Notes under the pieces: generated by a model
What the model saw: the letters and a program-made list of their open reading frames with translations, nothing else
What the model was told of the DNA's origin: nothing
Database searches by the model: none
Shown: one piece after another, positions 1 through 64,000 of the stretch
How the letters are laid out: each line of letters starts with the position of its first letter
How positions within the stretch are numbered: the stretch's first letter is position 1
Assembly: GCF_016132545.1 (NCBI RefSeq)
Contig: NZ_CP066167.1
Location: 1,329,001 to 1,393,000 of the forward strand
Length of the DNA: 64,000 nt
Origin: Spongiibacter nanhainus
GTDB lineage: Bacteria; Pseudomonadota; Gammaproteobacteria; Pseudomonadales; Spongiibacteraceae
Direction of reading: 5' to 3'
Position numbers and translations under genes: made by a program

Positions 1-659
1 GGCGTGGAGCCGGCTGGCGATGTCGCGGTACTCGACTGAGCTTCACAGGGCAGGGCCAGCCATTGGCAGGCGATCAAAACGGTGTCCCGGGCAGGGCTGG
101 CCAACAAAGCGTCGCGTTGCCAATAGGCCACCTGTCCGGCCAGTACCAACAGCGCCACCAGGTTAAGCAGCAACCAGGGCCAGCGCCTGGCCCGGCGGTG
201 GTGTTGGTGGTGTTCAAAATCGTGGTTAACGGTGCTCAGGCCTTCCAGCAGGATATCAGCTTTGTTTTTGGGTGGCTGGTTGCCTGTTGACTGGACAGTT
301 GAATGGACGGGTGACTCGACCTCGGTTTGTTCATTTGCGGGCGACTCAATGTTTGACGAATCACCATGGGCCTCGCCCTGGGATTGAGCCGGCGATGCCT
401 TGTCAGTCAGCTGTGCGTCCAGTGGCTCAGGGCTTGGCGCGTCGGGGAATGACTGGGTATCGGCGCTATCACCCTGGGTATCCTCTGCATCCTGGCGTGC
501 CTCATCGTCGATATCGCTGCCCGGGCCGTCATCTCTAGCATTGAACACATGACTACAGACACCACAGCGCAGCAGGCCATTGGCCAGCGCCAATTGCTCG
601 GCATCGACCCGAAAGCGAGTCAGGCATTCGGGACATGTAACGCTATCGGTAGATGACAT
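1..659 (-). CDS. Zinc-ribbon / DUF3426-type membrane protein (C-terminus beyond window)
   Basis: The reading frame starts at an ATG at 659 and stays open to the window edge, so the gene is partial. Two CxxC pairs (Cys9/Cys12 and Cys32/Cys35) form an N-terminal MJ0042-like zinc ribbon. A long acidic, Asp/Glu/Ser/Pro-rich linker follows, then a His/Arg patch and one hydrophobic membrane segment at about residues 160-180. This architecture, directly downstream of prmA, matches the DUF3426 zinc-ribbon proteins found at this place in Pseudomonas-like genomes. The function is unknown. It is probably cotranscribed with accB-accC-prmA. Confidence 0.8.
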   Translation of the reverse strand, partial: MSSTDSVTCPECLTRFRVDAEQLALANGLLRCGVCSHVFNARDDGPGSDIDDEARQDAEDTQGDSADTQSFPDAPSPEPLDAQLTDKASPAQSQGEAHGDSSNIESPANEQTEVESPVHSTVQSTGNQPPKNKADILLEGLSTVNHDFEHHQHHRRARRWPWLLLNLVALLVLAGQVAYWQRDALLASPARDTVLIACQWLALPCEAQSSTATSPAGST

Positions 660-709
660 GAGTGCTGCGACTAGACCCTCAATGAATAAACCCCGCGCTG
701 AATGCTTCT

Positions 710-1594
710 TCAGCGCTGTCGGGTGGCGTTGATTCTAACCCAATCTTCCCGCTGTTCGACTTCAATATGATCAAACCACTGGCGATAGCAGTTACTGAGT
801 TCGTCGACCTGGCTGTGCAGTATCCCGGACAGGCACAGCGGCGCGCCTGCGGGCAAGTAGCTGGCCAGCTGGGGTGCTAAGGATAGCAGTGGGCCGGCGA
901 GAATATTGGCCACCAGTACGTCCCCGCTCAGGTCAGCGGGAATGTGCTCCGGCAGCAAACAGTCGATACGGCTGTCTTCGATGCCGTTGCGCTGGGCGTT
1001 GTCACGGGTGGCTCGCAGGGCCTGGGGGTCGTTGTCTACCGCGATGACCTTGCTGGCGCCCAGCAGCAGGGCGGCAATGCCCAGGATGCCAGAACCACAG
1101 CCGTAGTCGATGACCGTCAAGCCATCCAGCGACTGGCCGTCCAACCATTGCAGGCACAGCCAGGTAGTAGGGTGGGTGCCGGTGCCAAAGGCCAGTCCCG
1201 GGTCCAGCAACAAATTGACGGCCTGTGGATCAACGGGCTCTCGCCAGCTTGGGCAGATCCACAGCCGCTCACCGCACTGCAGCGGGTGGTAGCTGTCCAT
1301 CCATTCCCGAATCCAGTCCCGGTCCTCGAGAATTTCACTGCGGTGTGGTGGTAGATCGTCTCCCAGCAGGGCACGCAATTGCGCCAGCAGGGCATCGACA
1401 TCGGTATCGGCGGCGAACAGCCCCGTCACCCGAGTGTGTTGCCAGATTGGGGTTTCGCCAGGGGGCGGCTCATAGAGGGGCTGGTCGGCGTTGTCTTCCA
1501 TGGTTACGGCTACCGATCCGCAGCCTTCCAGTGCCGCCTCCAGTGCCGGAGCCGAGCTCGGTTCGGCGTCAAAGCGCAATTGCATCCAGCTCAT
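710..1594 (-). CDS. prmA: Ribosomal protein L11 methyltransferase
   Basis: A 294-residue SAM-dependent methyltransferase of the usual PrmA length. It trimethylates lysines and the N-terminus of ribosomal protein L11 in the cytoplasm. The SAM-binding loop DYGCGSGILGIA lies near residue 160, and the NILAGPL motif, which corresponds to the catalytic/substrate loop, lies near residue 229. The N-terminal third matches the L11-recognition domain (WMQLRFDAEPSS start). It is downstream of accC with an 89-nt gap and upstream of the zinc-ribbon gene, the standard gammaproteobacterial order. Confidence 0.96.
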   Translation of the reverse strand: MSWMQLRFDAEPSSAPALEAALEGCGSVAVTMEDNADQPLYEPPPGETPIWQHTRVTGLFAADTDVDALLAQLRALLGDDLPPHRSEILEDRDWIREWMDSYHPLQCGERLWICPSWREPVDPQAVNLLLDPGLAFGTGTHPTTWLCLQWLDGQSLDGLTVIDYGCGSGILGIAALLLGASKVIAVDNDPQALRATRDNAQRNGIEDSRIDCLLPEHIPADLSGDVLVANILAGPLLSLAPQLASYLPAGAPLCLSGILHSQVDELSNCYRQWFDHIEVEQREDWVRINATRQR

Positions 1595-1683
1595 TCAGAT
1601 TGGCTCTAAGTCGTGTGTTCCGGAAAACCCTCCGCGCTGTAATGGTGGCAGTGCGGAGGGCCGGGAGAGGAGCAGCTCAAACC

Positions 1684-3024
1684 TTAGAGTTTGAGCTTCT
1701 TCTCCAGGTAGTGGATGCTGATACCGCCCTCGCGGAAGGCGCTGTCCCGGACCAGGTCGCGGTGCAGTTCCTGGTTGGTGCGGATGCCGTCCACAATCAG
1801 TTCGTCCAGCGCGTTGCGCATGCGATTGAGGGCAACCTCGCGGTTTTCGCCCCAGGTGATGACCTTGGCGATCATCGAGTCGTAGTTGGGGGGAACGGTG
1901 TAGCCGCTGTAGAGGTGGGAGTCCACCCGCACGCCCAAACCGCCCGGCGCGTGATAGTGGCTGACCTTACCAGGGCAGGGCATAAAGGTTTTGGGGTCCT
2001 CGGCATTGATCCGGCATTCGAAGGCGTGACCTTCAATCACGATGTCGTCCTGGGTCAGCGACAACTTCTCGCCAGCGGCGACCTTCAATTGCTCTTTGAT
2101 CAGATCGACCTTGGTCACCATTTCGCTGACCGGGTGCTCCACCTGAATCCGGGTGTTCATCTCAATAAAGAAGAACTGGCCGTTTTCATAGAGGAACTCG
2201 AAGGTGCCCGCGCCGCGATAATTAATCTTTTTACAGGCGTTGACGCAGGACATCGCAACTTCGTTGCGAATGTCATCGGGAATGCCCGGAGCCGGGGCTT
2301 CTTCCAGCACCTTTTGGTGGCGGCGCTGCAGTGAGCAGTCCCGGTCACCGAGATGGATGGCGTTGCCCTGGCCGTCTGCCAATACCTGGATTTCCACGTG
2401 GCGCGGGTTTTCCAGGAACTTCTCGATATACACCGTATCGTCACCAAAGGCGGCCTTGGCTTCAGACTGGGTGATATACACGGCGTTGAGCAGCGCTGCC
2501 TCACTGTGAACTACCCGCATACCGCGACCACCGCCACCGGCGGCGGCTTTGATGATTACTGGGTAGCCGATCTTGCGGGCGATTTCCTGGGTACGTTCGG
2601 CGTCATCGGTGATCGGGCCATCCGAGCCCGGTACCGTGGGGACACCGGCTTCCTTCATTGCTTTGATGGCGGAGACCTTGTCCCCCATCAAGCGAATAAT
2701 ATCGGCGGTGGGGCCAATAAAGGTAAACCCGCTCTTTTCCACCTGCTCGGCAAAATCGGCGTTTTCCGCGAGGAAACCGTAACCGGGGTGAATGGCCACG
2801 GCGTCGGTGACCTCAGCCGCACTGATAATGGCGGGGATATTCAAATAGCTTTGCGGCGATGGCGCTGGGCCAATACACACCGCTTCGTCAGCCAGACGCA
2901 CATGCATCAGGTCGCGGTCAGCGGCGGAGTGCACCGCCACGGTTTTGATGCCCAACTCTTTGCAGGCGCGCAAAATACGCAATGCAATTTCGCCGCGGTT
3001 GGCGATAACGACTTTTTTCAACAT
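1684..3024 (-). CDS. accC: Acetyl-CoA carboxylase, biotin carboxylase subunit
   Basis: A 446-residue biotin carboxylase, about the same length as E. coli AccC. It carboxylates biotin on AccB using ATP and bicarbonate, the first half-reaction of malonyl-CoA formation for fatty-acid synthesis. Visible motifs are the N-terminal [13 protein letters not shown] signature, the Gly-rich ATP-grasp loop [10 protein letters not shown] near residue 165, and the active-site segment [14 protein letters not shown] near residues 288-300. It follows accB closely (43 nt), so the two are probably cotranscribed. Confidence 0.98.
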
Positions 3025-3067
3025 GTCGTGTGATTTCCCTGTAACTGTCTCGAATGTGGTGGGCCTA

Positions 3068-3526
3068 TCACACGATGGTGATCATCGCTTGGTCGAATTC
3101 CACCGGCTCACCGTCTTCCACCAGAATGGCTTCCACAGTACCGGACTTGTCGGCCTCGATCTGGTTCATCATTTTCATGGCTTCGACAATGCACACCACG
3201 TCGCCGGCCTTAACGTGCTGGCCCACTTCCACAAAAGCCGGAGAGCCGGGGGAGGGTGCGCGGTAGAAGGTGCCTACCATGGGCGACTTGATGACGTGGC
3301 CGTTAATTGACGGCTCCTTGGCCGCGGGTGCTTCCGCGGGCGCAGCGGCCGGGGCGGGTGCGGGCGCCGCAGCGGGCATTGCCATGGAGGCCTGGGGCGC
3401 GGCGACCTGTACACCGCCGCCGTTGCGGCTGATGCGCACAGACTCTTCGCCCTCTTTGATTTCCAGTTCGTCGATGTTGGATTCTTCCAGCAACTCGATC
3501 AGTTTCTTAACTTTTCTAATGTCCAT
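3068..3526 (-). CDS. accB: Acetyl-CoA carboxylase, biotin carboxyl carrier protein
   Basis: A 152-residue biotin carrier. The N-terminal helix region is followed by an Ala/Pro-rich flexible linker (about residues 40-70), then the C-terminal biotinyl domain with the canonical EAMKMMNQ motif, whose central Lys is biotinylated. It carries carboxybiotin between AccC and the AccA/AccD carboxyltransferase (not in this window). It begins with [13 protein letters not shown], typical of AccB. It is the first acc gene here, 75 nt after aroQ on the same strand. Confidence 0.97.
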
Positions 3527-3601
3527 CAGTCCGTCTCGTTTTTTATCAAGTTAAAAGTGCGTAGCAAAATCGGTTCGCGGCATCAGTGATTGGCGCTGAG
3601 C

Positions 3602-4042
3602 CTAATCTGGAAGCTGGGCAATCGCCGCCTCCAGGGCCAGTTCGTAACCCTGGGCACCCAGCCCGCAGATCACGCCCTGGGCGATATCGGAAAAATAAGA
3701 GTGGTGACGAAAGGCTTCCCGCTGATGCACGTTGGACAGGTGCACTTCAATAAAGGGGATCGCCACGCCCAAAAGGGCATCCCGCAGTGCCACGCTGGTG
3801 TGGGTAAAGGCGGCGGGATTAAAAATAATGAAGTTGATGTCTTCGGATCGCGCTAGGTGAATGCGCTCTATCAGCTCGTATTCGGCATTGCTCTGCAGGC
3901 TTTGCAGATGGTGCCCGGCCTCGGAGGCCAGGGTTTGCAGTCGGCTGTCGATGTCCGCCAGGGTGGTGTGCCCATAGACTTCGGGTTCGCGGCTGCCCAG
4001 CAAGTTGAGGTTGGGGCCATGCAAAACAAGAATTGAAGCCAT
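3602..4042 (-). CDS. aroQ: 3-dehydroquinate dehydratase, type II
   Basis: A 146-residue type II dehydroquinase, the usual length. It makes 3-dehydroshikimate in the shikimate pathway. The family signature [17 protein letters not shown] near the N-terminus carries the catalytic Tyr and the Arg of the flexible loop. NPAAFTHTS and the EVHLSN segment with the catalytic His are also present. The location just upstream of accB is the common gammaproteobacterial arrangement. About 200 nt of AT-rich sequence upstream (4043-4245) is the likely promoter region for this minus-strand group. Confidence 0.97.
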
Positions 4043-4245
4043 TTAGGGTGCCAACTCCCCGTTTTTGTGAACAAAAATTAGCATTAACAAACTGTTAGCT
4101 AAGGATTGTGCCGCAAATTATTTGGGGAGTCCAACCGATACGATGAATTTTTTAAGATAGCGGCTAGTTGTCCGCACGATTGCAGACGTTCGCTGGGGTT
4201 TTAGTGAACAATTGTGTTCGGTGTTAACACTGCCGGGGCGCCTTT

Positions 4246-6054
4246 TCAGCGCCCTGCAGTGGCGGATTGGGAGGCCAGTAAATCGTGGATCAGTCCCTTG
4301 CTCAGCACTTGGGGCAGGATGATGGGTGGGGCGTTCACATCGCTGGGGTAGTAGACATAGAGGGGAATGCCGTTGCGTTGATAATCGGCCAGCAAGTCGG
4401 TGATGACGGGATCGTAGCGGGTCCAGTCAGCCACGACATAGGCAACGTTGGCGTCGGCAAAGGCTTGCTGAATGCTGTCTGTGTTCAAAACCAGGGACTC
4501 GTTGGCCGCGCAGGTAATGCACCAGTCGGCGGTAACATCCAGGAAAACATTGCGACCCTGCCGCCGCAGATCGTCGATTTGCTGTCGGTCAAAACCGCCG
4601 GCGACCGGGGTGGTATCCCGGCTCAGGGTGGCGTTGAGAACCAGCGGTGCCGCGATCAGGCTGACCAGCGCCAGCGCTTTGCCCAGCTTGCGCAGTGGCC
4701 ACAGCCACAGAGCAAAGCTGATCAACAGCCAGGCCAGTAGCGTGCCGGCCATACCGCTGGCGCCGGTTTGTCGACCCACCACCCAGGCCAGCCAGATCGC
4801 CGTGGCGATCAGCGGAAAAGCCAGGAACTGACGCAGGGTCACCATCCACTGACCGGGCTTGGGTAACAGCTTTAACCACCGGGGAAAGAGCGTCAGCAGC
4901 AGTACCGGCAAGGCCATACCGGCCCCCAGGCAGGCAAATACCAGCAGCGAGACCAGCGGCGGCTGACTGGCGGCAAAGCCCACCGCCGTACCCATAAAGG
5001 GAGCAGTGCAGGGACTGGCCACTACCGTCGCCAATACCCCGGTAAAGAAGCTGCCTTTCAGGCCGGGTTCCTGGCTGAGGTCGCCGCCCAGGTTCATCCA
5101 CCGGCCGCCTATCTCAAACAGCCCCAGCAGGTTAAGAGATAAGACAAAAAACAAACAGGCCAGGCCGGCGACAAACCATGGCGACTGCAGTTGAAAGCCC
5201 CAGCCCACCGCGCGACCCGCTTGTTGAAGGCCAATTAGCAGTGCCGCCACAGCCACAAAGCTGGCTACCACGCCAATGCTGTAGCTCAGGCCGTGATTGA
5301 CCGGCTTGCCGTGGTGGGCGTTGGCAAAGCTGAGGACTTTTAAGCCCAATACCGGGAACACGCAGGGCATTAAATTGAGAATGGCGCCACCGGCGGCAGC
5401 CATTAACAGCACCAGCCACAGTTTGGTGGCCGAGCCCGCGTTATCGTCGGCGACCAATGCCGTCGGAAGAGGGGGCTTGGATGAAGCAGCGGCGGCGGAG
5501 CCACCACTGGGCGCTTCACTTAACTCGATAAACTGACCACTGTCGTCGCGCTGAAAATACTGGTCTCGGGGCGGGTAACACAGCCCCGCATCGGCGCAGC
5601 CCTGGGAGCGAATATGCAACACTGCGCCCTGATCGGAGGGAAAGCCGGTCACCGCAATCCGAGTACTGTTGTAGTAGACCTCGGTCTTGCCAAAGTAGGG
5701 GTCGTCTTTCACCTTGCCGCTGCGGTAGCTGGTGTCGATAGCCAGGGCCTCGCCAGTGGCGGGTTGACTGGCAGTGACATCAAAGCGCTCCCGGTACAGG
5801 TAGTAGCCCTCGGCAATGGTCCAGAACAGCTCCAGGGCATCGGGCTGACCGCCGTTTTGTGGCGAAACCGATACCTGATAGGCCTGCTCCACTGGCAGAA
5901 AATCCGGTTCGTCGCCACCAAAGGTGCTGAATTGTGCCGAGGGCGGCGCGGTAAAAATATCGTCGCTTGCCGCGTTGCCGGGTTGGGCCATGCCGCTAAT
6001 GGAAAACAGCAGCAGGCTGAGTAACAGGAAAAATCGGATCATCAATACACTCAC
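4246..6054 (-). CDS. dsbD: Thiol:disulfide interchange protein DsbD
   Basis: A 602-residue inner-membrane reductase that passes electrons from cytoplasmic thioredoxin to periplasmic DsbC/DsbG and cytochrome-c maturation partners. A signal peptide is followed by the periplasmic alpha domain (Cys pair in CADAGLCYPP near residues 150-160), a central eight-helix membrane domain with Cys in NLMPCVFPVLGLK and ASPCTAPF, and a C-terminal thioredoxin-like domain with the DWCITC active site. The chosen start is GTG at 6054; an in-frame ATG at 6042 is an alternative. It stands alone between aroQ and the divergent copper chaperone gene. Confidence 0.95.
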   Translation of the reverse strand: MSVLMIRFFLLLSLLLFSISGMAQPGNAASDDIFTAPPSAQFSTFGGDEPDFLPVEQAYQVSVSPQNGGQPDALELFWTIAEGYYLYRERFDVTASQPATGEALAIDTSYRSGKVKDDPYFGKTEVYYNSTRIAVTGFPSDQGAVLHIRSQGCADAGLCYPPRDQYFQRDDSGQFIELSEAPSGGSAAAASSKPPLPTALVADDNAGSATKLWLVLLMAAAGGAILNLMPCVFPVLGLKVLSFANAHHGKPVNHGLSYSIGVVASFVAVAALLIGLQQAGRAVGWGFQLQSPWFVAGLACLFFVLSLNLLGLFEIGGRWMNLGGDLSQEPGLKGSFFTGVLATVVASPCTAPFMGTAVGFAASQPPLVSLLVFACLGAGMALPVLLLTLFPRWLKLLPKPGQWMVTLRQFLAFPLIATAIWLAWVVGRQTGASGMAGTLLAWLLISFALWLWPLRKLGKALALVSLIAAPLVLNATLSRDTTPVAGGFDRQQIDDLRRQGRNVFLDVTADWCITCAANESLVLNTDSIQQAFADANVAYVVADWTRYDPVITDLLADYQRNGIPLYVYYPSDVNAPPIILPQVLSKGLIHDLLASQSATAGR

Positions 6055-6275
6055 TTTGGTCGTAGCGGTATCATACCTGCCAGTTGCGACGGCGACATTG
6101 TCTCGGCGCGAAAGTCGGCGTCATTGTGTGCCAATAATTGTATGCCAATATATGCACGACTGCGTGGTCTAACCCACAGAACACTCTGTCTGACGAGTGG
6201 CTGCGCTATTTGTTACGACGGCAATCAACAGGGTGGAGCAGTAAAGTGAATGCAGGCGTCACAGGAAAGTCATTG

Positions 6276-6842
6276 ATGAGTGTTGTTATGGTGAAAATGC
6301 GGTGCGGTTTAAGATGGTTAGCAGTGGCCGCAGGCCTAGTGGTGGCAGTAGTAGCGGCAATGGCCGCGCAGGCTGAGGCTGCCTCTATTGAGGTGGAAGA
6401 TGCCTATGTCCGCGGTCTGCCTCCCACTCAGCGCAACACGGCCGCTTTCTTTATACTGAAAAATACCGGTGACCGGGACCTTGAGGTGCTGGCTGCGCCA
6501 GCGCCCGATGTGGCAGAGAGGGTAGAAATTCATGCTCATCGCCACCGCAATGGCATGATGTCGATGCAGCAGCAGGCCAGCGTCACCATCCCGGCGGGGC
6601 AAAGTGTGGCTTTCGCACCGGGCGAGCTGCACCTAATGTTGATTGAACTCAACCGCCCGCTGCGAGATGGTGATACCGTATCACTGGCACTGCAAACCTC
6701 AGGGGGCGAAACTCTGACCTTTAGCGCGCCAGTGATTAGCGTGTTAAAAGAAGGCAAATCTGCTAGCGGCACAGGTCGCGTCAATAGTAATAGCAACCAA
6801 AGTAATAGCAACAAAGACAACATGGGCCACGCCCATCATTGA
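6276..6842 (+). CDS. PCu(A)C family periplasmic copper chaperone
   Basis: A 188-residue protein from the chosen ATG, which has AGGAAAG six bases upstream; a longer frame reaches back to 6138 without a ribosome site. A hydrophobic signal sequence is followed by a cupredoxin-like DUF461 domain. The metal-binding pattern is visible as VEIHAH, MMSM and HLMLIEL, matching the H(M)x10Mx21HxM arrangement of PCu(A)C proteins that deliver Cu(I) to cytochrome oxidase. The C-terminal tail is an Asn/Ser repeat ending in GHAHH, which may add metal ligands. It is divergent from dsbD. Confidence 0.88.
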   Translation: MSVVMVKMRCGLRWLAVAAGLVVAVVAAMAAQAEAASIEVEDAYVRGLPPTQRNTAAFFILKNTGDRDLEVLAAPAPDVAERVEIHAHRHRNGMMSMQQQASVTIPAGQSVAFAPGELHLMLIELNRPLRDGDTVSLALQTSGGETLTFSAPVISVLKEGKSASGTGRVNSNSNQSNSNKDNMGHAHH

Positions 6843-6914
6843 CCTGCCCAGTATAAGGGTAGGCAAATACGGTCCGGTTTGGACCCATACCCCGATTAAG
6901 GAGAGCTCTACACA

Positions 6915-7958
6915 ATGAAACTCACCGGTTTATCCCCGCGGCTCTGGTTTCGCAACACAGGCGAGTTTGTCCGCGATCGCCTGGGCGATGGCTTGGTATT
7001 GAGGATCGCCGGGGTAGCCCTTGTGGCGTATGTCATCTTGTCGATGGTGCTGGGGATTTACTGGAGTTTTGCACCGGACCACCCGCCCCAGCAGTACGAC
7101 AGTGCCGACGCTAAAAGCTCGGTGGTAGGCTCGGCCACCACCTCGGCACTGATTGATGTCAGTAGCTTGATGCTGGACAAGCCAGGCGGCTTTATCAGCA
7201 ACGACATTTTCCCCCCGGGTGTGTTTATGGACAACATGCCGGCCTGGGAATACGGCGTGCTGACTCAGGTGCGGGATTTGACTCGGGCCATGCGGGAGAG
7301 CTTCAGTCGCTCTCAGTCACAGTCTCAGGAAGATCCCGATCTCTCCAAAGCGGAGCCGCGCTTTAACTTTTCCAACAATAGTTGGGCGATTCCCGCCAGT
7401 GAGTCTGAATACCGTCAGGCTATCCGCTACCTGAAGGCCTACCGCAGCCGCCTCAGCGATGTCGATCAGCCCCAGGCGCAGTTTTACGCTCGGGCCGATA
7501 ACCTTCGCTATTGGCTGGCGGTGGTGGAAAACCGCATGGGCAGTTTGTCCCAGCGCCTCAGTGCCAGTGTCGGTCGGCCGCGCCTCAATACCGACTTAGC
7601 CAACGATCCCAATGCCCGGCAGTCCACACCCACTGCCTCAGAGCAAGAGGTAAAAACCTCCTGGTGGAAGATCGACGATGTCTTTTTTGAGGCTCGTGGC
7701 AGTGCCTGGGCGCTTATTCACTTTTTGCGGGCGGTGGAGCACGATTTTGCCGATGTCCTTGACAACAAAAACGCATTGGTCAGTTTGCGACAAATAATTC
7801 GCGAATTGGAGGGAACCCAACAGGCAATTTATAGCCCAATGATACTTAATGGTGGTGGTTTTGGCTTTTTGGCCAACCACTCGTTAGTCATGGCGTCTTA
7901 CATCAGCCGGGCAAACGCCGCCATTATTGATTTGCGGGATCTGCTTTCACAGGGTTAG
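6915..7958 (+). CDS. DUF2333 family membrane-anchored protein
   Basis: A 347-residue protein with one N-terminal membrane segment (about residues 28-48, AGVALVAYVILSMVLGIYW) and a large soluble domain, probably periplasmic. Recognisable DUF2333 segments include LMLDKPGGFISNDIFPPG, NMPAWEYGVL and DLTRAMRESFSRSQSQS. The biochemical role is unknown. A GGAGAG ribosome site lies upstream of the ATG, and the next gene follows by 15 nt, so the two are likely cotranscribed. Confidence 0.85.
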   Translation: MKLTGLSPRLWFRNTGEFVRDRLGDGLVLRIAGVALVAYVILSMVLGIYWSFAPDHPPQQYDSADAKSSVVGSATTSALIDVSSLMLDKPGGFISNDIFPPGVFMDNMPAWEYGVLTQVRDLTRAMRESFSRSQSQSQEDPDLSKAEPRFNFSNNSWAIPASESEYRQAIRYLKAYRSRLSDVDQPQAQFYARADNLRYWLAVVENRMGSLSQRLSASVGRPRLNTDLANDPNARQSTPTASEQEVKTSWWKIDDVFFEARGSAWALIHFLRAVEHDFADVLDNKNALVSLRQIIRELEGTQQAIYSPMILNGGGFGFLANHSLVMASYISRANAAIIDLRDLLSQG

Positions 7959-7973
7959 AACCAGGGTTAAAAA

Positions 7974-8570
7974 ATGTACAACAACAAGCTCAAGCTTGGA
8001 TGGTTTATCGGGGTAATAGTGATTCTGGCGTCCTGCGCCCAGAGTCCACAAAAGGTAGAACTGGCGCCGCGTTTCGAGGTGCCCGACGCGCCCAGAGCCA
8101 ATGGCCAGCCGGTTCATGTTCGGGTCAGTGATCAGCGCGCCAAAAAAGTCTTGGGTAGCCGTGGCGGCGCCTATCCAGAGACCGCAGTGATCACGCTGGC
8201 CAACGATCTTTCCTCCGCGGTGACGCCGGCGGTGAAAGAACACCTGCAAGCGCTGGGTTATAACGTCGACAGCCTGGATGCCAACACCGTCGATCTGCAC
8301 ATCATTTTCGACTCACTGGTTTACCATCATCCTGAGGATGATGGCGTGGGCCACGATATGGACATGGAAGCCGAAGTGCGGGTAGAGGCCAGTCGCAACA
8401 ACCAGAGCTACAACGGTCGCTACCGGGTGAAACGTCAGCAGAAGTTCTTTAACGCCCCCAGCGATACCCAGAACAGCGAGTTGATCAATGCTCTGGTCGT
8501 TGAAGTCTTGGAGAACATGCTGGCCGATCAGAAGTTACAAGAATTCCTCAACGGCGCCAGCCCGGTTTAA
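7974..8570 (+). CDS. YajG-family outer-membrane lipoprotein
   Basis: A 198-residue lipoprotein. The signal peptide ends in the lipobox VILASCAQ, so the mature N-terminus is Cys at about residue 22. The body matches the YajG/DUF799-like pattern (VRVSDQRAKKVLGSRGGAYPE and AVKEHLQALGYNV). YajG is a lipoprotein of unknown function often linked to murein turnover genes. It lies 15 nt after the DUF2333 gene. A REP hairpin pair starts 28 nt beyond its TAA. Confidence 0.8.
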   Translation: MYNNKLKLGWFIGVIVILASCAQSPQKVELAPRFEVPDAPRANGQPVHVRVSDQRAKKVLGSRGGAYPETAVITLANDLSSAVTPAVKEHLQALGYNVDSLDANTVDLHIIFDSLVYHHPEDDGVGHDMDMEAEVRVEASRNNQSYNGRYRVKRQQKFFNAPSDTQNSELINALVVEVLENMLADQKLQEFLNGASPV

Positions 8571-8598
8571 ATCCGGCATATTGGCGGTGTGGCATTTC

Positions 8599-8673
8599 GT
8601 AGGGTGGACATCGCCTTTTATGTCCACCGCATTGTGGCACCGATGGCGGACATAAAATCGATGTCCGCCCTAC
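8599..8673. repeat. REP cluster R1 (head-to-head REP pair)
   Basis: Two palindromes face each other. The first is GTAG (8599-8602) then stem GGTGGACA (8603-8610) and TGTCCACC (8621-8628). The second is GGCGGACAT (8645-8653) and ATGTCCGCC (8661-8669) followed by CTAC (8670-8673). The GTAG tetranucleotide next to a palindromic stem is the hallmark of REPs mobilised by RAYT transposases. Bases 8670-8672 are also the stop codon of the minus-strand kinase gene. Confidence 0.9.
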
Positions 8674-9686
8674 GCGGCACTGCCCAAAACGGCGGCTTTG
8701 ATATCGCTGTGCATTGGGCCGGGTAATCTGGGTCCGTATTGCGACACCACCACACCGGCGGCGTGGCTGGCCAATTCACCTGCTTGACGGTAATCGTGGC
8801 CCTGGCTGAGGGCATACAAAAACGCGCCGGCAAACATGTCCCCGGCGCCGTTGGTATCCACCGCTTTCACCGGATGGGCGTCGATGCGGTGAACGGTCTC
8901 ACCGTCAAACACCAAGGAGCCTTTCGCACCCAGGGTAACGGCAAAGGTGCGGGCCACTTCCATCAAGCTGTCCATGGCTTCCTCAATATCGTCACAACCC
9001 GCCCAGCTCAACGCCTCGTCCTCGTTGCAGAACAATATGTCGACGCCGCCCCCCAACATTTCTGCCAGGCCGTCGCGAAAGTGCGCCACAATCCCCGGGT
9101 CGGAAAAGCTCAATGCCGTTTTCACCTTGTTTGCCTCGGCGACTTCCCGCCCGCGGATGGCCGCCGCGCGACCACTGTCCGAAGTCACCAGATAACCCTC
9201 GATATAAAAAAAGGCGGAGTCTGCCAGGGCATCTTCGTCCAACTCTTTATGAGATAACTCGGCACTGATGCCCAAATGGGTGTTCATGCTGCGCTCGGCA
9301 TCGGGGCTGATCAGTACCAGGCATTTACCGGTGACGCCGGCGTCCCGGGGGCTGTCAAAGTCGGATGCCACGCCGGCGGCGCGAATATCATTCAGGAATA
9401 TGCGGCCAAATTCGTCGTCGGCAACTTTGCCCGAGAAATAGCTGTTGGCGCCGAAATACGCCGCCGCCACTACCGAGTTGCAAGCCGATCCCCCACTAGC
9501 CTGGCTGGAGTGAACCAGATGGCCCTCCAACTGGTCCAACAGCTGCTGTTGACGGGCTTCGTCCACCAGGGTCATCAAACCTTTGTCCACCTCCATGGCC
9601 GCCAGTTCGTCGTCGTTGACTTGAATTTCTGTGTCGACCAGGGCCGCACCGATGCCGTAAACGTGATATTTTTTCGCTTTGCTCAT
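8670..9686 (-). CDS. PfkB-family sugar/nucleoside kinase, adenosine kinase-like
   Basis: A 338-residue ribokinase-fold enzyme that phosphorylates a sugar or nucleoside hydroxyl with ATP. The C-terminal PfkB signature DTNGAGDMFAGAFLYAL includes the catalytic Asp, and the N-terminal glycine motif SGGSACNSVVAAAYFG binds substrate. The overall pattern (MSKAKKYHVYGIGAALVDTE start) matches bacterial adenosine-kinase-type members, though the substrate cannot be read from sequence. Its TAG stop at 8672-8670 is contributed by the GTAG of the adjacent REP element. Confidence 0.85.
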   Translation of the reverse strand: MSKAKKYHVYGIGAALVDTEIQVNDDELAAMEVDKGLMTLVDEARQQQLLDQLEGHLVHSSQASGGSACNSVVAAAYFGANSYFSGKVADDEFGRIFLNDIRAAGVASDFDSPRDAGVTGKCLVLISPDAERSMNTHLGISAELSHKELDEDALADSAFFYIEGYLVTSDSGRAAAIRGREVAEANKVKTALSFSDPGIVAHFRDGLAEMLGGGVDILFCNEDEALSWAGCDDIEEAMDSLMEVARTFAVTLGAKGSLVFDGETVHRIDAHPVKAVDTNGAGDMFAGAFLYALSQGHDYRQAGELASHAAGVVVSQYGPRLPGPMHSDIKAAVLGSAA

Positions 9687-9792
9687 TTATGACTGCCATT
9701 ACCCAATACATTTAGCGTTTTATTATCCCGCTACCTAGCGGTTTTGCAATGCAAGTGGCCAATAGCCACCAAATCGCGATACTGAGAGTTAC

Positions 9793-12126
9793 ATGCCCAA
9801 GCGATCCCCATCAAAAAAACCGGCCAAGAAAAAAACCAGCAAACGTCAGTCCCGTGGTTTTCGAATTCCCCGCCCCAGCCTGGGGCTACTGGTTAAGCTC
9901 GCTATCGTCGGTGTGGTCTTGTTTACCATGCTGGCGGTTTACTGCGATGCCCAGGTGAGGGGCGCCTTTGATGCCCAGCGCTACGATCAGCCGGCCAAAG
10001 TATATGCTCGTCCACTGGTGCTGGCCTCTGGCGCGATACTGACTTCCTACGAGCTGGAAGAGGCGCTGCAGCAACTGGGCTATCAGCCCCGGCGCCTGCT
10101 CAATGCCCCCGGCAGCTACAATCGCAGTGGCGACCAGTTCACCATTTTTCTGCGTCCCTTCCACTTTGCCGATGGCCTGCGCCCCGCCAAAAAGATCGAG
10201 GTGAGCATGGGCCCCACAACGGTGGCTGCGGTGCGCAACGAGTTGGGGCAGCGTATTCCCGAAGCGCAGCTCGATCCCATGGTAATTGGTGGGGTCTACC
10301 CCGACCGCCACGAAGACCGGCTGATGCTGACCCTGGAAGAGACGCCGCGCATGCTGATCGAGACCCTGCTGCAGGTGGAGGACCAGCGCTTCTACAGCCA
10401 CTTTGGGGTGTCTCCCCGTGATATTGCCCGGGCCTTTATCGCCAATATCAAGGCCGGTCGCACGGTTCAGGGGGGCAGCACCCTGACTCAACAACTGGTC
10501 AAAAATACCCTGCTGACTAACGAACGCAGCTTGTGGCGCAAAGCCAAAGAAGCCGTAATGGCACTACTGACCGAGGTTCACTACAGCAAAGATCATATCC
10601 TTCAGGCCTACATTAATGAGGTTTACCTGGGGCAGGAGGGCAACCGCGCCATCCACGGCTTTGGTCTGGCGGCCCGGCATTACTTCAACCGCCCCATCCA
10701 CGAGCTGGATTTGGCGCAAGTTGCCATGCTGGTGGGCATGGTAAAAGGCCCCTCCTATTACGACCCCTGGCGCCACCCGGAGCGGGCTGAGAATCGCCGC
10801 AACGTGGTGCTCAATCTGATGGCGCAAGAAGGCTGGTTAAACAGCGAACAGCTGGCAGCCTGGCAAAAGGAACCATTGCGTTTGGCGAAGAGCTCGGCCT
10901 TGGAAGGGGTTTATCCCGCCTACGTTGACCTGGTGCGGCGCCAGTTAAGTCGGGACTACGCCCGGCAGGATCTACAAAGCAAAGGCTTACGGATATTCAC
11001 GCCCTTTGATCCGCTATTACAGCGGCGGGCCGAAAAAGCCATGAAACGGGCATTGGCGACGCTGTCAGACCGGGATGGCCACAAAGAGCTGCAGGTGGCC
11101 ATGGTGGTCACCCGGGTGAATAGCGGTGACGTGGTGGCGGTGATCGGCGGGCGCGAGCCGCGCTATGCCGGTTTCAACCGGGCGCTGGATGCCCTGCGAC
11201 CCATCGGTTCATTGGCCAAGCCCGCAGTTTATCTTACTGCCTTATCCCGGCCCCGGGACTACACCCTGATGACGCCCTTGCGGGATGAATCCATATCGGT
11301 GCCGGCCAGTGATGGCAGTCTGTGGCGGCCGCAAAACTACGATCGCAAAACCCACGGCATGGTGCCCCTGCACACGGCATTATCCAAGTCTTACAACCTG
11401 GCTACTGCCAACCTGGGCCTCGATCTGGGTTTGAGTGATGTCATGGATACCTTCCGTCGCCTGGGCATACACCGGCCGCTGCTGGAAGTGCCGTCGATGT
11501 TGCTGGGGGCTGCTGAGCTTGCGCCCATAGAGGTGAGCGCCATGTATCAGACTATCGCCGCTGATGGTCGCTATACACCGCTGCGCACAATTTACGCCGT
11601 GTCGGATAGCAAGGGCGAACCGCTGGCCCGTTATCCTCAGCAGCCCAAGCAGGTTATTGAAGAGGCGCCGGTGCACCTATTGAAGTACGCCATGCTGGAA
11701 ACCGTGCGGGAAGGCACCGGAAAAAGTGTTTACAACATGTTGCCCAAGGACTATCGGGTCGCCGGCAAAACCGGCACCAGTAACGATACCCGGGATTCCT
11801 GGTTTGCCGGTTTTGCCGGTGACTATCTGGCAGTAGTTTGGATGGGGCGGGACGACAATGCCTCCACCGGCCTCACTGGTGCCAGCGGCGCCCTGCGGGT
11901 ATGGCGGCAATTTATGGCCGAGGCGAGCACTGAACAGATGCCCTTTACCCAGGCCCGCAATGTGGAATATCACTGGGTCAATGGTGAGGACGGTGGCCTG
12001 ACCCAGTCCTGGTGTACCAATGCCCGTTATATGCCCTTTATTGTGGGCAGCGCGCCGCGCCACAACAGCGGTTGCGCACCGGATGGAGAAAAAGCCTGGA
12101 ACTGGTTCAAGCGAATATTTGATTAG
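9793..12126 (+). CDS. mrcB: Penicillin-binding protein 1B
   Basis: A 777-residue bifunctional class A PBP that polymerises and cross-links peptidoglycan. A basic cytoplasmic tail (KRSPSKKPAKKKTSK) precedes one membrane segment (about residues 34-52), a UB2H-like region, and the GT51 glycosyltransferase domain with EDQRFYSHFGV and GGSTLTQQLVKN. The transpeptidase domain follows, with SxxK as SLAK (RPIGSLAKPAVYL), SxN as SYN in SKSYNLAT, and KTGTS. All catalytic motifs are intact. It is transcribed away from the kinase gene. Confidence 0.95.
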   Translation: MPKRSPSKKPAKKKTSKRQSRGFRIPRPSLGLLVKLAIVGVVLFTMLAVYCDAQVRGAFDAQRYDQPAKVYARPLVLASGAILTSYELEEALQQLGYQPRRLLNAPGSYNRSGDQFTIFLRPFHFADGLRPAKKIEVSMGPTTVAAVRNELGQRIPEAQLDPMVIGGVYPDRHEDRLMLTLEETPRMLIETLLQVEDQRFYSHFGVSPRDIARAFIANIKAGRTVQGGSTLTQQLVKNTLLTNERSLWRKAKEAVMALLTEVHYSKDHILQAYINEVYLGQEGNRAIHGFGLAARHYFNRPIHELDLAQVAMLVGMVKGPSYYDPWRHPERAENRRNVVLNLMAQEGWLNSEQLAAWQKEPLRLAKSSALEGVYPAYVDLVRRQLSRDYARQDLQSKGLRIFTPFDPLLQRRAEKAMKRALATLSDRDGHKELQVAMVVTRVNSGDVVAVIGGREPRYAGFNRALDALRPIGSLAKPAVYLTALSRPRDYTLMTPLRDESISVPASDGSLWRPQNYDRKTHGMVPLHTALSKSYNLATANLGLDLGLSDVMDTFRRLGIHRPLLEVPSMLLGAAELAPIEVSAMYQTIAADGRYTPLRTIYAVSDSKGEPLARYPQQPKQVIEEAPVHLLKYAMLETVREGTGKSVYNMLPKDYRVAGKTGTSNDTRDSWFAGFAGDYLAVVWMGRDDNASTGLTGASGALRVWRQFMAEASTEQMPFTQARNVEYHWVNGEDGGLTQSWCTNARYMPFIVGSAPRHNSGCAPDGEKAWNWFKRIFD

Positions 12127-12132
12127 CCATAT

Positions 12133-12157
12133 GTTGGGTTTCATTCTTCAACCCAAC
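12133..12157. terminator. Possible bidirectional terminator hairpin
   Basis: A perfect 8-bp stem, GTTGGGTT (12133-12140) and AACCCAAC (12150-12157), with a 9-nt loop lies between the convergent stops of mrcB and the retropepsin gene. There is no strong T-run on either side, so intrinsic termination is uncertain. Confidence 0.35.
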
Positions 12158-12164
12158 CGACGAA

Positions 12165-12680
12165 TTAATTGTACTGTCGTACCCGCAGCTCATTATTGCG
12201 ATGCGTGACCTCCAGCTCCCGAAGAAACGACATCCCCAACAGCACTTCGTCAATTCCCGGCATATCGGGGTTGATGGAGGCGGGCACGTTCTCCAGTTCA
12301 ATATTACCCAGCCTCACCCGGTCCAGGAGTGTATAGCGCACCTCTATTGGCCCCCCGGCGGTTTGTGCCACACCTTTGCCCTCGCCCCGCAGTCCCAAAT
12401 CCCTGGCTACCGTCGCCGGAATCGACACCAGTGTCGCGCCGGTGTCCACCATAAAGCGCACCGGCTGGCCGTTGATCTCGCCGTTAGCAATGTAATGACC
12501 GCCCCGGGAGCTATTCAGCAGCACTTCTTTATAAGTGCCGGTCTCACTGCTCTCGACTCGGCGGCGCTGATCCAGATAATCAGAGAACGCCCACAGCAAT
12601 ACCGCCACAAGACCGACCCAGAACAGAATCAGCATGGTACGGCCGTATTGGGAAGTGTCAGCGTCGGTCATGTAGGGCAA
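12165..12680 (-). CDS. Membrane-anchored retropepsin-like aspartic protease (clan AA, TIGR02281-like)
   Basis: A 171-residue protein with one N-terminal membrane segment (MLILFWVGLVAVLLWAFSDYL, about residues 16-36) and a single retropepsin domain. The active site is visible as FMVDTGATLVSIP (DTGA) near residue 77, and the C-terminal part contains LLGMSFLREL. One catalytic Asp per chain implies a homodimer. Substrates are unknown. It is convergent with mrcB; its upstream side faces the R2 repeat array. Confidence 0.85.
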   Translation of the reverse strand: MPYMTDADTSQYGRTMLILFWVGLVAVLLWAFSDYLDQRRRVESSETGTYKEVLLNSSRGGHYIANGEINGQPVRFMVDTGATLVSIPATVARDLGLRGEGKGVAQTAGGPIEVRYTLLDRVRLGNIELENVPASINPDMPGIDEVLLGMSFLRELEVTHRNNELRVRQYN

Positions 12681-12704
12681 AATCCTGAGGTAGTCACTTT
12701 GATG

Positions 12705-13463
12705 GTAGGGTGGACAGCGCTTTCCTGTCCACCACGATTACCCAGTGTACGTGCGCGCGGAGCAGTTGGTGCAGATACGCGGTGGACATAAACGTCAATG
12801 TACGCCCTACGAGATTCGACGCATCACCCTGCGTACGGCGGACATCGCTTTTATGTCCGCCATTTCCACCATGGCCGCGGCGTACATAAACGGCGATGTA
12901 CGCCCTACGGGATTCGATGCATCACCCCGCGTGCGGCGGACATCGCATTTCATGTCCGCCATTGCCGCCATGGTTTCGGCGTACATAAACGGCGATGTAC
13001 GCCCTACGGGATTCGATGCACCACCCCGCGTACGGCGGACACCGCATTTGTGTCCGCCATTCCCACCGTGGTTACGGCGTACATACACGGCGATGTACGC
13101 CCTAAGGGGTTCGATGCATCACCCCGCGTGCGGCGGACATCGCATTTCATGTCCGCCATTGCCACCGTGGCTGCGGCGTACATACACGGCGATGTACGCC
13201 CTACGAGATTCGACGCACCACCCTGCGTGCGGCGGACATCGCTTTTCATGTCCGCCATTCCCACCATGGCTGCGGCGTACATACACGGCGATGTACGCCC
13301 TACGGATTCAATGCACCACCCTGCGTACGGCGGACACCGCTTTCGTGTCCGCCATTGCCACCGTGGCTGCGGCGTACATAAACGGCGATGTACGCCCTAC
13401 GGGTGCGGATGAACCCACGATATGCGGTACACTGTAGGGCGGACATCGCTTTATATGTCCGCC
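12705..13463. repeat. REP cluster R2, tandem array with ~98-bp period
   Basis: A 759-bp array fills the gap between the retropepsin gene and galE. It opens with GTAG plus a GGTGGACA/TGTCCACC hairpin. About six tandem units follow, beginning at 12833, 12931, 13030, 13128, 13227 and 13325. Each has a GGCGGACA/TGTCCGCC hairpin, a short spacer, a GGCGTACA/TGTACGCC hairpin, CCTAC, and a spacer containing GATTCGATGCATCACC. A final GTAG hairpin lies at 13434-13463. Internal left hairpins start with GTAC or GTGC rather than GTAG. No gene is credible here. Confidence 0.92.
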
Positions 13464-13508
13464 TATTCACCGCCAACACCAATCCAACGCCAAGGACGCA
13501 CTCACCCA

Positions 13509-14519
13509 ATGATCCTAGTCACAGGCGGCGCCGGCTACATCGGCAGCCACACCGTAGTCGAACTGCTGCAACAGAACCAAGACGTTATCGTCCTCGATAA
13601 CCTCGTCAACAGCAGCATCACCGTACTAGACCGCATCGAGACGATCACCGGTAAACGCCCCCAGTTTTACCAGGGCGATGTGCGCGACAAAGCATTGCTT
13701 CTGGACATTTTTGCCAACCACAAGGTTGCCGCCGTCATTCACTTTGCCGGCCTGAAAGCGGTGGGGGAGAGCGTTGAGCAACCGCTGCGCTACTACGAAA
13801 ACAACGTTAACGGCACACTGGTATTGTGTGACGCCATGGCCGAAGCCGGCGTAAAGAACCTGGTCTTCAGCTCCTCGGCCACTGTGTACGGACCCGACGC
13901 CCCCGTCCCCTATGAAGAGTCCATGCCCCTGGGCCAGCCCTCCAGCCCCTACGGCGCATCGAAAGCCATGATTGAACGCGTGCTGATGGACCTCTGCGTT
14001 GCCGAAGACAACTGGTCGGTGGTGGCACTGCGCTACTTCAATCCCATCGGTGCACACCCCTCCGGGCACATCGGTGAGGATCCCAAAGGTATCCCCAATA
14101 ATCTAATGCCCTTTATCAGCCGTGTGGCGGTGGGCAAGCTCCCCGAACTGTCCATCTTCGGCAACGATTACGACACCGATGATGGCACCTGTGTGCGAGA
14201 TTATCTGCATGTGGTGGATTTGGCCGATGGCCACTGCCGCGCGTTGGCTTTACTCGACAAATCGGGGTTTCAACCCGTCAATTTGGGTACCGGCAACGGG
14301 GTGTCGGTGTTAGAGATGGTGACCAGCTTTCAAGAAGTGACCGGCCAAGCCGTGCCCTACAAATTTGCGCCCCGTCGCAGTGGCGACCTGCCGGCGTTCT
14401 GGGCCAATGCCGACTTGGCAGAATCTCTAATGGGGTGGAGCGCCGACGGCGATCTTAAACGGATGATGGCCGACACCTGGCGCTGGCAAAGCCAAAACCC
14501 CGATGGGTACGATGAATAA
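13509..14519 (+). CDS. galE: UDP-glucose 4-epimerase
   Basis: A 336-residue extended SDR that interconverts UDP-glucose and UDP-galactose using bound NAD. The Rossmann motif VTGGAGYIGSHT is at the N-terminus, the Ser in FSSSATVYG and the YGASK catalytic Tyr/Lys lie mid-protein, and the C-terminus has the NLGTGNGVSVLEM region. The start is the ATG before ILVTGG; the longer open frame upstream only reads through repeat DNA. AAGGA lies about 12 nt upstream. It probably supplies UDP-galactose to the nearby polysaccharide locus. It is flanked on both sides by REP arrays. Confidence 0.95.
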   Translation: MILVTGGAGYIGSHTVVELLQQNQDVIVLDNLVNSSITVLDRIETITGKRPQFYQGDVRDKALLLDIFANHKVAAVIHFAGLKAVGESVEQPLRYYENNVNGTLVLCDAMAEAGVKNLVFSSSATVYGPDAPVPYEESMPLGQPSSPYGASKAMIERVLMDLCVAEDNWSVVALRYFNPIGAHPSGHIGEDPKGIPNNLMPFISRVAVGKLPELSIFGNDYDTDDGTCVRDYLHVVDLADGHCRALALLDKSGFQPVNLGTGNGVSVLEMVTSFQEVTGQAVPYKFAPRRSGDLPAFWANADLAESLMGWSADGDLKRMMADTWRWQSQNPDGYDE

Positions 14520-14590
14520 GGTTCACGGACTGGCGGGATTTCCCGCCGCATTTGTGTTCCCGTGGTTGCGGGTTCGATGCAATACCATGC

Positions 14591-14823
14591 GTACGGCGGA
14601 CACCGCTTTTGTGTCCGCCATTGCCACCGTGGTTGCGGCGTACATAAAAGTCGATGTACGCCCTACGGTTGGGGTTCGATGCAATACCATGCGTACGGCG
14701 GACATCGGTTTTATGTCCGCATTCTCACCGTGGTTGCGGCGTACATACACGACGATGTACGCCCTACGGTTGGGGGTTCGATACAATACCATGCGTAGGG
14801 CGGACATCGCTTTTATGTCCGCC
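14591..14823. repeat. REP cluster R3, ~102-bp tandem units
   Basis: Three tandem left hairpins start at 14591 (GTAC), 14693 (GTAC) and 14795 (GTAG), with GGCGTACA-type right hairpins and CCTAC in between. The spacer contains GATGCAATACCATGCG and differs from the R2 spacer. The array occupies most of the 385-bp gap between galE and the RAYT gene. Confidence 0.9.
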
Positions 14824-14904
14824 ATCCCCCCAAAACCAAAATTGGACATAACCACCTAAACGCACCACACTCCTCGGTAAAACCGCAAGGCTCAAGGACG
14901 AACC

Positions 14905-15417
14905 ATGCCCAACTACCGCCGCTCTCGCGTTCCCGGCGCGTGCTATTTTTTTACTGTGACACTTGCCGACCGGGACCAAACTCTGCTTATCGACCACATC
15001 GATCTATTACGTGCATCGGTACGTCGCGTAAAATCCCGACGCCCTTTTATAATCAATGCTTGGGTGACCCTGCCCGATCACCTCCACTGCATATGGACCC
15101 TGCCGGAGGGCGATGACGACTTCCCCAACCGCTGGAAAGCCATAAAGGGCAGCTTCTCCAAGCAACTCCCCAACATCGAAACGCGCTCAACGACGCAACA
15201 CCGCCGGCGCGAGCGAGGTATCTGGCAGCGACGGTATTGGGAACACCAAATCAGGAACGACGAGGATTATTGGCGGCATATGGATTACGTCCATTGGAAC
15301 CCGGTCAAACACGGTTGGGTAAACCGTGCGACGGAGTGGCCGTATTCATCCTTTCACCGGGCGGTGAAGGAGGGGATATACCCACCCAATTGGGGTGACG
15401 ACACCACCAACACGTAG
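14905..15417 (+). CDS. REP-associated tyrosine transposase (RAYT, Y1 HUH family)
   Basis: A 170-residue single-strand DNA endonuclease-like protein of the Y1_Tnp/RAYT family, which are domesticated relatives of IS200/IS605 TnpA. The start [20 protein letters not shown] is typical. The HUH metal motif appears as LPDHLHCIW, and the catalytic Tyr lies in [12 protein letters not shown] near residue 131. AAGGA is 6 nt before the ATG. It lies between REP clusters R3 and R4, and its TAG stop (15415-15417) is part of the GTAG of the next REP. It is the likely partner of the REP family in this window. Confidence 0.93.
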
Positions 15418-15488
15418 GGCGGACACCGCTTTCGTGTCCGCCATCTCCACCGTGGTTGCGGCGTGCATAAACGGCGGTGGACCCCTAA
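15414..15488. repeat. REP cluster R4
   Basis: GTAG (15414-15417) plus a GGCGGACA/TGTCCGCC hairpin ends at 15442. A degenerate right-hand hairpin ends in CCTAAC at 15488. The TAG of GTAG ends the RAYT gene. Confidence 0.88.
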
Positions 15489-15503
15489 CGGGGCTTAAAA
15501 TCA

Positions 15504-15554
15504 ACTTGCACAAGTTTTTGTACAAGTTATACTTGTCCCATATATTGTACAAGT
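15504..15554 (+). promoter_or_regulatory. yefM-yoeB promoter and TGTACA operators
   Basis: A promoter-like pair, TTGCAC (15506-15511) and TATACT (15528-15533), is separated by 16 bp. Overlapping it are the near-palindrome ACTTGCACAAGT (15504-15515) and two TGTACA cores at 15519-15524 and 15546-15551, each within TTGTACAAGT. TGTACA is the known core of YefM/YoeB operators, so autorepression by the antitoxin or TA complex is likely. Confidence 0.75.
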
Positions 15555-15569
15555 AAAGGCCAGTATACA

Positions 15570-15824
15570 ATGAAGGTCATAAGCTTTTCGGATGCCCGAA
15601 ACAAACTCAAAAGCGTGTTGGATCAGGTGGTTAACGACGCTGACTACACTATTATCAGTCGTCGGGGTGGCGAGGACGCGGTTGTGATGTCTTTAGACCA
15701 ATTCAATGGTCTCATGGAAACCGTGCACCTACTGAAAAGCCCCGCAAACGCGGCACACCTATCAAAATCCATACAGCAATATCGCGCAGGCAAAACAAAG
15801 CAGCATGGAATCAGCGAAGATTGA
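15570..15824 (+). CDS. yefM: YefM/Phd-family antitoxin
   Basis: An 84-residue antitoxin. The N-terminus MKVISFSDARNKLKSVLDQV folds as the Phd/YefM DNA-binding and dimer domain. ISRRGGEDAVVMSLDQFNGL is the conserved middle, and the C-terminus is the toxin-binding tail. It neutralises YoeB and represses the operon by binding the TGTACA sites just upstream. It overlaps the toxin start by 20 nt, the usual translational coupling. Confidence 0.93.
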   Translation: MKVISFSDARNKLKSVLDQVVNDADYTIISRRGGEDAVVMSLDQFNGLMETVHLLKSPANAAHLSKSIQQYRAGKTKQHGISED

Positions 15825-16080
15825 AATTCTCTCATGGACGAGAGAGGCCTGGTCGGACTACCTCTACTGGCAATCGCAAGATAAGAAAACGCTAAAGCGC
15901 ATCAACAAGCTGATACGAGATACCCAGCGTTCACCGTTTGAGGGGATAGGCAAGCCAGAGCCCCTGAAAGAAAGCTTGACCGGTTTTTGGTCAAGACGAA
16001 TCGACGATACCCACCGTTTGGTATACGCGGTAGATAGCGATCAAGTCACAATCATTGCATGCCGATACCACTACACGTAG
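15805..16080 (+). CDS. yoeB: YoeB-family ribosome-dependent mRNA interferase toxin
   Basis: A 91-residue RelE-superfamily toxin that cleaves mRNA at the ribosomal A site. Catalytic positions are visible: Glu in GIGKPEPLK, Arg in FWSRRIDDTHRLVY, and the C-terminal CRYHY with the His-Tyr pair. E. coli YoeB ends at this Tyr; here one Thr follows (ACG) and then TAG (16078-16080). That stop belongs to the GTAG of the adjacent REP, so repeat insertion stopped just past the essential C-terminus. It overlaps yefM. Confidence 0.93.
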   Translation: MESAKIEILSWTREAWSDYLYWQSQDKKTLKRINKLIRDTQRSPFEGIGKPEPLKESLTGFWSRRIDDTHRLVYAVDSDQVTIIACRYHYT

Positions 16081-16292
16081 GGCGGACACCGCATTTGTGT
16101 CCGCCATTCCCACCATGGCTGCGGCGTACATCGCTTTTCATGTCCGTCATTCCCACCATGGTTAAGGCGTACATAAACGACGATGTACGCCCTACGGATT
16201 CGATGCATCACCTTGCGTACGGCGGACATCGCCTTTCATGTCCGCCACCCCCGCCTTAATTGCGGCGGACAAAAAATCGTTGTCCGCCCTAC
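16077..16292. repeat. REP cluster R5
   Basis: GTAG and a GGCGGACA/TGTCCGCC hairpin lie at 16077-16105. Mixed and GGCGTACA-type hairpins follow, and the cluster ends with GGCGGACA/TGTCCGCC followed by CTAC (16289-16292). Its left GTAG supplies the stop of yoeB and its right CTAC the stop of the minus-strand ABC ATPase gene, so both flanking convergent genes end inside the element. Confidence 0.9.
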
Positions 16293-17749
16293 GATTCGGT
16301 AATTTCCGCGGTGTATCCGCCATCGGGGTGGGGCACCAAGCTCAACCACTGGTTAATACACTCGGGGATTTCATCACTGCGATGGCTAACAAACAAAATC
16401 CGCGTTTGGCCGTGGGCGGCAATCTGATCCACTGCCCCCAACAACCGCGCTTTTTGCTCTTCATCCAAACCAATGCACGGTTCATCCAAAATCAACACCC
16501 GCGGCGATTTCACCATGGCCCGGGCCAATAAAATCATCCGTTGCTGACCAAAGGACAGGCGGTCAAATCGCTCCTCCCGCTGGGCCAACATATCGAAGGC
16601 GTCTAACCACGCCATCAATTTCTGGCGTTCGCCCTCGCCATAATTACTGTACAAACCAATCGAATCGAACAAGCCCGAAGCCAATACATCAATCACTTTG
16701 GTGCGCTTAAGGTGAGTTAACTGCGTGCTGGTGTTTAGCAGGCCAAACTGTGCTTTTACCTCCCACACGCTTTCACCGCTGCCTCGCAAGGTCCCAAACA
16801 ACTCAACATGCTGACTGTAGGCCTTGTCATTCTCGCCGCACAGCAAATTGAGGAGGGTGGACTTACCCGCACCATTGGGGCCGTTAATGCAGCAATGCTG
16901 ATGGGGCATCAATGTCCAGTTAATGTCTTGCAAGACCTGGCGGCCACGAAAGTTCACGCTGACATTCGCCAGCTTGATCAGCGCTTTGTCCGCCGGCCAT
17001 GCCGGGGCATCGTCAATGGGTAAAGGTTTGCTGAAATGCGCCCGGGGCCGATCGATGACGCGGGCCTCGGTGGCGCTACCAAGCTCGGTTATAACACTGT
17101 CTTTCAGCTGCAACACCCGCTCAATGCCATCGGGGATGTCAGCGGCATTCTTGCTGAGAATCAACAGGGGAGTAGGGGAATGGATCAGCTCATCCAGCAA
17201 ATCCCGCATCTCTTGCTGGGCGTTTTTATCCAAACCTTCCAAGGGGTTATCCAATACCAAAGCCGCAGGCTTGGCCATCAAGGACCGAGCCAACAAGGTT
17301 TTACGGCTCTCGCCGGTGGAGATAAAGCGAATGCCCTGGTCGAGAATATGGCTAATACCCAAACGCTGACACAGGGAATCAAAGTCCCCGTCAGCCTCTC
17401 GGCCTTGCAGAATAATATCCCGGACTGCCGTGCCTTTATCAAAGGCGTCTTCCCGGGTCTCGCTGTCGTCAAAGCGACGATCCCGCTCCATCAACTCCCG
17501 GTGAAGATCAAACGACACGTGGGCAATGTCGCCGGGGCCAATACCATCGCCGAAGGTGATGGTCCCCCGGTTGGGGCGCACCTTGTCCGTCATTAACAAC
17601 GCCAGGGTGGTTTTGCCGCAGCCGTTGCCGCCGAGAATGGCAATATGCTCGCCAGCCGGCCAGGACCAAGTGAAGTTGTCGAGCACCGGATCAAGTTGGT
17701 AGGCAAAACGCACATTATCGAAATGCACGATGGGAGAGGAATGGTTCAT
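16289..17749 (-). CDS. ModF-like protein with two ABC ATPase domains
   Basis: A 486-residue soluble protein with two ABC nucleotide-binding domains. Domain 1 has Walker A GGNGCGKTTLALL near residue 40 and Walker B ALVLDNP. Domain 2 has GPNGAGKSTLLNLLCG near residue 290, the signature LSFGQQRMILLARA and Walker B VLILDEPCIGLD. This arrangement resembles ModF/PhrA, a tandem ATPase linked to molybdate genes, but no transporter subunits are adjacent. Domain 1 has a weak LSGGQ (FISTGESRKTLLARSL). The TAG stop is shared with REP cluster R5. The function is unproven. Confidence 0.8.
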   Translation of the reverse strand: MNHSSPIVHFDNVRFAYQLDPVLDNFTWSWPAGEHIAILGGNGCGKTTLALLMTDKVRPNRGTITFGDGIGPGDIAHVSFDLHRELMERDRRFDDSETREDAFDKGTAVRDIILQGREADGDFDSLCQRLGISHILDQGIRFISTGESRKTLLARSLMAKPAALVLDNPLEGLDKNAQQEMRDLLDELIHSPTPLLILSKNAADIPDGIERVLQLKDSVITELGSATEARVIDRPRAHFSKPLPIDDAPAWPADKALIKLANVSVNFRGRQVLQDINWTLMPHQHCCINGPNGAGKSTLLNLLCGENDKAYSQHVELFGTLRGSGESVWEVKAQFGLLNTSTQLTHLKRTKVIDVLASGLFDSIGLYSNYGEGERQKLMAWLDAFDMLAQREERFDRLSFGQQRMILLARAMVKSPRVLILDEPCIGLDEEQKARLLGAVDQIAAHGQTRILFVSHRSDEIPECINQWLSLVPHPDGGYTAEITES

Positions 17750-17772
17750 ATCATGGTGGGTTCATATCGCGG

Positions 17773-18371
17773 GGCGAACATCGCGATTGTGTTCGCCTTA
17801 TGGGGTCTAAATCGGTGGACAAAAAAAATCGTTGTCCACCCTACGTTTACATCGGCGTACGGCGGACATCGCCCTTTATGTCCGCCATAGGGTGGCTCCG
17901 AACGGTGGACAAAAATCGTTGTCCACCCTACGTTTACATCGGCGTACGGTGGACATCGCCTTTTATGTCCGCCATTGGGTGGCTCCGAACGGTGGACAAA
18001 AATCGTTGTCCACCCCACGTTTACATCAGCGTACGGCGGACATCGCTTTTCATGTCCGCCATGGTGTGCCTCCCACCGGTGGACAAAACCACGTTGTCCA
18101 CCCCACGTTCACATCGGCGTAGGGCGGACATCGCCTTTCATGTCCGCCATGGGGGTGGCTCAATTGGTGGACAAATAAATCGTTGTCCACCCCACGTTTA
18201 CATCAGCGTACGGCGGACATCGTCTTTTATGTCCGCCATTGGGTGGCTCCGACCGGTGGATAAAAAATCGTTGTCCACCCCACGTTCACATCGGCGTACG
18301 GCGGGCATCGTCTTTTATGTCCGCCATGGGGGTGGCTCAATGGTGGACAAACAAAGCGTTGTCCACCCTAC
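17773..18371. repeat. REP cluster R6, ~88-bp alternating array
   Basis: The array opens with a GGCGAACA/TGTTCGCC hairpin (17773-17797). Seven GGTGGACA/TGTCCACC hairpins start at 17814, 17904, 17991, 18078, 18166, 18255 and 18342, a period of 87-90 bp. They alternate with GGCGGACA/TGTCCGCC hairpins. The spacer, CCACGTTTACATCGGCGTA-like, is specific to this cluster. The last CTAC (18368-18371) directly abuts the TAA of wzc. There is no credible gene in this 620-bp interval. Confidence 0.92.
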
Positions 18372-20675
18372 TTATTTACCTTCGGGCTTATACTCGTAAT
18401 GGTAATAATGGTACCCATACCGATACCCATAAACCCCGCCGCGGCGCTCAACCGCATTGAGGATAACGCCCTTAATATTAATGCCGTTCTGTTCACAACG
18501 CCGACGGCACAAGTCCACCTCTTTTACGGGGTTTTTGCCAAAGCGCACCACCAACATACTTACACCCGCATGCTGGGCCACAATGGTGGCATCGGTTACC
18601 GCCATAATCGGGGGGGTATCAACCAACACCAAATCAAATTCGTTATTGAGCTGCTCCATCAACTCAGTAAACTCCTCCCGCATCAACAATTCGGAAGGGT
18701 TGGGCGGCGCCTTGCCTCGCGGCAATACATGCAGATTACTGACCCGCGTTTGTTGTATCGCCTCAGATACTTCAGCCCGTTTACCCAAAATATCCGAAAG
18801 GCCAACCTTGCCATCCACATCAAACATCTTGTGCAAATAGCCCCGGCGCAAGTCGGTGTCCATTACCAAAACGCGCTGGCCGGTCTGGGCAATAACCGCC
18901 GCCAGGTTACCAGTAATAAAGGATTTACCCACACCGGGGCTGGGGCCGGATACCACAATCACATTGTTCTTGGCCTCCAGCATCGCAAAGTGCAGGCTGG
19001 TGCGCAGGCTGCGTAAACTTTCTACTGCTATATCGGTGGGGTCGTTCCAGGTTAGCAGGCCCTCTGGGTGGTGCAGGTGACGACTGCGAGCCCGGGAGTC
19101 AAATTTACGCTGATTGTCGGACTCGGGAATCGAGGCATACACAGGTAAGCCAAGTGCTTCAATATCGTCGGAGTTCTCTACACCGCGGTTTAGGGCATTG
19201 CGGATCAGCACGTAGGCCACGCCGATAAAGCCACCCAGCAGGGTTGCAATAACGACAATCAGCGCCTTTTTGGGCTTAACCGGGTCCTGCGTATTTACAA
19301 CGGCTTCATCCACAATGCGCACATTACCCACGGTACCTGCCCGTACAATATCTAGCTCCTGAATATTATTTAGCATCTGGGTGTAGATCTCGGTGCCCAC
19401 CTCCAGGTCACGCCGCAAGCTCAATACATCTTGTTGAGTTTGTGGCAAATTGCGAACCCGCTTATCCAAGTCGGCTTTGCGGCTTTTAAGCTCTGCCATT
19501 TGCTCTTGCCAGGCAATATACTGGGGGTGGTCAGTGGTAAAGCGGCGGTCAATCTCTGACTTTTCCAACTGCAGTTCAGCAATTTTGGATTCAATCTCTA
19601 CCACCTGATTCAGTAGTACCTCGGCTTCAGCGGTGATGTTTACCGAACCGGCTTCTACCTGGTAGTCATTGAGCTTGCGCTCTGCTTCTTCTAAGTCTTT
19701 TTTAAGTCCAGGCAACTGACTGCGCAGAAATTCAAGACTTTTCGCAGCCTCAGCAGACTGACGCTCCACGTTTTGCCTGACATAGGCTTCAGATACGACC
19801 TCCAAAAAGCGCTCCGCTAACTGTGGGTCTTTATGTTCATAAGTAAGCGAGAGAATCCCGGAGTCTTTGCCTCGCTCGCTTACTGACAGTGCCCGCTGAT
19901 AACTGATAACAGTGCCAAGGTATTTCTTTTTCACTACGGTAAACAAGGTTCCGGACTTGGCTACGAGCTGTTCGAGGTAAATCTCGTATCCATCCTTCTT
20001 GGCAGTTCGGCCCACTTGGCCACGCAGAATCAGTTCATCCCCTGGACCGTACAGCGAGTAGTTGCCTTCCTTACCTGCAATTAAAGTAAGAGTGCTACCA
20101 ATTGCATATTGCGGCACAACCAAGCGCTGTATATCGATACGTTCGCCACCCCAGGCAAAGCGAATGCCTTCTTGTCCCTCAAATCTGGAAAGTGGTAAGC
20201 GAAGTAAAATGCCCCACGTGCTACGCAAATAACCTGCTAGGCCGCCGACTTCATCATCAGGGAGAGTGTCACCATTGCGACGGGCAACGGCCTCGCCAAC
20301 AATGGGGAAGTAAACCGGCTCTACGACAATATCCAAGCGCAACTTGTCGACGGCTGTACTCACCACTCGGCGGCTTTTAATCAGTTCTATCTCAGTGTTT
20401 GAACCAGACTCCCCACCTAATGCCTCAGATAAATCATCCATTCCGGGTAGGGAAGCCTTCTTTTCCTCTACTTGAACAATAGCGTCGGCTCGATAGATGG
20501 GGGTAGCAATCAAGGCATAGGCAACACCCAGAATACAGAAGAGCGCGGTAATACCAATGATGGTGAATTTACGCTCTAGCAATGACCCAATCAGAGCAAG
20601 CAGGTCGATTTCATCGTCTTGAATGCCCTGAGTAGGGCGCTGAGAGGGAGAAACTGAGTTTTCTGACATTGACAC
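18372..20675 (-). CDS. wzc: Wzc-type polysaccharide copolymerase / BY-kinase
   Basis: A 767-residue inner-membrane chain-length regulator with a fused bacterial tyrosine kinase. The N-terminal Wzz domain has a first membrane segment near residue 40. A coiled-coil periplasmic region and a second membrane segment (VVIATLLGGFIGVAYVLI) precede the kinase. Kinase motifs are Walker A SGPSPGVGKSFITG, Walker A' VLVMDTDLRRG and Walker B VLVDTPPI. The C-terminus is a Tyr-rich tail (YGYRYGYHYYHYEY), the autophosphorylation cluster. It works with Wza to export polymer. It ends right at REP cluster R6 and is downstream of wza on the same strand. Confidence 0.95.
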   Translation of the reverse strand: MSMSENSVSPSQRPTQGIQDDEIDLLALIGSLLERKFTIIGITALFCILGVAYALIATPIYRADAIVQVEEKKASLPGMDDLSEALGGESGSNTEIELIKSRRVVSTAVDKLRLDIVVEPVYFPIVGEAVARRNGDTLPDDEVGGLAGYLRSTWGILLRLPLSRFEGQEGIRFAWGGERIDIQRLVVPQYAIGSTLTLIAGKEGNYSLYGPGDELILRGQVGRTAKKDGYEIYLEQLVAKSGTLFTVVKKKYLGTVISYQRALSVSERGKDSGILSLTYEHKDPQLAERFLEVVSEAYVRQNVERQSAEAAKSLEFLRSQLPGLKKDLEEAERKLNDYQVEAGSVNITAEAEVLLNQVVEIESKIAELQLEKSEIDRRFTTDHPQYIAWQEQMAELKSRKADLDKRVRNLPQTQQDVLSLRRDLEVGTEIYTQMLNNIQELDIVRAGTVGNVRIVDEAVVNTQDPVKPKKALIVVIATLLGGFIGVAYVLIRNALNRGVENSDDIEALGLPVYASIPESDNQRKFDSRARSRHLHHPEGLLTWNDPTDIAVESLRSLRTSLHFAMLEAKNNVIVVSGPSPGVGKSFITGNLAAVIAQTGQRVLVMDTDLRRGYLHKMFDVDGKVGLSDILGKRAEVSEAIQQTRVSNLHVLPRGKAPPNPSELLMREEFTELMEQLNNEFDLVLVDTPPIMAVTDATIVAQHAGVSMLVVRFGKNPVKEVDLCRRRCEQNGINIKGVILNAVERRGGVYGYRYGYHYYHYEYKPEGK

Positions 20676-20822
20676 GCCTATTCATTAAAAAACTTCGCGC
20701 TGCGTGGGTAAGCTCAAAGCATGAGCGTTAATCTGCAGCGTTAAGACCACGCGTTGGAGTATTAAATCCCAAGCTGGCGCCGGGCTTACCCATAAGGGAG
20801 AGCCCTGGCGCAAGGCGACGAT

Positions 20823-21989
20823 CTAATTCGCGTTTTCGATATCGGTAATATTATCCGTAGCTACAATACTGGGCAGCAACTGGCTCAAGAAGCGGTTCCA
20901 GCGAGTGATGGGCGCTGGTGCCACATAGACCACATCCCGTGCTTGAAGCGGAAACTGGTCGGCAAACATAAAGCCGGTTGCTCTGGCTGCATTTAAATGA
21001 AAGACCGTTGCGGTATACACAAGACGCCCACCGCTGTTGCGTTTGACGCCAGTATTCCGCAGCACGTAGATACCCCGGCCATCGGCGCGATTTTCATTAA
21101 TACCATTGGCTGAGGCCAGCCCTTCCGCTAATGATGTGCCTTCCCGACCCATTAAAATACTCTGCGGTCGATTCACCTCACCCAACACAAAAATTTTGTC
21201 GGCATCATTACGAGGGATGTGTACCACATCGCCATGTTGCAAAATCAGGTCTTTACTCCAGTTGCCAAACTGAAATAACTCCCGAATAGAGACCGTTTGC
21301 ACTTGGCCATCCCTCGACAATGTCACCCGGTCCCAGGCGGCCATTTCACCCAAGCCGCCAGCTTGCTCAATGGCATCAACCAATGTCATGGGTTGGTGAG
21401 TCACAGGCAGGATTTGTGGCTGCTTAACCGCGCCACTCACATAGACCTTCTGGCTCTGGTAATCCGCGACCCGCACGTCTACCTGTGGGTTGCGGATAAC
21501 CGCGCGCAGTTCATTTCTGACCTTTTGCTTGATCTCTTGCAAGGTCAAGCCTGCCACATGGGTGTCGCCCACATAAGGGAAGAACACCGTGCCATCCGCT
21601 TTAACCTGGTTACCCGACTCGGCCGCCGTCCGGAATGACCCCGCCGGAATCGTCAATTCCGGGTGCTCCCATACGGTAATCGTGAGCACATCCCCCACAC
21701 CCACATTGTAGGTGTAGGCCGAAAGAGCCTCCTGCATACCCTCCGGATAGGGGCGCGCTTCCGGAATCTTATTCATGCTGTAATGGCTCAACACGGTAGC
21801 GTTAATGGGGATGTAGCGGATGTCAACATTGGCTCGCTCATACTCATCGGGCGTGTCCCCAAATACGGTGGAGGGCACCCGGCTCATGGTGCTACCTGGG
21901 ACAATAGTGCATCCGGAAAGGCCGGTGATAGCGGCGGTGCCTAACGCGAGAAGGGCGAGCTGCCGGGCAGGCCAAGAGCGAAAAGCCAT
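20823..21989 (-). CDS. wza: Wza-type outer-membrane polysaccharide export lipoprotein
   Basis: A 388-residue outer-membrane secretin-like lipoprotein that forms the export channel. The lipobox ITGLSGCTIV near residue 27 gives a lipidated Cys. The Poly_export domain follows (VGDVLTITVWEHPELTIPAG), with SLBB-type segments (VYVSGAVKQPQILPVT, KIFVLGEVNRPQSILM) and a C-terminal segment that would form the membrane helix barrel. A 147-nt gap separates it from wzc, its functional partner. Confidence 0.94.
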   Translation of the reverse strand: MAFRSWPARQLALLALGTAAITGLSGCTIVPGSTMSRVPSTVFGDTPDEYERANVDIRYIPINATVLSHYSMNKIPEARPYPEGMQEALSAYTYNVGVGDVLTITVWEHPELTIPAGSFRTAAESGNQVKADGTVFFPYVGDTHVAGLTLQEIKQKVRNELRAVIRNPQVDVRVADYQSQKVYVSGAVKQPQILPVTHQPMTLVDAIEQAGGLGEMAAWDRVTLSRDGQVQTVSIRELFQFGNWSKDLILQHGDVVHIPRNDADKIFVLGEVNRPQSILMGREGTSLAEGLASANGINENRADGRGIYVLRNTGVKRNSGGRLVYTATVFHLNAARATGFMFADQFPLQARDVVYVAPAPITRWNRFLSQLLPSIVATDNITDIENAN

Positions 21990-22655
21990 ACTGACTCCTT
22001 GTAATGATTCACTTTTTAGGTCGGGCCAAGATTATTCTTGCAATACGATATCGGGCTGGTCCTTCAAGACTCGGGCCAACAATGTTTTGCAGGTTAACCG
22101 CGCAACGTACCGTCAATAGATGTCAGAGGTATGAACGTTAAGCCATGCGTGGGTACACATTCACACCACCTTGGCCTGCCTCCTGACACTGCGGCCGTAT
22201 TTTGTACCAGCTGAGCGTGAATATCCATAAACTGTACAAATTTGGTGCATAGGGGGCAAAACTGTGCGTGGGCAAGCCCCATTCATGTCTATCTGCGGCC
22301 ACAACGAGCCAAAACGGCACGAGTAGCGGCCTGGAGTCTAAAATTGCTGAATAGTGTTTTGGTGTATTCAGTGGCTCATAGCCGGTGCTGGAGCTGGTTA
22401 CCGCCGTTTATTCATCAGTGTTTCACAGTCGAGTACCAAGCTGCTACCAAATCATCCGTAAAAAGAATGGTGACGCCGGGAACCTGGCGGATTAATTGCT
22501 TTCTACAGACGAGTGGGTGCGGTGGTGCTGCATTGGTGCAATGTAAAAAAGCGTAATGTCCCTTGCCTCTATGTCATTAGGTGTAATAGGCTTCTCCTCG
22601 TCAAGGATTTGCAGCCGCCTCAGTCTGTACGCAAAAAATCTAAAGGAGCATTAGA
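21990..22655. other. 666-bp intergenic region between divergent wza and lipoprotein genes
   Basis: No convincing gene is seen; short frames here have no ribosome site or family features. The region should hold the promoters for wza-wzc (leftward) and the lipoprotein gene (rightward). The one recognisable element is a sigma-54-like sequence at 22485-22500. No REP palindrome occurs here. Confidence 0.6.
22485..22500 (+). promoter_or_regulatory. Candidate sigma-54 promoter for the lipoprotein/EPS genes
   Basis: TGGCGG-N5-TTGCT closely matches the RpoN consensus TGGCAC-N5-TTGCW, with GG and GC correctly spaced. It lies about 155 nt upstream of the lipoprotein start at 22656. RpoN control of exopolysaccharide genes is common in marine gammaproteobacteria. 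It is predicted from the motif alone. Confidence 0.45.
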
Positions 22656-23510
22656 ATGAGTTTTCTAAATTTGGGTCGTGGAAGTGTGCTCACAGTGGGC
22701 TTCGCCGCAGCGTTGGCGTTGGCTGGCTGTGGCGGCGACAGCAGCAGTAGCAAAACTAGTCTGGATTACCAGGCGACAGTAGCTCACGGCGCCGTAGTCG
22801 GCGCTACTTGTGACCTCTTCGACGCCGACGGAGCCCTGATCGCCAGCGGTTTCACCACTGACGAGAATGGCCAAGTCGATATCAGCGCCAAGGTTAACAA
22901 GAAAAAATTCCCTGTCAGCATGTCCTGTTCTGGGGGTACTTACTACAACGAGGCGACCGGTCAAACCGAAACTCAAACTGGGGCGCTGCGTTCTATCGTT
23001 CCTGACAAAGACACCCTCAACAGCGTAGGTGGTGAGGTGGCAGTCACGCCTTTGACTGACCTGGCCGCGGAGCTTTACAGCAAATCTCCAGTTAAAGATC
23101 CTGTTGCCGCTAAACAAGCGCTGGCAGAAATTCGTGAAGCCTTGGCGCCCAACCTGGGTACTGGTGGTGCAGACCTATTGCAGGCGCCACAACCCGTCAA
23201 GAACAGCACCGACACCGTGGGTGGTACCGTTCAGGGTGAGTACGCACTGTACTTGGCAGGTTTGGCTAAAGCCGCCCAAAGTCGCGGTGTGACCCCAGAG
23301 CAATTGCTGGACACCGTCAAGGGCCAAGTGCAGCAGGGCACACAAATCGACAGCACGGTTGCTGACGATGTGGTCTCTGGGGCCAAAGAGTTTGCCACCG
23401 AGCAGGGCGATGCTGACGCTCAAGCAGCGGTTGAGAATGATGTAGCAGGTGACGGCGCCGTAGAAACACCCACTGGCAGCACGGGTGCAACCGGCGCAAC
23501 TGGCAGCTAA
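22656..23510 (+). CDS. Secreted lipoprotein of unknown function in the EPS locus
   Basis: A 284-residue lipoprotein with AAAGGAG before the ATG. The lipobox ALALAGCGG near residue 24 is followed by a Ser-rich linker. The next 70 residues (VAHGAVVGATCDLFDADG, then SGFTTDENGQVDIS) look like a carboxypeptidase-regulatory or Ig-like beta domain. The rest is helical and ends in a short collagen-like tail (GSTGATGATGS). I do not recognise the family. It is followed by a strong intrinsic terminator, so it may be its own transcript. Confidence 0.7.
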   Translation: MSFLNLGRGSVLTVGFAAALALAGCGGDSSSSKTSLDYQATVAHGAVVGATCDLFDADGALIASGFTTDENGQVDISAKVNKKKFPVSMSCSGGTYYNEATGQTETQTGALRSIVPDKDTLNSVGGEVAVTPLTDLAAELYSKSPVKDPVAAKQALAEIREALAPNLGTGGADLLQAPQPVKNSTDTVGGTVQGEYALYLAGLAKAAQSRGVTPEQLLDTVKGQVQQGTQIDSTVADDVVSGAKEFATEQGDADAQAAVENDVAGDGAVETPTGSTGATGATGS

Positions 23511-23562
23511 GCGACCAGTCTTCACTACGTAGGCAATCGAAGGTACGTAGTACGTGATAAAG

Positions 23563-23586
23563 AGGCGGCCGCTTGGCCGCCTTTTT
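23563..23586 (+). terminator. Rho-independent terminator after lipoprotein gene
   Basis: A perfect 8-bp stem AGGCGGCC (23563-23570) and GGCCGCCT (23575-23582) with loop GCTT is followed by TTTT. It lies 52 nt after the lipoprotein stop. It overlaps a longer reading frame upstream of yjbH, which argues that yjbH starts downstream of it. Confidence 0.88.
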
Positions 23587-23598
23587 ACGTCTCAGGTA

Positions 23599-25848
23599 AT
23601 GGACTTAAAGTTGGGCTGCAACGTGCGTCATCATTGGCTTATCGCATCTTCCTCTATCCTTATTGCAACGGCTGTATCCACCTCTGAAACAGCAATAGCT
23701 CAAGGCAATACCAACATGCAGGGCGTAAGCGGGCTGTTTAATGTGCCCGATGCCTCGGTCATTGAGTTTGGCAAGGCGTCACTCGCATTTGACCGCCAGG
23801 TGGATGGCCGCTTCAGTGGTAACCCGCTTCTGAATGATTCCGGCAACGATATCGTTTTCGGGGCGGGCGCTTTTCCCCATGTAGAAGTTGCTGGTCGGAA
23901 TGTGACTGGTGAATCAACAGCCGGCGGTTCCGACTTGTCCTTCAACATGAAGCTCCAATCCCCTTGGCAGCTCTTTGATGGCCTGGACTTGGCCATAGGC
24001 CAAATGGATGTGGGCGGCTCAGTAAATGAATACGACACCACCTACGCCGTGGCTACTTGGCAGTTTGGCGATGTTCGTGCCACTCTTGGCGGCGGCAAGG
24101 TCACGGGTAAAGCCACTAATTACACCCTGCGTTTGGACGGCGCCTTTGGCGGTATAGAGTACGCGCCAACTGACTGGTTCAGCGTTATGCTTGAGGATGA
24201 TGGCCACAGCCGTAATGCCGGTGTTAGGTTAGGTTTACCACAAGCCTGGTTGCCCCAGGGATGGCAGCTCTCGACCTTATTGATGGGCTCATCAGAAGAG
24301 GGCGCGGACGGCCGCAAGGACTGGTACGGCTTTAACCTCCAAATTCCCCTGGCCCAAAAAACTGAGCGTACACTCCCCAAATCCCGGCCCCGTAAGCCTG
24401 CCGAGAAGGTGCGGCACCCTGTGGTTATCGAAGAAGTGTATGGCACCGAGCAGGGCGTACGGATTACCAGTGGCCCCGATTTTGAAGCTGCCGGCCCCGG
24501 TGCCTCCAGCGACGACTCGACATCATCTAGCAGCAAGAAGCCCGACCGACTGAATACTGGCGGGACGTCTGTTCAATACAGCGATGCGCAAATCGCTCGT
24601 GATAACCCGATGGCGGCCAAAGCTCGGCGCCTACGTTCGATTATGGTCAAAGCGGGCTTTGAGCGGGTGAGAATCGCCCGCACTGGGCCTCGTTGGATCA
24701 TCGCCTTTGAAAACCCACGCTACAATGCCAACGTGGTTGATGGTTTGGGCGTAGCAGCAGGCTTAATTAGCCATCAATTGGCAGAGAATGAGTTCTTCTA
24801 TCTTCAGCTAGAAAAATACGGTCTGCCGGTTTTTGGCCTAGGTGGTCATGCGCCTTCATGGCAGCGTTTCCTGGCTGGCGAAACTGCCATGCCGCCGTCA
24901 GAAATGACGGTGGCCCCGCGTAATGAGCTGCAGCGTAACACCAATATGATTCGTCACGCTGCCAAATCAACGCTCGATTACCTGGCCTTCCGCCCCACCA
25001 TTACCGTGCGGCCGGCGATTTCGTCCACCATAGGCACGGAATTTGGCGTCTTCGACTACTCGCTGGCCACCCGCGTTGACGTGGTTCAGCCCCTCTGGCC
25101 GGGGGCGGCGATCAATATAACCCGAGATTGGTCCACCTATGAGACCGACGACTTCACCGAAGACGGCCGCTTCGGTGGCGTGTTCCTCTCTCAGGCTATT
25201 GAAGATGGTGTGAAGAACAAGGTGTTTAGCCAGGCCATCCGCCACGGTGGCGGCTTTACCAGTATGGTCTCTTACGGAGAATTCCTGGGGCAATACGAAG
25301 GTGTGCAGTACGAGGGCCGCTGGGAGCCCGGCGATGGTCGCCACCGTTTCCAGTTGGTAGTGGCAGATTTAGAAGATATGGACTTCCCGGAGGATGTAGC
25401 CGAGCCGCTGTTGGCATCGTGGCGCTACTTTGCTCAAAGCACAAACACAGAGTTAAACATAACCACCGGCAGGTTCCTGGAGGGTGACGAAGGCTTCAAG
25501 GCTGACATTACCCAACACGTCGGTAACGTGCAGCTCCATTTGATCGTCAAAGAATCGGAAAATGATCAATTTGCGGGCATCGGTTTTACCGTGCCATTGA
25601 CTCCACAGCGGGACATGAAGCGCATTGCGGGTATCCAAGTTGTCGGTACGCCCTATTTTAGGTATGAAGTTAGCACTATTTTAGGGCAAAATAACGGTAA
25701 CCCTCTGGTCTTTGGCCCAAATCGCAGGCCGGAACAGTACTACAACCTGGAAAACGCCTTTTACAATGGTGACAGGTTGAGTGCGGCCTATGTCAAAGCC
25801 AATCAGGAGCGAATGCGTTCGGCTTGGAAGAAGTACGGTAAACAGTAA
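23599..25848 (+). CDS. YjbH-domain outer-membrane protein for exopolysaccharide
   Basis: A 749-residue YjbH/WbfB-like protein, probably an outer-membrane beta-barrel, linked to exopolysaccharide secretion. A signal peptide (LIASSSILIATAV) precedes the mature start, which has QGVSGLFNVPDASVIEFGKASLAFDRQV-type sequence, the YjbH N-terminal pattern. Barrel-like amphipathic strands run to the end. I place the start at ATG 23599 because the upstream in-frame ATG at 23554 lies in the preceding terminator. The ribosome site is weak (CAGG). The next gene begins about 460 nt later. Confidence 0.82.
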   Translation: MDLKLGCNVRHHWLIASSSILIATAVSTSETAIAQGNTNMQGVSGLFNVPDASVIEFGKASLAFDRQVDGRFSGNPLLNDSGNDIVFGAGAFPHVEVAGRNVTGESTAGGSDLSFNMKLQSPWQLFDGLDLAIGQMDVGGSVNEYDTTYAVATWQFGDVRATLGGGKVTGKATNYTLRLDGAFGGIEYAPTDWFSVMLEDDGHSRNAGVRLGLPQAWLPQGWQLSTLLMGSSEEGADGRKDWYGFNLQIPLAQKTERTLPKSRPRKPAEKVRHPVVIEEVYGTEQGVRITSGPDFEAAGPGASSDDSTSSSSKKPDRLNTGGTSVQYSDAQIARDNPMAAKARRLRSIMVKAGFERVRIARTGPRWIIAFENPRYNANVVDGLGVAAGLISHQLAENEFFYLQLEKYGLPVFGLGGHAPSWQRFLAGETAMPPSEMTVAPRNELQRNTNMIRHAAKSTLDYLAFRPTITVRPAISSTIGTEFGVFDYSLATRVDVVQPLWPGAAINITRDWSTYETDDFTEDGRFGGVFLSQAIEDGVKNKVFSQAIRHGGGFTSMVSYGEFLGQYEGVQYEGRWEPGDGRHRFQLVVADLEDMDFPEDVAEPLLASWRYFAQSTNTELNITTGRFLEGDEGFKADITQHVGNVQLHLIVKESENDQFAGIGFTVPLTPQRDMKRIAGIQVVGTPYFRYEVSTILGQNNGNPLVFGPNRRPEQYYNLENAFYNGDRLSAAYVKANQERMRSAWKKYGKQ

Positions 25849-26311
25849 ATAGGGTTATCGCAGTGCCTGAACTGCTGGAGCCCAGTGCTGTCACAATGCT
25901 TTAGCAACAGCTGGCATACAATGTGCTCAATAGCTGTTAGTGGGTAGTAATCCAGCGCGCTCCATTGAACTATTCCCGGAGTGATAAGTGTTAACAGTTC
26001 AATACAGAGTGCAAGGGAGTCCAACGACCTCAGGGGTAGGGGGCCTCGGTTACCCGATGGTATTGCCAGCCTTGGCGTTGACAATTTTTAACCATTCACG
26101 CGGTGCGCTATTTGAGAAACAGGTATATAATAGCGCGGCTTTAAATTTGTAATGACACCGCCCTAACTCTTCGGAATTCTATAACGAAAAGGCTAATGGT
26201 GCGTGCAGGTACGGCAACTATGTATTTGCACATTGGGACTTTTCCGGAATAGGGATATATAGATTGCATTGCCCTTACCAAGTGACCGAGGGTAATAGCG
26301 AAGGACGTGCT
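25849..26311. other. 463-bp intergenic region upstream of the EPS assembly operon
   Basis: No gene is supported. It holds the leader of the large rightward operon. A sigma-54-like sequence lies at 25912-25927. TATAAT at 26126-26131 could be a -10 box, but TTGACA at 26078-26083 is 42 bp away, too far to pair with it. No JUMPstart/ops element (GGCGGTAG) was found. Confidence 0.55.
25912..25927 (+). promoter_or_regulatory. Candidate sigma-54 promoter upstream of EPS operon
   Basis: TGGCAT-N5-GTGCT matches the -24/-12 consensus at both invariant dinucleotides, GG and GC, with correct spacing; two consensus positions differ. It lies about 385 nt upstream of the initiating transferase gene. It is weaker than the site at 22485. 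Confidence 0.3.
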
Positions 26312-27751
26312 ATGAGCTGCGAATATACAACTGGCGGAATTGGTGAGCCCCATGGCGGGTTTATCAAAAAGCATCACTCCCTCCTCACTTCTATACATCA
26401 GCTTGCCGACGTGCTCATTGTGTGGGGCATACTGGCAGCTATCGTTAACACCGCAAGCGTAAACTGGGATGTGTGCTATCAAATAGCCGCGTTTTTCTCC
26501 TCATTGTGTTATCACGTTCTTGGCCATAAGGGCGGACTATATTCTTCCTGGCGTGGCCAGTCCCTGTGGCAAGAAGTTAAAGCCATCTACAAAACCTGGC
26601 TGCTGACCCTTGGCGGCTTATTAATAGTCTCTTTCCTGTTCAACCTCAATGAAGAATTTGGTGGCGCGGTCATGGTGGCGTGGGCAATCGCGGTGCCTGC
26701 GTCTGTGAGCCTGTATCGCATTTCTATTCGCATGATCCTGAGAGAGTTTCGTAGGGTGGGTATTAATACCCGCCGTATCGCTATAGTCGGAGCCAAAGAA
26801 CCAGGCGTATCTCTGGCCAGGCACATCCTTGGTAGTGACTGGATGGGGATGGATATCGCGGGATTTTACGATGATCGGGTTAAGGTCGGTAGCAAACCGT
26901 TACAGTCCGCAGACCTTGATGTTATTGGGGACATTAAAGCCCTGCTTCATGATGCCCGAAAGGCAGAGTTTGATGATATTTATATAGCCCTTCCAATGAA
27001 GGAAGAAGCAACTATAAGAATGTTGGTTGAAGAGCTCGCAGACAGTTCGTGCTCAGTACATATTGTCCCAGATATTTTTACGTTCAAAATGTTGAATGCA
27101 CGCAGCCGAGAAATCGGAGGCTTACCTGTTGTAAGTGTCTACGACACTCCCTATGACTCCTTTGATGAACTTGTAAAGCGTATTGAAGATGTCGTTCTGA
27201 GTTCTATTATCCTTTGTGTTATTGCTGTCCCGATGTTGTTTATTGCTGCTGCGGTTAAGTTCACCTCGAAAGGCCCAGTGATATTTAAGCAGCGACGCTA
27301 CGGAATTAATGGTGAGGAAATTGAAGTTTGGAAGTTTCGTTCTATGACTACCTGTGATAATGGCGATGTGGTAGTGCAGGCAACTAAGAATGATGCACGA
27401 ATAACTAAAGTGGGTGCCTTTCTCAGAAAGACCTCGCTGGATGAGCTCCCCCAGTTTATTAATGTACTTCAAGGTTCGATGAGCATTGTGGGGCCAAGGC
27501 CTCACGCAGTGGCTCATAACGAACTCTACCGCGACAAAATTAGTGGTTATATGCAAAGGCATTTGGTCAAGCCTGGAATTACCGGTTGGGCGCAAGTTAA
27601 CGGTTGGCGTGGTGAGACGGATACGCTTGAGAAGATGGAGAAGCGTGTTGAGTTTGATATAGAGTACATCCGAAATTGGTCGTTATTTCTTGATTTAAAG
27701 ATAGTTGTTTTAACCGCAACTAAAGGGTTCCTTTCGCAGAGCGCCTATTAA
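26312..27751 (+). CDS. wcaJ: Undecaprenyl-phosphate glucose phosphotransferase (WcaJ-like)
   Basis: A 479-residue polyisoprenyl-phosphate hexose-1-phosphate transferase that starts repeat-unit synthesis by loading sugar-1-phosphate on undecaprenyl phosphate. N-terminal membrane helices and a Rossmann-like central domain (RRIAIVGAKEPGVSLARHIL) precede the bacterial sugar transferase domain with KFRSMT, TSLDELPQFINVLQGSMS and the VGPRPHAV and KPGITGWAQVNG motifs. The start is the ATG with AAGGA 6 nt upstream. The sugar is inferred as glucose from family resemblance only. Confidence 0.9.
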   Translation: MSCEYTTGGIGEPHGGFIKKHHSLLTSIHQLADVLIVWGILAAIVNTASVNWDVCYQIAAFFSSLCYHVLGHKGGLYSSWRGQSLWQEVKAIYKTWLLTLGGLLIVSFLFNLNEEFGGAVMVAWAIAVPASVSLYRISIRMILREFRRVGINTRRIAIVGAKEPGVSLARHILGSDWMGMDIAGFYDDRVKVGSKPLQSADLDVIGDIKALLHDARKAEFDDIYIALPMKEEATIRMLVEELADSSCSVHIVPDIFTFKMLNARSREIGGLPVVSVYDTPYDSFDELVKRIEDVVLSSIILCVIAVPMLFIAAAVKFTSKGPVIFKQRRYGINGEEIEVWKFRSMTTCDNGDVVVQATKNDARITKVGAFLRKTSLDELPQFINVLQGSMSIVGPRPHAVAHNELYRDKISGYMQRHLVKPGITGWAQVNGWRGETDTLEKMEKRVEFDIEYIRNWSLFLDLKIVVLTATKGFLSQSAY

Positions 27752-27835
27752 GCTTCAATTTTCAGTTGTATCAACTTTATCTCACTAATTTCATTAGTCG
27801 AATTGTATTCGAGATCAATCTAAGAGTATCTGACT

Positions 27836-28684
27836 TTGAGCCCTGTAATTATTGTGGGAATGCATAGGTCTGGCACTACCATGCTGGTGGAGCTGTTTGA
27901 AGAGTTGGGAGGCTTTTTTGGCGCAAAGTATGGCGTTAATAAAGAGGCATTTGAGTTTCTTCGATTTCATGAGGAGATATTGCGAAATATGGGTGGGGCA
28001 TGGGATGAAGTATCTCCGCTGCTCAATGATAAAATTTACGACGCGGCGATCTCAGAGCAGATTTGTGCGCATATCAAGTCCTACTCAAGACGAAAGGCGA
28101 TAAAAGAATATGAGCGACTTGGTATGTCGAAATTATTCTGGGGATGGAAAGACCCGAGGAATTGTCTATTTGTCAATTTTTGGCTTCAAGCATACCCTCA
28201 AGCAAAGGTGATTTTTATTTATCGAAATCCACTTGATGTCGCAAAAAGCTTGAAAGTAAGGTCCGACAAAGGGGTATTGTCTGGCGAGTGGATCGAGGGG
28301 GTGCCATTGAAAACCAAGTTGCGAGATTCACTCCGGGAAAATAGAAGCTACCCACTTCAGTCGATTAGGTGTAGAGACCTGGGCTCGGCTCTGCAGCTGT
28401 GGGAAGATTATAATATATTGGCTCTCAAGAATTTGGATGGGGTAGATTATTTGAGTGTTAGGTATGAAGATCTATTGTCCAATCCGTTGAATATCCTGTC
28501 TGATATCGAAAGTTATTTATTTCGAGACAGAAATATGATTCCTCAATTTAAAAAAATTGGGGAAAAGATCAATTCTTCTAGAGCTTATGCTTGTTCAGTT
28601 GATGAGTTTAGCGAAGAAAATTTAAACTGGCTAAAGAAAAGCGAAATTCTGCGTAAATTTGGTTATGAGGGGCTTGTGGAATGA
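27836..28684 (+). CDS. Sulfotransferase family protein (EPS cluster, first)
   Basis: A 282-residue PAPS-dependent sulfotransferase-like protein from a TTG start. The 5'-phosphosulfate-binding loop IIVGMHRSGTTML is near the N-terminus, and the 3'-phosphate region appears as VIFIYRNPLDVAKSL near residue 125. Its place after the initiating transferase suggests it sulfates a sugar or lipid-linked intermediate. Base composition is visibly AT-richer than in flanking genes, suggesting horizontal origin. It overlaps the next sulfotransferase gene by 4 nt (ATGA). Confidence 0.85.
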   Translation: MSPVIIVGMHRSGTTMLVELFEELGGFFGAKYGVNKEAFEFLRFHEEILRNMGGAWDEVSPLLNDKIYDAAISEQICAHIKSYSRRKAIKEYERLGMSKLFWGWKDPRNCLFVNFWLQAYPQAKVIFIYRNPLDVAKSLKVRSDKGVLSGEWIEGVPLKTKLRDSLRENRSYPLQSIRCRDLGSALQLWEDYNILALKNLDGVDYLSVRYEDLLSNPLNILSDIESYLFRDRNMIPQFKKIGEKINSSRAYACSVDEFSEENLNWLKKSEILRKFGYEGLVE

Positions 28685-29505
28685 CAGAGGTTTTTTTTGT
28701 GGGTGCCCCGAAGTGTGGAACGTCGACACTTTATGATGTCTTATCTAATTCTGGATATGTAAGGTGTCAAGTTCCGAAAGAGACGCACTTTTTTTCATAT
28801 CCTGAAGTTAAAAATACGTATTACAAAGTCCCATTTATAACCTCTTATTCAGATTATGAAAAAGCTTTTGTCGGAAATGGGATATCCGCTGATTTTAGTC
28901 CTTCGTATCTTCGTTACCATAAGTTCGCAATACCTAGGATAAAAAAAAAATACAAAAATGCTAAAATTGTTGCCGTCTTGAGAGAGCCGGTCGCGCGGGC
29001 AGTATCCCATTACTTGATGGATGTAAGCTTGGGATATCAAAGCGAATCAATAGAAAATGCACTAAATGATGATTTGTATTACGCTGAATATATTGAAAAC
29101 AGTATTTATTTTGAGGCATTGTGTGAGTTCGAAAGAAGCTTTAAAGAAGTGCACTTTGTGACTTATGAAGAACTGTTTTCTAGCCCTGACGCGTTTCATG
29201 CGTTGTGTCGATTTTTAGAAATACCCTCGCTAAGATTCGAGCTCCTTTCGCAGCAAGCCAGTAACAGATTCAGAAAGCCACGGAGCGCCACGGTAATCCA
29301 CTTCCTAAGAAATATGAATGCCTTGGCATATGGGAAAAAAATAACCCCTCCCTGTATTTACGAAAGAGTCAAATCTTTGGCTTATTCCCGCGGGAAAAAG
29401 CCAAAGATAGCAGTTGAATCCCTGGATAAATACTTCGAAAAAGATATAGAGATTTTGAAAAAAGATTATCCCCATCTGGGTATTGATAGGTGGTGGCGGG
29501 ACTGA
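28681..29505 (+). CDS. Sulfotransferase domain protein (EPS cluster, second)
   Basis: A 274-residue sulfotransferase of the heparan-sulfate-type family. The PAPS loop FFVGAPKCGTSTLYDVL and KETHFFS lie near the N-terminus, and KIVAVLREPVARAVSHYLM is the 3'-phosphate motif. It is translationally coupled to the preceding sulfotransferase. Two adjacent, diverged sulfotransferases imply two sulfation sites or two acceptors on the exopolysaccharide. The DNA is AT-rich. Confidence 0.88.
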   Translation: MTEVFFVGAPKCGTSTLYDVLSNSGYVRCQVPKETHFFSYPEVKNTYYKVPFITSYSDYEKAFVGNGISADFSPSYLRYHKFAIPRIKKKYKNAKIVAVLREPVARAVSHYLMDVSLGYQSESIENALNDDLYYAEYIENSIYFEALCEFERSFKEVHFVTYEELFSSPDAFHALCRFLEIPSLRFELLSQQASNRFRKPRSATVIHFLRNMNALAYGKKITPPCIYERVKSLAYSRGKKPKIAVESLDKYFEKDIEILKKDYPHLGIDRWWRD

Positions 29506-29510
29506 ACAGC

Positions 29511-30326
29511 ATGGGATTGACATTGTCGGTAATCATCGTAAATTATAATGGCGGCGAATATTTAAAAAGGGCAGTGGATTCGCTTTCTTTACTGACTGTC
29601 GATTATGAAATTGTCGTCGTTGATAATAATTCCACTGACAATAGTTTGTCCGTTCTCCCGTTGAGATCAAATTTGAAAATAATAAAAAATGAGAAAAATG
29701 TAGGGTTCGGTGTTGCCAATAACCTCGGTGTGATGAAATGTTCAGGGGACGTTATTTTGCTCATGAACAATGACGCCGCCTTACTTGAAGATATTGGCTC
29801 ATTCGTAAAGTTGGTTCGTCGTGATAAAAAGACTGTGTGGTCGTGCTCTATGGTTGGCGAAGACAAGAAAGTCCGTCCATCCTTTGGGCGATTTCCGAGT
29901 TCATTTCTCGATATTCTGCTTCCATCAAGGCTGTACTCTGGGGAAGGTGCCGACGAGAGTAGCTGCGTAGACTGGATTGAAGGGTCGCTTATGTTAACCA
30001 GTAGGGTGCTTTGGGAGAGGGTTGGCGGCTTCGACGAGAATATCTTTATGTATGGTGAGGATATTATATTGTGCAAGGAAATGAAGGAGGTGGGTGCAAA
30101 ATTCGTAGTCGATCCTGATGTTAAATATTTTCATCGAGGCGGGTTTGATGAGTCGAAAAAGGGGAATATTTACATTGGTTTTAAGTCATATTTCTCCAAA
30201 TATTATTCTGGAGTGAGAAGGAAGTATTATTTAACATTGATATCAGCTGTTGTATTTCTAAAGTACAGCTTGGGTGTGCTTTTTAAGAACCGGACTGCAG
30301 CCGATAGTTATAGGAAGGCTATGTAA
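29511..30326 (+). CDS. Family 2 glycosyltransferase
   Basis: A 271-residue GT-A enzyme that adds a sugar to the lipid-linked repeat. LSVIIVNYNGGEYLKRAVDSL is the nucleotide-sugar N-terminus, and MNNDAAL carries a DxD-like NNDA site. WIEGSLMLTSRVLWERVGGFDE and MYGEDIILCKEM match the rhamnosyltransferase-like GT2 group. ATG 29511 is preferred; a GTG at 29490 would overlap the upstream gene. The sugar specificity is not readable. Confidence 0.85.
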   Translation: MGLTLSVIIVNYNGGEYLKRAVDSLSLLTVDYEIVVVDNNSTDNSLSVLPLRSNLKIIKNEKNVGFGVANNLGVMKCSGDVILLMNNDAALLEDIGSFVKLVRRDKKTVWSCSMVGEDKKVRPSFGRFPSSFLDILLPSRLYSGEGADESSCVDWIEGSLMLTSRVLWERVGGFDENIFMYGEDIILCKEMKEVGAKFVVDPDVKYFHRGGFDESKKGNIYIGFKSYFSKYYSGVRRKYYLTLISAVVFLKYSLGVLFKNRTAADSYRKAM

Positions 30327-30327
30327 C

Positions 30328-31002
30328 ATGCGAAAGGTTCTGAATTTTGTCGCTCGTTATATTAAAGATGAAAACTTTGAGCTTGATGAGAGGATACCAT
30401 TTTTTTACTTGGTGTTTTACGTCATTGGCTTGTTCGTTAGATTGTTGCGGGGCTTGCTTTATTTAAGGAAGCCAATATTCCTTTCAAGGCGTTGTGCCTT
30501 AAAGGCGGTGATGAAAATTTCAATTGGAGAATACTCAAAAATTGGTGAGCACTGTTATTTCGATGGTCTGTCTTCTGGTGGTATAAAAATAGGTAGGAAT
30601 GCTTCTATAGGTCCTTATACACGGATAGAGTGCTCCGGCAGCATGAGGGACATTGGAAAGGGCATAGAAGTAGGAGATAACTTTGGGGTTGGTGCTTATG
30701 CATTCTTCGGCTGTGCGGGCGGTGTGGTGATTGGGGATGATGTGATAATGGGGCAATATGTTAGTTTTCATAGCGAAAATCATAATTACTCAAACGCTGA
30801 TAAGAAAATTAAGGATCAAGGTGTTTCCAGAAGGGGGATAGTAATTGGGAGTGACGTTTGGGTGGGTGCTAAGGTTACCTTTCTGGATGGAGCTAGTGTA
30901 TCCAATCGCACCATAATTGCGGCTGGAGCGGTTGTTGTGGGCGAATTTCCCCCTGGAGTTGTGATAGGCGGTGTGCCTGCAAAGGTGATAAAAAAGATAT
31001 GA
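30328..31002 (+). CDS. Left-handed beta-helix acyltransferase (hexapeptide family)
   Basis: A 224-residue protein from ATG 30328, with AGGAAGG 9 nt upstream. The N-terminal part has a hydrophobic stretch (FYLVFYVIGLFVRLLRGLLYL). The rest shows hexapeptide repeats (IGEYSKIGEHCYFDG, IKIGRNASIGPYTRIE) and the acetyltransferase-type end VVVGEFPPGVVIGGVPAKVI. The catalytic His is probably in HSENHNYSN. It probably O-acetylates a sugar of the repeat unit. It overlaps the next gene by ATGA. Confidence 0.82.
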   Translation: MRKVLNFVARYIKDENFELDERIPFFYLVFYVIGLFVRLLRGLLYLRKPIFLSRRCALKAVMKISIGEYSKIGEHCYFDGLSSGGIKIGRNASIGPYTRIECSGSMRDIGKGIEVGDNFGVGAYAFFGCAGGVVIGDDVIMGQYVSFHSENHNYSNADKKIKDQGVSRRGIVIGSDVWVGAKVTFLDGASVSNRTIIAAGAVVVGEFPPGVVIGGVPAKVIKKI

Positions 31003-32129
31003 GTTGCGTCTTGTTAATTCACCAATCCGCTGAGCTTTATGGTTCTGATAAAACATTCTATTCACTAGTTAAGAGTATTAAAGAAAAGAATTTCGACTCC
31101 GTAGTGGTATTGCCATATGAAGGTCCTTTAAAAAGAGAATTGGAGGAAATCGATGTGGAGGTCGTGGTACACCCCATCCTTAAGGCTCACCGAGGGATGC
31201 TGTCGGTTGGATTCTTGTTCTCTTTGATTCCTAATGTCTTTAGTCTTTTCTTGTTCTATCGTAGATTAATAAAAAAACGAGGTGTCAGCACGGTTTACGC
31301 TAATACGATAGCAGTCCTTGATGGGGCGTTTATTAAGATTATTTTTCGAAATGATATTCTACATGTCTGGCATATCCACGAAATTCTTGAGGACTTGGGC
31401 GCTTTCAATAGGATGTATGGGTTTTTGCTTCGAAAGTTTTCTGACAAAGTAGTGTGTAACTCAAATGCTACTAAGCGTTATGTAGATGAAATCAGTAATG
31501 ACTCTGCGTCGAAAGTCGTCTATAACGGCGTTAATTACAGTAATTTTACCTCTATTCGGAATAGTCGAGAAGATCATAGGGGAAAGCCGCTCACGTTAGC
31601 GTTGGTTGGTAGGCTAAACGATTGGAAGGGGCACTGCCTGTTTCTAGAAGCTCTCGAAAACTCTTCTTTTGAGATTGGAGATATTAATGTGGTTTTCAAG
31701 GGCTCTCCAAACCCTAACAATGTAGGTTATAGTGAAATCCTCGATTGCGTCACTAAAAGTAGGTTTTCCTGTTCAGTAACTATTGCTGATTTTCAAGTCC
31801 AAGTTGAAGATGTCTGGAAAGATATAGACATTTGCGTTGTTCCCTCGACAAAGCCAGAGCCCTTCGGCATGGTAGTTATAGAGGCGATGGCTTCCGGTAT
31901 TCCTGTAATAGCGTCAGACCACGGGGGGCCTTCTGAGATAATTAAGCACCGTTCATCTGGTATGTTATTTGAGCCTGGAAGTGCTAGGGGGTTGGCCAGT
32001 TGTTTAGAGGAGTTGGTTGGAAGTAGTGAGCTGAGGGAATCTCTTTCATTTTCGGGCGGAATAGCTGTCCGCGAAAACTTCAGAGAAGATATTTATGTTA
32101 ACAAGCTGCATCGAGTACTGGGGTTGTGA
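30999..32129 (+). CDS. Family 4 glycosyltransferase
   Basis: A 376-residue GT-B enzyme. The C-terminal Glycos_transf_1 domain has LALVGRLNDWKGHCLFLEAL and the EPFGMVVIEAMASGIPVIAS motif with the conserved ExxxxxxxE Glu pair. The N-terminal half resembles the acceptor-binding domain (HQSAELYGSDKTFYSLV). It is translationally coupled to the acyltransferase gene. The sugar donor is unknown. Confidence 0.88.
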   Translation: MSCVLLIHQSAELYGSDKTFYSLVKSIKEKNFDSVVVLPYEGPLKRELEEIDVEVVVHPILKAHRGMLSVGFLFSLIPNVFSLFLFYRRLIKKRGVSTVYANTIAVLDGAFIKIIFRNDILHVWHIHEILEDLGAFNRMYGFLLRKFSDKVVCNSNATKRYVDEISNDSASKVVYNGVNYSNFTSIRNSREDHRGKPLTLALVGRLNDWKGHCLFLEALENSSFEIGDINVVFKGSPNPNNVGYSEILDCVTKSRFSCSVTIADFQVQVEDVWKDIDICVVPSTKPEPFGMVVIEAMASGIPVIASDHGGPSEIIKHRSSGMLFEPGSARGLASCLEELVGSSELRESLSFSGGIAVRENFREDIYVNKLHRVLGL

Positions 32130-32132
32130 TTT

Positions 32133-33377
32133 ATGGAAGTGGTGATTAGCCTTATCCTTATTGCGATTTTGGCTTTTTCTTTCCATGCAGCAACTCATAT
32201 TACTAAATCATGGTTGCAGCCTTGGTTAATTTTATGCTTGCCGATAGGGGTTGCAGCTTTACTTCATTCTTTGGCTTTAAGTGATATTGTAACTCCGTGG
32301 GAACCTTTAATGGCTGTGTTAGTGGTTGTGGCCATTTCCCTATTATTCTTTTTCTCTATACCGGGAAAGAAATACACCCTTACGTTTCCTGATATTGGTT
32401 CGGATCGATTTTTGTCTCATTCACCTCATAGTTTTAACACTATAGTATTAGTTTCATTAGTATGCATATTTTTTAACTATCTGGAGTTTGGGATCGCCGG
32501 TCAAATACCAATTTTGACAAGTGATCCTGAAAAGTCGCGGTTTGTGATTGGAGGTAACGGCTTTCTACATGTCGTAAGTGTATGCGCGATTTATCTTTTT
32601 CCCCTAATTTTTATGTACTTGAAAACTAATAATCTAGTGTTAAGCAGAGCTCGACGTTGGATGATGATTTTCTTAATGGTATTTATAGTTTTTACCGCGC
32701 TATTGTGGGTGAGTCGAGGATTGCTCTTTGTTATGTTTGTGATGACATTCGTCATTAACTCAGCCATGAGTAATCGAAAGGTAGAGCTAAAGAAGATTAT
32801 AAAACTAGTGCTGTTCCTTGTCCTTATTATCGTTGGAGTTAAAGTTTTTAGGGGCTATATTGAATTTGGAAATGACTACTTTGTCAGTCAGCAGGGCGAA
32901 GGTGGGCGCGGAGCTGCGTATTGGATGGTCGCTTACCTTACTTTGTGTCTCAATTTCGAAATTTTAAGTGATTACTTGAGGTATTTTTCGTCGGGGGGCG
33001 ATCATTTTGGCGGCTTGATAACTATCTCTCCGTTTTCTACGCTCTTGCCTGTTCCGAAAATGACGGAGCTTATGTTTCAGAACCAATACCTTGGTTACTA
33101 CAGAGAAACTACTTTAACGTCTACATTTCTTGGAGTTGCTTACGTAGATTTTGGGCTTTTTGGTGTAATCTTTACTTCGGTTGCAGTTGCGAGTATTTAT
33201 AAGTTTTATTTTAATCAAGCCTTCTCAGGCTATAAAGGGTTTGGGCTTTACTGTTATTCTTTCCTTGTTGTCCAAGCTCTTATGCTCCCCTACACAAACA
33301 CTATTTTTCAAGTCCACACGGTTTTGTTTTTCTCGTTTGCTTATATGTTACGCTTTTTATTAAAGGTGCGCCTTTGA
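32133..33377 (+). CDS. Wzy-like O-antigen/EPS polymerase
   Basis: A 414-residue protein made mostly of hydrophobic helices, about ten by eye, with a large polar loop between residues roughly 235 and 300, as in Wzy polymerases. Sequence identity among Wzy proteins is very low, so the call rests on topology and on its place between glycosyltransferase and acyltransferase genes in a Wzx/Wzy-type cluster. It would polymerise flipped repeat units in the periplasm. It overlaps the next gene by 4 nt. Confidence 0.72.
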   Translation: MEVVISLILIAILAFSFHAATHITKSWLQPWLILCLPIGVAALLHSLALSDIVTPWEPLMAVLVVVAISLLFFFSIPGKKYTLTFPDIGSDRFLSHSPHSFNTIVLVSLVCIFFNYLEFGIAGQIPILTSDPEKSRFVIGGNGFLHVVSVCAIYLFPLIFMYLKTNNLVLSRARRWMMIFLMVFIVFTALLWVSRGLLFVMFVMTFVINSAMSNRKVELKKIIKLVLFLVLIIVGVKVFRGYIEFGNDYFVSQQGEGGRGAAYWMVAYLTLCLNFEILSDYLRYFSSGGDHFGGLITISPFSTLLPVPKMTELMFQNQYLGYYRETTLTSTFLGVAYVDFGLFGVIFTSVAVASIYKFYFNQAFSGYKGFGLYCYSFLVVQALMLPYTNTIFQVHTVLFFSFAYMLRFLLKVRL

Positions 33378-34363
33378 AGACGTCGGTTCTTTCAATCGAT
33401 GCCATGCGGGGTATCTTGGCGTATTTTGTGATTTTGATTCACTTGAAGCCTCTTTGTTGCGGCGATGACTACGCTGATAGCTTTGTCAATGTGGTGGCGA
33501 GGATTGCTGTACCTTTGTTTTTTTGTATCTCTGGATTTTTAAATTATCGTCGTATTCAAGAGTTGGATTTTCTAAGGTTTTTATCTAAACTTGCTCGTTC
33601 GGTGTTGGTACCGTATTTTTCCATATCATTGCTAGCTGCTTTCCTGTTGTGGGTGGTGTCTATGATCTTGGGCGAAGTAGTTATTCTTGGTTATCAATTT
33701 CCACTTAGTATTTATAGCTTTGCAGATTTTATCTTCGGGTTTGACGGTTATCCCGGCTTGTTTCATCTTTGGTTTTTGCGGAATTTATTTTTGGCTGCGA
33801 TATTTGTGTACTTCTTCCGTCCGAATGTGAGTAAGGGTTTGGCTTGGCTTCTTCTTTACGCTAGCGCAATTGCCTGGGCAGCCGCCGAGTACGAAAGTAA
33901 GTTTTTATCTCTTTATATTGAGTCGATTTCATCTTTTTTGGCGGGCTACCTCATTGCACGCTTGTTGGCTATGAATGCACTAAATTGGCATTGTTTTCTA
34001 ATATTTTTTGCGGGCCTTTCATCATCGGAGTTCATTCTGGCAGCGCTGGGGAGCCAGGATGTTGGTAGGTCCTTAATACCAATTTTGGCAGCTCTATTTG
34101 TCCTGGGTTTTGTGTATTACTTCGACGTGAAAGGCTTTAAGTTGCCCTATTTGCTCACAAAGGCATCTGAGTTTTCCTTACCTATTTATCTTTTCCACCT
34201 ACCATTTGTTTTAATTTTTATATTGGTGTTGGATGGTGAGCCAAACTTTGGGTTTTTAGAGATTTCTCTTTCGGCATTTTTTGTCTTTTGTTTCTCGTAT
34301 ATTTTTTCTTATTTATTAAGGCAGGTGCTCCCGGTGTGTTACATATTAATGGTGGGCAAGTAA
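33374..34363 (+). CDS. Acyltransferase-3 family membrane protein
   Basis: A 329-residue integral-membrane acyltransferase (OafA/WecH type) with about ten helices. The N-terminal signature SIDAMRGILAYFVILIHL holds the Arg and catalytic His positions of the family, and ARIAVPLFFCISGFLNYRR is the second conserved block. It would O-acylate a sugar using an acyl donor. The TTG start overlaps the stop of the polymerase gene. The DNA is strongly AT-rich. Confidence 0.85.
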   Translation: MKTSVLSIDAMRGILAYFVILIHLKPLCCGDDYADSFVNVVARIAVPLFFCISGFLNYRRIQELDFLRFLSKLARSVLVPYFSISLLAAFLLWVVSMILGEVVILGYQFPLSIYSFADFIFGFDGYPGLFHLWFLRNLFLAAIFVYFFRPNVSKGLAWLLLYASAIAWAAAEYESKFLSLYIESISSFLAGYLIARLLAMNALNWHCFLIFFAGLSSSEFILAALGSQDVGRSLIPILAALFVLGFVYYFDVKGFKLPYLLTKASEFSLPIYLFHLPFVLIFILVLDGEPNFGFLEISLSAFFVFCFSYIFSYLLRQVLPVCYILMVGK

Positions 34364-34366
34364 AAG

Positions 34367-35473
34367 GTGGAGTTGATTATTTTAGGTTCCCGAGGTGTCC
34401 CGGCAAAGCACGGTGGTTTCGAGACCTTCGCTGAGTACTTATGTCGATACTTAGTCGAAAAGGATTGGGATATTGTCGTCTATTGCCAAGAAGAAGGCAG
34501 CGGCCCTGTTTATGAATCTGAATGGGAGGGGGTTAAGCGCATCCATATTCCGGTCAAAAACAAAGGGCCACTTGGCACCATTATTTTCGATCTTCGATCC
34601 GTTGTTCATTCCCTGCGCCACAATGGCATTTTTCTGACCCTAGGCTATAACACCGCCATTTTTAATGTTTTGCACCGGCTATTTGGCAAGCAAAACGTTA
34701 TCAATATGGATGGTATTGAATGGAGGCGCCAGAAGTGGGGTGCTGTTGCCAAGGCCTGGTTTTGGCTTAATGAGCGGCTAGGCTGTTGGTTTGGGAATCA
34801 TTTGGTTGCTGACCACCCCTGTATCGAAGACCATTTGGCCACCCGGGTTTCACGCAAAAAAATCACCATGATCCCCTATGGCGGGTTACATGTTGACACT
34901 GCGGACGTTTCGCATCTGTCCCAGTTTGGATTGGAGGCGCAAAAATATGCCATTGTGATTGCCAGGGCTGAGCCGGAAAACTCCATTCTGGAAATTGTAG
35001 CGGGTTTTTCCAGTCGGCAACGGGACTATAAGCTGTTCGTGCTGGGCAATTATTCGACGGAGAATGCCTACCACCGAGCGGTGAAGCAGGCCGCCTCGAA
35101 TGAAGTGATATACCCCGGTGCTATTTACAACGTGAATGTTGTGAGTGCACTCCGATACCACGCCTTTTGTTATGTTCACGGGCATCAAGTTGGTGGAACT
35201 AATCCGTCCCTAGTGGAGTCCATAGGGGCGGGAAATGCGATCATTGCACACGATAATCCCTTTAATCGCTGGGTTGCCAAGGAAGGGGCTATGTACTTCA
35301 CTGGCAAAGAGGGTGCGGCCAAAGCCTTTGATGAGCTGCTGGCTGATGGAGAGTTGGTAAAGGGCTTGCAAGAAAGCACCCGCCGTAACTATCAGGCTAA
35401 TTTCCGTTGGGACGATATTTTGGCCCAGTATGAAACGCTATTAATTCACCATTATCCTTCGGGTTCACAATGA
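34367..35473 (+). CDS. DUF1972 family 4 glycosyltransferase, probable rhamnosyltransferase
   Basis: A 368-residue GT-B protein with the DUF1972 N-terminus ([20 protein letters not shown]) characteristic of WsaF/Cps2T-like rhamnosyltransferases. [13 protein letters not shown] and [21 protein letters not shown] are the conserved later motifs. The GTG start follows the acyltransferase by 3 nt. Base composition returns to that of the host from here on. The rfbBACD operon starts within its last codons, fitting a rhamnose donor. Confidence 0.88.
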
Positions 35474-36540
35474 AAATATTAGTTACTGGCGGAGCCGGCT
35501 TTATCGGTAGTGCGGTCGTTCGCCACATTTTGGCCGGTACCGATGCATCGGTGATTAACGTCGATGCCTTGACCTATGCGGGTAACTTGGAGTCGATTCC
35601 TAACGCAGAGGCGACAGGTCGCTACGCTTTCGCGCAGGTGGATATTTCCGATTTCGCAGCACTAAGCGCAGTGTTTGCCGAGTATCAGCCCGATTTGATT
35701 ATGCATCTTGCTGCTGAGAGTCATGTTGATCGTTCGATCGATGGCCCCGGTGCCTTTATTCAGACCAATGTAGTCGGTACCTACAATATGCTCGAAGCGG
35801 CCCGCGGCTATTGGCAGGAGCTCAATGGCGATAAAAAAGCGGGTTTTCGTTTTCATCATATCTCTACCGATGAAGTGTATGGGGACCTGCACGGCACCGA
35901 TGACCTCTTTACTGAAACTACATCCTACGAGCCTAGCTCGCCTTATTCTGCAAGCAAAGCCGGGTCAGATCATTTGGTGAGGGCGTGGGGCCGTACCTTC
36001 GGCTTACCGATAGTTGTCACAAATTGCTCAAATAATTATGGTCCTTACCAATTCCCCGAAAAACTCGTCCCCCATATTATTCTCAATGCACTCCACGGAA
36101 AGCCTTTGCCAGTTTATGGGGATGGCAGTCAAATTCGCGACTGGTTGTATGTTGAAGACCACGCTCGCGCGTTGTTCAAAGTGGTTACGGAGGGCAAGGT
36201 GGGTGAGACCTACAATATTGGCGGCCATAACGAGAAGCACAATATTGAAGTGGTGGAAACCATTTGTGAGCTACTGGAAGAATTAGCCCCTGACAATGAA
36301 AGCTCATGCGCGAGCGGTAAAGGTTTTAAGCAGCTTATTACCTTTGTTAAAGATCGTCCTGGCCACGACGCCCGTTATGCGATTGATGCCAGTAAGATAC
36401 AGCGGGAGCTGGGTTGGGTGCCGGAGGAGACTTTTGAAACGGGGCTTCGTAAAACGGTGCAGTGGTATCTGGACAACCCGCAGTGGTGGCAGCGGGTATT
36501 GTCAGGTGATTACAAGCTAGACAGGATGGGTGAAGCATAG
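35470..36540 (+). CDS. rfbB: dTDP-glucose 4,6-dehydratase
   Basis: A 356-residue extended SDR, step two of dTDP-L-rhamnose synthesis. [15 protein letters not shown] binds [18 protein letters not shown] and [11 protein letters not shown] are family signatures, and [15 protein letters not shown] has the catalytic Tyr and Lys. It overlaps the upstream glycosyltransferase by ATGA and is first in the order rfbB-A-C-D. Confidence 0.97.
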
Positions 36541-36550
36541 AGGAAGTACT

Positions 36551-37435
36551 ATGACTAAGAAATACAAAGGAATTATTCTTGCTGGAGGATCTGGCACTCG
36601 GCTTCATCCCATTACTATGGGTATGTCCAAGCAGTTGTTGCCGATCTACGACAAGCCGATGATTTATTACCCTTTGTCGGTGCTCATGTTAGCGGGTATT
36701 AAAGATATATTAGTGATCTCTACGCCTACAGATTTGCCGAGCTTTCAACGCCTTTTAGGTGACGGTAGTCAATTCGGTATAAGTGTTTGTTACGAGGAGC
36801 AACCTAGCCCGGATGGCTTGGCTCAGGCTTTTACCATTGGTGCAGACTTTATTGGCAATGATAGTGTCAGCCTGGTATTAGGTGACAATATTTTTTATGG
36901 TCAGCATTTCTCGGACAATTTAGAAAGTGCTGTATCTAAAGAAAATGGTGCCACGGTATTTGGTTATCATGTGACAGATCCTGAACGTTTTGGCGTGGTT
37001 GAATTTGGTGATGACGGAAAGGCTATCAGTATTGAAGAAAAGCCAGCCAAGCCAAAGTCTGCCTATGCCGTTACCGGTTTGTACTTTTACGACAACGATG
37101 TTGTTGAGATTGCCCGTAGTATCAAACCCTCACCGCGTGGAGAGCTTGAGATAACCGATGTAAACCTAGCCTACCTCAATCGCGGAGGTTTGAATGTGGA
37201 GGTATTGGGGCGAGGCTTTGCCTGGTTAGATACAGGCACCCATAATTCCCTAATTGAAGCTGGCCAATTTGTACAAACAGTAGAGCACCGTCAGGGACTA
37301 AAAGTGGCTTGCCTGGAAGAAATCGCGTTTCGCCAAGGTTGGATTAGTGCCGAGCAACTTGTTGAGCAAGGTGAGTCATTGAAGAAAACCGGCTACGGCC
37401 AGTATTTGCTGCGTGTGGCTGGCGGTTATAAATAA
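36551..37435 (+). CDS. rfbA: Glucose-1-phosphate thymidylyltransferase
   Basis: A 294-residue enzyme making dTDP-glucose from dTTP and glucose-1-phosphate, step one of dTDP-rhamnose synthesis. The start [15 protein letters not shown] is the nucleotide-binding signature; [22 protein letters not shown] and EKPAKPKS follow. I use ATG 36551 with AGAGGAAG upstream, not the in-frame ATG at 36530 that overlaps rfbB. Confidence 0.97.
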
Positions 37436-37448
37436 ATTAAGGGTAAAA

Positions 37449-37988
37449 ATGAACGTCATTGAGACAAAGTTAAAGGATTGCTTGATTATCGAGCCGAAGG
37501 TATTTGGCGATGAACGGGGGTTCTTTCTAGAAACTTTCCAGGCGGATCGATATCGCGAGCAGGCGGGGATTACACTCCCATTTGTCCAGGATAATCATTC
37601 TCGGTCCTCTAAAGGCGTATTGCGGGGTCTCCATTTTCAGAAAAGTAAACCCCAGGGCAAGCTGGTGCGAGTTGTGAGCGGTGAGGTTTATGATGTTGCG
37701 GTGGATATTCGTCAAGACTCTCCAAGTTTTGGGCAGTGGGAGAGTGTGATCCTCTCGGAAGAAAACAAACGGCAATTCTGGGTGCCACCAGGCTTTGCCC
37801 ATGGCTTTGTGGTACTTAGCGATACCGCTGACTTTGAATACAAGTGCACCGACTATTACGACCCACGTGACGAGGGTAGCTTGATATGGAATGATCCTGC
37901 CATGGCGATTAGCTGGCCATTAAGTGATCCTACTTTATCCGACAAAGACAGCAAGGCGCCCACTTTCGCAGAGTTATTCAAATCATGA
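37449..37988 (+). CDS. rfbC: dTDP-4-dehydrorhamnose 3,5-epimerase
   Basis: A 179-residue cupin-fold epimerase, step three of dTDP-rhamnose synthesis. FGDERGFFLETFQADRY, NHSRSSKGVLRGLHFQ with the catalytic His, and WVPPGFAHGFVVLSD are the family motifs. The start is the ATG in MNVIETKL, after TTAAGGG. It overlaps rfbD by 4 nt. Confidence 0.97.
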   Translation: MNVIETKLKDCLIIEPKVFGDERGFFLETFQADRYREQAGITLPFVQDNHSRSSKGVLRGLHFQKSKPQGKLVRVVSGEVYDVAVDIRQDSPSFGQWESVILSEENKRQFWVPPGFAHGFVVLSDTADFEYKCTDYYDPRDEGSLIWNDPAMAISWPLSDPTLSDKDSKAPTFAELFKS

Positions 37989-38893
37989 GTGAGATACACC
38001 TGTTGGTTACTGGCGCTAATGGCCAGTTGGGTCAGTGTCTGGCGGATCAGCTTAAGGCCCAAGGCATTACGCATACACTGCTTAGCCGCCAAGAGGCCGA
38101 TATCAACGACACGGTCGTATTAGAACAAATTATCGCAGAAAAAAGCATTACCGCCATTATCAATGCAGCAGCCTACACGTCAGTAGACAAAGCGGAGTCA
38201 GAACCTGAGTTAGCGAAGCGCATTAACGAAGATGGCCCTGCCTTACTTGCTAAGGTTTGTAGTCGTTTTGATATTGCCTTGCTGCATGTGTCTACCGATT
38301 ATGTGTTTGATGGGAATAAAACAACGCCATATCTGGAAACTGATCAAACCAGCCCGAGTGGTGTATACGGCCAAACCAAACTCAATGGAGAACTAGCCGT
38401 TCATCGGTATTGCTCAAAACACGTTATATTGCGAACTGCATGGGTGTTTAGCGAGTACGGCAATAACTTCTTGAAAACTATGTTACGCTTGGCTAATGAG
38501 CGGGACACGCTCGGGGTTGTAGTAGATCAAATTGGCTGCCCGACTTATGCGAGTGATATTGCAAAGGCGCTTATTAGTATTGCGCAGAAACTCCAAGTGG
38601 AGGAGCAAACTAATAGTGGAGCTAACGCCCATTATGGCGTTTACCATTACGCGGGTAATGAGGCGGTAAGTTGGCATGCCTTTGCGATGGCAATTTTTGA
38701 AGAAGCCCATAAGCAGGGTTTGCTAAAAAGAATTCCGACTGTTAATAGCATGAATACCGAAGCCTATCCGACACCCGCAAAGCGCCCAGCTTACTCGGTG
38801 TTGAGTGTTGAGAAGATAGCCAATGATTATGGTGTGGCAGCGAGTGACTGGCGCCGGGCTGTAGAGCAGGTGGTGAGCTTGTTGGCTGCATAA
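37985..38893 (+). CDS. rfbD: dTDP-4-dehydrorhamnose reductase
   Basis: A 302-residue NADPH-dependent SDR that completes dTDP-L-rhamnose. LVTGANGQLGQCLADQL is the dinucleotide fold, HVSTDYVFDGN and VYGQTKLNGELAV (YxxxK) carry the catalytic residues, and RPAYSVLSVEKI is the typical C-terminal block. It is translationally coupled to rfbC. Confidence 0.96.
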   Translation: MSEIHLLVTGANGQLGQCLADQLKAQGITHTLLSRQEADINDTVVLEQIIAEKSITAIINAAAYTSVDKAESEPELAKRINEDGPALLAKVCSRFDIALLHVSTDYVFDGNKTTPYLETDQTSPSGVYGQTKLNGELAVHRYCSKHVILRTAWVFSEYGNNFLKTMLRLANERDTLGVVVDQIGCPTYASDIAKALISIAQKLQVEEQTNSGANAHYGVYHYAGNEAVSWHAFAMAIFEEAHKQGLLKRIPTVNSMNTEAYPTPAKRPAYSVLSVEKIANDYGVAASDWRRAVEQVVSLLAA

Positions 38894-38921
38894 TTTTTCT
38901 ATCACTTTGTGAGCCAGGCCT

Positions 38922-40211
38922 GTGTTGCCAGCTAAACTTAAACGAATTTTTGCCAACCCTGAAAATCGCGACTTGCTGTTAAACAGTGCTTTAGCTTTTG
39001 TGGTGCGAATTTTTGGTGCTTTGGCGGGATTTATCGCCACATTTTTTATCGCCCGTACATTGGGCGCCGAAGAATCGGGCCTCTATTTTTTAGCGTTTTC
39101 TTTGCTTACCATATTGGCCGCAGTTTCCCGTGTAGGAATGGACAACACTCTGATCCGGTTTGTGGGCAGTGGGCCGGAGCAGGGATTATCGGTGTTACTG
39201 AAAGGCATTGTAGTGTCTGCGGCGGTAAGTTCGTTTGCGGCCGCTGTTGTCTTTTTTCTGGCCGATTTCTTGTCAAGGTCTGTGTTCGATAAGCCTACTG
39301 TAGCCCCGGTGCTGCGATTTATCAGTGTGGGCATTGTGGGGTTGTCGTTATTAACTTTAGCTGCCAATGCTTTGCAGGGATTGCGCCGGGTTACCTCCTC
39401 TATTTTTACATTGAATATTGCTGTGAATCTTGGCTTGGTGGTGGCGGTGGTGTTCTTCCCCGTGAATCAGGCTGTGTCGTTAGCCGGGGTCTATGCTGGC
39501 GCATCATTAGTGGTGGGGTTGTTGGGAGTAGTGCTTTGTCTGGTTTTTCAGCCACCTCAATCGGGAGTGCAGGTTGCATGGGGCGTTGTGTGGAAGAGCT
39601 GCCTGCCTCTTTGGGCGGTTGTGATTATGTCTCAGCTGGTGCAGTGGTCAGGTCAGTTTATTGCCGGGGCTTACGTGAGTAGTGATTTGGTGGCTCAGCT
39701 CGCCGTCGCCCAGCGCACCGCGATGTTGGCAAGCTTTGTATTAATTGCGGTGAACCTGGTCGTGGCTCCGCGTTTTGCTGCCTTGCATCGTCAGGGTAGC
39801 AAAGCGGGCATGCAGCGGCTGGCGATTAATTCGGTAAAGTTAATATCACTAATGGCGCTGCCTGTGGTTGGGGTAATGTTGGTATTCCCCGCTTTCCTTA
39901 TGGGCCTGTTTGGCGAAGGTTTTGGTGGCGGCGCGCGATTACTACAAATCTTAGCGGTGGGGCAGTTCGTTAATGCCATGACAGGTTCTGTTGGGTATTT
40001 ATTAATGATGTCTGGTCATGAGCGGGATATGCGTAATGTGACGTTGATATCGGGCACTCTGGCGCTGTCGCTGACGTGGGTGTTGACGGTTTATTTTGGT
40101 GCTACAGGTAATGCCGTTGGCACCGCAGTGGCGGTGGCCACCCAGAATTTATTGGCGGTGTATTTTGTTAAAAAGCGGCTGGGGTTTAATACCTTAGCGG
40201 TTTGGCGGTAA
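38922..40211 (+). CDS. Wzx-like oligosaccharide flippase (MOP superfamily)
   Basis: A 429-residue membrane protein with about 12 hydrophobic helices from a GTG start. ALAFVVRIFGALAGFIATFFIARTLG-type sequence is the usual flippase beginning, and FWVGPE-like polar loops are short. It would move the lipid-linked repeat across the inner membrane for polymerisation. It is the last gene of the cluster before REP cluster R7 and manC. Confidence 0.85.
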   Translation: MLPAKLKRIFANPENRDLLLNSALAFVVRIFGALAGFIATFFIARTLGAEESGLYFLAFSLLTILAAVSRVGMDNTLIRFVGSGPEQGLSVLLKGIVVSAAVSSFAAAVVFFLADFLSRSVFDKPTVAPVLRFISVGIVGLSLLTLAANALQGLRRVTSSIFTLNIAVNLGLVVAVVFFPVNQAVSLAGVYAGASLVVGLLGVVLCLVFQPPQSGVQVAWGVVWKSCLPLWAVVIMSQLVQWSGQFIAGAYVSSDLVAQLAVAQRTAMLASFVLIAVNLVVAPRFAALHRQGSKAGMQRLAINSVKLISLMALPVVGVMLVFPAFLMGLFGEGFGGGARLLQILAVGQFVNAMTGSVGYLLMMSGHERDMRNVTLISGTLALSLTWVLTVYFGATGNAVGTAVAVATQNLLAVYFVKKRLGFNTLAVWR

Positions 40212-40250
40212 AGTCCCTTTACTTTATTGGGTGGGAGTTTTTTTGTATTT

Positions 40251-40429
40251 GGTGTACATGAAAAAGCAATGTACACCCTACGCCATATGCCCACCATCGT
40301 TGGTGGGCACCCTTTTATGTTGGCCTAGTCAACTCAGTAGCGAATTTTATGGTGGACACACTAAACGATGTTCACCCTACTTGGCTGGAGTAGCTGTATT
40401 GTAGGGCGGACATGGTTCCCATGTCCGCC
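40251..40429. repeat. REP cluster R7
   Basis: It contains GGTGTACA/TGTACACC followed by CTAC (40251-40281), a separate GCCCACC/GGTGGGC hairpin near 40290, a degenerate GGTGGACA hairpin ending in CTAC (40351-40380), and GTAG plus GGCGGACA/TGTCCGCC (40401-40429). It occupies most of the 254-bp gap between the flippase gene and manC. The stems are more diverse here than in the tandem arrays. Confidence 0.85.
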
Positions 40430-40465
40430 GGGCTGTAGATCAAGATTATATATTGGAACAGATAC

Positions 40466-41875
40466 ATGCACGCAGTAATTATGGCCGGCGGCAGTGGAAG
40501 CCGCTTATGGCCCTCCAGTCGGGGACTTTACCCCAAGCAATTTCTTTCGCTGTGTGGCGAAGAAACCATGCTGCAGGCGACTCTGGGGCGTCTTGCTGGA
40601 GTGGATTGCGATAGCACCTCTGTTATCTGTAACGAGGAACATCGTTTTATCGTTGCTCAACAGGCTCAAGAATCAGGTTCTCCGCTTGAAACCATCATTC
40701 TAGAGCCCGTCGGGCGCAATACCGCCCCGGCGATCGCGCTGGCGGCATTTGATGCTTTGGAGAGCAGCCCTGGCAATTCCCCTTTGCTGCTGGTGATGGC
40801 TGCAGATCATCTGATTGAGGATGTAGATGCGTTTCAGGCATCCGTGGCGCTGGCAAAGGCTCAAGCAGAGACCGGGAAGTTGGTGACCTTCGGGATTGTG
40901 CCTACCTCTGCCCATACCGGATACGGCTATATTCAACGCGGTGCGGAATTGGGTGGTGAGGCGTATGCGGTTTCTCGTTTTGTGGAGAAGCCGGATGCCG
41001 AGACCGCCCAGAGTTATGTCGACGAGGGGGAGTATTACTGGAACAGCGGTATGTTCCTGTTTTCGGCCCAAGTATATCTGGATGAATTAAAGCAGCACCG
41101 GCCTGATATTTATTCGGCTTGCGAGCAAGCTTACGCCGGTAAGTCGCGGGATGTGGATTTTCTGCGGGTAGATAAGGAAGCCTTTATGGCCTGCGCGGAC
41201 GATTCCATCGACTATGCGGTGATGGAAAAGACCGGTAAGGCAGCTGTGGTGCCCATGGATGCCGGATGGAGTGATGTGGGCGCTTGGTCGTCGCTGTGGG
41301 AAGTGGGTGACAGCGATGAAGACGGGAATGTGGTGTCTGGGGATGTGATGAGTCACTCCACCAGTAATTCCTATGTTCGGGCGGAACATCGCTTGGTGGC
41401 TACTGTGGGTTTGGATAACGTGGTGGTGGTCGAGACCAATGACGCGGTTCTAGTGGCCGACAAGAACAAGGTTCAGGATGTGAAGGCCATCGTGAATCAG
41501 CTAAAGGCCGAAGGGCGCAGTGAGTTTTTGCATCACCGCCATGTGTATCGGCCCTGGGGTGTTTATGACTCCATTGATCACGGTGAACGTTATCAGGTTA
41601 AGTGTATTACCGTGAAACCCGGTGCCAAGTTGTCGGTGCAGATGCATCATCACCGTGCCGAACATTGGATTGTGGTATCGGGCACCGCCAAGGTGACGAT
41701 TGGGGACGACACGGTGATGTTGACCGAAAATCAGTCGACCTACATCCCGATCGGTGCGGTGCATGCCTTGGAGAACCCCGGCAAGATTCCGCTTGAGTTG
41801 ATTGAGGTGCAGTCCGGCTCGTATTTGGGTGAGGATGATATTGTAAGGTTTGAGGACCGTTACGGGCGGGCGTGA
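40466..41875 (+). CDS. manC: Mannose-1-phosphate guanylyltransferase / mannose-6-phosphate isomerase
   Basis: A 469-residue bifunctional type II PMI that makes GDP-mannose. The N-terminal pyrophosphorylase has [22 protein letters not shown] and WNSGMFLF. The C-terminal cupin isomerase domain has [10 protein letters not shown], and the metal-binding segment [19 protein letters not shown] near residue 395 is intact. No phosphomannomutase gene is in the window. Its presence implies mannose or a mannose-derived sugar (for example fucose) in the polymer. Confidence 0.96.
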
Positions 41876-41891
41876 TTTTTTGGGTGTGAAT

Positions 41892-42198
41892 GGCGGACAT
41901 TAAAGGCGATGTCCGCCCTACGGGCTTGGTGGGATATATCGATTTACATATCCATTGGGGCCGCATTTCGTTTTCGTAGGGTGGACATGGATTTATATGT
42001 CCACCGGGGTGTGGCGCAGTGGTTGGGATTGGCGGACACAAAGGCTGTGTCCACCCTACGGGCTTGGTGGGATATATCGATTTACATATCCATTGGGGCC
42101 AAATTTCGTTTCTCGTAGGGTGGACATCGGTTTGTATGTCCACCGGGAATTGGCGCGGTGGTGGGAAATGGCGGACATGACAGCGGTTTCCGCTCTAC
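41892..42198. repeat. REP cluster R8
   Basis: It starts with GGCGGACAT/ATGTCCGCC and CTAC (41892-41921). GTAGGGTGGACA hairpins follow near 41976 and 42115, with a GGCGGACA/TGTCCACC mixed hairpin near 42031. The last unit (42170-42198) is damaged: GGCGGACATGACAGC pairs poorly with CCGCTCTAC. That CTAC still supplies the stop of the minus-strand nucleotidyltransferase gene at 42195-42197. Confidence 0.85.
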
Positions 42199-42515
42199 TT
42201 TTCGTAGAAGACGATGCCTCGGCGCTGTATATGGTCGATGAGGCTCGCGTTGTCTATATCGCTCATGCATGACACATCGAATTTGTAGGGTAGTGGGGTT
42301 TCTTCCAATTCCTGGATCAGTTGCTGGACTTCGTCGTCTGGGATGTTGCCAATCAAGGTAAGGTCGATATCTGAACCGGGGCGGTGCGTGCCCATAGCGC
42401 GAGATCCGTACAATAATGCTTTGTCGATATTGGCGTGAGTTGCCAGTATGTGCTGAATTTGGGCTACTGCCTCGACCGGTAGTGAAAATTGGCTGTTGTG
42501 GGCTGTAGTCGTCAT
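42195..42515 (-). CDS. Minimal nucleotidyltransferase (MNT) of HEPN/MNT module 1
   Basis: A 106-residue nucleotidyltransferase-fold protein. The GSx10DxD site is intact as GSRAMGTHRPGSDIDL near residues 37-52. In HEPN/MNT toxin-antitoxin pairs the MNT protein (MntA type) can AMPylate and neutralise the HEPN RNase partner. It overlaps the upstream HEPN gene by 4 nt. The TAG stop comes from the GTAG of a degraded REP in R8. Confidence 0.85.
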   Translation of the reverse strand: MTTTAHNSQFSLPVEAVAQIQHILATHANIDKALLYGSRAMGTHRPGSDIDLTLIGNIPDDEVQQLIQELEETPLPYKFDVSCMSDIDNASLIDHIQRRGIVFYEK

Positions 42516-42934
42516 GGCTTGTCCACTAGCTTGGTATTTAGTGTTGCTATCAATGCATTGAATTGGGCGTGATAGTCGTTACAGATATTCGCGATAATCG
42601 CTTCTGCTGTTTTTTCGTTATATGTGTGGCTGGTTCTATTACGGTCGACCAGCATATTCATCCAGATTTGTCCCTCCGACACTAGCCCCTGGTTAAATGC
42701 TTCCCGGATAGTATCCCGAGACCCAATCAGGTCGCAGATGCCCTGCCACTCGAGGTAATTCTTTAGGGTGTTCCATGCCAATTCGTAGGTAAACTCGAAG
42801 GCTTGTATAAGCCCTTGCTTCTCAAGCGAGCTGAGTTCTCTTTTTGAGGCCAGCATGACTGCATCGTCGAGTTGTACGAAGGCTTTGGTGTAGTTTTGAA
42901 ACCGTTGTTGCCAACGGATGTCTGGGTTGGTCAT
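42512..42934 (-). CDS. HEPN-domain protein (HI0074-type) of module 1
   Basis: A 140-residue helical protein of the HI0074 'nucleotidyltransferase substrate-binding' family. The HEPN RNase motif Rx4HxY is visible as RNRTSHTY near residue 100, and FEFTYELAWNTLKNYL is a family signature. It is probably the toxin partner of the downstream MNT gene, although in HI0073/HI0074 a substrate-binding role was first proposed. In this module HEPN comes first and MNT second. Confidence 0.82.
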   Translation of the reverse strand: MTNPDIRWQQRFQNYTKAFVQLDDAVMLASKRELSSLEKQGLIQAFEFTYELAWNTLKNYLEWQGICDLIGSRDTIREAFNQGLVSEGQIWMNMLVDRNRTSHTYNEKTAEAIIANICNDYHAQFNALIATLNTKLVDKP

Positions 42935-43042
42935 GGTTGTGGGGGAACGCCGTTTGTTTGCTAGGTGCCGATTTTTGAGAGTAGCACCGCTCGATCAGTT
43001 GGACAACGGCCAGGGTTTCGGGGTGGCATGGTGGTTGGGGAT

Positions 43043-43517
43043 GGCGGACACAAAATCGGTGTCCGCCCTACATTGGTGTTGCATCAAATTCTCGAAATCC
43101 GCACCCCGTAGGGCGTACATCGCCGTTTATGTACGCCGCGACCACGGTGGGATGGCGGACACGAAAGCGGTGTCCGCCCTACGTTGTTGTTGCATCAAAT
43201 TCTCGAAATCCGCACCCCGTAGGGCGTACATCGCCGTTTATGTACGCCGCGACCACGGTGGGGATGGCGGACACAAAATCGGTGTCCGCCCTACGTTGGT
43301 GTTGCATCAAATCCTGGAAATCCCCACCCCGTAGGGCTGTAATCGCCGTTTATGTACGCCGCGACCATGGTGGGAATGGCGGACACGAAAGCGGTGTCCG
43401 CCCTACGTTGGTGTTGCATCAAATCCTTGAATCCCCACCCCGTGGGGCGTACATCGCCTTTTATGTACGCCGCAACCACGGTGGGGTTGGCGGACACGAA
43501 AGCGGTGTCCGCCCTAC
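43043..43517. repeat. REP cluster R9, ~112-bp tandem array
   Basis: Five GGCGGACAC hairpins start at 43043, 43154, 43266, 43378 and 43489, a period of 111-112 bp, alternating with GTAG-GGCGTACA/TGTACGCC hairpins. The spacer contains TTGGTGTTGCATCAAAT and is shared with R10 but not with the other clusters. The last CTAC (43514-43517) ends the HEPN gene of module 2. There is no credible gene in this interval. Confidence 0.92.
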
Positions 43518-44002
43518 GGCAATTGTAAATGCAGGTGCTTGATGGCGTATTGCCGCATGGCATCAAAGTCATCGTGCATGTGGTCTGTGAATTGGCTAGC
43601 CCGCTCCAGGGCGGTGGTCAAATGCTCGAGGTTATCAATATATTCGTGGACGAGTCGATTTCTCAGCTGGCGCATTTGTAGCCATTTGTCGCCGTCTTCG
43701 ATCAAGCCGAGCCGCTCCAAGCGGCCTAGATTGTCAATAGCAGCTAATACTGGCTCGCCGGCGGCACTTAATAGCGCGGGCATAAGCTTGTCGACGATCG
43801 TGTCTTGCATCCGACCAAATTTCGCGCCAAAGGACTCCAGGCGATCTATGCCCAGGTCGCTAGAGATCAGTTTTTCGACCTCTTGAGGCTTTAGCGCTTT
43901 TTTTGTACCCAGGAAACGCTCGCGCACAGCAAGTAAGTGCTGATCCTCCCGGGCCACCAATTCAAATAGGCGAATGAGCCTGTCATGGCGATTCTGGGTC
44001 AT
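43514..44002 (-). CDS. HEPN-domain RNase-like protein (HepT type) of module 2
   Basis: A 162-residue helical protein. The HEPN catalytic motif Rx4HxY is present as RNRLVHEY near residue 115, preceded by LRQ-type helix. It overlaps the upstream MNT gene by 4 nt. The gene order is reversed relative to module 1: MNT first, HEPN second. Its TAG stop is the GTAG of REP cluster R9. The probable role is a translation- or tRNA-targeting toxin controlled by its MNT partner, inferred from the family. Confidence 0.8.
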   Translation of the reverse strand: MTQNRHDRLIRLFELVAREDQHLLAVRERFLGTKKALKPQEVEKLISSDLGIDRLESFGAKFGRMQDTIVDKLMPALLSAAGEPVLAAIDNLGRLERLGLIEDGDKWLQMRQLRNRLVHEYIDNLEHLTTALERASQFTDHMHDDFDAMRQYAIKHLHLQLP

Positions 44003-44301
44003 TCTAGCGTTATCCCTGTTTCTTGGGCGTGTTTATCGATAGGGCGCAGGGGCGTTTTTTTGTTGTGGACAATAATATCGATGCGTCGCTCGCCTAAACG
44101 GCGCTGTAAACGTGCGTATAGGGCGAGCTCTTTTTCCAAAAGTTGTGAAGGTGAGCCGTCCGCGTCAATGTGTAAATCGATGTCGCCCCCTCGAACATTG
44201 TCGTTGAGCCGGGAACCAAAAAGAAGCAAGGTCGCATCACGACCAAAGACCTGCTCGAATTCTTCGCAAATAATGGCGCGTTGATTTTCGGATAGACGCA
44301 T
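43999..44301 (-). CDS. Minimal nucleotidyltransferase (MntA-like) of module 2
   Basis: A 100-residue nucleotidyltransferase-fold protein. The active site is GSRLNDNVRGGDIDLHID, with nine residues between GS and DxD rather than ten. FEQVFGRDATLLLFGS precedes it. It is probably the antitoxin of the downstream HEPN gene. Upstream (44302-44428) lies a short promoter region before REP cluster R10. Confidence 0.82.
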   Translation of the reverse strand: MRLSENQRAIICEEFEQVFGRDATLLLFGSRLNDNVRGGDIDLHIDADGSPSQLLEKELALYARLQRRLGERRIDIIVHNKKTPLRPIDKHAQETGITLE

Positions 44302-44428
44302 GCGTGATTTGGCCTTTCCATACCACTTTGTGGATAGTTTAACGCGGTAGGCGAATTGGTGCTATTTTGGTGTGGTGCTGTGGGCATCGGTTTTTATGTT
44401 CACTGGGGCTTTGCACGGTGGTTGGGGC

Positions 44429-44793
44429 GGCGGACACAAAGGCGTTGTCCGCCCTACGTTGGTGTTGCATCAAATCCTGGAAATCCGCATCCCGTAGGGC
44501 GTACATCGCCGTTTATGTACGCCGCGACTATGGTGGGAATGGCGGACTCGAAAGCGTTGTCCGCCCTACGTTGGTGTTGCATCAAATCCTGGAAATCCGC
44601 ATCCCGTAGGGCGTACATCGCCGTTTATGTACGCCGCGACCACGGTGGGGTTGGCGGACACGAAAGCGGTGTCCGCCCTACATTGGTGTTGCATCAAATT
44701 CTCGAAATCCGCACCCCGTAGGGCGTACATCGCCTTTTATGTACGCCGCGACCATGGTGGGAATGGCGGACACGAAAGCGGTGTCCGCCCTAC
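44429..44793. repeat. REP cluster R10, ~112-bp tandem array
   Basis: Four units start at 44429, 44541, 44653 and 44765, each exactly 112 bp, with the same spacer and orientation as R9. R9 and R10 therefore flank the module 2 HEPN/MNT genes as direct repeats. The final CTAC (44790-44793) provides the stop of the minus-strand MBL gene. Confidence 0.92.
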
Positions 44794-46187
44794 GGGATCA
44801 CTACATGTTTGGCGAGGCTTTGCGCCAACAACTGCTGTTTGAGGTTCCACTTGGCGTCGTCGTCGCCGTGGACTATACGCACGGTGTTTGGTCTTTTGCG
44901 CATGCGCTTTACAAAGTTGATCAAATCTTTTTGATCGGCGTGGGCGGAGTAACCGCTGATGGTGTCTACACCGCAGCGTATTGTGTAACGCTCTCCCTCT
45001 AAATCCACGTAGCCGTTTTGCGGGCCGTATTCCTGAATGGCTTGACCTGGGGTACCCCTGGCTTGATACCCAACGAATAAAATATTGTGGCGCGGGTCGT
45101 TGAGCATGGCCTGCAGGTAATTAACAATGCGCCCGCCGGCGCACATGCCGCTGGCGGCGAGGATGATGGCGGGTTGCCGGGTTTGGGCCAACCTGTTGAC
45201 CAGCGCTATGTGTTCGCCGTGTTCGTCTACGGTAATCAACTGCTCAAAGCTAAGCGGGTGGCGCCCCCGTCTTGCCCGTTGTTTGGCTTCTCCGTCCCAG
45301 AAATCCTTTAAGCGTCGGTACACCTCGGTGAAGCGGCTGGCCAGTGGCGAGTCGACGATGATGGGGAGGTTGTGCCAGGGACTGTCTTTGCTGTGTTGTT
45401 TCTTTTGCTGGTGGATAATGCCTTCCAATTCGTAGAGCAGTTCCTGAGTGCGGCCGATGCTGAAGGCGGGGATCAGTACGCTGCCTCCGTCCAGCAGGGC
45501 GTTTTCAATCGCGCGCTGTAATGCCTTGGCGCGGTCTTTTCGGTTGTGGTGTTGGCGGTCGCCGTAGGTGCTTTCGATGACCAGTTCATCGCAGCCGTAG
45601 GGTGGGCGGGGCGAGTAGAGCAGCGGTGTGTAGGGTGCGCCGAGGTCGCCGGAGAAGACGATGCGTTTTTTGGGGGCCTTGGCTAGGTCGCATTCCACAT
45701 AGGCGGAGCCGAGGATATGGCCGGCACGTTGCAGGCGAATGGCCAGTTCGCCGTCGATGATGCTCTGCCATTTTCCGTAGGGCAGGGGCCGCAGTTGTTG
45801 GTGGATGTAGCGCAGGAAGGTATCGATCAGTTTTTTGTCTCGGGTGACGCCGATTTTCAGGGCGTCTTCCAGGACCAGGGGCAGTAATTCTGCCGAGGGC
45901 TCGGAGCAATAGATCGGCCTACGAAAGCCTGCGGCGATGAGGTAGGGGATTCGCCCGACATGGTCGATATGAACATGAGTGGCGACCAGGGCCTGGACGG
46001 AAGTGATGTCAAAATTAATGCTCAAGTCGTTGGCGTGGCTGCCGTCCGGGGCGGCCTCGTCGCCTTGAAACAAACCGCAATCGATGAGGATGGAGTGTTC
46101 CGCGCTTGCGAACAATTGGTGGCAGGAGCCGGTAACGCCGTCGATAGCGCCATGGTGGATGATGTCACCGGGTTGTGATGTGGGCAT
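44790..46187 (-). CDS. MBL-fold beta-CASP RNase-like protein
   Basis: A 465-residue metallo-beta-lactamase/beta-CASP protein of the bacterial Ysh1/CPSF-73-like group. The HxHxDH zinc site is intact (ATHVHIDHVGR), motif 3 is AGHILGSA, and motif 4 is FSGDLGAPY. The beta-CASP insert has IVDSPLASRFTE, and the C-terminal RNA-metabolising part has GYQARGTPGQAI and SGYSAHADQ. It is probably an RNA nuclease; no target is visible. The TAG stop is shared with REP cluster R10. Confidence 0.9.
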   Translation of the reverse strand: MPTSQPGDIIHHGAIDGVTGSCHQLFASAEHSILIDCGLFQGDEAAPDGSHANDLSINFDITSVQALVATHVHIDHVGRIPYLIAAGFRRPIYCSEPSAELLPLVLEDALKIGVTRDKKLIDTFLRYIHQQLRPLPYGKWQSIIDGELAIRLQRAGHILGSAYVECDLAKAPKKRIVFSGDLGAPYTPLLYSPRPPYGCDELVIESTYGDRQHHNRKDRAKALQRAIENALLDGGSVLIPAFSIGRTQELLYELEGIIHQQKKQHSKDSPWHNLPIIVDSPLASRFTEVYRRLKDFWDGEAKQRARRGRHPLSFEQLITVDEHGEHIALVNRLAQTRQPAIILAASGMCAGGRIVNYLQAMLNDPRHNILFVGYQARGTPGQAIQEYGPQNGYVDLEGERYTIRCGVDTISGYSAHADQKDLINFVKRMRKRPNTVRIVHGDDDAKWNLKQQLLAQSLAKHVVIP

Positions 46188-46261
46188 GATTTGGGGCCTC
46201 GTCCGTGGGGCGTTGGTGTATTTTTGCCGGATTCGGTGGGGGTGTCTACCGTGGGTGGGCT

Positions 46262-46833
46262 GGCGGACACAACAGGGGTGTCCGCCCTACGGGTAGGGTG
46301 GACATGGATTTATATGTCCACCGGGATGTTGCACGGTGGTGGGAATGGCGGACACAACAGCGGTGTCCGCCCCACGGGTAGAGTGGACATCGGTGTATAT
46401 GTCCACCGGGATTTGGCACGGTGGTAGGGGATTGGCGGACACAAAGGCGGTGTCCGCCGTACGTGGACATCGATGTATATGTCCACCGGGATTTGGCACG
46501 GTGGTAGGGGATTGGCGGACACAAAGGCGGAGTCCGACGTACGGGTAGGGTGGACACGGATTTATATGTCCACCGGGGATCTGGCACGGTGGTTGGGATT
46601 GGCGGACACAAAGGCGGTGTCCGCCGCACGGGTAGGGTGGACATCGATGTATATGTCCACCGGGGGTGTGGCACGTTGGTTGGGATTGGCGGACACAAAA
46701 GCGGTGTCCGCCGTACGGGTAGGGTGGACATCGGTGTATATGTCCACCGGGATGTGGCACGGTGGTTGGGATTGGCGGACACGAAAGCGGTGTCCGCCGT
46801 ACGGGAGGGTGGGCATCGATGTATATGGCCACC
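46262..46833. repeat. REP cluster R11, ~86-bp tandem array
   Basis: Seven GGCGGACAC hairpins start at 46262, 46347, 46434, 46514, 46601, 46688 and 46774, mostly 80-87 bp apart. They alternate with GTAG-GGTGGACATCG...TATATGTCCACC hairpins. The spacer contains GGGATTTGGCACGGTGG, which is specific to R11. The last, degraded hairpin (GGTGGGCAT with GGCCACC) ends 18 nt before the AraC gene stop. No gene is credible here. Confidence 0.92.
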
Positions 46834-46851
46834 GGGTTGCGGCTCGGTGAC

Positions 46852-47763
46852 TTAATGTCGGCGCTTAATGAGAACACGCTCGGCGCGATATTCACCGGGG
46901 GTTTGCCCGCTGTGGCGTTTAAATGCGGAGCAAAATCCGGATGGCGATGCAAAGCCCAGGGTATAGGCCACCGACTTGACGCTGTAGTCGCGATCCAGCA
47001 ATTCTTTGGCGATCTCCAGGCGTTTTGTAGCGGCATATTCGCCCAGAGAGCAACCGCGACTGGCTCTAAAGCTGCGGCTGAGCTGGCGAACGGAGAGACC
47101 ACACAGTGCGGCCAGTTCGCTCAAGGTTGGTAAGTGGTTTGCTTCGCGGATATGTTCATCAATGAGCCGCAGGCGCCAGGGGGAGAGTCCTTTGGCGGTG
47201 TCTCGCTGGGATACCGATTGGTGAAAGCGCAATAGTTCCACCGACAGTTGCGTGGCGATGCCGTCTACTAACAGGTCGCTGGCCAGGCCGGGTTGCTGAA
47301 TTTCGCGCTTGAGTTGGCCCAGTAGGTGGAGGACGTTGCTGCTATTGATATCCAGGCCGGCGGCCAAATGGGTTTCGTCGCAAAACTCTTCATCGAGCCA
47401 CTCGGCTATCAGGGTTGGGTCAAGCTGACACAGCAGGGAATGCTGCTCGCCGGTTGAATCGCTTCGAGCCAGCAGTGACTCGCCGGGTGGCACCATAAAC
47501 ACGGCGCCGAGCCGTTCAAAGCGGGAGCGCGTCCAGCGTTCAGGGTAACTGCCACGGGCATTGCGGGGGCGGGGGGTTAAACACAAATCAAGACGCAGCC
47601 GCCGATCTTCCACAAAGGTATTGTCCGGGGGCTCCCGAAACACAAATTTAACCTGTTGGGCGGATAGCGCCGGGCGCTCGATCTGAGCGACGACGAGCAT
47701 TTCACTGGATGCTGTGGCAGACACGCTTGGCCTCCCATTACTGGTGCGGATAGCTGGATTCAC
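46852..47763 (-). CDS. AraC-family transcriptional regulator
   Basis: A 303-residue regulator. The N-terminal ligand domain is not specifically recognised. The C-terminal two-helix-turn-helix AraC domain has LSELAALCGLSVRQLSRSFRA and YSVKSVAYTLGFASPSGFCSAFKRHSGQTPGEYR. It is the first gene right of the repeat-rich region, and a CAACANTGTTG palindrome lies 68 nt upstream of its start (47831-47842). The effector is unknown. Confidence 0.92.
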   Translation of the reverse strand: MNPAIRTSNGRPSVSATASSEMLVVAQIERPALSAQQVKFVFREPPDNTFVEDRRLRLDLCLTPRPRNARGSYPERWTRSRFERLGAVFMVPPGESLLARSDSTGEQHSLLCQLDPTLIAEWLDEEFCDETHLAAGLDINSSNVLHLLGQLKREIQQPGLASDLLVDGIATQLSVELLRFHQSVSQRDTAKGLSPWRLRLIDEHIREANHLPTLSELAALCGLSVRQLSRSFRASRGCSLGEYAATKRLEIAKELLDRDYSVKSVAYTLGFASPSGFCSAFKRHSGQTPGEYRAERVLIKRRH

Positions 47764-47830
47764 TGCGGCGCAGTGGCCGTGAGAGTGGGCTCCGCAATAA
47801 CTGTTATTGTGGTGTTAGTTTTTCACTATT

Positions 47831-47842
47831 CAACAGTGTTGT
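47831..47842. promoter_or_regulatory. CAACANTGTTG palindrome, operator candidate 1
   Basis: CAACAGTGTTGT, 68 nt upstream of the AraC gene start. Near-identical sequences recur at 54456-54467 and 62078-62089, both in divergent promoter regions of the catabolic segment. Confidence 0.5.
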
Positions 47843-47883
47843 CAAAATAGCTGGGGGTGGCGATAGGCAAAAGCGGCGGGCAT

Positions 47884-47914
47884 AAAAAAAGGCAAGCCAA
47901 TGCGGCTTGCCTTT
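47884..47914 (-). terminator. Rho-independent terminator of the cold-shock gene
   Basis: Read on the minus strand: an 8-bp perfect stem (GGCAAGCC and GGCTTGCC, 47891-47911), extended by flanking A/T pairs, followed by seven T. It lies 24 nt after the csp stop. Confidence 0.9.
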
Positions 47915-47937
47915 CGGGAAACGCTCGAAGCTAGTAT

Positions 47938-48147
47938 TTATACAGCAACGATGTTCTCGGCTTGAGGACCTTTTTGGCCTTGAGTTACGGTGAACTCAAC
48001 TTGCTGACCTTCGGCCAGAGTTTTGAAGCCGGAGCCGGAGATGGCGCTGAAGTGGGCAAACACGTCGGGGCCGCCTTGCTGCTCCAGGAAGCCAAAGCCT
48101 TTAGTTTCGTTGAACCACTTAACAGTACCAGTTACACGGTTAGACAT
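47938..48147 (-). CDS. CspA-family cold-shock protein
   Basis: A 69-residue single cold-shock domain that binds single-stranded RNA/DNA and melts RNA structure. [18 protein letters not shown] contains RNP1 and VFAHFSAI is RNP2. It is monocistronic, with a strong terminator behind it. About 300 bp of noncoding DNA lies upstream, room for the long regulatory 5' leader typical of this family. Confidence 0.95.
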
Positions 48148-48444
48148 ATCGATATATCCTGTAGATAAAAAATTATAACTGTCCTGTCTGATCCGGGCGT
48201 GGCCTCGGTCAGGACAAGACTAAAGATAGCGGGAAACATAAACTGAAATTTAGAAACTACAGGACGAAGAACGTTGCGGTACTACGTGATGGAGATTTTA
48301 AAAACGAGTTTTACTTTCTAGCTTCGCGCAAGTTATAGCGCTGGCCAGCTAAAGTCAATCAGTTTTTTCACTATATTTTAAAGCCGCCGGGCTGGATACA
48401 GACGGGCTCGGTCATTGGCCAGTCGGCATGCTCAGCCCAGGGGG
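48148..48444. other. Intergenic region: csp leader
   Basis: 297 bp between the csp start and the sulfotransferase stop, both on the minus strand. AT-rich sequence at 48230-48380 is the probable csp promoter and leader. No other gene or repeat is seen. Confidence 0.5.
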
Positions 48445-49596
48445 TTAACCCTCGGGCCTGACCTGATAGCGGCTGAGGTAGCGCTCAAAGGTGCTCCGTA
48501 AGGAGGATTCATCTAGGCCAAATTCCGCCAGCTTGTAGTCGTGCTTGCCGAACTTGTTCTGGGGGTTATCGTCCAGCCAGCCCTGCATGCCCTGGCGGGC
48601 GGCGTCGTCAAAATCGTCACCGAGCTGTTGGTAGAGCTTTTCCATAGTGGCGATGGGTTGCTCCATCAAGTCGGCGTAGTGGACGTCGATCACCCGGTCT
48701 TCGCCGGCGCGATCGCGAAAATCCATAATCCGCTCGGCGTGGAGCTGGGCCTGGTAAACACAGTTCTCGGCAATCCAGTCTTTATCCACACCGCCGGTAA
48801 AGCCCATGTGAGCCAGGGATATCAGGCTGCAGAATGAGCCGGTGGCAGTGAGGGGATCGCGGTGGGTCCAGATCAAACGGGCGTCGGGGTAGACCTCCAG
48901 CAGGGTATCCAACCACAGGGCGTGGGAGGGCATCTTCAGGTTCCACACCCCGGGGGCGTCGGCCTGGAGCAATTGCAGGAACTTCCTGTGGTACTGATAG
49001 GCGGTGGACATATCGGCGTCATTGAGCAACCAGTCCCGGTAGTTGGGCAATTTGCCCCGGGACTCCAGCATCAAGGTTTTAAAGTCGTGGGCCATAAAGT
49101 AGACGCACTCATTGGGGTAGATCGCCGAGCTGCGGTAGTACTTGCCCATCTCCGGCGCGGCGGCCAATAGCTCTTTTTCGATCTTGAGGCGCTCCACCGC
49201 CCGGGGGTCGGTAAATAAGGTGTCGCTGGTGGGGGGCGGCACGGGATCCTCGATTTCCCAGGTGAGGGGGGAGCGTCGCTGTGGGTCGGCGGCCAGCAAA
49301 TTGCTGAGTAGGGTGGTGCCGGTGCGGGGGACGCCAAAGACGAACACCGGGCGCTCTATTTTGCGCTCCAGTAGCTCAGGGCGTTGGCGCAGGTAATCGC
49401 TGACTTTAAGGCGGTTGCCCAGGTATTGAAGAATCGACTCTTCGAAGCGGGTGGCGCCACGCTCGGGCATTTCCAGTTGGTTGGCGTCGCGCAACAAGAT
49501 CGACAGCCCCTCTTCAAAGCTGTGGCTGTCGAACTGGCTGAGCCCAGTGGCTTGCTGGGCCTTTTCAATAAGCTGATCGGCGTTGAAATCGGTCAT
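48445..49596 (-). CDS. Sulfotransferase family protein (catabolic cluster)
   Basis: A 383-residue Sulfotransfer_3-type protein. The PAPS loop is FVFGVPRTGTTLLSNLLAAD near residue 80, and DARLIWTHRDPLTATGSF is the 3'-phosphate-binding segment near residue 235. It is much longer than, and distinct from, the EPS sulfotransferases. Related genes are frequent in lipid and steroid degradation regions. It is divergent from the SDR-MDR-MBL operon, which includes an alkylsulfatase-like protein. Substrate unknown. Confidence 0.85.
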   Translation of the reverse strand: MTDFNADQLIEKAQQATGLSQFDSHSFEEGLSILLRDANQLEMPERGATRFEESILQYLGNRLKVSDYLRQRPELLERKIERPVFVFGVPRTGTTLLSNLLAADPQRRSPLTWEIEDPVPPPTSDTLFTDPRAVERLKIEKELLAAAPEMGKYYRSSAIYPNECVYFMAHDFKTLMLESRGKLPNYRDWLLNDADMSTAYQYHRKFLQLLQADAPGVWNLKMPSHALWLDTLLEVYPDARLIWTHRDPLTATGSFCSLISLAHMGFTGGVDKDWIAENCVYQAQLHAERIMDFRDRAGEDRVIDVHYADLMEQPIATMEKLYQQLGDDFDDAARQGMQGWLDDNPQNKFGKHDYKLAEFGLDESSLRSTFERYLSRYQVRPEG

Positions 49597-49835
49597 TGGG
49601 CTGTCCTTGTTATTTGCTAGTCATCATCTTAGGTGAGGCCAGGACGGCGGGACAATCGTCACTGGTTTCGCGGATGGGACGTTATGTCTCGATTAGGACA
49701 TTAGGACCCGCGACGTGTCCGGATTGAGCAACTATGGCCGGGTGGCCGTATCACTCTTCCTTGAGGGGGCAGAGCGGCTGGCACAGACTTAAGGCAACTC
49801 TATCGATCCAATAGCAATAACACGCGGAGAAAGCT

Positions 49836-50618
49836 ATGAGCGCATTATTTGACCTCTCTGGAAAGGTCGCACTGGTGACCGGTGGCAACGGCGGCCTGGG
49901 GCTGGGCTTTGCCCGGGGTATCGCCAAACAGGGCGGTGCGGTGGAAATTTGGGGCCGCTCTGAAGAGAAAAATGCCAAGGCCAAGGCAGAGCTGGAGGAA
50001 TACGGCGTAAAGGTCACGGCCAGGCAGGTGGATGTCTCCTCTGAGGAGCAGGTCGTGGCCGGGTTTAAGGCACTGATCAGTGATCACGGTCGCCTAGATG
50101 CGGTGTTTGCCAACTCCGGTGTTCCCGCACCCACTCGCTCTCTGTTGGAGACCACGTCCGAGCAGTGGCACAGCCTGCTGGACATCAATATGCACGGCGC
50201 GTTTTATACCCTGCGGGAGGGCGCTCGACTGATGGTAGAGCGGGCGGAAAACGGCGAGCCCGGCGGCTCACTGGTATTCTGCGGCAGCTTATCGATGTTT
50301 CAGGGTATTCCCGGCAAGGCGCAATATGCCGCGGCCAAGGCCGGCATCGGTGCCGCCATTCGTTGTATGGCGGTGGAGTTTGGCAGGCACGGCATTCGTG
50401 CCAACTCCATTGCGCCCGGCTATATCAAAACTGAGATGACCGGCAGCGACGCGGAGTGGTCGGATATCGACAAGTTCTTTGCCTCCCGCACGCCGGTGCC
50501 CCGGCCCGGCTATACCTCAGACTTTGAAGGGATTGCCGCTTACCTGGCCAGCGATGCCTCATCGTTCCATACCGGCGACACTCTGGTTATCGATGGCGCC
50601 GCGCTGATTACGCTGTGA
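49836..50618 (+). CDS. Short-chain dehydrogenase/reductase
   Basis: A 260-residue classical SDR. VTGGNGGLGLGFARGIA is the cofactor fold, ANSGV replaces the usual NNAG, and QYAAAKAG holds the catalytic Tyr/Lys. It starts a three-gene operon (SDR, MDR, MBL), with the MDR gene 10 nt after its stop. It probably oxidises a hydroxyl on a lipid or cyclic substrate. Confidence 0.9.
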   Translation: MSALFDLSGKVALVTGGNGGLGLGFARGIAKQGGAVEIWGRSEEKNAKAKAELEEYGVKVTARQVDVSSEEQVVAGFKALISDHGRLDAVFANSGVPAPTRSLLETTSEQWHSLLDINMHGAFYTLREGARLMVERAENGEPGGSLVFCGSLSMFQGIPGKAQYAAAKAGIGAAIRCMAVEFGRHGIRANSIAPGYIKTEMTGSDAEWSDIDKFFASRTPVPRPGYTSDFEGIAAYLASDASSFHTGDTLVIDGAALITL

Positions 50619-50628
50619 GGAGGGGACC

Positions 50629-51642
50629 ATGCGGATACTGAATATTCACGATATAGACGACGTCCGTCTCGATACCTATACCCCTGCCGAGCCCGGCGAC
50701 AACGATGTGGTGATTGGCGTTAAAGCCTGTGGCATCTGCGGCAGTGACCTCAGCTATATCAAAATTGGCGGCATCATGCGTCAGCCCGGCGGAGTGACCC
50801 CCATTGGCCACGAGGCGGCGGGGGAGGTCCTCCACGTTGGCAAGGCGGTAGAGGATGTCCGGGTTGGTCAGCGGGTGGTGGTGAACCCCATGCAGACACC
50901 CAGCTATATCGGCAGTGGTGGCCCTGAAGGCGCCTTTACCGAGCAGTTGCTGGTTCGCGATGCCCGTCTCGGTGCCAGCCTGCTGCCGATCCCCGATGAT
51001 CTGCCCTACGACATTGCCGCGCTGACTGAGCCGCTGGCGGTGGCCCTGCACGGTGTTAACCGCGCCCAGGCCAAAGCCGGTGACAATGTGGTGGTGTTTG
51101 GCTGCGGCCCGATCGGTTTGGGGATGGTGATGTGGCTGGTGGATCGCGGCGCCAACGTGGTGGCCCTGGATCTGTCACCCCAGCGCCGGGAGCGCGCCTT
51201 GCAGGTGGGTGCCCAGGCGGCATTTGACCCCACCCAGGTCGATCTCAAAGCCGAGCTGATCAAACTGCACGGCAGCACCCGGGTGTTTAGTCGCGAGGCA
51301 GTGGGGACCGACGCGTTTATCGACGCCGCCGGCGCGCCCAATATCCTTAACGATGTCATCGCCATGGCCAAGTATCAGTCGCGAATGGTGGTGACCGCCG
51401 CCTACATGAAGCCGGTTGAAATCAACCTCGGTGCCATGCTGACTACAGAAATGTCCATTACTACCGCGGTGGGTTACCCGGATGAGATGCCGGAGGTGAT
51501 CGCCGCTATGCCCCGTTTGCGGGACACCCTGCAAGGCATGATCAGCCATCACTTTCCCCTGGATGAGGTGATTCACGCGCTGGAGGTGGCGGCCAGCCCC
51601 GAGTCTGCCAAGGTGATGATCAATATCGACGGGGAGTCGTAA
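50629..51642 (+). CDS. Zinc-type medium-chain alcohol dehydrogenase
   Basis: A 337-residue MDR enzyme with a strong AGGAGGGG ribosome site. The catalytic-zinc Cys is in CGICGSDLSYI, and GHEAAGEV is the second zinc motif. The NAD domain has VVVFGCGPIGLGMV. The lobe that in many ADHs carries four structural-zinc cysteines reads VVVNPMQTPSYIGSGG and has no Cys. It is second in the operon; the next gene starts 1 nt after the stop. Confidence 0.9.
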   Translation: MRILNIHDIDDVRLDTYTPAEPGDNDVVIGVKACGICGSDLSYIKIGGIMRQPGGVTPIGHEAAGEVLHVGKAVEDVRVGQRVVVNPMQTPSYIGSGGPEGAFTEQLLVRDARLGASLLPIPDDLPYDIAALTEPLAVALHGVNRAQAKAGDNVVVFGCGPIGLGMVMWLVDRGANVVALDLSPQRRERALQVGAQAAFDPTQVDLKAELIKLHGSTRVFSREAVGTDAFIDAAGAPNILNDVIAMAKYQSRMVVTAAYMKPVEINLGAMLTTEMSITTAVGYPDEMPEVIAAMPRLRDTLQGMISHHFPLDEVIHALEVAASPESAKVMINIDGES

Positions 51643-51643
51643 A

Positions 51644-52948
51644 ATGGGTGACGCTAAAAAGCCGCAGTTGGCCAGCCTGGTTCAGGCCGGTGCCCAACAG
51701 ACCGAGGCCGAGCCGATCACTGAGCGGATCTTTATGGCCAAGGATATATCCAATGCCTACCTGGTTAAGACCGATGGTGGCGACGTGTTGGTCAACGCCG
51801 GCTTTATGGGCAGTGCCCAAAGTATAAAGACACTGTTTGAGCCCCATCGCAGCGGCCCTCTGCAGGCGATTTTTTTGACCCAGGCCCATGCCGACCACTT
51901 TGGCGGTGTGCCGGTGCTCAAGGAGTCTGATACTAAAATTGTGGCGCAACGAGGCTTTGTCGACACCGCGCAGTTTTTCCACCGCTTGATGCCCTACCTG
52001 GGGCGCCGTTCCGGCAAATTGTGGGGGGGCACGATTCAGGGCCGCCGCGACCCGGTGCCGGAGGTCGCACCGGACATCGCCGTGGACGATCATCTCGCCC
52101 TGGAATTTGGTGGCACACGCTTTGACGTGATTGCCACGCCGGGGGGCGAGTCTCCGGATGCCGTGGCGGTATGGATGCCCGCCGAGAAAACCCTGTTTAC
52201 CGGCAATCTGTTTGGCCCGGTCTTTATGTCGGTGCCCAATCTCAATACGGTGCGGGGCGACAAGCCCCGCTCTGTGGAGCGCTTTTTGTCGTCGTTGAAT
52301 CGGGTGCGAACCTTGGGAGCCGAGTTGCTGATTACCGGTCACGGTGAGCCCATTCGCGGCGGCGACCACATTCAGGCGCAGCTGGATAAGCTCTACGATG
52401 CGGTGGCCTATATTCGCGACGAGACCATTGCCGGCATGAATGCGGGCAAAGACCTCTACCAGCTGATGGCGGAGGTCACATTGCCGGCGCACCTGTCGCT
52501 GCTGCAGGCCCATGGCAAAGTGAGCTGGGCGGTGAGGTCCATTTGGCACGAGTATTCCGGGTGGTTTCTCTACGACAGCACGGCGTCGCTGTATCCCGTG
52601 CCGCCCAGCGCGGTCTACCAGGATATTGCCGACCTGGCCGGTGGTGCGGATGCGCTGGCAACCCGGGCCCAGGGCCATGTTGAGGCGCGTCGAGCGGTGC
52701 AGGCGATTCAGCTTTTGGACATCGCCCTCACGGCGGCGCCGGCCCATCGCCACAGCCTGGATGTAAAGCGCCAGGCACTGCAGCAATTGCTGGACGCTGC
52801 GGCAGCAGCTGATAACCTCAGTGAGATTATGTGGCTGCGCTCGGAATTAAAGGCAGTGGACGATACTCTCAATCCAAGTGGCTATTCTTACAAAAAGCCC
52901 TACAACAAGCCCGACAACAATTCCGGTAACAAGCCCGGCAACGACTGA
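51644..52948 (+). CDS. MBL-fold alkylsulfatase-like hydrolase
   Basis: A 434-residue MBL protein with an alkylsulfatase-dimerisation-like C-terminus (YSGWFLYDSTASLYPVPP, DLAGGADALATRAQ). The zinc motif reads TQAHADHFGG, so the first His of HxHxDH is Gln. A later metal His is in LITGHGEP. The SCP2-like C-terminal domain of full alkylsulfatases is absent; a low-complexity Pro/Asn/Lys tail ends the protein. It may be an esterase or sulfatase of altered metal use. Confidence 0.8.
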   Translation: MGDAKKPQLASLVQAGAQQTEAEPITERIFMAKDISNAYLVKTDGGDVLVNAGFMGSAQSIKTLFEPHRSGPLQAIFLTQAHADHFGGVPVLKESDTKIVAQRGFVDTAQFFHRLMPYLGRRSGKLWGGTIQGRRDPVPEVAPDIAVDDHLALEFGGTRFDVIATPGGESPDAVAVWMPAEKTLFTGNLFGPVFMSVPNLNTVRGDKPRSVERFLSSLNRVRTLGAELLITGHGEPIRGGDHIQAQLDKLYDAVAYIRDETIAGMNAGKDLYQLMAEVTLPAHLSLLQAHGKVSWAVRSIWHEYSGWFLYDSTASLYPVPPSAVYQDIADLAGGADALATRAQGHVEARRAVQAIQLLDIALTAAPAHRHSLDVKRQALQQLLDAAAAADNLSEIMWLRSELKAVDDTLNPSGYSYKKPYNKPDNNSGNKPGND

Positions 52949-52954
52949 CGCAAT

Positions 52955-54331
52955 CTACTGCGTCTTGGCTTCCAGATCTCGCACGGCACTGCTCATTGCC
53001 TTGCAGCCGGTGGCCAGCACCAGCGCCCCCAGTGGACAGCACGCGGCGATCACTGTAGCCATGCCGGCACCAATTGAGCCCTCACCAAAGACCAGATCGG
53101 AGACAGCGGCGATTAACAGTGGACCTGAGCCCATACCAATCAGCCCTGCCGTGCCGGCAAAAAAAGCGATACCGGTGCCGCGCAGCTCATTGGGCGTGGC
53201 CAGATTCAGGGAGGCGCTGTAACAGGCGGGCAGGGCGGCCATCAGAGCCAAAAAGATGCCCAGCAAGCCCAGAAAAATCCAGGGTGAGGTGGCCATCATG
53301 GCGGCGATACCCACCGGTGTGGCCACGACCATACAGCCGGCAAACCAGCGGAACTGGCCATCCCGGTAGCCGCGGCGATACATGCGATCCACCATAAAGC
53401 CACACAGCATTTTGCCGCTGATGGCGGAGACCACCACCACCGAGCCCAACCACAGGCCAATTTCGCCGGGGCTCCAGCCAAAGGTCCGGGCCATATGGGC
53501 GGGGTACCAAATGGCGCTGCCGCTCATCACCATGGAACCCAGGGCAAAGCCCACGTAGTGGTGGGCAAAGAAGCGTTTCTGCGTGCCGATAAAAGCCAGC
53601 AGTTTGCGATAGCTATTGAGTACGCCCCGCCATGGGCTGTCGGTGTTGAGCCCGTCCCGCACATTGCGGCGTACCGGCTCGGGAAAGCTAAATACAATAA
53701 AAGCCAGCAACATGCCGGGTATACCGATCACAAAGAATACCGCCTGCCAGGAGCGAATCTCACCGATGATAGGGAGCATGTAGCTGGGCGTCTGTGCCAC
53801 CAGATCGACAATCATGCCGCCAAAGAAATAGGCGGTGCCGGAGCCAATAGTGGCGCCAATAGTAAACACCGCCATGGCGGTGGTCAGGCGATCCTTGGGA
53901 AACAAATCGGTGAGGATGGAGGTGGCGGAAGGGTTGAGGCCGGCCTCACCCGCGCCTACACCCACCCGGGCAAACAGCAGCTGCCAGTAGTGCACGGCGG
54001 CGCCACAGGCCGCGGTGGCGGCGGACCAGATGGCGACACTGCCAAAGATAATCCAGCGTCGGCTGTAGCGATCGGCCAGCGCGCCGGCGGCCAGGCCAAA
54101 CAGAGAGTAAGTGATCGCGAAGGCCATCCCGTGGAGCAGGCTGAACTGAAAATCAGTGATGTTCATGTCCCGCTTGATGGGTTCTACCAGCAGCGAAATG
54201 ATGAAGCGATCCAGAATCGACAGCCAGTACAAAAAAGCCATGGCGATGGTCGCATACCAGGCCACCATCGGTTTGGGGTAGGGCTGACTGGCTGCGCTGC
54301 CGGCAACGCCGGCGCTGGCGGATTCTTGCAT
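52955..54331 (-). CDS. MFS transporter, spinster-like
   Basis: A 458-residue transporter with about 12 membrane helices. The MFS loop 2-3 motif GALADRYSRRWIIFGS and the start SILDRFIISLLVEPIKRDMN match spinster-type carriers, which take up organic acids or sterol-like compounds. It is convergent with the MBL gene (6-nt gap) and divergent from the thiolase, with a shared operator-like site in between at 54456. Confidence 0.9.
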   Translation of the reverse strand: MQESASAGVAGSAASQPYPKPMVAWYATIAMAFLYWLSILDRFIISLLVEPIKRDMNITDFQFSLLHGMAFAITYSLFGLAAGALADRYSRRWIIFGSVAIWSAATAACGAAVHYWQLLFARVGVGAGEAGLNPSATSILTDLFPKDRLTTAMAVFTIGATIGSGTAYFFGGMIVDLVAQTPSYMLPIIGEIRSWQAVFFVIGIPGMLLAFIVFSFPEPVRRNVRDGLNTDSPWRGVLNSYRKLLAFIGTQKRFFAHHYVGFALGSMVMSGSAIWYPAHMARTFGWSPGEIGLWLGSVVVVSAISGKMLCGFMVDRMYRRGYRDGQFRWFAGCMVVATPVGIAAMMATSPWIFLGLLGIFLALMAALPACYSASLNLATPNELRGTGIAFFAGTAGLIGMGSGPLLIAAVSDLVFGEGSIGAGMATVIAACCPLGALVLATGCKAMSSAVRDLEAKTQ

Positions 54332-54455
54332 CTTTGATGACCCTGTTATTAGAACTATTCGTTGTCTGGGGTAGTGGTCGGCACGGACCGACCGCTATCG
54401 ACGCCTCGCCGGGCGACGCCTCGCCGGGCTATTATGGATTGCTGTTTGCAACTAA

Positions 54456-54467
54456 ACAACACTGTCG
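54456..54467. promoter_or_regulatory. CAACANTGTTG-like palindrome, operator candidate 2
   Basis: ACAACACTGTCG lies in the divergent region between the MFS and thiolase genes. It agrees at 11 of 12 positions with the reverse complement of the site at 47831. It sits just upstream of TATACT (54488-54493), a possible -10 for the thiolase operon, so binding could repress it. Confidence 0.5.
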
Positions 54468-54624
54468 AATAATATCTCTGTAGGCGTTATACTACAAAAA
54501 AAATGACTGAGGATCGCGGCCGATCCCCGGTGAGATAAATAACGACTGCACCGTATGGCTGGTTAGAGCCGGGCAAATAGGCCCCGGACGGACGCTGAGG
54601 TGTAATAGAGATAAGGAGCCAACC

Positions 54625-55878
54625 ATGTCTGAAGCTTATATCCTGGATGCCGTGCGTACACCTCGCGGTATTGGTAAACCCGGGAAGGGCGCCCTCACCC
54701 ACATGCATCCCCAACACCTGGCGGCCGCCGTGCTCAAAGCTCTGCAGGAGCGCAACAACATCGATGCTGCGGATATTGATGACGTGATCTGGGGCACCAG
54801 CGCCCAGAAGGGCAAACAGGGCGGGGACCTGGCGCGAATGGCTGCCTTGGATGCGGATTTTCCCATCCAGGTCAGTGGCGTCACCATGGATCGCTTCTGT
54901 GGCAGCGGTCTGACCGCCGTTGGCATGGCCGCCGGCCAGCTCAAGGCCGGCTTTGAAGACCTGTTGATTGCCGGTGGCACCGAAATGATGTCGCTGATTA
55001 CCACCATCAGCCAGCAGGAGCGGGAGGCGGGCCTAAAACCGCTAATGATGGGCACCGGTAACGAGCGCCTGCACGAAAAGCACCCCCAGTCCAACCAAGG
55101 GGTATGCGCCGATGCCATTGCCTCCCTGGAAGGCATTACCCGGGAAGATGTTGATGCCCTGGCTCTGGAAAGCCAGCGCCGGGCCGCCAACGCCATTGAA
55201 AAGGGCTACTTCGACCGCGCCCTGGTGCCGGTCTACGACGCCAGTGGCAAGCTGGTGCTGGATAAGGACGAGTATCCTCGCCCCAACACCACCGCCGCCG
55301 ACCTGGCCGCGCTGGAGCCCAGCTTTGGCAAGCTGGCGGATTTCCCTATTAACGCCGCTGGCGAGACCTTTCGCTCGCTGATCAATCGCCGCTACCCGGA
55401 TCTCAAGATCGAACACATTCACCACGCCGGCAATTCCTCCGGTGTGGTGGACGGCGCCGCCGGCCTGTTGATGGCCTCACCGGCCTATGCCGACAAACAC
55501 GGGCTTAAGCCCCGGGCCAAGGTGATCGCCAGTGCCAATATTGGCGACGACCCAACCCTAATGCTCAACGCCCCGGTCCCCGCCGCAAAGAAAGTGCTCG
55601 CCAAAGCGGGCCTGTCCATTGACGACATTGACCTGTGGGAAGTGAACGAGGCCTTTGCGGTGGTGGTGGAGAAGTTTATCCGCGACCTCAATATCGACCG
55701 GGACAAAATCAATGTTAACGGTGGCGCCATCGCACTGGGCCACCCCATTGGTGCCACGGGTGCTGTTTTGATCGGCACCGTATTGGATGAACTCGAGCGC
55801 CGGGATTTGCGGCGCGGCCTGATCACCATGTGCGCTGCCGGCGGCATGGCTCCGGCCATTATTATCGAGCGGGTGTAG
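54625..55878 (+). CDS. Thiolase (acetyl-CoA C-acyltransferase)
   Basis: A 417-residue type II thiolase for beta-ketothiolysis. The nucleophilic Cys is in DRFCGSGLTAVGMAAG near residue 92. The NEAF-type motif is WEVNEAFAV, GGAIALGHPIGATGA has the catalytic His, and the second Cys is in MCAAGGMAPAI. It heads an operon with a TetR gene 27 nt later. The last step of a beta-oxidation-like route is likely. Confidence 0.93.
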   Translation: MSEAYILDAVRTPRGIGKPGKGALTHMHPQHLAAAVLKALQERNNIDAADIDDVIWGTSAQKGKQGGDLARMAALDADFPIQVSGVTMDRFCGSGLTAVGMAAGQLKAGFEDLLIAGGTEMMSLITTISQQEREAGLKPLMMGTGNERLHEKHPQSNQGVCADAIASLEGITREDVDALALESQRRAANAIEKGYFDRALVPVYDASGKLVLDKDEYPRPNTTAADLAALEPSFGKLADFPINAAGETFRSLINRRYPDLKIEHIHHAGNSSGVVDGAAGLLMASPAYADKHGLKPRAKVIASANIGDDPTLMLNAPVPAAKKVLAKAGLSIDDIDLWEVNEAFAVVVEKFIRDLNIDRDKINVNGGAIALGHPIGATGAVLIGTVLDELERRDLRRGLITMCAAGGMAPAIIIERV

Positions 55879-55905
55879 CCCCAGCCGTATCACAGGAGAA
55901 TAGCT

Positions 55906-56595
55906 TTGGAAGCAGCCACCAATAAGCGGCGTGCCACCAGGACCACCCGCGACCCACAGAAAACCCGTGAAGCTATTATGGAAGTGGCTGGCAAGTTGTT
56001 GGCTAAAGACGGCCCGGAAGGGCTGAGCGTGTCCCAGGTCGCACAGCTGGTGGGGGTAAACCGTGGCACTGCCTACCATCACTTTCCCACCCGGGAGCAA
56101 TTGCTGGACGAGACCAAGGCCTGGGTCAGCGACAAGCTGCGTCAGCAGGTTTTTGGCGACGCTACCGGCGACAACGAGCTGGAAGAGCGGCGGGAGCCAC
56201 GGCAGATAATCGAGCGGCTAGCCAATTTTGCCATGGACAATCCCGAGTTTGGCCGGGTGTGGCTCTATGAAGTGCTGCGCACCGGCCAGCCAGCTGACGA
56301 CCCTTTTTGGCGTATCTACAAACAGCACATCGATAAATTTGTGGGGTCGGATTATTCCCAACCGGGGATCGATGCCGACGTCCACGCCATTACATTATTG
56401 GTCACCGTGTTTATGTGGCCGGTGTGGGCCCGCAATATGGTGAACAGTGCCGCAGGCCGCAAGCGCATGGCCCAGCGTTTTACCGACGAAATGCTGCGTA
56501 TGAGTTTGTACGGCAGTCTTAACAAAGACAAGTTTCCCGATTTGGACAAACTTAAGGACTTGCAAGGCGACGCCAGCGATCCCCAGCCTGAATAA
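55906..56595 (+). CDS. TetR-family transcriptional regulator
   Basis: A 229-residue regulator from a TTG start with AGGAG 7 nt upstream. The N-terminal HTH is LSVSQVAQLVGVNRGTAYHH. The C-terminal domain (VTVFMWPVWARNMVN) is variable, as expected for ligand binding, probably an acyl-CoA. It lies inside the thiolase operon and is the best candidate to bind the CAACANTGTTG sites. That link is inferred. Confidence 0.9.
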   Translation: MEAATNKRRATRTTRDPQKTREAIMEVAGKLLAKDGPEGLSVSQVAQLVGVNRGTAYHHFPTREQLLDETKAWVSDKLRQQVFGDATGDNELEERREPRQIIERLANFAMDNPEFGRVWLYEVLRTGQPADDPFWRIYKQHIDKFVGSDYSQPGIDADVHAITLLVTVFMWPVWARNMVNSAAGRKRMAQRFTDEMLRMSLYGSLNKDKFPDLDKLKDLQGDASDPQPE

Positions 56596-56619
56596 CATAA
56601 AGTACGAGTAGGTAGTGCA

Positions 56620-57360
56620 ATGAGCAATAAAACCCAGCAGAGCATGCCCTGGCCTGAAGAGGATTTTTCCCGCTACGGCGAGGTAGAAGAAAAGAAACTG
56701 GGCAATGTCCAGCAGTATGTGGGCAAGGTCATGCATCGCAACTGGACCTCGATTCCCCATGTCACCCACAACGATGACGCTGACATTACCGACTTTGAAC
56801 AGCGTCGCAAGGCTTACAACGCCGCAAACCCGGATAAGAAAAAGACCCTGTTGCCGGTATTGATGAAGGCCTCAGTGGCGATGCTGAAGGAATTTCCCCA
56901 GTTCAATGTGTCCCTCAGCGCTGACGGCGCGACTATGTTTCAGAAGCACTACTACCATATTGGCTTTGCGGTGGATGTACCGGGCGGCCTGTTGGTACCG
57001 GTGGTGAAAGACTGCGACAAGAAAAGCGTTGACGACATCGCCGAGGAAATTGTCGCCCTATCAGAGAAGGCGCGGGGCAAAGGCCTGCCTATGAACGATA
57101 TGTCCGGCGGCTGCTTTACCCTGTCGTCTCTGGGGCATATCGGCGGCACCAGCTTCTCCCCGATTATTAATGCGCCGGAAGTGGCCATTATGGGGATTAC
57201 CCGGGCTGCCAGCCGGTTTGTGCCGGATGCCGAGGGCAAGCCAGTGCTGCGCCAGTTTCTGCCGCTGTCACTGAGTTACGACCACCGGGTGATTAACGGC
57301 GCCGATGCGGCGCGCTTTACCCGGGCGATGGCGGATTGGCTGCAAGCCTACACTTTCTAA
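56620..57360 (+). CDS. Stand-alone 2-oxoacid dehydrogenase E2-type acyltransferase domain
   Basis: A 246-residue protein that matches only the catalytic domain of E2 acyltransferases. KKLGNVQQYVGKVMHRNW starts the domain, and SYDHRVINGADAARF carries the catalytic His. The following Asn replaces Asp, as in some gammaproteobacterial E2p enzymes. There is no lipoyl or subunit-binding domain, and no E1/E3 genes are nearby. It follows the TetR gene by 24 nt. Its role in this catabolic operon is unclear. Confidence 0.88.
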   Translation: MSNKTQQSMPWPEEDFSRYGEVEEKKLGNVQQYVGKVMHRNWTSIPHVTHNDDADITDFEQRRKAYNAANPDKKKTLLPVLMKASVAMLKEFPQFNVSLSADGATMFQKHYYHIGFAVDVPGGLLVPVVKDCDKKSVDDIAEEIVALSEKARGKGLPMNDMSGGCFTLSSLGHIGGTSFSPIINAPEVAIMGITRAASRFVPDAEGKPVLRQFLPLSLSYDHRVINGADAARFTRAMADWLQAYTF

Positions 57361-57431
57361 GTGCGCTGCCGCTGGAGCGGCGCGCCTTTACGATTGCCCC
57401 GATGTGATTCGTCCGTAGGCGGGGCGCCCCG

Positions 57432-57459
57432 AAAACCGGCCAAGCGCGCCGGTTTTTTT
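57432..57459 (+). terminator. Rho-independent terminator of the thiolase operon
   Basis: AAAACCGGC (57432-57440) pairs with GCCGGTTTT (57448-57456) across a 7-nt loop, followed by more T. It lies 72 nt after the E2-type gene. Confidence 0.88.
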
Positions 57460-57608
57460 GTGCGCGGTCTATTTCGGGAGTGCGGAGCAGGGCTACCGAT
57501 TTGCATTGTGGCTTGGGGGCTCATTATTATTGCGGTGTTGTCGACCTAGGGCGCTCAAAGGTGGGGAGCTGGTGGACAACAGATATCAGGCAACACGGGA
57601 CTACCGTA

Positions 57609-57893
57609 TTGAAAAAACTAGCGCGGCACGTTGTGCAGCTGAGCATTGCGTGGCTTCTTATCGCTATGGGCGTCGTGTTTTTACTGTCGCCAATCCCTGT
57701 GGGTAACTTTTTTTTCGCTGCGGGCCTGTCGGTATTGATCTATACCAGTGATAGGGTCGCGTCCAGGATTTGCGCCTTTCGTGAGCGCCATCGGGGACTA
57801 AACCGGCAGCTGCACTGGGTAGAAGAGAAGCTGGGTGACCGGGTGAAGTTTGTCAGTGCGGCGATGGCGAAAACCCGCCCAGTGCCCGAGTAG
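57609..57893 (+). CDS. Small membrane protein, PGPGW-like
   Basis: The open frame runs 57480-57893, but the recognisable part is a basic start (KKLARHVVQL), one or two hydrophobic helices around SIAWLLIAMGVVFLLSPIPVG, and a basic/charged C-terminus, like small PGPGW-type membrane proteins. I place the start at TTG 57609; GTG 57561 is possible. It lies after the terminator and is convergent with the next SDR. Function unknown. Confidence 0.55.
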   Translation: MKKLARHVVQLSIAWLLIAMGVVFLLSPIPVGNFFFAAGLSVLIYTSDRVASRICAFRERHRGLNRQLHWVEEKLGDRVKFVSAAMAKTRPVPE

Positions 57894-57902
57894 TTACCAG
57901 CC

Positions 57903-58817
57903 TTAGGCCGGCACCGCTTCCTTCTCGCCCTCAGAATCAAGGTAGCTGACACCCGTCATCTGCTCTGAAACTTCCCACAGTTTTCTTCCCAGCTCGGGGT
58001 CCTTTGCTGCGGGGTTTAATTTGGCCGGTGCGGGTTTGCCGCCAATTTCCAGGAAGCCTCCCGGTCCGTAGTAGTCGCCTCCCTTAACATCGTCAGACAG
58101 GGCTGCCAGGAGAGTGGCTCTGGCGGCATCGTCTGGGGTGGGGATAAGGGGTTCGACCTTGGACTGTATCCACAGTGACAGCTTGGATTTTTCTTTGTAA
58201 CTATCGTTTTTCTTGGTGATCTCGGTGGCGGCAAAACCGGGGTGGGCGCCCAGTACCAGTATATTGCTGCCCTGCAAGCGGCGGTTCAGTTCGCAGGTAA
58301 AGGTCATGAGTGCAATTTTGCTGCGGGCATAACTCTTCATGGGCTTGTAGGTATCCCGCTCCCAGTTCATATCGTCCAGGGCGAGCTTGCCAAAGCGGTG
58401 AGCCAGGCTGCCGACATTGACGATCCGGCACTGCTCGTCTTTGTTGAAGTAGGGCAGCAGGCGGCCGATCAAGGCAAAGTTACCCAGGTAGTTGGTGGCC
58501 ATCTGCATCTCGTGACCAGCCGCATTGCGGGCCAGAGGGACGTCGGTGATGCCGGCATTGTTAATTAGCAACTCCAGTTGGCCGACTTGTTCGGCAAACA
58601 GCTTGGCAAAATTCTCCACCGAGCCCAGGTCGGACAGATCCAGGGGCAGCACCTGCAAATTGGCATTGGGGTGTGCTTGCAGCAAGGCCGTGCGCGCCGC
58701 TGCGGCTTTGGCCTCGTTGCGACAGGCCATAATGACCCGGTAGCCTTCGCGGATCAGACCGGTGGTAATGGCGTAGCCCAGCCCGGCATTGGCGCCGGTA
58801 ACAACAGCGGTTTTCAT
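57903..58817 (-). CDS. SDR oxidoreductase, retinol-dehydrogenase-like
   Basis: A 304-residue SDR of the protochlorophyllide-reductase/RDH-like group. AVVTGANAGLGYAITTGLIR is the cofactor fold and NNAGI is intact. The catalytic Tyr/Lys are in MKSYARSKIALMTF. An in-frame TTG 18 nt upstream is possible, but the ATG before KTAVVTG is preferred. It faces the small membrane-protein gene. Confidence 0.88.
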   Translation of the reverse strand: MKTAVVTGANAGLGYAITTGLIREGYRVIMACRNEAKAAAARTALLQAHPNANLQVLPLDLSDLGSVENFAKLFAEQVGQLELLINNAGITDVPLARNAAGHEMQMATNYLGNFALIGRLLPYFNKDEQCRIVNVGSLAHRFGKLALDDMNWERDTYKPMKSYARSKIALMTFTCELNRRLQGSNILVLGAHPGFAATEITKKNDSYKEKSKLSLWIQSKVEPLIPTPDDAARATLLAALSDDVKGGDYYGPGGFLEIGGKPAPAKLNPAAKDPELGRKLWEVSEQMTGVSYLDSEGEKEAVPA

Positions 58818-58928
58818 GACGTTTGCTATCCCCAATCTGCTTGTTATTTTGCGTTGCTTGTATCAGATGAAAAAAGCCGCGACGGGGCCGCGGCAAGTAC
58901 ACACTCTGATGGACAGGAGTGCTTGTGA

Positions 58929-60422
58929 TCAGGCCTCGGCCAGGTGTTTGCGTACCTCGCGGCGAAGCAATTTACCCATTTCGTTGTAGGGCAGTTCGTC
59001 CAGAAAAATGATCTTCTCCGGCACCCGGGAAGAGCGCAGCCGCTCTTTCACCAAGGCTTTTAATTCCGCTTCACCGGGTTGTGCCTGCCCGGGGTGAAGC
59101 GCAATGGCGACACCGACCGCTTCACCCCATTCCACCGAGGGAATGCCCACGGCGGCAGAGTCGGCAATGGCCGGGTGGGTGGCCAGTACGTCTTCGATTT
59201 CGCCGGGGGAGATGTTCTCGCCACCGCGGACAATGACGTCATCGGCGCGACCGGAGAGAAACAGATAGCCCTCGTCGTCGAGATAGCCTGCGTCCCGGGT
59301 CGGGAACCAGCCGTCGGCGTCCAGTGCTGATTTCTCTCGGTATTCGCCGGAAACCTGTTCGCCCCGCACGTAAATTTCTCCGGCTTCGCCAGCGGCTAAT
59401 ACCTTGCCGTCTTCGTCGCGGATTTCCAGCTCGATGGTGGGCAGCGGTTTGCCCACACTGCCCAGGCGCGCCCGGACTTTGGGGTCGTCTGAGTTAAAGG
59501 CCTGGCGGTGATCGTCGGGCCCCAACAATGCGATGGTGGAGCTGGTTTCCGTTAAACCGTAGGCGTTGGTGAAGTTGGTGTCGGGCAGCAAGCCCAACAC
59601 TTTCTCGATCAGCTCGGGGGGCATCCGGCCGCCGCCGTAGGCGATAGCGCGCAAGTTGGAGAGCTGGGCAGCGGCGCCTTCGCCCATCTGGTCAATAATG
59701 CGGGCCAGCATGGTGGGCACTAAAAAGGCGTTGGTCACTTTCTCCTCAGCGGCCAGGCTAAGCCAGGCTTCTGGCTCAAAAGCTGGCAGCATTACGATGC
59801 GGCGCATCGCGTAAAAATTGCTGAGCAGGGTGGAGATGCCGGCAATATGATAGGGTGGCACGCAGACCAACTGGGCATCGTCTTCGTCGGCGGACATAAA
59901 TTCCACCGTACCGAGAATGTAGCCCATCAAGTTGGCGTGACGCAGTAGAGCCGCCTTGGGGGTGCCGGTGGTGCCGCTGGTAAATATCTGCGCGGCGATG
60001 CCTTCGCCCTCGCGTTCTTCACCCGAGGCGGTTTCTCCAGCCGCCAGCGCCGCTTCTACAAAGGCCTTGCGGGTATTGCAATGATGGCCCTGGCTGAGGC
60101 GCTCCGTGCGCTCAACGTCGCCAATCACGTAGGCGGGCTTGATGCGGTCTAGCAGCTTGCCCAGGTCGGCATCGGCGAGGCGGTAATTCAAGGGAACGTA
60201 GGGAATACCGGCCAGAGCGGCACCAAACAAGGCGATTGGGGCGGCCTCGCTGCTCTCGTCGAGGAGTGCCGCGTGCTGGCAGCCATTGTTAACGAACAGT
60301 TCGGCGGCGCCTTTGGCCGCCGTAAACAGTTCGCCGTAGGACCAGCGTTTGCCGTCGCAGACCAGACCGATACGGTCTGGCATGGTGTCGGCCGCCATTT
60401 GCAGGATCAGGGCAATATTCAT
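58929..60422 (-). CDS. Acyl-CoA ligase (AMP-dependent)
   Basis: A 497-residue ANL-family synthetase that activates a carboxylate to its CoA thioester. The P-loop FTSGTTGTPKAALLRHAN is near residue 150 and YGLTETSS follows. GRADDVIVRGGENISPGEIE is the hinge, and the catalytic Lys is in YNEMGKLLRREV near the C-terminus. It is upstream of the SDR on the same strand and would feed the thiolase-type steps. Confidence 0.93.
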   Translation of the reverse strand: MNIALILQMAADTMPDRIGLVCDGKRWSYGELFTAAKGAAELFVNNGCQHAALLDESSEAAPIALFGAALAGIPYVPLNYRLADADLGKLLDRIKPAYVIGDVERTERLSQGHHCNTRKAFVEAALAAGETASGEEREGEGIAAQIFTSGTTGTPKAALLRHANLMGYILGTVEFMSADEDDAQLVCVPPYHIAGISTLLSNFYAMRRIVMLPAFEPEAWLSLAAEEKVTNAFLVPTMLARIIDQMGEGAAAQLSNLRAIAYGGGRMPPELIEKVLGLLPDTNFTNAYGLTETSSTIALLGPDDHRQAFNSDDPKVRARLGSVGKPLPTIELEIRDEDGKVLAAGEAGEIYVRGEQVSGEYREKSALDADGWFPTRDAGYLDDEGYLFLSGRADDVIVRGGENISPGEIEDVLATHPAIADSAAVGIPSVEWGEAVGVAIALHPGQAQPGEAELKALVKERLRSSRVPEKIIFLDELPYNEMGKLLRREVRKHLAEA

Positions 60423-60449
60423 AGTGGGCGTTGTGTTGTTATGTTGTGG

Positions 60450-60740
60450 TTAGTCGGAAGAGGGCAGTGGCTTGGCGTCTTTGGTGGTGAGCGCCGCGCC
60501 ACCAATGGCCAGTGATCCGGCGCCGGCTTTCACGCACAGCAGCTCTACGGTGCCGTCGGCATCCACATAGCGCTTGCCCACCAGAGTGCCATCGGCAAAG
60601 TTGGGGTCGACGCTGCCTTTGTCGTCTGGCGCAGTTTCCACCATGGGTTGACCGCCGCATTCCACGACCTGGTCTTTACCCTTGATCACCATGACTTCGG
60701 TGTCGCAAACCGCACTTTTTAATTTGGTTCCTGGTTTCAT
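60450..60740 (-). CDS. Small conserved-looking Cys-containing protein
   Basis: A 96-residue protein between the CoA-transferase and acyl-CoA ligase genes on the same strand. The Cys residues are in SAVCDTEVMVIKG, VECGGQPM and VELLCVKAG; the first two could form a small metal-ribbon site with the flanking residues. No signal peptide or membrane segment is visible. I do not recognise the family. Close spacing on both sides suggests it belongs to the operon. Confidence 0.6.
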   Translation of the reverse strand: MKPGTKLKSAVCDTEVMVIKGKDQVVECGGQPMVETAPDDKGSVDPNFADGTLVGKRYVDADGTVELLCVKAGAGSLAIGGAALTTKDAKPLPSSD

Positions 60741-60801
60741 TGTTGTGGCTCTCTTATTCGTCGCTCGTTATTAGGTTTTGGGTACGCGTTGATCCCAGAG
60801 G

Positions 60802-62031
60802 CTAGGCAATCGCACCTTTTTCTTTGAGTTGTTCAATGCGGTCCCACTCGATGCCGGCTTCCATCAGCACCAGCTCGGTGTGTTCGGAGGCCAATGGCGC
60901 CCGAGACGTCTGGGTGGCCTCGTGGTTAAATTGCACTGGACCGCGAACCAGCTTGATCGGCTCGCCGCCGTCTGCTGCTTCAACCTCAAACAGCATATCA
61001 TTGGCCAGCGCCTGCTCGTCAGTGGCGATATCCAACAGGCTTTGCACTGGCGCCCACTGGCCGCTGTAGGTCTTCAGATGCTCGCGCCAGTATTTAAAAT
61101 CTTTGCTGGCGAAGGCGTCGACAATAATGGCGCTGGCGGCTTCCCAGTTTTTCATCAGGTTCTCTGGTGTGGAGAAGCGCTCATCCTCGGCGCACTCGGG
61201 GTGGCCGATGTGCTCAAAGAAGCTCTTGATATGAGGCCCGGGAGTGAGAGTACACATGTTGATCACGCCGCCGTCTGAGGCGTAGTAGTTGCCCATCAGC
61301 GGGTTGCCGGGGTTGGCGCCGGACTGGGGCATGCGATTGCCCATGACTTTGCCGGTTTCGATACCCATATCAATGGAGGTGCCCGATGCCCACCACGCGG
61401 TGCTAAGCAGAGACACATCCACTTCGGAGGCCTCACCGGTGCGCTCGCGATGAAACAGCGCGGCAGCGATACCGCCGGCGATATTCATGCCGCCAATAGA
61501 GTCCCCAAAAGCGGGGATACCCTGGGAAATCGGACCGCCCAATTCTTTGGGTGACATGGCGTCGGCAATGCCGCTGCGGTTCCAGAATGCAGTGCCGTCA
61601 AAGCCGCCGACATCCCGCTCCGGGCCCTTGTCGCCAAAAGCACTGCCCCGGGCGTAAATGATATTGGGGTTTACCTTGCGGATATCTTCGATATCAAAGC
61701 CCATTTTCTGACGCTGCCGGGGCAGGTAATTGGTGAGGAAGACATCAGCGGTTTTGGCCAGCTCGTAGATCACTTCCATGCCTTCGGGGGTGGAAATATC
61801 CACACCGACGCTGCGCTTGCCGCGATTGGGGTGTTCCACAAAAGGGCTGCGGTTGGGGTTGGTGTCGACGCCGCCCATTTTGACGAAGCCGCGCTGAGTA
61901 TCGCCCCGCACCGGATGTTCGATCTTGATGACGTCTGCACCCCAGTCGGCGAGGATGGCGCCGGCCGCGGGGACGAAGGTGAATTGAGCTACCTCGAGGA
62001 CGCGCACGCCCTTCATGACCTGAGTCGCCAT
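60802..62031 (-). CDS. Family III CoA transferase (CaiB/BaiF-like)
   Basis: A 409-residue CoA transferase that moves CoA between carboxylic acids. The start KGVRVLEVAQFTFVPAAGAILADWGADVIKIEHP is typical of the family (here a conserved N-terminal block). FDGTAFWNRSGIADAM holds the likely catalytic Asp. It is first of the leftward operon with the small protein and ligase genes, and its start is 46 nt from the operator-like site at 62078. Confidence 0.93.
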   Translation of the reverse strand: MATQVMKGVRVLEVAQFTFVPAAGAILADWGADVIKIEHPVRGDTQRGFVKMGGVDTNPNRSPFVEHPNRGKRSVGVDISTPEGMEVIYELAKTADVFLTNYLPRQRQKMGFDIEDIRKVNPNIIYARGSAFGDKGPERDVGGFDGTAFWNRSGIADAMSPKELGGPISQGIPAFGDSIGGMNIAGGIAAALFHRERTGEASEVDVSLLSTAWWASGTSIDMGIETGKVMGNRMPQSGANPGNPLMGNYYASDGGVINMCTLTPGPHIKSFFEHIGHPECAEDERFSTPENLMKNWEAASAIIVDAFASKDFKYWREHLKTYSGQWAPVQSLLDIATDEQALANDMLFEVEAADGGEPIKLVRGPVQFNHEATQTSRAPLASEHTELVLMEAGIEWDRIEQLKEKGAIA

Positions 62032-62077
62032 TGTCTCTGCACTCCTATCATTATCAGTTTTGGTTGATGATACTACT

Positions 62078-62094
62078 CAACAATGTTGTTGTAT
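62078..62094 (+). promoter_or_regulatory. CAACANTGTTG palindrome, operator candidate 3, overlapping a -35 box
   Basis: CAACAATGTTGT (62078-62089) overlaps TTGTAT (62089-62094), a possible -35 box, which lies 18 bp from TATAAA (62113-62118) upstream of the SDR gene at 62193. It is in the divergent region between the CoA-transferase and SDR genes, so one site could control both. Confidence 0.55.
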
Positions 62095-62192
62095 AGCGTC
62101 CTGTCGCTGTGATATAAAATCAAGCACTTTTAAGCCGCGTTATGCGGCATTTTTAACAGCAATAAAAAGCGTCAAACGCTTCGGGAGCCTCT

Positions 62193-62972
62193 ATGAAACT
62201 GGATAACACCATTGCCGCGGTGGTCACTGGCGGCGCGTCGGGTCTTGGCTATGCCACTGTGCAGGCCTTGCGGGCCCAGGACGTCAAGGTCGCCATTTTT
62301 GATTTGAATGAGGACACCGGCGAGCAGGCCGCCAGCGAGACCGGGTCTATTTTCTGCCAGTGTGATGTGTTGTCCGACGACAGTGTCGATGCGGCCTTTG
62401 CCAAAGCCCGGGCGGAGAACGGTCAGGAGCGTATCCTGGTGTGCTGCGCCGGCGGTGGTAATGCCATTCCCACCGCCCGTCGCGATAAAAAAACCGGCGA
62501 GATCAAAACCTTCCCCACCGATCAGTTTGAGTGGGTCCTTAAACTTAACACCGTGGGAACCTTTCGCTGTATCACCCGCGCCGCGGCCGGGATGATGGAG
62601 CTTGAGCCCATCGATGGCGAGCGCGGGGTGATGGTAAATACCGCCTCTGCCGCGGCCACCGAAGGGCAGATGGGACAGGCGGCTTACTCGGCGGCCAAAG
62701 CGGGGATTGTCGGCATGACCCTGACCATCGCCCGGGACCTGTCCCGGGAGGGCATTCGCGTGAACACCATTCAACCGGGCATTTTTGATACCCCGGCGAT
62801 GGCTCGTGCGCCTCAGGAAATGAAAGACGCACTGGGTAAAATGGTGCCCTTCCCGCCGCGCCTGGGTGTGGCTGAAGAGTACGCCAGCATGGCGATGGAG
62901 TTGGTGCGCAATGGCTATATGAACGGCACCACTGTTCGTTTGGACGGTGCCATTCGGATGCAGCCGCGCTAA
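62193..62972 (+). CDS. SDR oxidoreductase, 3-hydroxyacyl-CoA-dehydrogenase-like
   Basis: A 259-residue SDR resembling type-10 17-beta-hydroxysteroid / 3-hydroxyacyl-CoA dehydrogenases. VVTGGASGLGYATVQAL is the cofactor fold, CCAGGGNA replaces NNAG, and QAAYSAAKAGIVGMT has the catalytic Tyr/Lys. GVRVNTI-like and QPGIFDTPAM segments follow. Its stop overlaps the convergent SGNH gene's stop within CTAA at 62969-62972. Confidence 0.92.
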   Translation: MKLDNTIAAVVTGGASGLGYATVQALRAQDVKVAIFDLNEDTGEQAASETGSIFCQCDVLSDDSVDAAFAKARAENGQERILVCCAGGGNAIPTARRDKKTGEIKTFPTDQFEWVLKLNTVGTFRCITRAAAGMMELEPIDGERGVMVNTASAAATEGQMGQAAYSAAKAGIVGMTLTIARDLSREGIRVNTIQPGIFDTPAMARAPQEMKDALGKMVPFPPRLGVAEEYASMAMELVRNGYMNGTTVRLDGAIRMQPR

Positions 62973-63961
62973 TCGGCTGAGCTTTGTAGATGCGCCGCCA
63001 GGCGCTCGGCAATGCGGGTGTAGCCCCATTCATTGGGGTGCAACCCGTCTGCTGAAAAGCAGGCCCAATCCTCGGGCCCCAGTAGCTCTAAACCGTCGAT
63101 CAGGATCGTTTCTTCGACCTCACTAGCAGCCTTCTTAAAGGTGTCACGCAACGACTCACTGAATGCTCGGAAGCGTGGGTCATAGTGCTCCCTGAGTGAA
63201 TAGATCGGCGTGATACAAACACGTTTTGCATCGGGCTGTGTTTGGCAGGCCTGCTGCAGCATATCCCGGTAGACGCTGGCGTCCTGCCTGCCAAAAGATT
63301 TGCCCAAATCAAAAATCAGGGTGTGCGCGGCGACCTTGAGTATTTCGTTGACGACCTCCGGCTCGGCCTTGCCGGCACCGTAAAAGCCAAAATTAAGGGT
63401 GCTGACCCCCAGCTGCCGGGACAGAACTGAAGGGTAGTTGACGCTAGACAGAGCTGAGCCGGCACCCTGCACAATCGAGGAGCCGTAAAATACCCAGGGC
63501 AGGCCGGGCTTTTCGGAGGCGGCTCTCAAGACGCTGTGGGGGGCGATTCCGAGTTGTTCAACGCCGACTTGCTGATTTCCCGGCAGGTAAATCTCCAGCA
63601 GACGGTCTTCAGCCGACAAGCCTGTAAACACCGCTATATCAGCGATGCCGGGCTCCAGTGGCAGCGTTCTCCACAGCATGCCATCGACCATCACATCAAT
63701 GCCGGCGCCCCGTGAGGGTGAGTTCACCGTGAGCTTAAGGTGCAAGGCCGGCGTGTCGCTGTAAAACCGCAGCGCGACCCCGGCAGGGAAGCGGGCCTGA
63801 TTCGCCACGGCTTCAGGGACCGCAGTGAGCTGCTGCTCCGTCAGGCGGCACCAGTTTGATTGTGGCAATGTCGACGTCAATGCCTGGGTAAGCCCAGAGA
63901 CGTTGACGTTATCGTTTGGCAGGGAGTGCCAGGTCAGTTCTGGACTCATCGCGCTATCCAT
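62969..63961 (-). CDS. SGNH/GDSL hydrolase with N-terminal jelly-roll domain
   Basis: A 330-residue esterase-like protein. The first ~150 residues look like the beta-sandwich domain of carbohydrate-esterase-like SGNH enzymes. VFYGSSIVQGAG has the catalytic Ser, NFGFYGAGKAE the Asn-bearing block, and SADGLHPNEWGYTRIAERL the Asp and His. There is no signal peptide, so it is probably cytoplasmic. It is convergent with the SDR. The window ends 39 nt beyond its start. Confidence 0.85.
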   Translation of the reverse strand: MDSAMSPELTWHSLPNDNVNVSGLTQALTSTLPQSNWCRLTEQQLTAVPEAVANQARFPAGVALRFYSDTPALHLKLTVNSPSRGAGIDVMVDGMLWRTLPLEPGIADIAVFTGLSAEDRLLEIYLPGNQQVGVEQLGIAPHSVLRAASEKPGLPWVFYGSSIVQGAGSALSSVNYPSVLSRQLGVSTLNFGFYGAGKAEPEVVNEILKVAAHTLIFDLGKSFGRQDASVYRDMLQQACQTQPDAKRVCITPIYSLREHYDPRFRAFSESLRDTFKKAASEVEETILIDGLELLGPEDWACFSADGLHPNEWGYTRIAERLAAHLQSSAD

Positions 63962-64000
63962 CTCATCGGCTACCAGTTGTAACTCAGCGAAGCATACACA

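Follow-up and report, generated by a model that had tools for sequence, protein, structure and literature searches.

REP palindromes flush with amber stop codons in Spongiibacter nanhainus: comparison with congeners nearly devoid of REPs suggests native stops beside which the REPs settled

Seven genes in one region of the Spongiibacter nanhainus genome end with an amber codon that at the same time belongs to the GTAG tetranucleotide at the base of a REP palindrome, which raises the question of whether the REPs gave these genes their stops or settled beside stops that were already in place. The region, hereafter the window, is a stretch of 64,000 nucleotides (assembly GCF_016132545.1, contig NZ_CP066167.1, positions 1,329,001 to 1,393,000 of the forward strand), and feature coordinates below are those of the window unless a contig position is given. 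The original prediction favoured insertion beside existing stops and supposed that GTAG could be the target of the RAYT (REP-associated tyrosine transposase) encoded there; its alternative was that REPs had landed in gene 3' ends and supplied new stops. The question has a wider bearing, as the spread of REPs is called poorly understood in the abstract of one biochemical study (PMC8266576) and a central unresolved issue, with a few excision events as the direct evidence, in passages of another paper (Bertels and Rainey, 2011, PMC3116915). In S. nanhainus the genome is filled with REPs, the congeners are almost without them and half of the gene ends facing a REP head are flush with it, which makes it possible to formulate a testable rule, namely that a host (C)GTAG is kept at insertion. 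The comparison reported here argues against REPs supplying new, earlier stops and points to old stops in the genes compared.

All seven stops were checked in the sequence and proved to be as predicted: each gene ends in xxG-TAG, and each TAG lies inside the GTAG at a REP base, an arrangement designated below as offset -4, at which the TAG of the REP GTAG serves as the stop codon. The PfkB kinase gene (8670-9686) has its stop at 8670-8672, within the GTAG 8670..8673 (minus strand) of a REP pair with heads outward (><, 8599..8673) situated between this gene and a convergent one at 7974-8570. The RAYT gene (14905..15417, plus strand) ends in the GTAG 15414..15417 (plus strand) of a single REP located directly behind it (15414..15442, plus strand). 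The array ><>< at 16077..16292 lies between yoeB (15805-16080; Pfam YoeB_toxin) and a ModF-like ATPase gene (16289-17749) and is flush with both stops through the GTAGs 16077..16080 (plus strand) and 16289..16292 (minus strand). Three other arrays are flush at their right ends with the stops of the module-1 MNT nucleotidyltransferase gene (42195-42515; Pfam Polbeta; array 41892..42198), the module-2 HEPN/HepT-like gene (43514-44002; array of eight units, 43043..43517) and a gene of a beta-CASP/RMMBL protein (44790-46187; array of seven units, 44429..44793), the respective GTAGs being 42195..42198, 43514..43517 and 44790..44793, all on the minus strand; the REP beside the module-1 MNT gene is degenerate (GTAGAGCGGAAACC). 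The TAA of wzc (gene 18372-20675, TAA at 18372-18374) directly abuts the REP GTAG 18368-18371, also as predicted (wzc end with REP GTAGGG, 18368..18374, minus strand, offset 0). The earlier hand count, by which 7 of 13 gene 3' ends facing a REP cluster show the overlap, was exact: when the window was recounted for gene 3' ends that have a REP between -40 and +150, ten of the 13 were seen to face a REP head (seven at offset -4) and three a tail (none at -4).

The two HEPN/MNT toxin-antitoxin-like modules are arranged in tandem (42195-44301), each adjoining REP arrays, and the second array contains repeats of about 112 bp; neither module has a congener match among the matches listed. Scanning against Rfam found no matches in the window. 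A small ORF of 69 aa at 47938-48147, which we take to be cold-shock-protein-like, is ordinary, its DNA being matched in congeners, in many of them in several copies.

The RAYT sits among REP arrays. Its protein matches the family profile NF047646 over the full length (E 4e-60; 201.9 bits with a cut-off of 80; profile positions 1-146 of 146, residues 3-148) and the TnpArep structure PDB 4er8 over residues 1-169 of 170 (E 1.7e-52), and it matches no Pfam family at E 0.001. The gene is part of a lineage-specific insert (12127-16288) between the PBP1b-like and ModF-like genes, together with a presumably galE-like gene, REP arrays, including one of 15 REPs upstream of that gene (12705..13464), and yoeB; the two flanking genes lie side by side in 14 of 17 congeners, with 144 bases at most between the aligned blocks. 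The exact REP core GTAGGGYGKACA is present in 155 copies in the genome (4,078,570 bases, one contig; no copies of the reversed control), versus zero or one copy in each of the 17 congeners and likewise in three other members of the family. Since the congeners are nearly without the core, mostly have the two flanking genes adjacent and show no RAYT match among those listed, the lineage seems to have acquired both the REPs and the RAYT recently.

When up to three mismatches were allowed, 36 stretches around REP clusters (window included), which total 299,935 bases and hold 154 of the 155 exact cores, yielded 214 REP-like units, and GTAG is present in 172. Like GTAG-tagged REPs, these are short imperfect palindromes with GTAG at one foot, in many copies, mainly extragenic and near gene 3' ends (47 ends facing a REP head and 21 facing a tail, with a REP within -40..150). 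Inverted pairs with short spacing, as expected of REPINs, are represented by seven simple >< clusters, six of which measure 67-103 bp and the seventh 166 bp, and by alternating arrays; there are also <> pairs and REPs standing alone. Nineteen clusters have both heads outward, and five are flush with stops on both flanks. At L006, L008, L012 and L014, as well as at 16077-16292 in the window, a REP array takes up the entire 3' spacer of a convergent gene pair and reaches exactly to the stop on either side. In congeners the same convergent pairs can be very tight: the folB and cca stops overlap in G019, and the stops of the ROK kinase and adenosyltransferase genes are one base apart in G011. At three REP edges (contig G000:C1 at about 993.9 kb, 1309.1 kb and 2998.1 kb; L009, L013 and L025) GTAG is replaced by CAAG; the flank is identical in all three (agata preceding), two of them adjoin copies of a 326-aa gene, and they perhaps belong to a longer repeated unit.

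Genome-wide, the overlap exceeds chance: 24 of the 47 gene ends facing a REP head stop at exactly -4. In 23 of these the stop lies in GTAG and in one, the end of a crp-family gene that we take to be vfr, in CTAG; besides vfr and the seven window genes, the 24 include thiC, argF, trmB, folB, cca, trpC and the genes of a ROK sugar kinase and a cobalamin adenosyltransferase. The other 23 head-facing ends are at offsets -35, 0, 1, 2, 2, 9, 14, 14, 19, 21, 21, 26, 27, 27, 28, 45, 53, 56, 59, 61, 66, 71 and 129. Among the 21 tail-facing ends none is at -4, and two stop inside the REP, at -11 and -13. The gene calls come from a simple script based on codon usage, supplemented manually with five small genes of the window. 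Within -4..+50, where 24 ends share one position and 15 are spread over 0..50, uniform landing would place 0.7 of 39 ends at -4 (p 3e-32; this and the following p-values assume independent edges and are optimistic, because the REP arrays are related by duplication). At REP-free gene ends GTAG is found at 29 of 573 stops and gives 81 matches over 51 downstream positions, so that its frequency at the stop is about 18 times that at a single downstream position. A model with GTAG as the target, built on these frequencies, raises the expectation from 0.7 to 10.3 of 39, with 24 observed (p 4e-6); weighting CGTAG 7.5-fold gives 7.9 of 39 (p 2e-8). When non-coding or stop GTAG sites are taken at random from the same stretches (15 stop GTAGs, 232 non-coding GTAGs), 3.2 of 53 head-out GTAG edges are expected at stops and 23 are observed (p 1e-14). 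A GTAG target explains much of the stop excess, and a two- to seven-fold excess remains (2.3-fold in the near-stop model, 3-fold with the C preference built in, 7-fold in the random-GTAG comparison).

The position of these stops was compared with that in the REP-free relatives. Fourteen of the 24 genes have congener orthologues, which gave 181 orthologue ends, identical tails being counted once both for this figure and for the count of GTAG ends given below. In these genes the stops stand near the family end, not several codons away. The protein has the median orthologue length in the case of thiC, argF, trmB, the adenosyltransferase, trpC, vfr and the ModF-like ATPase, the end of the latter being identical to that of 13 of 17 congener orthologues; the difference is -0.5 for a 106-aa protein with two orthologues, +1 for the ROK kinase, -1 for folB, cca, yoeB and the beta-CASP protein (the sole congener orthologue of which is one residue longer) and +3 for PfkB, which exceeds its 17 congener orthologues by 2-4 residues. 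YoeB ends here in CRYHYT, and its congener copies end in CRYHYEK in five of six cases and in RYHY in one. The mean absolute deviation from the family protein length is 0.61 residues for the proteins of S. nanhainus and 0.57 for those of the congeners (leave-one-out, n=178, 89% within one residue). Ends so close to the family length argue that the REPs did not land inside these 14 genes and truncate them. The reading in which REPs supplied new stops is contradicted by this comparison for most of the 14 genes, as their deviation is about that of the relatives themselves, and for folB, cca, yoeB and the beta-CASP gene it would amount to the loss of one residue. We suggest that the stop positions are native in the genes compared and that the REPs lie beside old stops. 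An artefact of gene calling, in which an ORF merely runs into the first TAG of a REP, was rejected too, since the orthologues of the 14 genes end at or near the same residue. The ten genes outside the comparison are the RAYT, module-1 MNT and module-2 HEPN genes, for which there is no congener match among the matches listed, and seven others, encoding proteins of 158 (L017), 261 (L018), 330 (L019), 135 (L022), 244 (L023), 206 (L025) and 310 aa (L033).

As the best explanation we propose, with a confidence somewhat above even, that REPs settle just 3' of a host GTAG and that the stop is thereby kept in place. The REPs of this genome, which would be of the RAYT-associated kind and recent arrivals in the lineage, would settle directly 3' of a pre-existing host GTAG, with CGTAG preferred about 7-8 times over other xGTAG. 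Where GTAG consists of the last sense base and an amber stop, the TAG would stay in frame and in place, so that the protein would be untouched and the insertion tolerated. Insertions inside genes would be lost, and those deeper in short 3' spacers, where terminators are located, may be selected against, which would leave more stop-flush copies. The insertion would probably be performed by the RAYT, and selection would account for the residual excess. The proposal draws on the exact overlap, the genome-wide excess, the near-unchanged ends of 14 genes and the C bias before GTAG. Against it stand the both-flank flush position of five clusters, which needs two insertions or a later deletion, the 2-4 additional residues of PfkB, the two- to seven-fold excess left over by GTAG availability, the scarcity of GTAG at orthologue ends and the results with other species, considered below.

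The C bias was determined separately at stops and elsewhere. At non-stop edges C precedes GTAG in 22 of 30 cases, and among non-coding GTAGs free of REPs it does so in 60 of 232 (odds ratio 7.9). Of the 24 stop edges, with vfr counted among them, 13 have the C, versus 4 of 29 REP-free GTAG stops (odds ratio 7.4); altogether it is present in 35 of 53 head-out GTAG edges. The similarity of the two odds ratios is what a single host (C)GTAG target rule predicts. The idea that GTAG is the RAYT target, in the sense known for IS200/IS605 elements, is nevertheless uncertain, since the biochemistry of TnpAREP, as given in passages of PMC8266576, assigns GTAG the role of a guide on the 5' side of the hairpin and places cleavage at CT or CA.

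As to the presence of GTAG before the REP, it is found at 8 of the 181 REP-free orthologue ends only, close to the 5% background, and the congener genes, about 70-84% identical in DNA where aligned, include no close empty site. REP-free GTAG stops are present in congeners at thiC (G011, G012), trmB (G009, G019), argF (G011, G012; three residues earlier) and the ROK kinase gene (G004, G007, G015). In vfr the last codon is CGC, as it is in 15 of 17 congeners, 6 of 17 having CGC-TAG, and congener G018 has CGG-TAG. In S. nanhainus the REP starts right behind CTAG at this gene, the only stop edge without GTAG; that the foot tetranucleotide of this REP carries the base of the congeners is suggestive of a host origin, though the codon may also have arisen from CGG by a later synonymous change. 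That each site had its GTAG before the REP came is what we infer. Insertion beside an existing G-TAG stop, as originally favoured, is partly supported: it fits best, with the stop position apparently native, and falls short of proof given the eight GTAG ends and the two- to seven-fold excess.

The GTAG could, on the other hand, be brought by the REP. In this case the REP lands slightly downstream of the stop or in the last codon, and deletion, repair or rejoining by the RAYT makes its head flush, the native stop being replaced. We consider this course of events unlikely, although several facts agree with it: GTAG is counted as a part of the REP in the TnpAREP biochemistry (passages of PMC8266576), REP tetranucleotides vary between RAYT families, being GTGG in many pseudomonads (passages of PMC3686654), five clusters are flush on both flanks, and GTAG is rare at orthologue ends. 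However, only selection would stop random deletions exactly at an intact in-frame GTAG, and a partly deleted head abutting a stop was not found among the 214 units, as collected by a detector that requires a nearly whole head. The base before the stop GTAG is C in about 72% of cases under a landing rule based on C only and in about 56% under a host-GTAG rule; 13 of 24 (54%) are seen, which is too few to decide.

Insertion behind a host GTAG, the preferred reading, has a variant, itself doubtful and with its probability contained in that of the former, in which CTAC, to which the GTAG guide is complementary, serves as the target and is cut as C^TAC, so that the gene keeps GTA and the REP gives the last G. 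Because CTAC reads as a GTAG stop on the other strand, the guide and target views would be reconcilable if the target were C^TAC. A guide rule in which A3G4 of GTAG selects CT has been published for TnpAREP (passages of PMC8266576), and both the CTAG edge of vfr and the C bias are in line with it. The C^TAC landing model was tried in its strict form and left as a variant, because 4 of the 19 clusters with both heads outward, including the simple pair at L015, have no C on either edge; by sequence alone it is indistinguishable from insertion behind GTAG. More tentatively than the main proposal, we suppose that G-preceded amber stops are the true landing pad, stop-borne (C)GTAG being used several-fold over other non-coding GTAGs as a safe harbour, and that repeated use at convergent pairs turns 3' spacers into arrays flush with both stops.

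REPs near stops are reported to affect gene expression in E. coli, and in S. nanhainus GTAG availability does not account for all of the ends at -4 and at 0-2, where an excess persists; stop-flush REPs might accordingly be kept for tuning translation termination or for protecting the mRNA 3' end, the overlap being selected and not mechanistic. This seems improbable to us, as no shared function is evident among thiC, argF, trmB, folB, cca, trpC, vfr, yoeB and RAYT and as an excess of this kind is not seen at the loci of RAYT homologues in other species. Least probable of all is the random landing of REPs in coding 3' ends, with their own GTAG becoming an earlier stop: the TAG of a landing REP would indeed act as a stop in one of the three frames, and the published wording, in a passage of PMC3733652, is that REP termini 'provide' the TAG, but the proteins are not clearly shortened, and 24 ends at one position versus 15 over 0..50 would require many tolerated truncated codons.

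The generality of the overlap was assessed at 80 RAYT-homologue loci of other species, many of them from Pseudomonas and the rest from other bacteria, mostly proteobacteria. Of 50 ends that face a REP head there, as detected by a simple REP pattern that may miss families, no more than 2 lie at -4, and the effect is not general at these loci, which speaks against the preferred insertion behind GTAG. A hairpin follows 5 of 77 GTAG stops and 29 of 788 other ends in the 80 loci (p 0.22), and 20 of 31 versus 8 of 200 in the present genome. Comparison of E. coli K-12 and SE15 (the first 100 kb of each) revealed one REP pair, between yaaX and yaaA (L196, about 5565-5672, versus L197), which is absent in SE15. 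As its heads are inward and there is no GTAG at the junction, the pair has no bearing on the target rule; it is a usable presence/absence site.

Insertion sequences of the IS200/IS605 family, such as IS608 and ISDra2, insert 3' of a fixed short target, which is left unchanged and without duplication. A GTAG stop followed by a REP is the expected look of such an insertion; unlike an element of that family, the REP takes no transposase gene with it, and the target rule proposed here is derived from occupied sites only. The window enzyme resembles RAYT/TnpAREP proteins (PDB 4er8 from E. coli; NF047646) in its near full-length match and in its location among REP arrays, and the REP at its own stop likens it to other rayt genes, as described in passages of PMC2817692. 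Unlike the TnpAREP enzymes of E. coli and Marinomonas, which cut at CT, or at CT and CA, with GTAG as the guide (passages of PMC8266576), it is known from sequence alone. The 19 clusters with both heads outward are similar to REPINs, in which inverted REP pairs are the probable mobile unit (Bertels and Rainey, 2011, PMC3116915); the words 'stop codon' are absent from the main text of that paper. Neither REPs with a GTAG foot nor RAYTs nor REPINs are new in themselves, and the overlap with stops was noted in 2013 in one sentence, by which the termini of GTAG-tagged REPs often give flanking ORFs their TAG stop (Di Nocera et al., 2013, PMC3733652). In the portions of the open-access literature searched, no test of stop-flush REPs against REP-free relatives was found. 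The REPs of S. nanhainus share with the GTAG-tagged REPs the short palindrome, the GTAG foot and the location mostly near gene 3' ends; in contrast to the passage in PMC3733652, which contains no count, control or REP-free comparison, the stops are counted here, and 14 genes are found to end near the family end. The new part is the comparative evidence, which suggests a native place for these stops, and the target rule to which it points.
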